A DNA stretch of 28,859 bases from positions 1 through 28,859 of IMG/VR virus record IMGVR_UViG_3300037486_000432, one strand, 5' to 3'. This document shows positions 1 to 28,859 of this stretch, piece after piece. The stretch is from a virus. The position numbers and the translations under genes are program-made. Every line of letters begins with the position of its first letter. Within the stretch, counting starts at the first letter, position 1. The notes beneath the pieces are model-generated. The model had not been told where the DNA came from. It worked only from the letters and a program-made list of their open reading frames with translations, and made no database searches.

Positions 1-2805
1 CTCGTAGGGCACCTTGGCCAGCTCCTTGTTCGTCGGGTCCTTGACGGCCAGCGCGGAAAGCGCTTTGGTCCACCGAATCGCATTCGAGGCGACAACTTCC
101 GGCGAGTAGCCGAGGACTTGGATCTTTCCACCGCCTCGCTGTTCGACGCGATACGGGAAGAAAATCTTTCGCAGAGACGCGCGTTCCGCCTCGGGGATGT
201 TCCGGGCGGCCTCGATCTCGGCGCGTCGGGTCAAAAACTCGGCACTCGGGTCGCCGGCGGGCAGGCCCTGCGCGGACCGGTAGTCCGCCATGACCGCGCT
301 TCGGCCGGCGATGCCCTCGGCAACCGCGCCGAGGATTTCCCGTTGGCTTTGCGTCTGCCCGGGAAGCGGTTGATCCGGCGCGGAGGCCGCGATGTCTCGG
401 GCTTCCTGCGCCGACTGCGCGACCTGCTCGGGGGTCAGCGGCTCGGCTCCGCGCGGAAAAGCGGGAGGAGCGCCAACGCGCGGGGTCACGACAGGAGCCG
501 CAGGCTCAAGTCCTTTGGCCGCTTTGGTCACGGCTTCGACTGCCGCATAGCGTAGGGGCACGCCTTCGAGGCCGACTCGCTCCGCCAGGGGTTCTCCGCC
601 CAATGCGGAGACGATGCCGGCGGCCGCTCTGGCCATGGTTGCTGGAAAAGAGTTTGACTGGAGAGACGGGCCGAGATTACCCAGAACCGCATCCCACTGG
701 TCCGCCGCCAGCTCGCGGGCGATATACCGGTCGGCGATCTCGCGCCGGGCGGAGGGCTTCACGGCCTGCCGCCAGCCCTGGTTCTGGATCATTTCTTCGG
801 CGATCTCGCCGGCCGCTTTCTGAACTTCGGGGCTTTCGACAGGCAGCCGCATCGTGTCCGCCGTGTCCTTGGCGATCTGCTCAAGCGCGGCTTGTTCGCC
901 CCAGCCAGTCCGGTCCAGCAGAGCTTCCCGCCAGTCGATGTTGCGGGTGGCCATGTCGTCGGCGCTCACGCCAAATAACCGCGCCGTCTGGTCACGCCCG
1001 TAGGCTTCCCATTCCGACGGCGTGAAAGAGTTCTGCACGGCCTCGTCAACGGCCCTGTTGCCCGTTTCTCCGAGCACGTCTTGAATAGGATGGAAGGACT
1101 CGTGCGGGGCCGCGTCGATATTGCGGGCCACAACTACCCGCCGGCCGCCAGCTCTGGCCAGAAAGATGCCCTGAGCAGCGGCATTCCGCGCCGCGTCCGC
1201 CGGAGTCTGCCCCAGCTCGATCAACGCGCGGGTCATGCCCTCGGCGGTTGGGGTATAGAAGAAGTCGTCCGAGGCCCCAATGCGCCGGAGCATGTCCCGA
1301 ATACCGTTTACACGAAGCTGCACTCCCGGAGGAGCCGCGCGGTAGGCTTCCTGGTGGATCTGTTCAATTCCCGGAAACCGGCCGGAAGATGGCTGCACAA
1401 CGGAAACAGGCTTCCACGGCCGGGGAGCCACAATCTGTCCGCTCACGAGTTGCCGGCCGGCCCGGTAGGTGCCCCGGCCCAGGCCGAAGACCGTCCCCAA
1501 AGTGGCCGCGTTCGCGGTTTCCTGCGGGGTCTCGGACGTAGCCGCCGCCAAACCGACGTCCAGAGCGGCCCCTTTGGCCAGCTCGGAAGTGAATTTTGGA
1601 GCCGCTAAAGCAAGATCCCGGGCCAACTGCCCGTAGTTGCCCAGCGGAGCGCCCGTCCGGAGGTCCCGGCCGAAAGTGTCCAGCGCCTGGCCCCAGGTCT
1701 GCCCGCGTGCCGCGACTTTTTTCATAGTAGCGGCCACGCCTGCTCCAGACGTAGCGCCCATTACTGAACCCGCCCAGCCGCCTTTGGCCGCCCCTACCGC
1801 CGCGCCTACCGCTGGCGCAAAGGGAGCCGCCACTTTGGAAACCACGCTGGCTGCCTTAATGGCCTTTCCCGCCCCCTGGGTGGCCACACCTTCTGTCCAG
1901 GCCATTCCCTGGCCCGTCTTAGCCTCTAGCCAGGTGATGCCCTTCCCAAGAGCCGGCGGGGTGGCTTTGTGCAGACCGCCGAAAACCTTGCCGAAAGCCC
2001 ATAGGGACAGCGGGTCGCCCGCCGCCAGGGCGCTCGATTCCTCCGGCCGCAATGCTTTGCCCTTTTCCTCAAGCCCTTGCACCGTATACTTGCCCACTGC
2101 GGCGGATCCTAGGAAGCCGCCATGGCCCCGGGCAATCTCGTCCTGGGTCTCAAGCTGGCCCACCTTGGACCAGAGGTTGGCAATCTTCTCGTCCTGAGTG
2201 CGCTCGCCCATGAACGGGCGGCTGATCTTACCGGCGAGTCTACCGACTTGTTGCCCCAGTCCGGTCACCGCAAGCTCAGATCCGGCCCAGTTCTCGGCAA
2301 CCCGGCGCTGTGGGTCCCGGCCGATCAGCGCGTTGGCGTAGTTCCACACCTGCTTAGTGATACCCTTGGCAAAATGCCAAGCGGGAACTACGACTTCTTT
2401 GCCGACTTCGACGCCCTGTTTAAACACTTCACCCACGTCGCCTTCGGCCACTGCCTTAGCAGCTTCGGCAACCTGATGAATCACCGGGAAATCAGTCGGG
2501 ACAAACCCGCGCGTCTCCAGCCGGTCTTGAACCCCGGAGAATTTCGCGACGTTCGCCGGGTCCATGTAAAGCCGATCCCGGTTGGCGTAGAAGTATGACA
2601 CCGGATCGAATTGGCCCCGGGACTCGACGGCGAGATTGAAAAGCTCGTCCTCGGTCATATTCTCCATGGGCATCGGGCGGAGGCCCGCCGCTTGCGCCTC
2701 TGCCGTCAGGTCGGCAGTCGGGGGTTGTGGGGAAAGCGAAGCTTCCTCTTGCGGCGAAAGCGTGACGGGTCGAAGCCCGTATTCGGCTGGGTTAAAGTCT
2801 GCCAT
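1..2805 (-). CDS. Giant internal virion (DNA-ejection) protein, partial, with zincin-like motif
   Basis: An open frame of 935 codons runs from an ATG at 2805 to the left edge without a stop, so the C-terminus is missing. The protein is Ala/Gly-rich and mostly helical. A long hydrophobic Ala/Gly segment lies at about residues 315-361, of the kind seen in phage pilot proteins that enter the envelope. Residues 568-572 read HESFH (bases 1090-1104), preceded by a beta-strand-like RRVVVARNID run. This fits an HExxH zinc metallopeptidase core, as found in large polyvalent phage proteins. The third zinc ligand is not certain; E580 is one candidate. Its place at the end of a series of alanine-rich genes behind the tail genes resembles the T7 gp14-gp16 order. 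The start has no Shine-Dalgarno but lies 35 bases from a TTGACA box. The internal virion role is inference from context and composition, and the peptidase role is tentative. Confidence 0.75.
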   Translation of the reverse strand, partial: MADFNPAEYGLRPVTLSPQEEASLSPQPPTADLTAEAQAAGLRPMPMENMTEDELFNLAVESRGQFDPVSYFYANRDRLYMDPANVAKFSGVQDRLETRGFVPTDFPVIHQVAEAAKAVAEGDVGEVFKQGVEVGKEVVVPAWHFAKGITKQVWNYANALIGRDPQRRVAENWAGSELAVTGLGQQVGRLAGKISRPFMGERTQDEKIANLWSKVGQLETQDEIARGHGGFLGSAAVGKYTVQGLEEKGKALRPEESSALAAGDPLSLWAFGKVFGGLHKATPPALGKGITWLEAKTGQGMAWTEGVATQGAGKAIKAASVVSKVAAPFAPAVGAAVGAAKGGWAGSVMGATSGAGVAATMKKVAARGQTWGQALDTFGRDLRTGAPLGNYGQLARDLALAAPKFTSELAKGAALDVGLAAATSETPQETANAATLGTVFGLGRGTYRAGRQLVSGQIVAPRPWKPVSVVQPSSGRFPGIEQIHQEAYRAAPPGVQLRVNGIRDMLRRIGASDDFFYTPTAEGMTRALIELGQTPADAARNAAAQGIFLARAGGRRVVVARNIDAAPHESFHPIQDVLGETGNRAVDEAVQNSFTPSEWEAYGRDQTARLFGVSADDMATRNIDWREALLDRTGWGEQAALEQIAKDTADTMRLPVESPEVQKAAGEIAEEMIQNQGWRQAVKPSARREIADRYIARELAADQWDAVLGNLGPSLQSNSFPATMARAAAGIVSALGGEPLAERVGLEGVPLRYAAVEAVTKAAKGLEPAAPVVTPRVGAPPAFPRGAEPLTPEQVAQSAQEARDIAASAPDQPLPGQTQSQREILGAVAEGIAGRSAVMADYRSAQGLPAGDPSAEFLTRRAEIEAARNIPEAERASLRKIFFPYRVEQRGGGKIQVLGYSPEVVASNAIRWTKALSALAVKDPTNKELAKVPYE

Positions 2806-2840
2806 ACAGTTACAGGTGCCGAATCACGGCAAATTGTCAA
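2806..2840 (-). promoter_or_regulatory. Putative promoter for a leaderless transcript
   Basis: On the minus strand TTGACA (2835-2840) starts two bases after the TAA stop of the upstream gene and ends 29 bases before the ATG at 2805. A TAACTG lies close to the ATG, and no Shine-Dalgarno is present. A small TGCCG/CGGCA inverted repeat lies between the two. The same TTGACA placement precedes the HNH gene and the portal gene. If TTGACA is a -35 box, transcription would begin at or next to the start codon. Confidence 0.5.
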
Positions 2841-2842
2841 TC

Positions 2843-4438
2843 TTACTTTTTGAGATTCCGTTGGAAGGCTCGAAAAGGATTCACGAGGTCCGCGCCCATT
2901 TCCGCCCAGGGGTTCACTGGCGGCGATTCGAACCGGGGAGTATACCGGGGCTCGACGACCGGCGCGGCGTTAATCGGCGCGGATTTGACCGGCGCGACTG
3001 GAGCCGCCGCCGGAGCGGCGGGAGCCGCAGCGCCTGTGTCGGCTTCGAAAGTCTGACCGTCTTTCCTCCACAGAATCTTTCCGTCAGCGCGATACACTTT
3101 CTCAAAGCCGAGCGTCTCGGGGTCCCGCGTTCCTTTCTCGCCAGCCCATCCGGAGACTTTTGCGGCTCGCACCCGAATGGAATCATAATCTGCTTTCAAA
3201 TCGGGGGTGGCAGCGCCTCCAGCGGTAGCAATGTCGGAGATTACCTTTTCCATGTCGGCACGCAAAGTGGCCTTCGCGGACTGAACCGTGGAAGAGTCTC
3301 CCACCTTCGGAAAAAAAGTGCCCTCATACCACGACTGTTCCTTCGACGAAATTGCAGCGCCAGATTCCATACGGAGAACGCCTTGCGACCAAGCGTTTTT
3401 GGCTGCCTGATAAAGTTTGACGTTCTCGGATCTAAAAAATTCCGGGAGGTGCTCGTAAATGTAGGTTCCAACGGAAGCTGGATTGAACTGGCGACGGGCC
3501 AGTTCCTCCTGGATCTCGGCAGACGTAGCGAAGCGGCCCATTGACGACTTGGCGAGAATTTGCTTCTCGGTGCCCGGTTCCCCGCCCTCTCCGGGAACGG
3601 TAGTCATAACAATGCCCTCGGGGGTCATCTGGCCTACGCCTGGCGCGACAGTTGCGGCGGGAGCCGCAGCAGGAGCGGCGGAAGCCGCAGCCACGGTGCC
3701 CGGAGCGGTGTTCAGAAAAACATCGGGGCTCGCGGGTCGTCCCAGGGACTTCCACAGCGAAAGCGGAATGGCCGTCATCGGGTAAAGATTCTCGCGGAGC
3801 TTCATGGCTTGCGCGGGATTCAATCGCCCGCTCATATCCAGCACGCCCTGGCCCTTACCCTTTCCGACGGTGAATTCCTGGTCTTTCAACTGCTTGATCC
3901 GGTCATTAACGGACGACCGAAATAGCAGCAGCGGAGCAACGTCCTCTTCATAGACTTGCCGGATCCGCGCCTGGTCCGGAACGGTCAGCCCGGTCTTCGG
4001 ATCCTGCCGGACGGGTAACTCCACGCCGAGCATCGTAAACTGGTTCGCCACCGCGTCGATGGTCCCGAAGGACTCCGCTTGCGCGATCTTGCGGGCGGCT
4101 TCCGTTCGCCGCATTTCCTTAACGTAGGGCATTTCAGCGGCGTCAAGCTCCGCCTTCTGCACCCGCGCCTTCGCCTCCACGGCGGTGGCTTGCTGAACCG
4201 CCGCGCGGGCATCCCGTGCCGCCGGAGAAAGCTGCTCCTGGTAAAGCTGCTCTTCGGCCTTTTTCTTGAGCCGCGCTCGATTGTCAATGCGCCCGATGAT
4301 GTCGTCCGCCGTGACGAAGCCCTTGTGAAAAGCGTCGACGAGCGAGGACGTGCCGCGCGGTTCGACGGGTGGAAGCGAAATCAACTCCGATACGCGCGGT
4401 TGAACGACGTCTGTATTCTGTCCAGGTCCGGTTGCCAT
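2843..4438 (-). CDS. Putative internal virion protein (531 aa)
   Basis: No family is recognised with certainty. The 531-residue protein is rich in Ala, Glu, Lys and Gln. A predicted coiled-coil or helical stretch covers about residues 48-125 (KKKAEEQLYQEQ onward). Ala/Pro-rich low-complexity linkers lie near residues 245-270 and 465-490. There is no signal peptide and no clear membrane segment. It follows the 303-residue gene with the junction TAATATG and no Shine-Dalgarno, so translation is probably coupled. Lying between two other alanine-rich proteins and the giant partial protein, it is best read as part of the set of internal proteins ejected with the DNA. This is inferred from position and composition only. 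Confidence 0.7.
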   Translation of the reverse strand: MATGPGQNTDVVQPRVSELISLPPVEPRGTSSLVDAFHKGFVTADDIIGRIDNRARLKKKAEEQLYQEQLSPAARDARAAVQQATAVEAKARVQKAELDAAEMPYVKEMRRTEAARKIAQAESFGTIDAVANQFTMLGVELPVRQDPKTGLTVPDQARIRQVYEEDVAPLLLFRSSVNDRIKQLKDQEFTVGKGKGQGVLDMSGRLNPAQAMKLRENLYPMTAIPLSLWKSLGRPASPDVFLNTAPGTVAAASAAPAAAPAATVAPGVGQMTPEGIVMTTVPGEGGEPGTEKQILAKSSMGRFATSAEIQEELARRQFNPASVGTYIYEHLPEFFRSENVKLYQAAKNAWSQGVLRMESGAAISSKEQSWYEGTFFPKVGDSSTVQSAKATLRADMEKVISDIATAGGAATPDLKADYDSIRVRAAKVSGWAGEKGTRDPETLGFEKVYRADGKILWRKDGQTFEADTGAAAPAAPAAAPVAPVKSAPINAAPVVEPRYTPRFESPPVNPWAEMGADLVNPFRAFQRNLKK

Positions 4439-4439
4439 A

Positions 4440-5351
4440 TTAGAATCTCGGTAAAGCTACGCCGCCCACGGGGTTCATTGGGGCGATCCAGGCAGACTGC
4501 GAAATGACGTTGGGCCGCGCGGCGGCGGCGGCCACTTGGGTAGTTGCGCTGTCCGAACGCAACTGCGCTTCGAGGTCCATGATCTTCTGATCGAGTTTCT
4601 GCTGCTCGGATCCTTGATACATCCCGAAGGGGTTCTGTCCGATCCTGGCGCGAAGAGTTTGCGTCTGTTGCAACTGCTGCAAAAGTTGAGAGGGCCGGTT
4701 CACCGCTTTGGTTTCGGCCGCCGTCTTCTTGGCGGTCTCCTGGATGGCTCCGGCCTGGGAAGACTGCACCTCGGGCGACACGATGTAAGAGCCAAACGAC
4801 GCCTTCGCGCCGGGCTGAATCGCCGCCGCTCGCAGCGCTTCGTAAGCGGTGTAGTCGCCAGACTCGGCGGCCGCGAAAAGTCGGTTGAGCAAATCCTGCT
4901 GGAGCGCCCGCTTCTGATATTGCTCGGAGTTCAACGCGTCGATGGACGTCTGCAAATAGTCGGGCATGTTGGTCTGCTGATAGACACTGGCCCCTATTGG
5001 AACGTTGGCTGGGAGAGTCTGCGCCGGGCTGGAATAGGCCCGCGACCCGAGCGACGCGTCGGTAAGCTTCGTCGGCGTGGCGGCGAAGTCCTCCGCACCG
5101 TAGACCTTGGCCGGCGTTGCGTCGAATCGCTGGGTCCCCGCCGTGATGCCCTCGGGGTTTACCTGGTTCGCATATTTGTAAGAAGACGTCACGCCACCCG
5201 ATGGGGTGGACGAAGTAGGCTGCGCCGTCGACCGGCCAGGAGCCGTCAGGACCCCTCCGCTCACGCCGGAGGAAGCCGGCTGTTTCGAGCTCGCCCGAAG
5301 GTAGAGCGGAGTCACCGTGCTGGAAGTCCAGCCGCTAGAAGTATTCGCCAT
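4440..5351 (-). CDS. Putative internal virion protein (303 aa, Gln/Ser-rich)
   Basis: I start this gene at the ATG at 5351, not at the upstream in-frame ATG at 5567. It lies four bases after the stop of the preceding gene and has GAGG about eight bases before it, whereas the longer version would overlap that gene by more than 200 bases. The N-terminal 60 residues are Ser/Thr/Pro-rich and probably disordered. The centre (about 125-175) is helical. Residues 205-280 form a Gln/Ala-rich coiled-coil-like stretch with QLLQQLQQTQ. No enzymatic motif is visible. Position between two alanine-rich proteins suggests a minor internal virion protein, but the function is not recognised. Confidence 0.7.
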   Translation of the reverse strand: MANTSSGWTSSTVTPLYLRASSKQPASSGVSGGVLTAPGRSTAQPTSSTPSGGVTSSYKYANQVNPEGITAGTQRFDATPAKVYGAEDFAATPTKLTDASLGSRAYSSPAQTLPANVPIGASVYQQTNMPDYLQTSIDALNSEQYQKRALQQDLLNRLFAAAESGDYTAYEALRAAAIQPGAKASFGSYIVSPEVQSSQAGAIQETAKKTAAETKAVNRPSQLLQQLQQTQTLRARIGQNPFGMYQGSEQQKLDQKIMDLEAQLRSDSATTQVAAAAARPNVISQSAWIAPMNPVGGVALPRF

Positions 5352-5355
5352 AACG

Positions 5356-6333
5356 TTATCCTCGCGTCCAATCGCCGGATGCGCTGTAACCCAAGAACGG
5401 AGACGCGGCCATGCTGCTGGAACCGCCGCCACCTCCACCGGTCGGAAGGTAGCTAGCAGCTCCGCGAGCCGCCCCGCCGATGCCCTGCGCCCACGCGGAT
5501 CCGATATCCTTGGTGCCCTGCGCGGCCACATTCGCCTGCGTCTGCGCAAGCTGGTTGGTAGCTCCAACTCGGGCCAGCCAGATGTTGGCCACGCTTTGGC
5601 CGGACAAACCCGCCTCCGGAGTCTGGGAGGCCGCCGTCTGCAAAGCGCTCTGTGTTGCCGTCAGGTTGCTTAATTGAGATTGCTTGAGCGCCGGGAAAAG
5701 TCCCTGGAGAATGTTCGCCCGGGCCAGATCGAGATTCTGCGCCGTGTTGACCATTGCCTGCGCCCGCTGCTGGCGGTCCGCTTTCAATTCGAGAGCGGCC
5801 TTGCCGATAAGCTGGCGCTGCATCGTCCCGCCGATACCCTTGGAGGTCGCCGCGCCGGTCACCGAGCCGGTTCGTTCCAAACCCGCCTGCACAAGCTCGG
5901 CCTGCACATCGCGCGGGAGAGTCGCCCCAGCGTCCAGCTCCTCAAGCGCCGTGTCGATCAGCCGGTTTTTGATTTCAGTGAAATCGCCGGTCGTGCCCAT
6001 CGCCTCGGCGGCGGCTTGACTTCCCACCACGTCGCCGGCTCCGCCTTCGATTCCTTGCAACTGCCGAAGAATCGAATCGGATGCAGCATAGCGGGTGGCC
6101 GACAAGGACGGGTCGATTATGGCCTGCAAAGCGAGCTGATTTTTCGCTCGCTCCGTGTCGGCCCCTAACGCCTGCTCGTTGATCCGGGTTGGCTCCAGCT
6201 CCTTGTAGACAAAATCCCGCTGCTTCTCCAGGGCTTTGATCTGCATTTCGGTCGCCTTTTTAATAGCGCCCGCCTCAATTGCCGATCCCGCAAGGGATCC
6301 AACCGCCCCAAAAATTCCGCCAAAGTCGAACAT
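5356..6333 (-). CDS. Putative internal virion / pilot protein (325 aa)
   Basis: The N-terminus (residues 1-25) is a Gly/Ala-rich hydrophobic segment, MFDFGGIFGAVG, followed by a charged helix with KALEKQRDFVYKELEP. This layout is common in small ejection proteins of podoviruses (T7 gp14 or P22 gp7 type) that insert into the host envelope. The middle is an Ala/Gln-rich helix-forming region. The C-terminus holds a short Gly-Ser run (GGGGGGSSS, about 301-309). It starts two bases after the preceding stop, with AAAGG five bases before the ATG, a plausible Shine-Dalgarno. The family assignment rests on N-terminal architecture and gene order, not on a diagnostic motif. Confidence 0.72.
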   Translation of the reverse strand: MFDFGGIFGAVGSLAGSAIEAGAIKKATEMQIKALEKQRDFVYKELEPTRINEQALGADTERAKNQLALQAIIDPSLSATRYAASDSILRQLQGIEGGAGDVVGSQAAAEAMGTTGDFTEIKNRLIDTALEELDAGATLPRDVQAELVQAGLERTGSVTGAATSKGIGGTMQRQLIGKAALELKADRQQRAQAMVNTAQNLDLARANILQGLFPALKQSQLSNLTATQSALQTAASQTPEAGLSGQSVANIWLARVGATNQLAQTQANVAAQGTKDIGSAWAQGIGGAARGAASYLPTGGGGGGSSSMAASPFLGYSASGDWTRG

Positions 6334-6334
6334 G

Positions 6335-7186
6335 TTAGCCTTTCGTCAGGGTCCAGAGATAGATGCTCGGGGGATAGGGCACCGTCGACGCCTCCGCCGG
6401 CACTGCGCCGCCGTGAGTGTGGGTAGCCATGGAGATACTGTCCGTTTCGCCGATGATTTCTCGCGCAGCGCGATGCGCCACGCCAGCATTGGTCGTCAAA
6501 TCCGTCTCGGGTGCTCCTCCCGTGTCTTTCGTGGCCTGGCCAAGAAGCCGCCCGCGCCACGCCTGGTTGTCGCCACCGAGAAGCTGCCATCCGGGATTCC
6601 GGCGGAGCGCATCGGTCAGGCTTTCATGGGTCACCTGCTTGACGTCGCCGGGGCACCCGGCCACGGTCCGCCACATTCCGCGTTCCCACCAAATCAGGCA
6701 GGAAATGTCGGTGTCGTAAAACTGCTGGTATTCGAGCGGGTCGGCGGGACGGTTGGCCGTGCCACCCGAGAGAACAATGCTCACGTAAGGCATCCAGAAA
6801 GAACCGTTGTAGAGATACCAGCCGAGCGGGTTCCCGTAGTTGGGACTCGCCTGGGTGGCATCGGCGGTCGTGCGGAGCCAGATTGGCGGCGTGCTGGACG
6901 ATGGCGCAACCGCGCCGATCCAGAACCAGCGCGTCTCCGAGTCGGAGATATCGAGCGGCACGTAGCGCTTGATCCCGTCGTCGAAAACATACCACTTGAT
7001 GCCGTCGCGCAGCCAGGGGCCGACGTTCGACGTGGGTTCCGAATCGCCGATGTATATGAAATTGGTCCCTGTAGGAGAGACAATTTTCATGCGCCGGATG
7101 GCCTCTTCCATCAACCCTTGCGGGCTGGTCCGGAGCGTCTCCGGCAGCCGAGACATCTGTATTATGAGGTTCGTATCCTGGAGCAT
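6335..7186 (-). CDS. Tail collar-type fibre protein
   Basis: This 283-residue protein ends like phage tail-collar domain proteins. A THTH motif (255-258) with Gly and Pro after it leads to PYPPSIYLW (270-278), the usual terminus of collar or short-fibre domains. Before it comes a segment with WQLLGGDNQAWRGRLLGQA. The N-terminal half is rich in Trp, Tyr and Asp (for example DGIKWYVFDDG), suggesting beta structure that contacts the tail or carries receptor-binding loops. Family members are structural fibres, often trimeric. It begins just after the HNH gene stop with only an AGAAAG-like weak ribosome site, and precedes the internal virion genes. A receptor role is inferred. Confidence 0.75.
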   Translation of the reverse strand: MLQDTNLIIQMSRLPETLRTSPQGLMEEAIRRMKIVSPTGTNFIYIGDSEPTSNVGPWLRDGIKWYVFDDGIKRYVPLDISDSETRWFWIGAVAPSSSTPPIWLRTTADATQASPNYGNPLGWYLYNGSFWMPYVSIVLSGGTANRPADPLEYQQFYDTDISCLIWWERGMWRTVAGCPGDVKQVTHESLTDALRRNPGWQLLGGDNQAWRGRLLGQATKDTGGAPETDLTTNAGVAHRAAREIIGETDSISMATHTHGGAVPAEASTVPYPPSIYLWTLTKG

Positions 7187-7187
7187 T

Positions 7188-7928
7188 CTATCTGCTTTCT
7201 TTGCGCCCCTTGGCCAGATTGTCCCTGGCCCACAAAGGCTGCAAGTTTGAAAAGTGAAAGCACTTTTTCTGTTGTTCCCCGTCTGTCAAATCGAAACTCG
7301 CGCACGGCCGGATGTGGTCGATGTGCCAGCTCCCGTAGTTGTCCCAGGTCATGCCGGGCTGAAATTGCTGTTCGAGGTGCACCCGAAGTTCGGGGACCGA
7401 GCAGCCTAACAATTCCATGGTGTGGGCGGCTTTTGCGCCGATCCCACGAAGCGCGTTTTTAACCCGATTCCGGCAATTCAGCAGCACCCGAAAACCCGGG
7501 TCGTTCTTACAGCGGTCCCGCCGGTAGGTCACCACGTAAGCCTGCATTTTCTCCAGGTTCCGCTCCCGCCACGCATAAACGCCGGCGAGCACCTTCTCTG
7601 GGTTGGCGGCCCGCCACTTCCGATTCCATGCAAGGAACTTCCCCGGGTCGGCAGCATAGCTCGCTCGCTGCCGCTCCCGGGCCGCCGCAGCGGCTGTCTC
7701 CCGGTTGTTGGCATACCACTTCCGGCACGCCGCCCGGGCCTTCTCTCGGTTGGCGGCCTGCCATGCCCGGCTTGTCGCGGTATCCCTTTCCCGATTGGCC
7801 GCATGCCACTTCCGGCGTGCCGCATTAGCCTTCTCCGGGTTGGCGGCTCGCCACGCCCGCGCCGCCGCGAGCATCTTCTCCCGGTTGGCCAGGTAATACT
7901 GCCGCTTCTGTTCTTTTCTATCGCTCAC
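7188..7928 (-). CDS. HNH endonuclease with eight 15-residue repeats
   Basis: The C-terminal domain carries an HNH nuclease core. It has HIDH (202-205), then the conserved FxNLQPLW segment with N228 and a DNLAKG end (N237). HNH enzymes of this kind cut or nick DNA and are frequent free-standing homing nucleases in phages. The N-terminal half (about 12-135) consists of eight imperfect 15-residue repeats of the pattern xAANxEKxxAxxRxW, probably a basic helical DNA-binding array. The start is GTG at 7928. An overlapping ATG two bases upstream is out of frame and hits TGA at once. The gene lies between two fibre genes and has its own TTGACA promoter-like site, consistent with an inserted selfish element. 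Whether it still moves cannot be judged. Confidence 0.88.
   Translation of the reverse strand: MSDRKEQKRQYYLANREKMLAAARAWRAANPEKANAARRKWHAANRERDTATSRAWQAANREKARAACRKWYANNRETAAAAARERQRASYAADPGKFLAWNRKWRAANPEKVLAGVYAWRERNLEKMQAYVVTYRRDRCKNDPGFRVLLNCRNRVKNALRGIGAKAAHTMELLGCSVPELRVHLEQQFQPGMTWDNYGSWHIDHIRPCASFDLTDGEQQKKCFHFSNLQPLWARDNLAKGRKESR
7524..7895 (-). repeat. Imperfect 45-bp tandem repeats in the HNH gene
   Basis: Eight units, each about 45 bases, encode the repeat with the core AANREK/AANPEK and a terminal Trp. The DNA copies diverge but keep a common GGTTGGCGGC-like core on the plus strand. One unit (around residues 86-104) is expanded to 19 residues. The pattern points to expansion by unequal crossing-over or slippage followed by divergence. 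Confidence 0.8.
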
Positions 7929-7963
7929 ATCTAATTAGTGCCACGCGCTCGGCGGTTTGTCAA
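7929..7963 (-). promoter_or_regulatory. Putative promoter for a leaderless HNH transcript
   Basis: TTGACA (7958-7963, minus strand) lies in the 52-base gap before the HNH gene and begins 35 bases upstream of its GTG start. CACTAATTAG follows about 17 bases later. There is no Shine-Dalgarno. Spacing and flanks (TTGACAAA, then 17 bases, then CTAA) match the site upstream of the portal gene. Confidence 0.5.
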
Positions 7964-7980
7964 TCTCGTTTTTTCCAGGG

Positions 7981-9294
7981 TTACGTCACAATCAAGCAGT
8001 CGGGACTCCCGGCAACCGCCGGGCTTGTGCGCTGAAAATTCCCTTGCGGGGTGAGCCCGTAGAGTTTTTCGCCTTCCCAGCCTCCGCCAGGCCAAGGAAG
8101 TTGGAGTGTCCATTTCCCGGTGATCGTGTTTCCCCGGAGCAGGCAGAACCCGAGCGAATTCGAAACCGCGTATTCGCAAAGGTATTCCGACTGGCTGTAA
8201 GGGATCATCGGAATGTTGCCGATGCCGGGGTAATTCAAAATCAGCAAAGATGCCGGCTGCGGCAACCACTTGCCAACCCGAATGAATTGAAACGTGGGGC
8301 CGTCCGCCTGCACGATCATATTAACCCGGGCTCCGCAAGAGACATACCATTCCTGGTAGAAGCCGAGGGTCACGGTCTGCCCGGCGACTAGCGGATGTTC
8401 AAGGCAGAACTGGACAAAGTCCGGGTCGTTTGTGTCATTGTGGAAATGTGCTTCCACAACGGCGGTGTCCACCGGATCGTCGATACCGATTTCCCAGAAC
8501 ATCATCGGGGCTGCCCGGCGAAAAACGTATTGGCCCATTAGAGACCAGCCCGCGTGAGCCGCAATGTTGGCCGCCCATTCGGGAACAATCCAATCCCCCA
8601 GCTCGTCGCTTCCATTTCGGTAAAGCGCCCACTCGCCAAAACCCATTCCGTAGAAATGATAGTCCGGCGGGGAACCTCCGCAGGTAAGACCCTGCGCTCC
8701 GGAAATGTAACGGAACTGGTAGATCCCGTCCATGTTTGCCGGGACGGTTACCGTGAGTTCGGTGTTAGCCATCGTGGTGAACTTTTTGGTTCCCAAAACG
8801 TCGCTTGCCGAAGTTCTCCAAGTATCCGGCAGCGGGTCTCCCTCTTGGGAGCACGTCACGGGCGGTGGCGGTGGAGGTGGCGGAGGCGGAGGAGGCGGAG
8901 GAGTAGGAGAGCCGCCCGGCGCTCTCACCGGGGGAGACATGTCGGTGACCCCGTCCTCGGTAATCACGTCGATCCGCCAGTAGTGATCGTCGCCATCGGG
9001 GACCTGGTAATAGTCCGTCGAGAGACATTCCGCGACGAGCTGATAGGCCCCGTAAGGATTGTCCTCGTCCACGGACCGGTAGACCGAGTAGCACAGTGCC
9101 CCGGGAACCACACCCCACGAAAGAACAAACCCACCCACGCCGCCGAAAACCAAACCAGTGGGCGCTCCGATACGCTCGATGGGCGCAAGGTAAATCGTCG
9201 GTTCGCCGGTCCCCGAGAAGTCGAAGTCGCAGACGGGCGGACAAACGTAGATCAGAGGAACCCGCCGGTTGTAGAGGTATTCGAATGCGATCAT
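7981..9294 (-). CDS. FN3-polyproline tail fibre / adhesin
   Basis: The 437-residue protein has three parts. Residues about 44-127 look like a fibronectin type III domain (APTGL at the start, then VLSWGVVPGA, YSVYRS and YYQVPDGDDHYWRIDV). Residues 132-145 are 14 consecutive prolines, a stiff spacer. The C-terminal 290 residues are rich in Trp, Tyr and Gly and probably form beta sheets, but I do not recognise the fold. It overlaps the nozzle gene by ATGA, so translation is coupled. FN3 domains in phage virions are usually on tail proteins and bind carbohydrate weakly. A surface-binding fibre or appendage is the likely role, by inference. Confidence 0.75.
   Translation of the reverse strand: MIAFEYLYNRRVPLIYVCPPVCDFDFSGTGEPTIYLAPIERIGAPTGLVFGGVGGFVLSWGVVPGALCYSVYRSVDEDNPYGAYQLVAECLSTDYYQVPDGDDHYWRIDVITEDGVTDMSPPVRAPGGSPTPPPPPPPPPPPPPPVTCSQEGDPLPDTWRTSASDVLGTKKFTTMANTELTVTVPANMDGIYQFRYISGAQGLTCGGSPPDYHFYGMGFGEWALYRNGSDELGDWIVPEWAANIAAHAGWSLMGQYVFRRAAPMMFWEIGIDDPVDTAVVEAHFHNDTNDPDFVQFCLEHPLVAGQTVTLGFYQEWYVSCGARVNMIVQADGPTFQFIRVGKWLPQPASLLILNYPGIGNIPMIPYSQSEYLCEYAVSNSLGFCLLRGNTITGKWTLQLPWPGGGWEGEKLYGLTPQGNFQRTSPAVAGSPDCLIVT
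8861..8902 (-). repeat. 14-codon polyproline tract
   Basis: A run of CCN codons encodes 14 prolines in a row between the FN3 domain and the C-terminal domain of the 437-residue fibre. The codons vary in their third base, so the tract is not a simple triplet slippage product, and purifying selection on the polyproline is likely. Confidence 0.9.
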
Positions 9295-11288
9295 ACGACG
9301 CCCGAGCTGTAGATTGGAGCGCGGAGTTTGGAAAGCCCGTTCTCCGCCGCTTTGTTGGCGATGATGCTTGCCACCCGGTCCGCCGCTTCCTGGGAAATAA
9401 TGCTGTGGGACACGCCAACGCCAACCGCCGTGAAACCGTCTGTGGTAATCGAGGTTGTCTTGGTAGCCGAAAAAGCTATCAGCTCCCGGGTCGCCAGTGA
9501 CGCGTATGCAAGCGCTGCTGAATCCGAAGCCACGCCCTCTCCGTCAAACCTGACGGCATTTGATTTTGATTCATCGGAACAAGCGAGTGAGTCGCCGGAA
9601 GTGTCCTCGAACTCGGGCTGTGCCCAAGCTCGGATCCATCGGATTGTAGCGGGGCCTTGCCCTGCGATAAGCAGTTGAAAACTTTCATCGTGGTCTTCGT
9701 TTAGAGTGCGCTCCGCCGGGCAGGACCCGGTATCCTCGTCGATGTTCTGCCCTCGCGCGTCTTCCGTGCGGAGCAGTCGCGACTGTGGCTTGTAGGCGAA
9801 CAACGTCGTATTGATCGTGATCTCCATTCCAGACTGAACGCACCCGCGCTCGACGCTGAGTTTTCGGGACAGCACTCGCTTGAACGCCCCGCGCATCCCG
9901 CCCGCGTAAAAGATGGCAAGATCCAGGTCTTCCTCGACGCCGCACAGCGCCAGGTCGGCGTAGCAAAATGTCGAATCGGATCCCTTGAGTTTCTCGGCTC
10001 CGCTGGTCTGACCGAAGTATCCGCGCGACATGACCGCCCAGGTGATCGGACAGCCGCTGTCCAGCCGCTCGGACAGGAAGCATTCCCACAAGCGGTTCTG
10101 GCCGTCCTCGTCCGTGCTCACATGATAAATACGCTCCTCGCCGAAGATAACCCCATACACCCATTCGACCGGGCGCGTGCCCAACCAATAGCCGGCCCAG
10201 GACGGTCCCGAGTCGTCTTGAAGAGTCTGAAAGCTCGCGGAGTTCAGGACCCACGTGTGCTTGTTGTAGAGGTCTTCGGCGGGGACGCTGAGCAGAACGT
10301 AAGGTCCGAAAGCTCCGCCAGCGCACAAGCTGAGGTCGCTGTGCAGCGTGGTTTTACTCACGTGCATTTCCGCGTCGCGCGTGGGCATGCGAGCCACGTC
10401 TTGCGCGGAGGTGGTCGCGTCGAAAAATACCAGACCGCTGGAAGACATCCAGGTAAGCCGTCCGAAGTGGTTCACCACGGACCGCTGCGACATGCAGCCC
10501 ACCTTGAAAATCTCGCGCTGAAAGTCCTCGGTGTCGGGCCAGGTGGCGCGGTCGCGGACGTTCGCCCGGACAAGCGAAGTGGTCGTCGGGGTAAAGACCA
10601 AGAGCTGCGGCGAGTCGATGCCGGGAGTCACCGTCATGGCGGTAACCTCTTCCTTGAAGACAAACGCGCTGACGCCGCCCAGGTAAATCTGCTCGCGGAA
10701 ACTGAACGGATCCGCAATGTCGCTGGCATAAACGTAATTGCCTGACGCAACCCAAAGGCGGTCGCCAACCCATGCCATTGCGCTGCCGACCGGGGTCTCG
10801 AAAGCATTGTCGCGCACATGGCCGGACTGCGAACCGTCATACCACGCCGGCGCGGTTAGGCCGCCGTCCTGGATGAAAAGCACGGCGCGAGGGTCGATCA
10901 GCGTAATTGCGGAAGCCAGATCGGTGGTCACCCGGGTAGCCGATTGCTCGGTGAGAGACCAGAAAACCTGCTTGGCGGTCGACGACATTCGCACGTTATC
11001 GAGCATGCGAAAATTCCCGAAGGGCCAGTCGGCCACATAGACAACTCCGTCGATGCAAACCACGATCTGTTCCAGTCCGGTCTTGGGCCGGAACAAGGCC
11101 GCGCCTTGCAGTTTCCCATAGGGAAGCGTGACGATGCACTTGTAGCCAGGCCGGCAAGACAGCGTGCCGCCCACGTTGAGCATGTTAATCGCGCTCCAGT
11201 AGTAACCCATGGGGATCTGCCCCGGGTCGCTGTCGGATTTAGCTCCCTTAAAAAACGTGCCGTCCCAGTCTATGATTCGCGTTGGCAT
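9291..11288 (-). CDS. Tail nozzle / stabilisation-type structural protein
   Basis: This 665-residue protein begins like phage tail stabilisation or tail tubular B-type proteins. An N-terminal segment contains SAINMLNVGG and then a CRPGYK motif, a common feature of these proteins (NxxxxxGxLxxRPG). A long series of beta strands follows, with repeated aromatic-Asp-Gly turns (GDRLWVASGNYVYASD, for example), consistent with a beta-propeller. In podoviruses such proteins form the end of the short tail through which DNA exits. It lies directly after the adaptor gene (TAATG junction), as in T7 gp11-gp12. No Shine-Dalgarno is present, so translational coupling is likely. Assignment is by architecture and gene order. 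Confidence 0.75.
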   Translation of the reverse strand: MPTRIIDWDGTFFKGAKSDSDPGQIPMGYYWSAINMLNVGGTLSCRPGYKCIVTLPYGKLQGAALFRPKTGLEQIVVCIDGVVYVADWPFGNFRMLDNVRMSSTAKQVFWSLTEQSATRVTTDLASAITLIDPRAVLFIQDGGLTAPAWYDGSQSGHVRDNAFETPVGSAMAWVGDRLWVASGNYVYASDIADPFSFREQIYLGGVSAFVFKEEVTAMTVTPGIDSPQLLVFTPTTTSLVRANVRDRATWPDTEDFQREIFKVGCMSQRSVVNHFGRLTWMSSSGLVFFDATTSAQDVARMPTRDAEMHVSKTTLHSDLSLCAGGAFGPYVLLSVPAEDLYNKHTWVLNSASFQTLQDDSGPSWAGYWLGTRPVEWVYGVIFGEERIYHVSTDEDGQNRLWECFLSERLDSGCPITWAVMSRGYFGQTSGAEKLKGSDSTFCYADLALCGVEEDLDLAIFYAGGMRGAFKRVLSRKLSVERGCVQSGMEITINTTLFAYKPQSRLLRTEDARGQNIDEDTGSCPAERTLNEDHDESFQLLIAGQGPATIRWIRAWAQPEFEDTSGDSLACSDESKSNAVRFDGEGVASDSAALAYASLATRELIAFSATKTTSITTDGFTAVGVGVSHSIISQEAADRVASIIANKAAENGLSKLRAPIYSSGVV

Positions 11289-12241
11289 TACCGGATGTCG
11301 TAATCTTTTTTGTCTTGCGGGTTATTGAAGTCCTCGATCTGAGGCGGCATGTAGTTCACCGGCTCGGAAGCGGTCTGGGCTTCGATCTCCAGGCGGGCCG
11401 CGTCGGACTCGTAAGAGTGCGCGTTGGCCACGTCCGCGTCGGCGTAATACTTGCAGGCCCGCACGGCCAGGAGAAAAGCCAGCCGGCTTCTCAGCGGGAC
11501 GTGATCGTGCCGCGTGTAGAACGTCGGGCTGATCTTGCGATACGCGATACGAACCCACGAGCACGATGTAAAAAGCTTGATGCGCCGGTATTGCGGGAGA
11601 ACTTCGTCGGGCTCGTAGATTGCGAGGAGAGTTCCAGTAAGTCCTGAATTGTCGATAGTGGCGAGACGGACGCTGCCCGCCGTGCGAACTTTCTTAACGC
11701 CCACAATTCTGCCAATCGTCGGTGCAATCGAGTCAGGAATCGCGTAACCGTAGACCGTCGGGACCTGGTAGCCATCGAGCCATTCTCCATTCACCTGCCG
11801 CCGGAGCCGGTTGCCCTGATAGTCGTAGCCGTAGACGATCAGCTCAGAGTTGTTATCCGCGTTGGACTGGAGGTAAGCCACGAGCTTGGAAGGCGTCAAC
11901 AGGTCGCGGTAGGTCGAATGCCACTGACCTTGATCCTGCCAGGCCCAGTCGCACGCGCCCCGGCAGTCGCCCGGACCGTTCAAATGGAAGTTGAAAAGCT
12001 GATCGAACCCGAGCGTCGGTTTGCCACCGAGGTTCACCGCCAGCACCGTCTCCACCTCGCGAGGCAGTGTCACGCAAAGCCCGCCGTTGGTGCAGATATC
12101 GAGCCAGCCCCGCCAGCCCTCGAATTCGCCCTTGTTGGCAATGAGCGTGACCGCGTCCCCGAGGAACCGGAAGAACCGCGTGTCATCGCAGTTTCCCACG
12201 ATCCGTTTCGCCTCGTCGTAGATTTCGGCAACAGTGAACAA
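11288..12241 (-). CDS. Putative head-tail adaptor / tail tubular A-like protein
   Basis: This 317-residue protein begins FTVAEIYDEAKRIVGNCDD and contains ANKGEFEGWRGWLDI and LPREVETVLAVN. The helical first part followed by a mixed beta section and a helical end fits a connector that sits between portal and nozzle, but the family is inferred mainly from position before the nozzle gene. The start codon is TTG at 12241. It is supported by a strong Shine-Dalgarno, AGGAGG, six bases upstream, and by the preceding gene ending one base before it. The Shine-Dalgarno lies in the last Glu-Glu-Asp codons of that gene. A later in-frame ATG would remove the conserved N-terminus. Confidence 0.7.
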   Translation of the reverse strand: MFTVAEIYDEAKRIVGNCDDTRFFRFLGDAVTLIANKGEFEGWRGWLDICTNGGLCVTLPREVETVLAVNLGGKPTLGFDQLFNFHLNGPGDCRGACDWAWQDQGQWHSTYRDLLTPSKLVAYLQSNADNNSELIVYGYDYQGNRLRRQVNGEWLDGYQVPTVYGYAIPDSIAPTIGRIVGVKKVRTAGSVRLATIDNSGLTGTLLAIYEPDEVLPQYRRIKLFTSCSWVRIAYRKISPTFYTRHDHVPLRSRLAFLLAVRACKYYADADVANAHSYESDAARLEIEAQTASEPVNYMPPQIEDFNNPQDKKDYDIR

Positions 12242-12242
12242 G

Positions 12243-12572
12243 TTAGTCCTCCTCTTCCTTGTAGCCCTCGATCTTTTCGTCGCGGAGAGCGTCCAGAGCG
12301 TCGCCGGTTTCCGTATCGGCCTTGATGGCGGGGCCGCCGCTGCCCTTGATGTCCTTCATCGAGAGCAGCTCGATGCACACCTCGTAGCGTCCCTCCGCAA
12401 TCTCGGTAGTGACCCGGCGCAGCCGGAACTTCACCGTGGCCGTCCCGGACTTCGGGAGGTCGTAAGGCTTGGTTCCTTCAAGATGAATCGTCGGTCCGTC
12501 GGGACCCTTCATGTCAGACAGGGAAGGAGGTCCCTTAAGAGTGTTTTTTACTAGGTCGAGAGTCGTTGTCAT
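12243..12572 (-). CDS. Small conserved-looking structural-region protein (109 aa)
   Basis: The function is not recognised. The protein has a central stretch of alternating hydrophobic and charged residues (TATVKFRLRRVTTE, RYEVCIELLSM) that suggests a small beta sandwich. Its C-terminus is very acidic and ends in EEED. A GAGG Shine-Dalgarno lies about six bases before the ATG. Its last codons provide the ribosome site of the adaptor gene, so the two are probably translationally coupled. Position between a LamG fibre and the adaptor suggests a minor tail or adaptor-assembly component. Confidence 0.72.
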   Translation of the reverse strand: MTTTLDLVKNTLKGPPSLSDMKGPDGPTIHLEGTKPYDLPKSGTATVKFRLRRVTTEIAEGRYEVCIELLSMKDIKGSGGPAIKADTETGDALDALRDEKIEGYKEEED

Positions 12573-12579
12573 AAATGCC

Positions 12580-13851
12580 TCACACTACGATACCATAGCG
12601 ATCTGCCAGGTAGTCGATATAGATGTCTTGGGTTGCCGTGTCATGCGCTACCCCGGTGAAAACCAGGATCTCGGCGATTGCGATGCCTTTGCTGTAGGAA
12701 GGCGTCACGTCTTCGCCACCAAAAACGAGTCCGCGTTTGATGGAAGCACCCATGTCCGGGGACCCAACCGTGCCGGCGGCAAGCTTGTTCTGCCGATGCT
12801 CGGTATTGATATCGTTGAAAACATGCGTTCCCACAAAGGCGACGTGATGCGACGGTTGCGGGTTGGGCATCGCGCAAACGCCTCCGTTTATGTTGCCATA
12901 CATCGTATGAAGTCCGCCCGAGATATAGCGGCCGATGTTCCACGAGTAGGGATCCAGAGACGAAAAAGCCCAGTTTCCACCGGTCGCGTTGTCATACCAG
13001 TAAAAAACACAGTAGATCGTGCAAGGCTCGGATAGCGGATCGTCGCTCGTCATCACCTGCCGCAGTTGCGTAACGGTGGTCCCGGGGCCAACGACCATCC
13101 AGCGGTGCTTTCCGTCCGGTGCCGGAAGGCGTGGGTTATACCCCGTGTTAAATAGGTAGGTGGATGAAGAAATGCTCGGGTCATAAAGATGCCACTTGGT
13201 CACTTCGAACTGACCCCATCCCGCCACGTTTGCGTCTCTCAGTCCAACCTCGACACCGCTAGCGGGTAGACTGGCCCGGCCGAGAAAATCGACGGTGTAA
13301 TCGGCCAGACTTCCCGTCAAGGTAACGTTCGTTGACGCTCCGGTGGCGGATCCGTTGTGGTAAACTTGAAGGTTCGTATTGCCGGTCACTCGGCGAGCCG
13401 TGAAAGTAAGCCGGTAAGTCTGGCCAGGAAAACAATAGCGAACCGTCTGGGCCATGCCGCCGTTTTGCGCTCCAACAGTATAGAGAGTCGGCGAGTCGTT
13501 TGTTCCGGCCCCGAGTTCGTGCCAGGCCCATCCGCCGCCGCCTATGGTCATGTCTTCCGAGTAGCACAACAGATTCGACTTGGTGTTCGCCTCAGTGAGA
13601 AACGCCGGATGAACCGCGCCTGCCGTTCTGGCGGACAAATTCCTGGAATTCGTTTTGTTGGTCTTGTCCACCGTGGCGTCGCTCGCATTCCCGAGAACGC
13701 TGATTGCATTCTGAAAACCGGGGAGTCCCTCGGTGAGATACTTGTCCGGTCGGAACCACGCCCACAGAGTCGCGTCGGCGGGATCCGGTTCCCACCCAAC
13801 ACCGCCGGCGCAAGCCAGAAAAGCGGGATCTCGAAAATTGAACGTTTGCAT
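12580..13851 (-). CDS. LamG-like lectin-domain fibre protein (423 aa)
   Basis: The N-terminus (MQTFNFRDPAFLACAGG) resembles that of the 251-residue neighbour (MSAFVLRDTAFLAAVAG), so the two share an attachment module. A WAWFRPDKY segment follows. The centre (about 100-230) looks like a carbohydrate-binding beta sandwich with GGGWAWHE and QTYRLTFTARRV. The C-terminal part (about 255-423) has strand patterns and the final DYLADRYG typical of concanavalin A/LamG-like domains in phage and bacterial surface proteins. Such domains bind glycans. TAAGGAG lies two bases before the ATG. A host-recognition role is inferred. Confidence 0.75.
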   Translation of the reverse strand: MQTFNFRDPAFLACAGGVGWEPDPADATLWAWFRPDKYLTEGLPGFQNAISVLGNASDATVDKTNKTNSRNLSARTAGAVHPAFLTEANTKSNLLCYSEDMTIGGGGWAWHELGAGTNDSPTLYTVGAQNGGMAQTVRYCFPGQTYRLTFTARRVTGNTNLQVYHNGSATGASTNVTLTGSLADYTVDFLGRASLPASGVEVGLRDANVAGWGQFEVTKWHLYDPSISSSTYLFNTGYNPRLPAPDGKHRWMVVGPGTTVTQLRQVMTSDDPLSEPCTIYCVFYWYDNATGGNWAFSSLDPYSWNIGRYISGGLHTMYGNINGGVCAMPNPQPSHHVAFVGTHVFNDINTEHRQNKLAAGTVGSPDMGASIKRGLVFGGEDVTPSYSKGIAIAEILVFTGVAHDTATQDIYIDYLADRYGIVV

Positions 13852-13857
13852 GGCTCC

Positions 13858-14613
13858 TTATGGGGTGACGTTGATGTCACCCAGGTATTTGATGTTGAAG
13901 TAGCCGTCGAACAGGTCGTCGATGTCGGCATCCAAAAGAACCGTGTTGTAAAGGCAAACCTCGGCAAAGTAATGCTGCTGCCCGCCGCCATTGTAAAGCC
14001 CGATTGTTCCGGCCTTCATAGTGGTGACGTTCGTGTCTCCGCTGTCCTCGCCGAGGTGAGTCTTATTACTGCTGAACCTCGGAACCCCGCTGGCGGAAGT
14101 TCGACGAAAAGCTTTCACTTTCCATCCGGTATTATCGCTGGCTGCGGAATTTTTCAACTCTGGGTTAGCGACGATATACATGTAGGGAACAAAAAGCGCT
14201 CCGGGGGTGTCCCGCATCTGATAATTCCCGGAATGATCCGACATCACAATGGTGGTTCCACTCACGAGCTTCAACACAGAAATCATGGTGAAGTCACCAA
14301 GATTGACGGACGTCATATCGAAATGATGCCATCCGTCGGGAAAGTAAAGAGCGGAATGACCGGAGTTTGCCATGTAACCGGCCGACTTGTAATGAGGCGC
14401 TTTGGTCGCGTGAGGAACCGCATTGTCCAGAGTCGCCGAAAGATCCGTCCAGTTGTTCACCACGGGATCGTTGTCCGCCAAGCCGTCGTCGTCATAGTCG
14501 GCGGAGTCATACCAACGGATCAGCCCGGCGTAGTCGGAGGGCAGCGCCGTGTAAGGCGACGCCCCGGCGACTGCCGCCAGAAAAGCTGTGTCTCTGAGAA
14601 CGAAGGCGCTCAT
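13858..14613 (-). CDS. LamG-like lectin-domain fibre protein (251 aa)
   Basis: I start at 14613, where ATG overlaps the previous stop as TAATG, rather than at the in-frame ATG at 14772 inside the previous gene. The N-terminus carries the RDxAFLA module seen in the next gene. GLIRWYDSADYDDDG (about 32-46) and VNNWTDLSA match the opening of LamG/concanavalin A-like domains. The C-terminus has FAEVCLYNTVLLDADIDDL and NIKYLGDI, the usual closing strand and helix. The protein is therefore nearly a single lectin-type domain joined to an attachment module. It is likely a receptor-binding appendage. Sugar specificity cannot be read. Confidence 0.78.
   Translation of the reverse strand: MSAFVLRDTAFLAAVAGASPYTALPSDYAGLIRWYDSADYDDDGLADNDPVVNNWTDLSATLDNAVPHATKAPHYKSAGYMANSGHSALYFPDGWHHFDMTSVNLGDFTMISVLKLVSGTTIVMSDHSGNYQMRDTPGALFVPYMYIVANPELKNSAASDNTGWKVKAFRRTSASGVPRFSSNKTHLGEDSGDTNVTTMKAGTIGLYNGGGQQHYFAEVCLYNTVLLDADIDDLFDGYFNIKYLGDINVTP
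13863..13882 (-). other. Inverted repeat at the junction of the two LamG genes
   Basis: GGGTGAC and GTCACCC form a perfect 7-bp stem with a 6-base loop. The repeat lies in the last codons of the 251-residue gene and ends a few bases before the Shine-Dalgarno of the next gene. It may modulate coupling or mRNA stability, or may be chance within GDINVTP codons. No U-tract follows, so it is not a classical terminator. Confidence 0.35.
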
Positions 14614-15284
14614 TAGGCTTCCACCGCGTAGGCCGCAACGATATTCGCGTCGCCGGCCGCCCGCGCGTAAAGAGTCAGGACACCGATCTTGTTGGCCGCA
14701 ATCGTGGCGGGTTTTGTCCCCACAAAACGCCAGGCCGCGTTGAAGGTCAACGTGCGGTCGCTGCCGTCGCAAACCAGAATCGCGGTAACGCTCCGGCCCT
14801 CGTCCTCGTTGGAAACTTCAAGCGAAAGATTCCCGGTCAGACTGATAACCCGGTAGGCTTCTTCCAGCATGTCCAGCGTGATGTTCGCGTTGTAGACTTC
14901 CGTCTTCTGGCCGAGCCGAAGGTTTCCGTCGACCAGCAACTCGTCGTTGGTCGAATCCCAGTTCAGCTTCGCGTCTGCCGCTAGCGCCTCGGGCGCTCCG
15001 CCGTCGTTGAACTGGAGGTCTCCTCCGGAGCCGGCGACAACCGCGTCCGCGCCGTCCGCTCCGTCAAGCCCATCGGCTCCGGCGGGACCGGCCGCGCCGC
15101 CCGCGCCAGTAGGACCGGCGGGACCCGAGGTTCCCTGGATGCCCTGGGCTCCCATGGGACCCGTCGCGCCGATCTTATCCTGCGGGACCTTGCGGAGCCG
15201 CCAACCTTCCGGGAGCAAAATGTCCATCACCACATACCCCGTTGGGGTAGCTCCGGTGAAAACTGGTAAATCTTGAACTTTCAT
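14613..15284 (-). CDS. Collagen-like tail fibre with shared C-terminal domain (223 aa)
   Basis: After an N-terminal domain of 37 residues, residues 39-79 form Gly-X-Y repeats (GATGPMGAQGIQG and onward), a collagen-like triple-helix stalk. Residues 84-125 contain GSGGDLQFNDGG and LNWDSTNDELLVDGNLRLG, a linker motif common in phage fibres. Residues 148-223 (from ISLTGN to DANIVAAYAVEA) are closely similar to the C-terminus of the 349-residue fibre encoded at 17822-18871. The ATG overlaps the preceding stop as ATGA. Collagen-like fibres are trimeric, so a thin trimeric fibre with a small distal head is expected. Confidence 0.82.
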   Translation of the reverse strand: MKVQDLPVFTGATPTGYVVMDILLPEGWRLRKVPQDKIGATGPMGAQGIQGTSGPAGPTGAGGAAGPAGADGLDGADGADAVVAGSGGDLQFNDGGAPEALAADAKLNWDSTNDELLVDGNLRLGQKTEVYNANITLDMLEEAYRVISLTGNLSLEVSNEDEGRSVTAILVCDGSDRTLTFNAAWRFVGTKPATIAANKIGVLTLYARAAGDANIVAAYAVEA

Positions 15285-15490
15285 TGCAGTAGCAGGTAAT
15301 CGTATGGGTCTTCCGTTACCCGGGTTCCGTCGCCGTCTTCCCAGACGTCCATTTCAGGATTCACGACGGGCGGGATGCCTTCGACGGTTCCCATTCCATT
15401 GTTGGGAAACAACCAAAGATCGGTTCCGGCCAGAACCTTATCCGGATCCGGATGAAGCGGGACAAAGGTGCTTCGGCACTCGTCAGCCAT
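15281..15490 (-). CDS. Small hypothetical protein (69 aa)
   Basis: I start at the ATG at 15490, one base after the stop of the preceding fibre (junction TAATATG). The longer in-frame version from 15535 would run back into that gene. The protein is acidic (DPDKVLAGTDLWLFPNNG, then VWEDGDGTRVTEDPYDYL), without a signal peptide or membrane segment, and ends in LLLQ. The family is not recognised. It lies between two collagen-like fibres and overlaps the next by ATGA, so it may be a chaperone or an accessory subunit for them. That is a guess from position. Confidence 0.6.
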   Translation of the reverse strand: MADECRSTFVPLHPDPDKVLAGTDLWLFPNNGMGTVEGIPPVVNPEMDVWEDGDGTRVTEDPYDYLLLQ

Positions 15491-15491
15491 A

Positions 15492-16535
15492 TTAAGCCAG
15501 GCGCACGTAGTTAATGACCGTCCGGGCCGCGACAAGATTCACAGCGCCCGCTGTGGTGCAGCTCCCGTAAAGCGCGACGGTCTTGTTGATGCCGTCGGTT
15601 GTGTAGATCACTTCGATAACAAGTTGCCCGCGCTGAGTGTCCACGAGCCGGTTTATCGACTGCTCGCTGGCCGCCACGTCGGCAGAATTCGACACGTTGT
15701 AGAGCTTGACCGCCACCACATCCGCCAGACCGACGCCCGCTTGCGCGAGGAATGCCACGGTGCAGGTAATCTTGTAGGTTCCCAGCGCCGGAAGAAGGAC
15801 CTGCGGGTTGCCCGCGACAAAGTTGACCGCCGCGTAAGCCACCTGCAACGCGTAGTTGGTGCCGGCCGGGTAATTGGTCTGCCCGTTCTGCGCGGTGTAG
15901 GATACCCCGGGGGTGCCCTGGGGACCCGCGATACCCTGCGGCCCCGTCGGCCCAACGATGCTTTCGCCAGGAAATCCGCTCGGGACAACCAAACGCCCCG
16001 CGCCAACAGTCCCGCTGACCCCGGAGAGCGCCCGCTGGAGCGTCGCCCACACGTTGCCGCTGAAATCGGTGTTCGTCACCAGATACCAGCCGGAACCCTG
16101 GACAAAAATGTAGGTGCCCGTTATGATCGACGGATTGTAGCTCGTCCGGAGAACCACGTTAGGAGCGCCCAGCGTCGGCTGGGTGAAGCCCTGCAAGGTC
16201 ACCGTATAGGCGTTGTGCCCGTTCGTTCCAGCCGTTCCCGCAGGACCGGCCGGCCCAGTAGCTCCCGTGATTCCCTCGTCGAACAGCCGGAGAAAATAGC
16301 AGGCGAGCCCTTCCCCGGAAGAGCGAGGGTTGTTGGGCAGCCCGGTCTCCAGATTGCAGGGAAGCACCCAGCGCACCTGGCCGTTCACCTCGGTCTTCGT
16401 CACGATCCCGAAAAACTGGGAAGTGAAGTTTGAAATCTGCGACGGCAGGGATTCGCAAGCCGGCGTGTTGGTAACGGTCACCCCGCACGGGTTGGAACAG
16501 CAAGTGGTGATCGTGGATTCGCAATCGCAACTCAT
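15492..16535 (-). CDS. Collagen-like fibre with C1q/TNF-like C-terminal domain (347 aa)
   Basis: The first 30 residues contain six cysteines (C3, C5, C12, C13, C17, C27), unusual for a phage virion protein. Two Gly-X-Y stretches follow (about 88-106 and 194-210, the latter GPTGPQGIAGPQGTPG), separated by a compact domain with YIFVQGSGWYLVTN. The C-terminal part (about 222-347) has the strand pattern of C1q/TNF or BclA-type jelly rolls: GTYKITCTVAF, VVAVKLYNVSN, QLVIEVIYTTDG, KTVALYGSC and a final YVRLA. Such domains trimerise collagen-like stalks and bind surfaces. It starts one base after the lipoprotein gene stop (TGATATG). Confidence 0.8.
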   Translation of the reverse strand: MSCDCESTITTCCSNPCGVTVTNTPACESLPSQISNFTSQFFGIVTKTEVNGQVRWVLPCNLETGLPNNPRSSGEGLACYFLRLFDEGITGATGPAGPAGTAGTNGHNAYTVTLQGFTQPTLGAPNVVLRTSYNPSIITGTYIFVQGSGWYLVTNTDFSGNVWATLQRALSGVSGTVGAGRLVVPSGFPGESIVGPTGPQGIAGPQGTPGVSYTAQNGQTNYPAGTNYALQVAYAAVNFVAGNPQVLLPALGTYKITCTVAFLAQAGVGLADVVAVKLYNVSNSADVAASEQSINRLVDTQRGQLVIEVIYTTDGINKTVALYGSCTTAGAVNLVAARTVINYVRLA

Positions 16536-16536
16536 A

Positions 16537-17292
16537 TCAGCTCTTAGTTAGGTGCTTGACGGCCAGTTGAACCTCTTCGTCCTGGGCCTTATCTTGGGCC
16601 ACCTTGAAGAGTTTCAGAACCGCGTCCTTGGTTGCTTGGTCTGGGAGCGATTGATCAAGCATGGCTTTAAAATTCTGCCCGCCCTTAATCACCTGGGACA
16701 ACGCTTTGGTCGCGCCCTTCACCCCGAGGCTAACCGCGTTCATGCCGAGTCCAACAGTCGGGTTCATCGCGGATCCGACAACCGAAATCACCTTGACCGC
16801 CACGTAACCGAGAACCAGCAATACCAAAAATCCGCCCACCCACGCGAAGTAGCTAATCTGGATGAAGCCGGTGCCCTCGATCTTCTTTCCGATGTTGTGG
16901 TCGTTCTCCTTCTGAAAAGCAACCACGCGCCCGTCCTGCTTCGCCACGGAAGCCCGGGTCTTGTCGGCCAGCACGGGCGTCGGATCCACGGAGCGGCTCT
17001 CAGGCGGTCCGAGCACGTCGGCCACGGCATCCGCAATCTCGGCGGCCTCGGCGGCGGGCAGAGTCACCTCGGGCGGCGAGGCGTTCTTCACGGCGGCAAC
17101 CAATACCTCGCCCGCTCGGTCCTTCGCACGCTGCGCGGCTTGCTTCTGAACTTCCTGCTCGCGCCACTTGGGCGTTGGGAATTTCTCCACCTTGTCCTGG
17201 CCGAGTTCGACTTTCTTCGGGATCAACGTCCCACATCCCGCCATCAGCAATGACAGGCAGGCGACGGCTAAAAGTAACGGGCGCTTTCTCAT
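16537..17292 (-). CDS. Lipoprotein with internal transmembrane segment, possible spanin-like lysis protein
   Basis: The start at 17292 makes an ATGA overlap with the holin-like gene and gives a textbook lipoprotein signal: MRKR, a hydrophobic core and the lipobox LMAGC with C20. Periplasmic residues 21-142 are helical and charged (KWREQEVQKQAAQRAKDRAGE). A strong transmembrane segment lies at about 143-174 (FAWVGGFLVLLVLGYVAV). About 75 residues follow. A protein tethered to the outer membrane by lipid and to the inner membrane by a helix is the design of unimolecular spanins (T1 gp11 type), which fuse the two membranes at lysis. The C-terminal tail is longer than usual for those, so the call is tentative. 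A virion or envelope protein is the alternative. Confidence 0.7.
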   Translation of the reverse strand: MRKRPLLLAVACLSLLMAGCGTLIPKKVELGQDKVEKFPTPKWREQEVQKQAAQRAKDRAGEVLVAAVKNASPPEVTLPAAEAAEIADAVADVLGPPESRSVDPTPVLADKTRASVAKQDGRVVAFQKENDHNIGKKIEGTGFIQISYFAWVGGFLVLLVLGYVAVKVISVVGSAMNPTVGLGMNAVSLGVKGATKALSQVIKGGQNFKAMLDQSLPDQATKDAVLKLFKVAQDKAQDEEVQLAVKHLTKS

Positions 17293-17525
17293 CTTTTTTG
17301 TTTCCGGCGAGGAGGCGGGGGAACCCGCACGGCTCGCGCTTTTCGAATCACATACCACACGGTCGCCACGGTAACCGCGAGTTGCCCCAGCGAAAGAGCA
17401 ACGTTCAACCACGGCCCAATAACCGAAGCGAAATTGACCGCCCATGACAGGGCGATATTCCCACCGAGCACCGTCCCCACCGCCGCTCCATCATCAGCGA
17501 AGATCCGCTTTAACATCGCTGGCAT
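17289..17525 (-). CDS. Holin-like small membrane protein (78 aa)
   Basis: The protein has two closely spaced hydrophobic segments (about 22-40, IALSWAVNFASVIGPWL region, and 44-60, LGQLAVTVATVWYVI). It ends in a strongly basic Pro-rich tail (PPPPRRKQKR). Size, two-helix topology and the positive C-terminus fit class II holins, which form the inner-membrane lesion at lysis. AAGGAG lies four to five bases before the ATG at 17525; a second ATG at 17516 is an alternative start. It overlaps the 57-residue gene upstream and, by ATGA, the lipoprotein gene downstream. Holin function is inferred from topology and neighbours. Confidence 0.65.
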   Translation of the reverse strand: MPAMLKRIFADDGAAVGTVLGGNIALSWAVNFASVIGPWLNVALSLGQLAVTVATVWYVIRKARAVRVPPPPRRKQKR

Positions 17526-17667
17526 CCCTCTCCTTAGTGAGTTCCGCGACGAGCCGGTTCACCGCAGTCGCGACAAGCTGGTGCTCGTCGAAAGTCAGTC
17601 TCGCCATTTTCGCGGCTTGAAACAAAGTTTCCAACGCTTCTTTCGGGGTCATCGTAGCTGGGTTCAT
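17494..17667 (-). CDS. Small helical protein (57 aa)
   Basis: A 57-codon frame from the ATG at 17667 to a TGA at 17494 reads MNPATMTPKEALETLFQAA onward and forms one or two amphipathic helices with no membrane segment. It overlaps the start of the holin-like gene by 32 bases and fills an otherwise empty stretch, both typical of real small phage genes. No clear Shine-Dalgarno precedes the ATG. The family is not recognised. Its place ahead of the holin-like gene allows a regulator of lysis, which is a guess. Confidence 0.6.
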   Translation of the reverse strand: MNPATMTPKEALETLFQAAKMARLTFDEHQLVATAVNRLVAELTKERDASDVKADLR

Positions 17668-17670
17668 GGC

Positions 17671-17820
17671 TTATGGGCACGAAGGGCATCCGCCCTTCCA
17701 GGTGTGTTTAGCCGCCTGCGGCCGGGAAACGAGCGGCACGAGCTTTCGGTCGGCCGGTCGGAGGCCGGCCGGCGTGGCGCTCTTAACGCGGAGTTTGAAA
17801 AATCCCAGCGGTCGGTTCAC
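17671..17820 (-). CDS. Doubtful small ORF (49 aa) inside a palindromic segment
   Basis: A GTG at 17820, one base after the stop of the 349-residue fibre, has GGAGG six bases upstream and opens a frame of 49 codons ending in GGCPSCP and TAA. The ribosome site and position favour a gene. Against it, the DNA is dominated by GC-rich inverted repeats, and the translation looks like repeat-derived sequence (basic, with Pro and Arg but no clear fold). It may equally be a non-coding repeat element that happens to be open. Confidence 0.35.
   Translation of the reverse strand: MNRPLGFFKLRVKSATPAGLRPADRKLVPLVSRPQAAKHTWKGGCPSCP
17681..17790. repeat. GC-rich palindromic segment, REP-like
   Basis: Within about 110 bases there are several inverted repeats: GAAGGGC/GCCCTTC with a 4-base loop (17681-17698) and, around 17750-17772, GGCCGG/CCGGCC with a 7-base loop plus GGCCGGCC. 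The density of palindromes stands out from the surrounding coding sequence. This resembles bacterial repetitive extragenic palindromes and could have been picked up from a host. No second copy is present in the window, so the identification is tentative. Confidence 0.35.
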
Positions 17821-17821
17821 G

Positions 17822-18871
17822 TTACGCCTCCACCGCGTAGGCGGCGACAATGTTCGCGTCCGCCGCTCCGTAGCAGCGGAGGGACAGCATCGCGGTCTTT
17901 CCGGCGGCAATGAGCGCGGGTTCCGTTCCAACGAAGATCCACGCCGGAAAAGTGAAATTCCGGTCGGAGCCGTCCGCCAGAATCTTGAGGGTTACCTCTT
18001 TGCCGGCCGCGACGTTCGTTGTGGTAAACTGCACATCCCCGGTTAGGGAGATAGTGCGCTGGCCTCCAAGATTGAAGTCGATTGCCGTGCTGGCGTTGTA
18101 AGTCAGAACCGACTGCGCCTGCACAACGTTGCCGTAGTTGTTGATTGAGAAAACCGAAGCCGTATTTCGGTGAAGGTCAAGCGCCTTCGAACCGGAAGCG
18201 CTGTTGTCGTCGTCGATGTCGACCTTGAGCCCGGTGAAGGTGGTTCCGCCAGCGTCCCAAAAAGGAGCGATCCGGGTGTCCCCGTTCCAGGCCATTTCGA
18301 TTCGCGTGACGGACACAAGCGAATCAGCCGGGGCATTGAGAACCCTGAATACGCCCTCGCCGGCCGACTGGTTCAGGGTCGTAACAGTCGCACAACCCTT
18401 AGCTCCCGCGTAATTCTCGCCGGCTATTTCAAAATAAGCGCCCCGGGCTTTGGAGTCGGCACTCATAACCGCCAGCGCACTCTGGGCGTTTGACAAAAAA
18501 ATCCGGCGGTCCACGGCCAGCGCCGCGCAGTCGAACTGAACATTTCCCGTCGCACCAACCACTCGGAAGGACTCCACAGTCCCTCCGGTATGGAGCACGA
18601 TTGCGTCCGCATCGGTGACGCTGTCTCGAAAATTAACCGGGACGTCAATGACAACGTTCCCCGTCATTCCGTTGACACTCTGCACGGGAACCGGAACAGT
18701 GACCGCGCCGGTCATCCCGTTGACACTCTGCACGGGAACCGGAACAGTGACCGCGCCGGTCATCCCGTTGACACTTGTGACAACTGAACCGGACGCGATG
18801 GCTTGAGCGATCTTGCCGAGGAGCGTGGTGTCTGAATCGCCTACGCAAGGTCTTGTATTTGCGAACATCAT
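17822..18871 (-). CDS. Modular tail fibre with SVNGMTG repeats (349 aa)
   Basis: The N-terminus (MMF, then GDxxxxLLxKIxQA, residues 1-24) matches that of the 47-residue protein just upstream. Residues 33-80 hold three copies of a 16-residue repeat beginning SVNGMTG, a motif frequent in phage tail fibres and side-tail proteins. Residues 81-270 are beta-rich with no recognised enzyme motif. Residues 274-349 (ISLTGD to DANIVAAYAVEA) are a second copy of the C-terminal domain of the 223-residue collagen-like fibre. It begins one base after the stop of the 47-residue gene, with no clear Shine-Dalgarno. A fibre with swappable ends is the likely role. Confidence 0.8.
   Translation of the reverse strand: MMFANTRPCVGDSDTTLLGKIAQAIASGSVVTSVNGMTGAVTVPVPVQSVNGMTGAVTVPVPVQSVNGMTGNVVIDVPVNFRDSVTDADAIVLHTGGTVESFRVVGATGNVQFDCAALAVDRRIFLSNAQSALAVMSADSKARGAYFEIAGENYAGAKGCATVTTLNQSAGEGVFRVLNAPADSLVSVTRIEMAWNGDTRIAPFWDAGGTTFTGLKVDIDDDNSASGSKALDLHRNTASVFSINNYGNVVQAQSVLTYNASTAIDFNLGGQRTISLTGDVQFTTTNVAAGKEVTLKILADGSDRNFTFPAWIFVGTEPALIAAGKTAMLSLRCYGAADANIVAAYAVEA
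18671..18766 (-). repeat. Two perfect 48-bp tandem repeats
   Basis: Bases 18671-18718 and 18719-18766 are identical and code for a 16-residue unit starting SVNGMTG. A diverged third unit follows in the protein (SVNGMTGNVVIDVPVN). Identity including silent positions indicates a recent duplication, so repeat number could vary between relatives. Confidence 0.92.
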
Positions 18872-18872
18872 A

Positions 18873-19016
18873 TCAAGAGAAAGTAGCCAACCATTTTCGG
18901 AGCAACCGGTTTATCGAGTCCGCCGGGCACGGATATCCGCCCCTTGCCTGGACAATTTTGGCAAGTAGAATCCACTTGCCATCGCCAGGCAAAGGTGTAG
19001 TGTCTTTGAACATCAT
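18873..19016 (-). CDS. Tiny gene (47 aa) sharing its N-terminus with the next fibre
   Basis: A 47-codon frame starts at the ATG at 19016, which overlaps the stop of the 209-residue gene as ATGA, and ends with TGA one base before the ATG of the 349-residue fibre. It exactly fills what would otherwise be a 140-base gap. The product begins MMFKDTTPLPGD and has LLAKIVQA. Aligned with the next protein (MMFANTRPCVGD, LLGKIAQA), the pattern MMFxxTxPxxGDxxxxLLxKIxQA is shared. A second motif DSINRLLRKW resembles it. The GDxxxxLLxKI pattern may be a binding peptide for a common tail or capsid partner. The gene is strongly supported by junctions and homology, but its function is unknown. Confidence 0.72.
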   Translation of the reverse strand: MMFKDTTPLPGDGKWILLAKIVQARGGYPCPADSINRLLRKWLATFS

Positions 19017-19642
19017 TCTGGCCGGTCACCTTGCTCCGGTCGTTCCGGGTCATCCTGATCGTCCTGATCGTCCTGATCATCCTGATCATCCTGGTCATCC
19101 TGATCATCCTGATCGTCCTGGTCATCCGGAACGGAAGGCTCGTCTGGAACCTGATCCGAAATATCCGGAATATCGCCATCGTCGATAACCTGAGCGTCAA
19201 GACAAAGAAGAACTCGCAGCAGAGTAGAAAATGGAGAATGCTGGATCCCGTAGCTGAAAGGCCCGAAGCATCCAGTGCAGGTGAACCCGCAGGTCCCCTC
19301 AAAAATGGCGTTGAGTTCGTAAGCGGTCTTCTCGTCGATGCCTTGCGCCTCGCCGCCGCTGTTGCAACGGCCCATCCGTTGGAGGATGCACGCGATTCTC
19401 GCCCGGTTGGCAGCGCTAAGAATCTGCCCGCGTTCGATATAAAGAAGGAGCGCGATCATCGTGAAAAACGGCTGGTCTCTCAAATACGAAGCAAGAACGC
19501 AACTGAGTCCGGGGAAGACCCGAAAAACGTCGTTGACCACATAGACTGCGCGTTCGCCGACGGTTTTACCGGCGGGACCTTTTTCGAGGTAGTCGAGAAG
19601 GCACAGAAGTTTGGACCGCTGAGTCGCTGATAAGATGGCCAT
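19013..19642 (-). CDS. Protein with acidic (DDQ)8 tail (209 aa)
   Basis: The first 150 residues are helical and cysteine-rich, and contain an internal duplication: ILSATQRSKLLCLL (3-16) and ILSAANRARIACIL (74-87). A CGFTCTGC cluster lies at about 118-125. Residues 173-196 are eight DDQ repeats, followed by a short acidic end. Acidic low-complexity tails can mimic DNA or bind basic partners, and the gene is the first after the major capsid, but no family is recognised. The ATG is preceded by a U-rich stretch without a Shine-Dalgarno. It overlaps the 47-residue gene by ATGA. Confidence 0.75.
   Translation of the reverse strand: MAILSATQRSKLLCLLDYLEKGPAGKTVGERAVYVVNDVFRVFPGLSCVLASYLRDQPFFTMIALLLYIERGQILSAANRARIACILQRMGRCNSGGEAQGIDEKTAYELNAIFEGTCGFTCTGCFGPFSYGIQHSPFSTLLRVLLCLDAQVIDDGDIPDISDQVPDEPSVPDDQDDQDDQDDQDDQDDQDDQDDQDDPERPEQGDRPE
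19051..19122 (-). repeat. Eight 9-bp tandem repeats encoding DDQ
   Basis: Eight units of CRTCCTGRT (plus strand) run without interruption and code for (DDQ) repeats at the C-terminus of the 209-residue protein. The units differ only at two purine positions. Copy number is likely to change by slippage. Confidence 0.92.
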
Positions 19643-19670
19643 AAAAACAAAAAATTGGGAGGATAAGGTC

Positions 19671-19698
19671 GGGCCGGAGAGAACCCGCTCTCCGGCCC
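19671..19698 (-). terminator. Strong hairpin after the major capsid gene
   Basis: GGGCCGGAGAG and CTCTCCGGCCC form a perfect 11-bp stem with a 6-base loop in the 98-base gap between the capsid gene and the next gene. A U-rich run (AATTTTTTG) occurs, but about 14 bases downstream, so it is not a classical intrinsic terminator. It may partly terminate, or protect the 3' end of abundant capsid mRNA. Confidence 0.6.
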
Positions 19699-19710
19699 TT
19701 ATTCACCTAC

Positions 19711-19727
19711 CCTCGATGTTTTCGAGG
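19711..19727 (-). other. Second hairpin after the major capsid gene
   Basis: CCTCGA and TCGAGG form a 6-bp stem with a 5-base loop, 13 bases past the capsid stop codon and just before the 11-bp hairpin. The pair of hairpins may act together in processing or attenuation. Confidence 0.45.
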
Positions 19728-19740
19728 TCTAAGCTCTCGC

Positions 19741-21018
19741 TCAGTCCTCGCAGACACCGACAGTCGAAAACGAGTCGGCCCCGCTGTAGGAGCTGGCGTC
19801 GACGTCGCAGCAGTTCACGAGACCCAGGTCGGCCTTGCAGCGCCGATACAGAATGTGGATGATGTGCTGCGGGCGTTTCGGGCGGTAGGCCCGAGTGATC
19901 TGATACTTGTGCCAACCGTAGTCGCCCCACTGGTTGCACGTATTGTCAATGACATAGTGCCAGGACAGCTCTCCCGCGTGAAGCTGAGGAGCGAACTTGA
20001 AGCTGCCCTCGCCCACATACCGCTCGGGAACGAGCCGCTCGAACGAGCCGGTCGCGACAAAGGTGCCGACTTCGTAGTCAGCTTCCAGCCAAGCCGGATT
20101 GACTTTGGCGTAGGCCGTATTCTTGAGCGCGTTGGTCACGATAACCACGGGGTCAACCAAGGCGAGCGTGCCGTCCGGGTTGAAACCGGTAGCGCGAAGC
20201 GGGCGCTGGTCGATACCGAAAGCGATGCCGCGATAGGCGGGACTCTGCTCGAACCCGTAGGCCGTGAGCATCGTCTTGCCCATTTCGTATCCGCCTTCCG
20301 TCAGCGCGATTGCGACGTTATTGACGCCGATCTCGGTGCGGAAATATTCAACCTGGTCGTGAGACCCGATGAACCGGAAATGGGGCATCCCGTTGGAGCT
20401 GGAATACCACTCGCCGAAAAGGACTTCGCGCAGATACCCCGCGAGGTATTGCAGCGCTTTGAAGGTCATGGGACCCGTCGGGAGCAACGGGGCGAACTGA
20501 ACGCCCAGGTCGGTCTCGGAGCCGCCGGTCCACAGCGAGGCGAAATCGTAGTTCGCATTCGCGGTGAATTTGCTCGCGCCGCGCAAGTAGAGCTGGGCTC
20601 GCACGTCGGCGTTGATGTATTGGACGATCAGCTTCTTCAAGCTGTCTTCCGCGCTCTCGTAGCTGCCCTTGAAAGCAGAGAAGCCTTTCTTGACGCAGAC
20701 GTTCGGGCCGCGACCACGGAAAGACTCCAGTTCGACGTTGAAGTCGATGGTGTCGGTTTTGTCCTGATGGCCGAGCTGTCCGCAGAGTTCGGTGTCACAG
20801 ACGAAAGAAGGAATTGCGAGCGAATCCCCAGGAGCCGCTTGCATCTGGACGATGTTGCGGATTGAGTCGCTGGTGCCGGACGGAAAGGTTCCGCCGCCAA
20901 TGAGGTTCAGGTAAGGCGCATTCGCGGCCAGGGCTCGCGCGATAGATCCAACGATTCGGTTGGTGTCTTTCGAGGCGATATCACTGATGGCCGGGGCGTC
21001 TTCGCAGGTATAAGCCAT
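19741..21018 (-). CDS. Probable major capsid protein (425 aa)
   Basis: Position and setting point to the major capsid protein. It follows the portal and scaffold genes, has by far the longest structured leader in the window, and is followed by strong hairpins, as expected for a highly expressed gene. The length, 425 residues, fits HK97-fold capsid proteins. The N-terminal 70 residues are small-residue-rich (NLIGGGTFPSGTSD). Pairs of cysteines (C74/C79 and a CC near the C-terminus) are notable. I see no diagnostic motif, so the fold is inferred. The ATG lies just after a small inverted repeat and has no Shine-Dalgarno. Confidence 0.75.
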   Translation of the reverse strand: MAYTCEDAPAISDIASKDTNRIVGSIARALAANAPYLNLIGGGTFPSGTSDSIRNIVQMQAAPGDSLAIPSFVCDTELCGQLGHQDKTDTIDFNVELESFRGRGPNVCVKKGFSAFKGSYESAEDSLKKLIVQYINADVRAQLYLRGASKFTANANYDFASLWTGGSETDLGVQFAPLLPTGPMTFKALQYLAGYLREVLFGEWYSSSNGMPHFRFIGSHDQVEYFRTEIGVNNVAIALTEGGYEMGKTMLTAYGFEQSPAYRGIAFGIDQRPLRATGFNPDGTLALVDPVVIVTNALKNTAYAKVNPAWLEADYEVGTFVATGSFERLVPERYVGEGSFKFAPQLHAGELSWHYVIDNTCNQWGDYGWHKYQITRAYRPKRPQHIIHILYRRCKADLGLVNCCDVDASSYSGADSFSTVGVCED

Positions 21019-21209
21019 AACTAAGAGTCTCCGAGACTGATTTTTGGCGTCTCTCCCAACTCCGGCTAATTTCCGCCGAAGTGGATCTTGTGTGTGCTAC
21101 CGTGCTGTGGCCATCAGCGTTAGGCCGTGCCCCGGGAGCCGCGCGAGACGCCTAGTAAGGCTCACTGCTACCTTCTGCCAAAAATCGAGAAAATGTAAAC
21201 CCCGATTTT
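21019..21209 (-). promoter_or_regulatory. Structured leader region of the major capsid gene
   Basis: This 191-base stretch is the longest non-coding gap in the window. It contains GGCGTCTC (21046-21053) paired with GAGACGCC (21145-21152), which would close a large structure. AGTCTC/GAGACT (21026-21038) lies 8 bases before the capsid ATG. No clear -35/-10 promoter is visible. It may hold a processing site, a promoter for a phage-specific polymerase or a translation-control element. A possible 22-codon GTG reading frame inside it is not convincing. Confidence 0.55.
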
Positions 21210-21210
21210 T
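21180..21210 (-). terminator. Possible weak terminator after the glycosyltransferase block
   Basis: AAAAATCG and CGATTTTT form a perfect 8-bp inverted repeat with a 15-base loop, starting in the stop codon region of the 246-residue gene. A-run and U-run arms resemble an intrinsic terminator, but the GC core is only two base pairs (extended by G-U pairs). It may separate the glycosyltransferase block from capsid transcription. Confidence 0.4.
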
Positions 21211-21950
21211 CAGCGGCCGAGAAACTGCCGGCGAGCCATCCGGTAAAGCGAATCGTCCTTGACGCCGTGAACGAACGAGTGCTCCCGCAAGCAATACTTG
21301 AAGGTATCCTCGTCCAATGTGGCTCGTCCGCAACAGTTCCACATGCGAGGAGAAAATTCCACGCCCCACCGGGCGAATTTTGGGAACAAGTAGATATCCC
21401 ACGCCTCTTTGGCCGGCACACCGCTAACCGTGACCCCCTTAACAAGCCACGTCAACCAGTCCATGTCCCCGGAGCACATGAGGTTACCGTTGGCATGGTG
21501 GTGGTAGTGATACGTTTCCGCGCCCACGATGTAGACTTTGTTCGGGCTGTTTAAACGGTCCCATTCGGCGTGCATTTCCGACAGCCAGTTTTTTGAAGTC
21601 GGGCAACAGTCGGCTTCAAAGGGGAAGATCCATTTGTAGTCCGGGATTTTTCTGCCTCGTCGCATATTGTAGAACCACTCGACGGCCGAGAACCAAAGCA
21701 CCCAGGACCCCCAGGGGTGCCCGGCCGCCCGGCTCGTGGTTGTGAGCAGGTGCGTGTTAAACCGGCCGGACACCTTCTTGACGGTGGCCGGATCGTGTCC
21801 AGAATCGAATCTGGCGACGAAGAGAAAATCGGTGTCCTGGCGCTTGACCGGCTCCAGGTCCGCCAGAAAATTGGCCAGCCGGAGCGCCTTGGGTCTGTCA
21901 CCTGGCCAAAATTGCACGGCCACTAAACCCTTCTGTGGTTTTTCACTCAT
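21210..21950 (-). CDS. Glycosyltransferase-like protein, GT-A type (246 aa)
   Basis: The fold is judged from pattern. An N-terminal alpha/beta region (VAVQFWPGDRPKALRLANFLADL) precedes strands ending in KWIFPFEADCCP (106-117), where EAD sits like the DxD metal-binding motif of GT-A enzymes. HHHANGNLMCSGD (150-162) and EHSFVHGVKD (223-232) are also likely metal or substrate sites; a late HG motif is common in GT-A enzymes. The DxD is degenerate, so activity is uncertain. It lies four bases after the 237-residue glycosyltransferase-like gene and is the last gene before the capsid leader. Confidence 0.6.
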   Translation of the reverse strand: MSEKPQKGLVAVQFWPGDRPKALRLANFLADLEPVKRQDTDFLFVARFDSGHDPATVKKVSGRFNTHLLTTTSRAAGHPWGSWVLWFSAVEWFYNMRRGRKIPDYKWIFPFEADCCPTSKNWLSEMHAEWDRLNSPNKVYIVGAETYHYHHHANGNLMCSGDMDWLTWLVKGVTVSGVPAKEAWDIYLFPKFARWGVEFSPRMWNCCGRATLDEDTFKYCLREHSFVHGVKDDSLYRMARRQFLGR

Positions 21951-21953
21951 AAT

Positions 21954-22667
21954 CTACCGGTAGATGTGCCAGGGAGCCCGCATTTGGGGCGGGCCAGCCT
22001 GCGTGTAGTGCTTCGCGTAGGCGTGCCACACGAGCTTGGTGTTGTGGAGATACCCCAGAGCGTAAAGGGACTCCGCCAAATTCAAATAGGAGGAGTCGAT
22101 ACAGTGCACCTCCTGCGCGGCCAGCACCTGCGGCATCCAATCCCACGCGGACGGACGGGGCGTGACAAAAATGTGCTTCAAATTCGCAGGGAGAAGTTGG
22201 CGAACCACATTGAACGCCCGGCTCGGATCCTCGTGGATCAGCGCCACCGGCTCTTTTTGGGTAGGCTCCGCCATCCGGAGAGAAGGAGGGAGCTGGAAGG
22301 CGGACCAGCGCAGGTTGAAATTAATCCCGAGCTGGTGGTAGAAAGACTCGTCCCAGCGGTCGATATTGAAGCCCGAATCCGCGAATAGGCCGAGCCGCTT
22401 CGCATCAAGACACGATGGGATCCAGCGGAACCGGACGTCATCGTAACCGAGCGCCCCTAACACTTGGATTTGGGGAAGGTCTCCGTAGAGCCTTCGAACA
22501 TCCTGGATGTATTTAATGTCTGTCAGGATGATCATGCTCTTCGTGGTCGCCGCCAAGGTGCGGTAGAGTCCGTTCAGAATCAAGGCATCGCCCAACTCAA
22601 GGTGCCCGAAAATGACCAGTTTGTCCGGGGGAGACGGGATGTTGGTGCCCCTAGGAAATGATTTCAT
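21954..22667 (-). CDS. Glycosyltransferase-like protein, GT-B (GT9-like) type (237 aa)
   Basis: The N-terminus KLVIFGHLELGDALILNGLYRTL resembles the LGD-containing nucleotide-sugar fold start of heptosyltransferase-type (GT9) enzymes. Near the end, EVHCIDSSYLNLAESLYALG matches the donor-binding Asp-Ser-Ser, then Ala-Glu, motif of the same class. At 237 residues it is shorter than typical GT9 enzymes (about 320-350), so part of a domain may be missing or the family is reduced. It overlaps the preceding glycosyltransferase by ATGA. A sugar-transfer role is likely by motif, but donor and acceptor are unknown. Confidence 0.65.
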   Translation of the reverse strand: MKSFPRGTNIPSPPDKLVIFGHLELGDALILNGLYRTLAATTKSMIILTDIKYIQDVRRLYGDLPQIQVLGALGYDDVRFRWIPSCLDAKRLGLFADSGFNIDRWDESFYHQLGINFNLRWSAFQLPPSLRMAEPTQKEPVALIHEDPSRAFNVVRQLLPANLKHIFVTPRPSAWDWMPQVLAAQEVHCIDSSYLNLAESLYALGYLHNTKLVWHAYAKHYTQAGPPQMRAPWHIYR

Positions 22668-23584
22668 GGGGTGTTAGGGGTCTTTTGAAAAGTGTTATAG
22701 GGGCCGTAAACGCACGTCCCGATATGGCCGCACACGAGCCCCAAGTCCACGTGGGCCACGTGGCCGGACTCGTTTGACCGGATGCAGAACGTCACGTCTT
22801 CGCCCATGCCGAGCGATGAATTAGTTCGAGCGCGGGTCAGTGCCTGCTCCACTTTCTCGTAAGCCGCAAGACACTTTTCTCCGGTCATCGGACCCTTGGA
22901 CAGCAAGTCCTGGAGCAGTTCCAGATCCCTGATGGCGCTGTGCTCGGACGAGGTAAACCACTGCCCGCCTTTGCCGCCCTTCCGGGCCAGGTTCGGGTAG
23001 CGCTTCTCAACAGCTTCATAGACCGCCCGGTGAATCAACAGGCAGCCGGTGGCAACCCAGCGGGTCGGGACAACCTCGTCGTGCGGAGCTTTGCGGGCGT
23101 GCGCGGACATGCCCGGGGTATTCGCGCCCTCGCCAAACATAGGTGCCCCGTGCCGATGTCTCCCGAAGTAGAGAGCGCCAACCAGCGTTTTCTGGTGACC
23201 GAGCAACCGCTCCAGCGCGTTGAAAGAAGCGAAGGGTTCCTTGAGGTTGAATCCCGTATTTCCGTTGAACCACTTGGCGCTTCCGAAGGGAACAACCATG
23301 TCATCGTCAATGGTGAGCATCCAATCACAATTTGATTTAAGAAACAGGTCGGCGCAGGAATTCCTGGAATGCGCCACAAATGCGTCACCATGATTGAGCG
23401 CTACCGAATGCCGCCGATTGTCAATGAGTCGCATCACCGAGTAGGCGGTGATCGGGTTGGTCATTTTTCCCCATGGCAAAACAACCATGACCTTTTCGTT
23501 CACATAACGCGTCTCAAATACCTTGCGCGGCGACGTAGCGACAAGCGGAATGCCAGAAGCTTTATCCGGTCCCTCGGTGCTCAC
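22664..23584 (-). CDS. Glycosyltransferase, GT-A (GT2-like) type (306 aa)
   Basis: This has the clearest glycosyltransferase motifs of the three. After the first strand (KVMVVLPWGKM) comes HSRNSCADLFL (72-82), then DWMLTIDDDMVVP (87-99), whose DDD at 93-95 is the metal-binding DxD site. LVGALYFGR (134-141) and GEDVTFC (261-267) with an acidic pair fit the catalytic base. VCGHIG (284-289) provides the C-terminal metal-binding His. The start is GTG at 23584, overlapping the scaffold stop as GTGA. Such enzymes transfer sugars to phage or host surface molecules, or to modified DNA bases. Which one applies here is not shown. Confidence 0.78.
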   Translation of the reverse strand: MSTEGPDKASGIPLVATSPRKVFETRYVNEKVMVVLPWGKMTNPITAYSVMRLIDNRRHSVALNHGDAFVAHSRNSCADLFLKSNCDWMLTIDDDMVVPFGSAKWFNGNTGFNLKEPFASFNALERLLGHQKTLVGALYFGRHRHGAPMFGEGANTPGMSAHARKAPHDEVVPTRWVATGCLLIHRAVYEAVEKRYPNLARKGGKGGQWFTSSEHSAIRDLELLQDLLSKGPMTGEKCLAAYEKVEQALTRARTNSSLGMGEDVTFCIRSNESGHVAHVDLGLVCGHIGTCVYGPYNTFQKTPNTP

Positions 23585-24930
23585 AGATTGGCGCGGCTCC
23601 GTTCATTGATAATCTGATCCCGGATGGCATCCAGCGCGGAGCCGGTATTGCCGCCGAAAAAGTCGTCCTGCTTCGTGGGCAGCGGCCTGTTTCCTGGCGC
23701 GGGCGCGGCGGAGTCTTTCAGCCGGCCGACGCTGGCTTTCTTGAAGCGTTCCAGCTTCTCTTTCAGCTCGTCGCGCTCCTTCGTAATCGCCGTGAGTTGC
23801 GCCACGGCCGACTTATGCACGTTCTGGAGGTTGAAAAACTGGGCCAGCCCTGTCAACAGCGTCGCCCGCATCTTCGGGGAATCGTCGTCGAGCGCGACTT
23901 TCAGCTCGCCCCGGATCTGGCGCACGAACTGGTTGTGCGCTGTGGCGGCTTTCTTCTCTTCCTCGGTAGCGCCCGCTTTAGGGGCCTGATCTTTCGTCCA
24001 CTGGAGATTGCCGAGAAAATCGTTCAAGTGCTGCTCGGTGGCCCGGTTGTGCGAAACGGCGCTGTCCTGCCACGCCTTCTCGCGCTCGGACACATAGGCC
24101 GCGACGTTCTCCTTGGCGGACTTCATCGCGTTCTCCCGATTGAACTTGTGCAGTTCGATGTCGGTCAGCTTCTGTTCGACGATGCGCCGGATCGTGCCGT
24201 CTTCCACGGTCTCCAGAATCTTCTCCATCTTGACGGCCGACGGACCCCCGTATTTCCGAATCGCGTTGATCGTATCGTCGTCGACGCTGGGGGACTTCCG
24301 GAGCTGCGCGTAGATGAATTCCTCGGCTTGTGCAATATCCGTGTTCCACTTTTTGAACTGCGGATCCGCGTCGATGTCGAGCTTGGCCCGGAACTTCCGA
24401 AGGTCTTCCAGTTCGGCCTTCGTCTCCTGGGGCACCGGATCCGCCAGCTTGGTCTTGGCGTCTTCCAGTTCCTTGGTCAGCGCTGCGAGCTTTTCATCAT
24501 ATTCGTGGTAACGCTGCGACGCCTGGGTCTTCACAAAAGCGAAAGCTTCGTGCGACTTCCGGCTCGCGCCCTCGGGGAGCTGCGGCGCGTCTTTGAACGG
24601 ATCTTCGACCTGGACTTCTGGTTTCGGCTCGGGATCCGGCGCGGGGTCCGGCGCTGGGTCAGGCGCGGGATCCGGAGCAGGGTCAGGGTCCGGCGCGGGG
24701 TCCGGCGCGGGCTCTTCCTTCGGCTCCACCTTCGCCGGCACGGGTTCCGGCTCCGGCGCGTCCTCCGCCAACTTCGCTTTCTGCTGCTCCAAAAGCTTGT
24801 CCAACGCACTGCCGGTATTCGGGTCGAATTCCGGCGTTAAGTTGGCGCTGCCCTGGGCAACGAGTTTGTCATGGACCGTTTGGTTCTCTGCGGCTAGGTC
24901 CTTGAAGCCGGGCTTCGGTGTTTCTGACAT
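23581..24930 (-). CDS. Putative scaffolding protein (449 aa)
   Basis: I start at the ATG at 24930 (MSETPKPGF), nine bases past the previous stop codon, rather than at the in-frame ATG at 24966 inside that gene. Residues about 75-100 are a PAPDP low-complexity arm. Residues 110-420 are charged and helical with long coiled-coil stretches, and there are no cysteines. This composition, and the place after the portal gene and upstream of the capsid gene, are typical of scaffolding proteins that guide shell assembly. The same heptapeptide NTGSALD occurs near both ends (residues 38-44 and 428-434). No Shine-Dalgarno is seen; coupling with the upstream gene is likely. Confidence 0.75.
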   Translation of the reverse strand: MSETPKPGFKDLAAENQTVHDKLVAQGSANLTPEFDPNTGSALDKLLEQQKAKLAEDAPEPEPVPAKVEPKEEPAPDPAPDPDPAPDPAPDPAPDPAPDPEPKPEVQVEDPFKDAPQLPEGASRKSHEAFAFVKTQASQRYHEYDEKLAALTKELEDAKTKLADPVPQETKAELEDLRKFRAKLDIDADPQFKKWNTDIAQAEEFIYAQLRKSPSVDDDTINAIRKYGGPSAVKMEKILETVEDGTIRRIVEQKLTDIELHKFNRENAMKSAKENVAAYVSEREKAWQDSAVSHNRATEQHLNDFLGNLQWTKDQAPKAGATEEEKKAATAHNQFVRQIRGELKVALDDDSPKMRATLLTGLAQFFNLQNVHKSAVAQLTAITKERDELKEKLERFKKASVGRLKDSAAPAPGNRPLPTKQDDFFGGNTGSALDAIRDQIINERSRANL

Positions 24931-24938
24931 AGGGTAGG

Positions 24939-25253
24939 TTAGGTGGTTTTTTGTCCGTCGGCCCACCGGTCGTCATCCAGCGGGTCGGGGTAGCTTCTGC
25001 TGTGGGTTGCTTGATCCGGAACGGAAGGCGGGGGAAGTGTTAGGGCCAGGATACTTTTCGCGGCCGATCCCCAAGCCGCCACTTCGCCGGATCGGATAAG
25101 AATCTCGTTTGTCGGGCCTCCGTGAAGAAGCTGCGGGACCTCTTCCAGAAGCTTCGGGAGAAACTTCTGGCCGGTTGCGGTATTCAAGAACGCTCGGAAT
25201 ACCGCGCGATCTTCGCTGGACCATTCGGTGCTATCGGGGGTGATTTCTATCAT
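24939..25253 (-). CDS. Small hypothetical protein (104 aa)
   Basis: The protein is acidic and mostly helical in its first 80 residues (DRAVFRAFLNTATGQKFLPKLLEE), then Pro/Asp-rich. The sequence gives no recognised family. It lies ten bases after the portal stop, with an AAAGG-like ribosome site, and just before the scaffold gene, a position where podoviruses often keep small head-assembly proteins. Function is otherwise unknown. Confidence 0.7.
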   Translation of the reverse strand: MIEITPDSTEWSSEDRAVFRAFLNTATGQKFLPKLLEEVPQLLHGGPTNEILIRSGEVAAWGSAAKSILALTLPPPSVPDQATHSRSYPDPLDDDRWADGQKTT

Positions 25254-25263
25254 AGGTGAACCT

Positions 25264-27405
25264 TTACGGCATCAGGGCGGCGTCTTCCGCCGGCCCGAGC
25301 TGCTCCTGCTCCTGGTCGATTGCCGCCGATGCGTCCTGCACCTGGCCGGCCTGCGCGTCCAGCGCTTTCAATTCCTCCATGGCTTTCAGCGCCTTCTTCA
25401 CAAAATCCAGATAGGGCTTCATTTCCTCCTTGGAAACGCCCGAGTTGAGCCCCTGGTTGGTATGCTCGTTGACGTGGAGCACGACGGTCTCCAAAACCGG
25501 GATGCCCATCTGCCCCTGCATAACTCCGCCCGCCACTTTCTCGGCGAACGGCATGAGCGTTTCAAGGTGAATCACGTGGCCGTCTCTCGGGGAGACCGGC
25601 ACGGGGATGCCCTGCATAAGGAGCGCCAGCTCGATCTGCTGCGCCCGCTGCTGCTCGGCCTGCACGGTCGGATCGTTGTCGGGGAGCAACACCCGCTTCG
25701 CGAATTCGGAGTCGACCCGCGCGGTGATGTCTTCGAGTTCGAGCTGCCGCTGGTTGTAAAGCGGGTTGCCTTTCTTCTCGGAAGCCACCGCGACAACCAT
25801 CTGCCGCTGCATCGGGGTAAGATCCCGGATCGTCTCGGCGGGCGGGCACTCGGCCAACTCGTCAAGCTCTTCCTTCGACATGATTTCAAGCATGGCCTTC
25901 TGGAACGCCTCCGCGTCGTCCTCGGTCGTGTCGGGGTCGCAAATGCGCTTCTGCATCGTGTGCACCATCTGCAAAAACTGGGTGAGGAACCGGCCGATCC
26001 GGTGGTCCTTGTTTTCCTCCTCGCGGGCGGTGGTGATGTTCCATGCGGCCGAGCTGCGCATCGCCTCGCCCGTCGACGGCGCGATAGGCGACACGTTGCC
26101 GATAAGTTGGTCGACCAAACTCTGAAAATACGCGTCCAGCCGGAGAAAAGGCTCCACGTTGCCGTCGAACTTCTGCTCCAGCACGGTCCATCCCTGCGGC
26201 ACGATCACCATGGCCCCGATCACGCTCATTTTGAACTTGTGGAGCTGCCTCGGGTCTCCCTGAATCAACGTCTTGCCGGAGAGGATGGTCCGGTCCGCCG
26301 CCTCGTTGCGGCCACGGTCGAGCATCGCGGCCAGCTCGTAAATGTCGCGGCCCACGCCCTTGGAGCCGTGCATGGTGCCGGTCCCGCGCTGAAACGCGAA
26401 GAACGCCAGGCACTCTTCCATGCTGTCGAACCGGTCGTCCTGCGAGAAAAGCGGAAGGAGGTCCGGCCCGCCCAGGCGGTAGTGGCTCACCTTGCCCGTG
26501 ACTTCGCGGACCAAAATCGAGTAGGACGGGATCACGCCCGCGCCGCTCATGTAGGAGGTCCCCACGCTGAGGTCTCTCTCGGCGTGCTGATACCACGATT
26601 CGGCCGCATATCCGCCGGTCGTCAGTTGGTCGCGGATGCCGGCCGGGGTGGCGTTGTTAATGAGCTTGATGGCGTTGTTCACGTCCCAGCCCACAACTTC
26701 GGCGGCCTCGCGGTCCTTGATCTCTTCGTAGAGTTCGTGCGGCAGGTAGGTCTCCTTGAGCACAACCAACTGGCACGAGCTCACGCACTGCTTGGTGCCG
26801 TCGGGGAGCAAAAATTCGTCGTGCCGGTGATGCTTCGGGAACCACGTAAACTCGTCCAGCCAGCTCACCACGCTGTTTCCCCACAGCGCGTTGTCGAGGG
26901 CCACGTTGCCGATCAGATCCGCCCACTCTTTGCGGGAACGGATCAGCTTGGTCACGCCCTCGCGGAACTTCTCGGTCTTCACGGAGCTGCCGTCCCACAA
27001 GGACGAGAGCTTGGCCGAGGTCAAATACTTGAGACTGGCAATCGCCTCCTCGAACCGGGGAGACACTTTCTCGATCATGGCGGGAAGCGGCTTGGTCGTG
27101 AAATTCGACCGCCAGCCGAGCCCCTGGTTCTCCAGAGACTTCTGCTCATACGGCCGCTCCGCATTATACTTGGCGAAAATCCGGTTGTTGACGGTATGCC
27201 GGACCCGGTTGGACTCGGCAACGGCCATGACGATGTCTTTCGCCTGGGCCGCGTCCCTTATGGCACGCCGGCGGGGCTTGCCGCCGCTCTCCGGGATGTC
27301 GGGACTCTGCGTTAGGGAACCCGTGCCGTCGGTAGTCGACCGGACGTAATCGTTGACGTTCTCGGGGAGTTTGCCTCCGCGCTCGAACTTGTTACTTTCT
27401 GCCAT
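25264..27405 (-). CDS. Portal protein (713 aa)
   Basis: This protein forms the 12-fold ring through which DNA is packaged and ejected. Length (713) and place between the terminase and the scaffold fit podovirus portals of the P22 or N4 size class. The N-terminal part (about 50-200) has the helical, charged stretch usual for portals (AESNRVRHTVNNRIFAKYN, WADLIGNVALDNALWGNSV, then FTWFPKHHRHDEF). The C-terminal 150 residues form a helical, Glu/Gln-rich end. The ATG at 27405 has no Shine-Dalgarno but a TTGACA 36 bases upstream. I see no closer family. Confidence 0.82.
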   Translation of the reverse strand: MAESNKFERGGKLPENVNDYVRSTTDGTGSLTQSPDIPESGGKPRRRAIRDAAQAKDIVMAVAESNRVRHTVNNRIFAKYNAERPYEQKSLENQGLGWRSNFTTKPLPAMIEKVSPRFEEAIASLKYLTSAKLSSLWDGSSVKTEKFREGVTKLIRSRKEWADLIGNVALDNALWGNSVVSWLDEFTWFPKHHRHDEFLLPDGTKQCVSSCQLVVLKETYLPHELYEEIKDREAAEVVGWDVNNAIKLINNATPAGIRDQLTTGGYAAESWYQHAERDLSVGTSYMSGAGVIPSYSILVREVTGKVSHYRLGGPDLLPLFSQDDRFDSMEECLAFFAFQRGTGTMHGSKGVGRDIYELAAMLDRGRNEAADRTILSGKTLIQGDPRQLHKFKMSVIGAMVIVPQGWTVLEQKFDGNVEPFLRLDAYFQSLVDQLIGNVSPIAPSTGEAMRSSAAWNITTAREEENKDHRIGRFLTQFLQMVHTMQKRICDPDTTEDDAEAFQKAMLEIMSKEELDELAECPPAETIRDLTPMQRQMVVAVASEKKGNPLYNQRQLELEDITARVDSEFAKRVLLPDNDPTVQAEQQRAQQIELALLMQGIPVPVSPRDGHVIHLETLMPFAEKVAGGVMQGQMGIPVLETVVLHVNEHTNQGLNSGVSKEEMKPYLDFVKKALKAMEELKALDAQAGQVQDASAAIDQEQEQLGPAEDAALMP

Positions 27406-27441
27406 ACAAATGTTAGTGTGCGGGAAGACCTAATTTGTCAA
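27406..27441 (-). promoter_or_regulatory. Putative promoter for a leaderless portal transcript
   Basis: TTGACA (27436-27441, minus strand) begins 36 bases upstream of the portal ATG, and CTAACATTTG lies next to the ATG. The TGA stop of the upstream gene overlaps the TTGACA. No Shine-Dalgarno is visible. The layout matches the sites upstream of the HNH and giant internal protein genes. Confidence 0.5.
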
Positions 27442-27704
27442 GCCCGATTTTTCTTTCTCCAGACCGCTTTCCAGCGGCCAGCCGGGCACTTCTCCATCGC
27501 CAGCCAGGTCTTTCCGGCCACGAGGCACGTGCACAATCGGCACTGGGAGCACTGCGTCAAATGCTCGCACCAGTCGCACCGGTCCAGACGGGCTTCCCGC
27601 TCGCCGGGGGTCACCAGAAGCTCATAGCCGCGCAGGCGAGCCCACGCCGCCCGAGACGCCGCCCGAGCAAGATTCAGCAAGTTAGGGAAAAGAATCTCTC
27701 GCAT
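27438..27704 (-). CDS. Cysteine-rich zinc-ribbon-like protein (88 aa)
   Basis: I start at the ATG at 27704, which overlaps the preceding stop as TAATG; a longer in-frame start at 27770 lies inside the previous gene. Seven cysteines in the second half (C43, C46, C52, C55, C58, C60, C73) form a CxxC-x5-CxxCxxCxC pattern followed by K and CPAGRW, a plausible zinc-binding fold. A helical basic N-terminus precedes it. Similar Cys-Pro-x-Gly-x-Trp small proteins occur near phage terminase and portal genes, as far as I recall. No enzymatic role is visible; DNA or protein binding is likely. Confidence 0.72.
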   Translation of the reverse strand: MREILFPNLLNLARAASRAAWARLRGYELLVTPGEREARLDRCDWCEHLTQCSQCRLCTCLVAGKTWLAMEKCPAGRWKAVWRKKNRA

Positions 27705-28264
27705 TACTGAGCCTTTCTCCAACAGCTCCCCGGCAGATGTGGATCGTTTAAACGACTGTCCGCGATCCAAACCGCCACTTTCAGGTCATGGCCCAAAACG
27801 GAGCAGTGAAGCAGCCGGGGGTCGGCCGCCCGGCCCCTCAGATTCTGCTCTTCCAAAGCTTTGACCGCGCTGGAGCACGTGGAGCATCCCTTCGCCACGG
27901 CGCTCTGATTAGGGCACCGCATGCAGATGTCCGCCCGCTGCTTGGCGTCAGCCGACGGCACGTAGGCCGGGGTCACCTTGGACAGCTCGGAGAGCCACTT
28001 GAGAACGCGGGCCTTGAGAGAAATTCCGCCGGCAGCCGGATGCCGCCAGGATCCCTTGTCGTCGTAACAGGACGACGGGTTCTTGTGGCACGCCTGCGCG
28101 GTCACCTCGGTCGTCGGATCCCCCGGTGGAAAACGGTTGAGCAGCCGGTAGTGGACGACCTTCTTGATCACGCCCCGCCAGCTCCCCGCGCGAATAACCG
28201 TTCCGTCGCGCTCCTTGAATTCCCACCCGTTGGGCGGACGGATGTTGAATTGGATTCGAATCAT
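27704..28264 (-). CDS. Cysteine-containing protein with zinc-ribbon-like C-terminus (186 aa)
   Basis: The start overlaps the terminase stop as ATGA, with GGAGA about eight bases upstream. The N-terminal region (about 1-60) is a mixed domain with RPPNGWEFKERDGT and ends in a QACHKNPSSC pair (C59, C66). Residues 110-160 hold ICMRCPNQ and KGCSTC (C114, C117, C127, C130) followed by C154, suggesting a zinc site. The family is not named here with confidence. Clustered with a second cysteine-rich protein between terminase and portal, it may act in packaging or as a head-completion factor. Confidence 0.7.
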   Translation of the reverse strand: MIRIQFNIRPPNGWEFKERDGTVIRAGSWRGVIKKVVHYRLLNRFPPGDPTTEVTAQACHKNPSSCYDDKGSWRHPAAGGISLKARVLKWLSELSKVTPAYVPSADAKQRADICMRCPNQSAVAKGCSTCSSAVKALEEQNLRGRAADPRLLHCSVLGHDLKVAVWIADSRLNDPHLPGSCWRKAQ

Positions 28265-28859
28265 AGCAATTCTCCAGTCATGTCGGAGGGCTGGAGGTCC
28301 AGCGTGTCCGATTTGTTCGTTGCGTCGATGAAATAGCCATCGGGGTAGGGATTGTCATACCAGCTCGCTTCGTTCGGCAGGGACGCGCCGCCCTTCATCG
28401 AAATGACGACCGACGCCGCAAGCCGTGCGACGTGAACCGCAAGTGTCAAGGAGTCCGCCTCGTCGGGGGACTCGTAACCACGGGCAATGTAGTCAGCCTT
28501 CGGCTCCACCCGCGTCTTGCCGGCCTGCTGGCGATACATCCGGTTGCCGAGCTGCTGATGCAGCTTCGAAAGGTCTATACTCGGGTGGATCTTGACGTAG
28601 CCAAACTCGAACCACGCGCGAGCCCCAAACCAAAGCTCCGAGTCGATCCGGTGAAAACGTTCCTTGCAGGTCTTGGTGTCTTCCTCGCAAATCTTCGTCC
28701 CGGTCGGGCTCTCGGAGTAGTTGATGGCGAAAATCTGCCCGAAATCGTGCGCCACAAGATCCGCGACGCCCTGCCCGTGCCCCGTCCGGTCGCACCCATA
28801 CCAACCGGCCAGGACACCGCATTTATGGTTCATGTCGACTACCGATTTGGTCATCGGTA
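28261..28859 (-). CDS. terL: Terminase large subunit, C-terminal (nuclease) part, partial
   Basis: The frame is open to the right edge, so only the last about 199 residues are present. The visible part is the RNase H-like nuclease domain: GWYGCDRTGHGQGVADL (residues counted from the first internal Met: D22 and D32) and, near the end, YESPDEADSLTLAVH with D131, E132 and D134 as the acidic residues expected in the active site. This domain cuts concatemeric DNA during packaging. The ATPase domain lies beyond the window. The gene ends in TGA overlapping the next ATG. Confidence 0.85.
   Translation of the reverse strand, partial: PMTKSVVDMNHKCGVLAGWYGCDRTGHGQGVADLVAHDFGQIFAINYSESPTGTKICEEDTKTCKERFHRIDSELWFGARAWFEFGYVKIHPSIDLSKLHQQLGNRMYRQQAGKTRVEPKADYIARGYESPDEADSLTLAVHVARLAASVVISMKGGASLPNEASWYDNPYPDGYFIDATNKSDTLDLQPSDMTGELL

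Follow-up and report, generated by a model that had tools for sequence, protein, structure and literature searches.

Candidate late promoters with a TTGACA/nACTnTT architecture close to start codons in a family of uncultivated phages

Three late genes of an uncultivated soil phage carry the hexamer TTGACA at almost the same distance from their start codons. Does this spacing mark a class of promoters whose RNAs would begin at or near the start codon and, if so, what would read them? The window is the whole 28,859-base record IMGVR_UViG_3300037486_000432, which holds minus-strand late genes only.

TTGACA sites and -10 elements in the window

The initial annotation had reported TTGACA 36, 35 and 35 bases upstream of the start codons of the portal, HNH and giant internal protein genes, and we re-found all three copies at exactly these positions. 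The predicted promoter elements and their genes are as follows.

27436..27441, minus strand: -35 element TTGACA of the portal promoter, starting 36 bases before the ATG at 27405
27411..27418, minus strand: -10 element CACTAACA of the portal promoter, 17 bp after the -35 element, first base 13 nt before the ATG at 27405
25264..27405, minus strand: portal gene, whose transcript is predicted to begin at the ATG or 1 nt upstream of it
7958..7963, minus strand: -35 element TTGACA of the HNH promoter, starting 35 bases before the GTG at 7928
7933..7940, minus strand: -10 element CACTAATT of the HNH promoter, 17 bp after the -35 element, first base 12 nt before the GTG at 7928
7188..7928, minus strand: HNH endonuclease-like gene with a GTG start, predicted to be leaderless from the spacing
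2835..2840, minus strand: -35 element TTGACA of the giant-gene promoter, starting 35 bases before the ATG at 2805
2811..2818, minus strand: weak -10 element CACCTGTA of the giant-gene promoter, 16 bp after the -35 element, first base 13 nt before the ATG at 2805
1..2805, minus strand: 5' part of a giant virion/internal protein gene, which runs off the contig

The HNH gene had PHROG matches to HNH and endonuclease VII families, and tblastn aligned the giant gene to giant open reading frames (ORFs) of related phages at 25-37% identity; its orthologue in relative G002 is 2621 aa long. The TGA within the portal TTGACA also terminates the ORF ahead of it, which is 88 aa long. A search for Rfam matches in the window returned none.

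TTGACA was not enriched as such, with 13 copies in the whole window against 9 expected. Its placement, however, departed from random expectation: three of the nine minus-strand copies lay 35 or 36 bases from one of the 27 gene starts in the window, an outcome that was reached in none of 200,000 trials in which the nine copies were placed uniformly. The TAA-containing hexamers originally noted just before the starts (CTAACA, CTAATT and TGTAAC) had to be rejected as -10 elements. They lie 19-20 bp past TTGACA, too far downstream, and overlap the predicted -10 elements; the hexamers found 17, 17 and 16 bp after TTGACA are CACTAA (portal), CACTAA (HNH) and CACCTG (giant gene). Scored with a PWM from whose training the window had been excluded, CACTAATT reached 21.4 bits, making it the top-scoring site of the window, and CACTAACA reached 11.6 bits. 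The PWM score of CACCTGTA was weak, at 8.9 bits.

The three genes had also been singled out for lacking a Shine-Dalgarno sequence. None was present at any of them, but this is not peculiar to them: in the window, a GGAG/AGGA/GAGG-type match is found at only about 25% of the genes, compared with 12% of control positions, and matches in relatives were mostly near background. Weak Shine-Dalgarno use is the norm across the whole phage family, so we dropped its absence as a mark of these genes.

The bipartite element and start codons in relatives

Searching IMG/VR with the portal protein yielded 29 related viral contigs, a number that a profile search raised to 143, whereas the same protein had no matching record among isolate phages. 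Gene calls in these metagenomic sequences came from a simple home-made caller applied to fifteen long or mid-size contigs and to ten contigs of 60-75 kb. A host could not be named from prophage or genome matches, as the single match (44%, to a Peribacteraceae MAG contig) was too weak.

What the relatives share upstream of the portal gene is an ACT-type element, for example GCACTGTTTA or GACTGTTT, rather than TTGACA; many of their portal upstream regions have no -35 element. An unbiased 6-mer search of 56 distinct portal upstream regions ranked ACTGTT first (21 against 0.4 expected). The pattern ACTNNT was found there in 41 out of 56 distinct relatives, where shuffling gave about 6 and a control region 2, and in several of the portals outside the 41 the start had been called too far upstream, with the element preceding the next in-frame ATG. 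Random-start EM returned purine-rich coding bias first and the ACT element among the motifs that followed.

Where the -35 element is present, its distance to the ACT element is tightly fixed. TTGAC-N18-CACT (equivalent to TTGACA-N17-CACT) occurred 26 times, including 18 intergenic occurrences, whereas other spacings gave about 3. In ten later genomes, which had no part in that count, TTGAC-N18-nACTnnT produced 23 matches, 21 of them intergenic, against 0-3 intergenic matches at other spacings, CACT having been widened to nACT after inspection of portal upstream regions that included those of the ten genomes, where about one site per genome had thus already been seen. A full-motif matrix scan at 9 bits was too noisy for counts, with matches barely above the null, and we therefore used the spacing-scan statistics. 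That the three window sites belong to a promoter class common to a large uncultivated phage family is well supported by these comparisons; the putative class consists of TTGACA, 17 bp and a -10 element [C/G/A]ACTnTT, with a sharp spacing optimum.

The predicted portal and giant-gene promoters are retained at orthologous positions in near relatives. In L094 (CACATAAA) and L102/G019 (GACTTGGT), whose portal proteins are the most similar at the N-terminus, TTGACG-N17 stands at the same place before the portal gene, with the -10 element 12-14 bases from the ATG and with unrelated letters in the spacer. Among giant-gene orthologues, that of G019 has TCGACA-N17-CACTAGCT ahead of its ATG, and those of G016 and G021 have ACT-type promoters with the -10 elements CACTGTTT and CACTATTT, respectively. 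The constant spacing first described, with TTGACA 35-36 bases before the start, holds within the window; across the family, many members lack the -35 element, and the distance from the -10 element to the start varies, at about 9-22.

Sites of the ACT class were concentrated on the strand of the portal and other late genes (68 out of 76). Several of the eight early-strand sites precede one shared small gene of 56-67 aa (in G002, G016, G020, G025 and G026). The same phages also contain a host-like class, TTGACA-N16/17-TAnnnT, with 35 intergenic matches against about 2.6 per spacing elsewhere, and only 14 of 33 sites of this class lay on the late strand (Fisher p = 6e-7).

The usual sigma-70 geometry runs from -12 to +1. 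From this geometry and from the mapped starts of phage 7-11, described below, the RNA start is predicted to coincide with the start codon or to fall no more than a few bases away from it. Gene starts lay within 100 nt of 43 sites; in 28 of these, the first -10 base preceded the start codon by 11-16 nt, a distance seen at 7.9% of intergenic positions (p = 5e-21). At some ACT-class sites, the predicted leaders would reach up to about 10 nt. The distances of 12, 13 and 13 nt in the window agree with the spacing of about 12 bp used to recognize leaderless genes; indeed, it is such -10-to-start geometry that defines leaderless genes in bacteria (PMC3160421, PMC12340547), and the geometry of the phage family matches it. 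With the first base of the -10 element about 12 bases ahead of the start codon, the mRNAs would be leaderless or nearly so, and we infer that they would be translated by 70S/leaderless initiation. About half of the relatives carry an initiator-like tRNA-Met gene.

The proposal of leaderless promoters therefore gains from the bipartite element, the spacing optimum and the start distances in relatives. Its tie to late promoters of selected genes needs correction: in the TAnnnT class the -10 element lies 11-13 bases before the start in 10 out of 19 sites. Since this host-like class would be equally leaderless, leaderless starts appear to be general in these phages and not special to late genes.

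The capsid gene is an exception with a long leader, represented in the window by the following features.

21194-21199, minus strand: -35-like TTTACA of the predicted capsid promoter
21019..21199, minus strand: conserved capsid leader, from an alignment of 10 leaders
19741..21018, minus strand: major capsid protein gene, so called because of its location and conservation

The capsid protein is 75-80% identical in most relatives. At the corresponding place, 130-180 bases upstream of the gene, relatives have TTGAC-N18-nACT, followed by the conserved leader. The window version is TTTACA-N17-AGAAGG, without an ACT-type -10 element.

A candidate phage sigma factor

A single profile detected a sigma-70-family gene in all 16 relatives of at least 60 kb (16 out of 16; E 1e-42 to 1e-117), with one such protein of 200-300 residues per genome. 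Region 4 (PF04545, Sigma70_r4) scored above the curated cut-off in G002, G003, G008, G014 and G016, and region 2 (PF04542, Sigma70_r2) matched weakly, at E 0.003, below the cut-off. The profile also matches FliA and SigB-type factors, aligned over region 2, and the phage proteins conserve the sequence FFAFxKxYxRG. Sigma chains were the best structural matches of a model whose global confidence was low (pTM 0.46). The gene had no match in the window, which comprises 28.9 kb of late genes, the early half of the genome being outside the contig.

At the position corresponding to W434 of sigma70, an equivalence that we infer through the FliA alignment, five phages with G or A as the first -10 base have G, and ten other phages, most of which favour C as the first base, have Y, D or H. 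These residue/base groups largely follow the phylogenetic tree. On the portal tree, G027, with H at this position and CACT among its sites, falls inside the G clade, an observation that is suggestive only.

Judging from the co-occurrence of gene and element, the phage-encoded sigma probably reads the [C/G/A]ACTnTT promoters. We consider it likely that host RNA polymerase (RNAP), together with this sigma-70-family factor, which would comprise regions 2 and 4 only, recognizes the promoters and switches on the late genes as leaderless or near-leaderless mRNAs. TTGACA/TAnnnT promoters would serve the early genes, transcribed by the host primary holoenzyme. The phage sigma, encoded on the early strand, would then redirect host RNAP to TTGACA/nACTnTT late promoters. 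With both promoter classes, RNA synthesis would begin on or close to the start codon, and translation would then start on a leaderless or near-leaderless mRNA. A bolder version, a dedicated leaderless programme with its own sigma, a -10 specificity co-evolving with one region 2.4 residue, RNA starts on late start codons and a tRNA-Met that could boost initiation, is possible but decidedly tentative.

The alternative that survives best, though we think it unlikely, is that a host alternative sigma reads the ACT-class promoters, the phage sigma serves something else, and late timing comes from host physiology or another phage regulator. The TTGACA -35 element is, after all, common to the host-type class of these phages, and the sigma-element link is one of co-occurrence, with a residue/base association that follows the tree. 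Yet no long genome lacks the sigma gene, most copies of the element lie on the late strand, and a host factor would leave unexplained why the first -10 base varies with the region 2.4 residue.

Ordinary sigma-70-type promoters with a degenerate -10 element and no special sigma, their leaderless placement being a by-product of compact genomes, seem improbable to us. Such an account can point to the TTGACA-N16/17-TAnnnT sites and to their own closeness to start codons, but nACTnTT recurs as a class of its own, tied to a fixed spacing and differing in strand bias, and compact genomes alone put only about 8% of positions at 11-16 nt. We give very little credence to nACTnTT acting in the mRNA, as a substitute for Shine-Dalgarno sequences in translation initiation, instead of as a promoter -10 element: it does lie near the start codons of genes without such sequences, but it is locked 17 bp from TTGAC and also occurs 130-180 nt upstream of the capsid start codon. 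Least credible of all is a chance or post hoc pattern from one window, for which the unremarkable TTGACA count and the high score of only one of three window sites on the relatives' matrix would speak, against the position test, the portal conservation across 56 phages and the replication in later genomes, which already contradicts it.

The CACTA core also resembles the promoter cores of T7, SP6 and T3. A search for PF00940 RNAP in 17 records gave no match, with the controls equally silent; we set aside promoters of a T7-like RNAP because the coupling to TTGACA and the sigma gene fit better with a phage sigma acting with host RNAP.

Known systems and meaning for the family

In function, the predicted promoters are closest to the late promoters of Salmonella phage 7-11 (Grimontviridae, phiEco32-like), whose gp47 sigma reads GTAAtg-(16)-aCTA, with RNA starting 6-9 bp from aCTA (PMC8948821). 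Common to both would be a phage sigma, host core RNAP, bipartite late-gene promoters and an ACT-containing -10 core. The 7-11 promoters differ in having GTAAtg as the -35 element and a 16-bp spacer, compared with TTGACA and 17 bp here, and leaderless placement is not described for them in the text available from that source (PMC8948821). In hhalign comparisons, the family sigma and portal gave probabilities of 0.5% and 0.2% against 7-11 gp47 and portal, with no detectable homology, and we rejected phiEco32/7-11-like membership because both comparisons failed.

phiEco32 likewise uses a small phage sigma with the host core enzyme for middle and late transcription, with gp36 reading tAATGTAtA promoters. 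These differ in being a single element without a -35, and the sigma is said to be without region 4 homology, which is clear here (PMC4331800, PMC8948821). Leaderless genes of Actinobacteria and Deinococcus-Thermus resemble the phage genes in having a -10 element about 12 bp from the start, no Shine-Dalgarno sequence and little or no 5' UTR, but their -10 element is TANNNT and is read by the primary sigma, whereas the phage class has another -10 element beside a host-like class (PMC3160421, PMC12340547). The late TATG promoters of phiKZ, as cited in PMC5312081, are similar in that the start site is at the G, inside the TATG sequence; they differ in being read by a phage multisubunit RNAP and in having no -35 element.

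The known kind to which these sites would belong is that of phage-sigma late promoters, and what is new is the -10 consensus and the leaderless placement. For a widespread uncultivated family (143 IMG/VR contigs by portal alone), the analysis predicts a transcription programme built on two classes of promoter and puts forward a protein that could act as the switch. The family also supplies numerous sigmas with their matching promoters, among which a single residue co-varies with a single base, and these would allow a direct test of -10 recognition. Phage late expression would be linked to leaderless translation, so that the DNA sequence by itself may suffice to predict start codons, and the first hosts to test would be those with efficient translation of leaderless mRNAs.

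Predicted promoters in the window and its relatives

The late-type promoter (TTGACA-N17-[C/G/A]ACTnTT) recurs before a small early-strand gene in five related viral contigs (G numbers), whose 56-67-aa product reads MPVTIRK...TTPxKAxxQxRLLNAVEHG.

G002:26346, G016:57188, G020:41277, G025:4522, G026:61475, minus strand, 56-67-aa gene

The relatives also carry host-type promoters of the form ATTTGACA-N16/17-TATATT-like, with the ATG 12-13 bases from the -10.

G003:7048 and G003:7658, host-type promoter
G014:38016, host-type promoter
G018:10779, host-type promoter
G020:42609, host-type promoter
G021:45008, host-type promoter

Judging by this -10-to-ATG distance, the genes behind them are predicted to be leaderless, and these are probably early genes.

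In the window, the TTGACA of the portal gene includes the TGA stop codon of an upstream 88-aa ORF (27438-27441, minus strand). Three further TTGACA copies, 48 bases apart, are part of a coding repeat (VNGMTGAVTVPVPVQ) in the minus-strand gene 17822-18871; they are not promoters.

18672-18677, 18720-18725, 18768-18773, plus strand, TTGACA copies

Separately, window gene 19013-19642 (minus strand) ends in a long tandem repeat, DQDDQDDQDD.

Capsid gene leader

A capsid gene leader of 130-180 nt is kept among the window and its relatives, with the core GAGACGGCCTAA...TGGCC-ACAGCG and weak covariation. An Rfam search with the window gave no match.

Window 21019-21199, minus strand, conserved capsid leader
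G002 60104-60254, conserved capsid leader
G004 19266-19429, conserved capsid leader
G013 11220-11044, conserved capsid leader

A possible host hint and initiator-like tRNA genes

The sole portal relative in the species-genome collection (locus L091, 44% identity) lies on a 12.7-kb contig binned with a Candidatus Peribacteraceae MAG, at best a hint of the host.

A tRNA-Met(CAT) gene was found in 13 of 24 non-redundant contigs, including G004, G007, G020, G021, G025 and others.

L034:4763-4835 (G003), tRNA-Met(CAT) gene
L044:14614-14691 (G014), tRNA-Met(CAT) gene
L046:3812-3888 (G016), tRNA-Met(CAT) gene

Judged by eye, most are initiator-like, the marks being A11:U24 (D stem GAGC/GCTC) and U1 facing A72. 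A phage-carried initiator tRNA would fit leaderless initiation.

Follow-up and report, generated by a model that had tools for sequence, protein, structure and literature searches.

Predicted glycosyltransferase genes between the scaffold and capsid genes of uncultured tailed phages as the probable core of a virion-glycosylation island

The genes between the scaffold-like gene and the major capsid protein gene of an IMG/VR virus record, a fragment of 28,859 bases (hereafter the window, that is, the whole stretch of DNA analysed), probably represent the constant part of an island for virion glycosylation, modular in build and located in the head-assembly gene cluster, a reading to which we give a probability of about 0.6. 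The literature that we located describes glycosylated particles for only a few phage isolates. In the present lineage, which is large and uncultured, a sugar island belongs to the head gene cluster throughout, and its outer cassette is apparently exchangeable. If the reading holds, the swapping of sugar genes gives phages a varied particle surface, in the way that bacteria vary their O-antigens, with a bearing on adsorption, recognition, and survival.

The structural genes of the window are encoded on the minus strand in the order terminase fragment, portal, scaffold-like gene, GTa, GTb, GTc, capsid, and collagen-like proteins; their roles are taken from gene order and conservation, and family models name none of them. 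The scaffold-like gene (23581..24966) is assigned from its place between portal and capsid, and its orthologues directly precede GTa in the relatives. The three candidate glycosyltransferase ORFs that an earlier note on this DNA had put between the scaffold and capsid genes are found on the minus strand at exactly the positions given for them: GTa at 22664..23584, GTb at 21954..22667, and GTc at 21210..21950. They also form, as had been proposed, one overlapping or nearly touching unit with the scaffold gene: the GTG start of GTa overlaps the scaffold stop (GTGA), the ATG of GTb overlaps the GTa stop (ATGA), and 3 nt separate the GTb stop from the GTc start. This tight packing suggests translational coupling of the block with the scaffold gene. 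The major capsid protein gene (19741..21018, minus strand), identified by position and conservation, starts 191 nt after GTc.

Protein searches of INPHARED with GTa, GTc, capsid, and portal gave no match at E 1e-5, and a search with GTa at E 10 gave distant matches only, two of which were inspected and do not lie beside an annotated capsid gene. Pattern scans of IMG/VR with single GTb and GTc proteins retrieved no relatives; these surfaced via neighbouring loci. IMG/VR scans detected 164 capsid relatives and 158 GTa relatives, 80 of each being kept for analysis, and the longest records reach about 70–75 kb. IMG/VR holds a large lineage of uncultured tailed phages with this island. Genomes of bacteria and archaea gave a single match, a 26.5-kb contig (JABFSS010000103.1; locus L015) in a Candidatus Peribacteraceae MAG, with 66% capsid identity; this contig is perhaps of phage origin and was binned with the MAG, and is no proof of a host.

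Among loci fetched by the capsid protein, that is, without selection for glycosyltransferases, GTa and GTc lie inside the scaffold–capsid interval in all 60 cases where it is complete. When each distinct capsid protein is counted once, both genes occupy this interval in 61 of 61 distinct viruses, so their position is more than chance, and each is single-copy in all 24 long records; placement of the pair in unrelated parts of the relatives' genomes was not seen. The link to virion assembly proposed in the earlier note is thereby supported. The dN/dS ratio of GTa and GTc is about 0.1, similar to that of capsid and scaffold (with dS near saturation), and both genes are under purifying selection. 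GTb is present in only 7 of the 61 viruses. GTa and GTc are therefore core genes, not cargo, and GTb is accessory. The alternative that the whole block is cargo, or was inserted neutrally and plays no part in the biology of the virion, is very improbable given the universal presence and purifying selection of GTa and GTc, although GTb and the cassette genes described below do vary and the interval also receives HNH endonuclease insertions; the cargo insertion considered in the earlier note fits this variable part and does not fit GTa and GTc.

GTc is confidently predicted to have the GT-A fold. Its AF2 model (pLDDT 88.1) aligns along almost its full length with GT-A enzymes of the PDB (Z up to 15.0), the best matches being chondroitin synthase CHSY3-CHPF (Z 15.0), B3GalT5/6, xylosyltransferase 1, and core-2 GnT, and the matches also include the capsid glycosyltransferase of chlorovirus PBCV-1 (Z 12.5). 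Such matches to the model indicate a GT-A enzyme and are silent on which sugar is transferred. Residues D114, D185, and H228 are invariant in 60 homologues, with the consensus EAD at 112–114, and can be read as a putative DxD-type acid pair, catalytic acid, and C-terminal histidine.

The AF2 model of GTa, built with 10 sequences, has a pLDDT of 45, and this protein is assigned by other means. Residues D93, D95, E262, D263, and H287 are invariant in 60 homologues and look like the DxD, xED (GED), and C-terminal His motifs of GT-A enzymes, distant viral homologues match GT2 or Anp1 (GT62) profiles at scores below the Pfam cutoffs, and two loci (L008 and L009) encode fusions of a GTa-like domain with a GT2 domain, the latter scoring above its cutoff. 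Taken together, the invariant motifs, the remote homologues, and the fusion make GTa very probably a GT-A glycosyltransferase. GTa further matches phrog_1574 (E 1.3e-9), as do all 10 GTa proteins scanned (best E 2.7e-10); by this profile match the GTa proteins belong to a family without an assigned function, which gains a suggested one from the island. Of the two GT-A-like proteins postulated earlier, GTc is thus upheld by its predicted fold and GTa by motifs and remote homologues.

The proposed GT-B or GT9 nature of GTb found no support: it has no meaningful match in Pfam, PHROG, NCBIfam, or the PDB, and with 237 residues it would be a small protein for the two domains of a GT-B enzyme. Searches of the PDB with profiles of GTa, GTc, and GTb yielded no credible match, and no strongly hydrophobic, membrane-like segment was found in any of the three proteins. 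A profile comparison of GTa with GTc gave no match, which we count against virion glycosylation. GTa and GTc probably act as glycosyltransferases.

Transfer of sugars to phage DNA bases, as in T4 or in TET-based hypermodification, would be another use for such enzymes, and one that we consider quite unlikely. The island lies in the head cluster, not among replication genes, and in the 24 long relatives, whose records are possibly incomplete, we found no thymidylate synthase/hydroxymethylase (PF00303, 0/24), TET/JBP protein (PF12851, 0/24 above cutoff), or C5 methylase (PF00145, 0/24). GTa does match phrog_842, the beta-glucosyl-HMC-alpha-glucosyltransferase family, if weakly (E 0.086), and DNA glycosylation is further favored by a remote GTa homologue in phiM12 that sits among replication genes and by a helix-turn-helix-like N-terminus of GTa in one clade. 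In that clade (L001, L003, L004, L005, and L006) GTa has about 50 additional N-terminal residues, and some of its members are weakly matched by helix-turn-helix profiles (HTH_31, E 0.016).

Additional sugar genes were identified in the scaffold–capsid interval of 45 of the 61 distinct viruses, usually between GTc and the capsid leader. The most frequent are a GDP-fucose synthase-like gene (GFS, 38 intervals) and a gene for a further glycosyltransferase-like protein, GTd (35), followed by GDP-mannose 4,6-dehydratase (GMD, 17), a sulfotransferase-like gene (6), GTe, which encodes another glycosyltransferase-like protein (5), and a polysaccharide pyruvyltransferase-like gene (2). In the relatives GMD scores 506.9 bits with TIGR01472 (cutoff 415) and matches PDB entry 1n7g at E 5e-128, while GFS scores 391 bits with NF047922, below its cutoff of 500, and has GDP-L-fucose synthase as its best PDB match (E 3e-89). 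The sulfotransferase-like and pyruvyltransferase-like genes match PF13469 (2e-28) and PF04230 (5e-10), respectively, and GTd and GTe are glycosyltransferase-like by motif, without a firm family match. The scaffold–capsid interval of the window contains neither GMD nor GFS, which is again counted against virion glycosylation; since 22 of the 24 long records have a match of this dehydratase/synthase family, which in some of them lies elsewhere than in the interval, the virus of the window, known as a fragment, may also carry such a gene.

Several further features of these loci were observed. In a 694-residue GMD-like ORF (L134:12352-14436, on the same contig as L013:6439-8523) the FNHE motif is followed by an intein-like insert. 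The island of several relatives (L071, L086, L094, L151, and others) contains, at varied points, inserted endonuclease genes that are HNH-like or, once, GIY-YIG-like, and the window itself has an HNH-like ORF further downstream, at 7188-7928. One long record (G018, with locus L028) has another group of sugar genes at a distance from the head genes, at 39203-42400, with GMD and a 614-residue frame that contains several GT2-like stretches.

The fixed and variable genes differ in how they evolve with respect to the capsid. The Spearman correlation of pairwise distances with those of the capsid is 0.81 for both scaffold and portal, 0.67 for GTa, and 0.32 for GTc, and falls to 0.14 for GMD, 0.03 for GTd, and 0.00 for GFS. 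Saturation does not explain this drop, because the scaffold is more diverged than GTa and GTc and yet correlates best. GTa seems to evolve together with the capsid, whereas the extra genes seem not to and look like exchanged cassettes. From these correlations we infer that the inner step is constant and coupled to the virion and that the outer steps can be exchanged.

The main rival to virion glycosylation is that the enzymes modify LPS, capsule, or a similar structure on the surface of the infected host cell, which would block superinfection or change the receptor, the gap between scaffold and capsid being a tolerated insertion site; the vicinity of the capsid gene may indeed be one where late-gene insertions are tolerated. 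The free exchange of cassettes would suit such a role, as would the presence of GMD or GFS elsewhere in the genome in some relatives, and sets of GMD and GDP-fucose synthase in cyanophages are interpreted in this way in one report (PMC9602691). In all relatives seen, however, GTa and GTc remain within the head cluster, and the divergence of GTa follows that of the capsid. Serotype conversion of the gtrABC type finds no counterpart here: the flippase GtrA (PF04138) is found in 0 of the 24 long records, and GTa, GTb, and GTc lack membrane-like segments. The initiating sugar-lipid transferase Bac_transf is also absent from these 24, and together these absences argue against the known membrane routes. 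Soluble enzymes may instead act on lipid-linked sugars of the host. On balance, we regard modification of the host surface as unlikely, if less so than DNA glycosylation.

Under virion glycosylation, which we prefer, GTa and GTc would be soluble glycosyltransferases of the cytoplasm, produced along with the scaffold protein. The inner sugar is probably attached by GTa to one of the structural proteins of the phage, likeliest the capsid tail or a collagen-like fibre, and GTc and, in the relatives, the extra enzymes would extend or decorate the glycan on this protein, although the order of sugar addition is tentative. Many relatives probably make their own GDP-L-fucose or a related deoxysugar with the phage GMD and GDP-fucose synthase, and in some the island includes sulfotransferase- or pyruvyltransferase-like genes. 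Lineages would exchange the outer part of the glycan and keep GTa together with the capsid. The benefit could be a glycan shield or altered adsorption.

The most likely acceptor would be either the C-terminal tail of the capsid protein or a collagen-like fibre. The conserved tail (residues 401-425, encoded at 19744..19818 on the minus strand), a possible glycosylation site, has 28.5% Ser/Thr, compared with a mean of 12.3% in the body of the protein; this value is hardly above the richest body window (26.5%), which counts against the virion. Two collagen-like proteins, both encoded on the minus strand, are candidate alternatives. The product of 15492..16535 (PF01391, E 0.0011, below cut-off) has Gly-X-Y runs in 90 of 91 orthologues, and that of 14613..15284 (PF01391, E 1.4e-5, also below cut-off) in 22 of 22. 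Glycosylation of capsid or fibres by the island enzymes is plausible.

Phage-encoded glycosyltransferases, as predicted here, are described for mycobacteriophages Che8 and Rita (Freeman et al. 2023, as related in PMC11256854 and PMC12619734), and their glycans are reported on the C-termini of capsid and tail-tube proteins (PMC12619734). The capsid C-terminus in our lineage is a Ser/Thr-rich region. In mycobacteriophage Maravista, according to PMC11256854 and PMC12619734, the glycosyltransferase genes are near the 3' end of the genome, whereas here two of them lie between scaffold and capsid in every member; and, unlike in the mycobacteriophages as far as these sources describe them, nucleotide-sugar, sulfotransferase-like, and pyruvyltransferase-like genes often accompany them. 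Chlorovirus PBCV-1 (PMC5408694) encodes GMD, GDP-fucose synthase, and glycosyltransferases, much like the relatives studied here with their GMD, GDP-fucose synthase-like, and predicted glycosyltransferase genes, and its capsid glycosyltransferase shares a GTc-like GT-A fold, but it is a eukaryotic giant virus with unrelated structural genes and no placement in a scaffold–capsid interval, and its glycan is proven, while ours is proposed from genes. The cyanophages S-SCSM1 and P-SSM2 are tailed phages with GMD, GDP-fucose synthase, and several glycosyltransferases, again resembling the predicted gene set of the relatives; they are T4-like, and in the available text of PMC9602691 their sugar genes are described as acting on the host cell wall and are not placed between scaffold and capsid.

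In a literature search with most subscription papers outside its scope, we found no phage described as having a GDP-fucose cassette in the scaffold–capsid interval. The best reading of the island is, in effect, that it combines the known virion glycosylation of phages with a chlorovirus-like own supply of nucleotide sugars. More tentatively, and with somewhat less than even confidence, we propose that this uncultured tailed-phage lineage builds its own virion glycan by means of a fixed pair of inner-sugar transferases in the head cluster and swappable outer cassettes for GDP-fucose-type sugars and sulfate or pyruvate, as a counterpart of the autonomous capsid glycosylation of chloroviruses, with the particle surface diversified by cassette exchange.

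Between GTc and the capsid gene lies the capsid leader (21019..21209, minus strand), which the earlier note had described as following a hairpin. The leader is real and conserved in the relatives. The hairpin is reduced to a lone AT-rich inverted repeat of 8 nt (AAAAATCG/CGATTTTT) with a 15-nt loop, at 21180..21210 on the minus strand; it is not listed by a terminator scan, in which no canonical terminator follows GTc.

The leaders contain units with interleaved pairing, S1-S2-S1'-S2', arranged in tandem, in which S1 is followed by UAA or UUA. At least one unit occurs in 67 of 76 distinct leaders, which are related and hence not independent, as against 16 of 228 dinucleotide shuffles, and at least two occur in 38 of the 76 as against 0 of 228. 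No match to the leader was found in Rfam. The last loop is mostly 0–2 nt, short for a classical pseudoknot, and thus the two helices may be alternatives, either pseudoknot-like or switching. The leader of the window itself falls below the strict criteria of the scan; its second unit, GGCC-UAA-CGCUG-AU-GGCC-A-CAGC, which is conserved in the relatives, is visible by eye at 21104..21126 on the minus strand. Finally, in one relative (L012; 2-226, 2228-3517) the contig end has a second C-terminal capsid fragment, 76% identical, located upstream of the complete gene, which suggests a capsid duplication.
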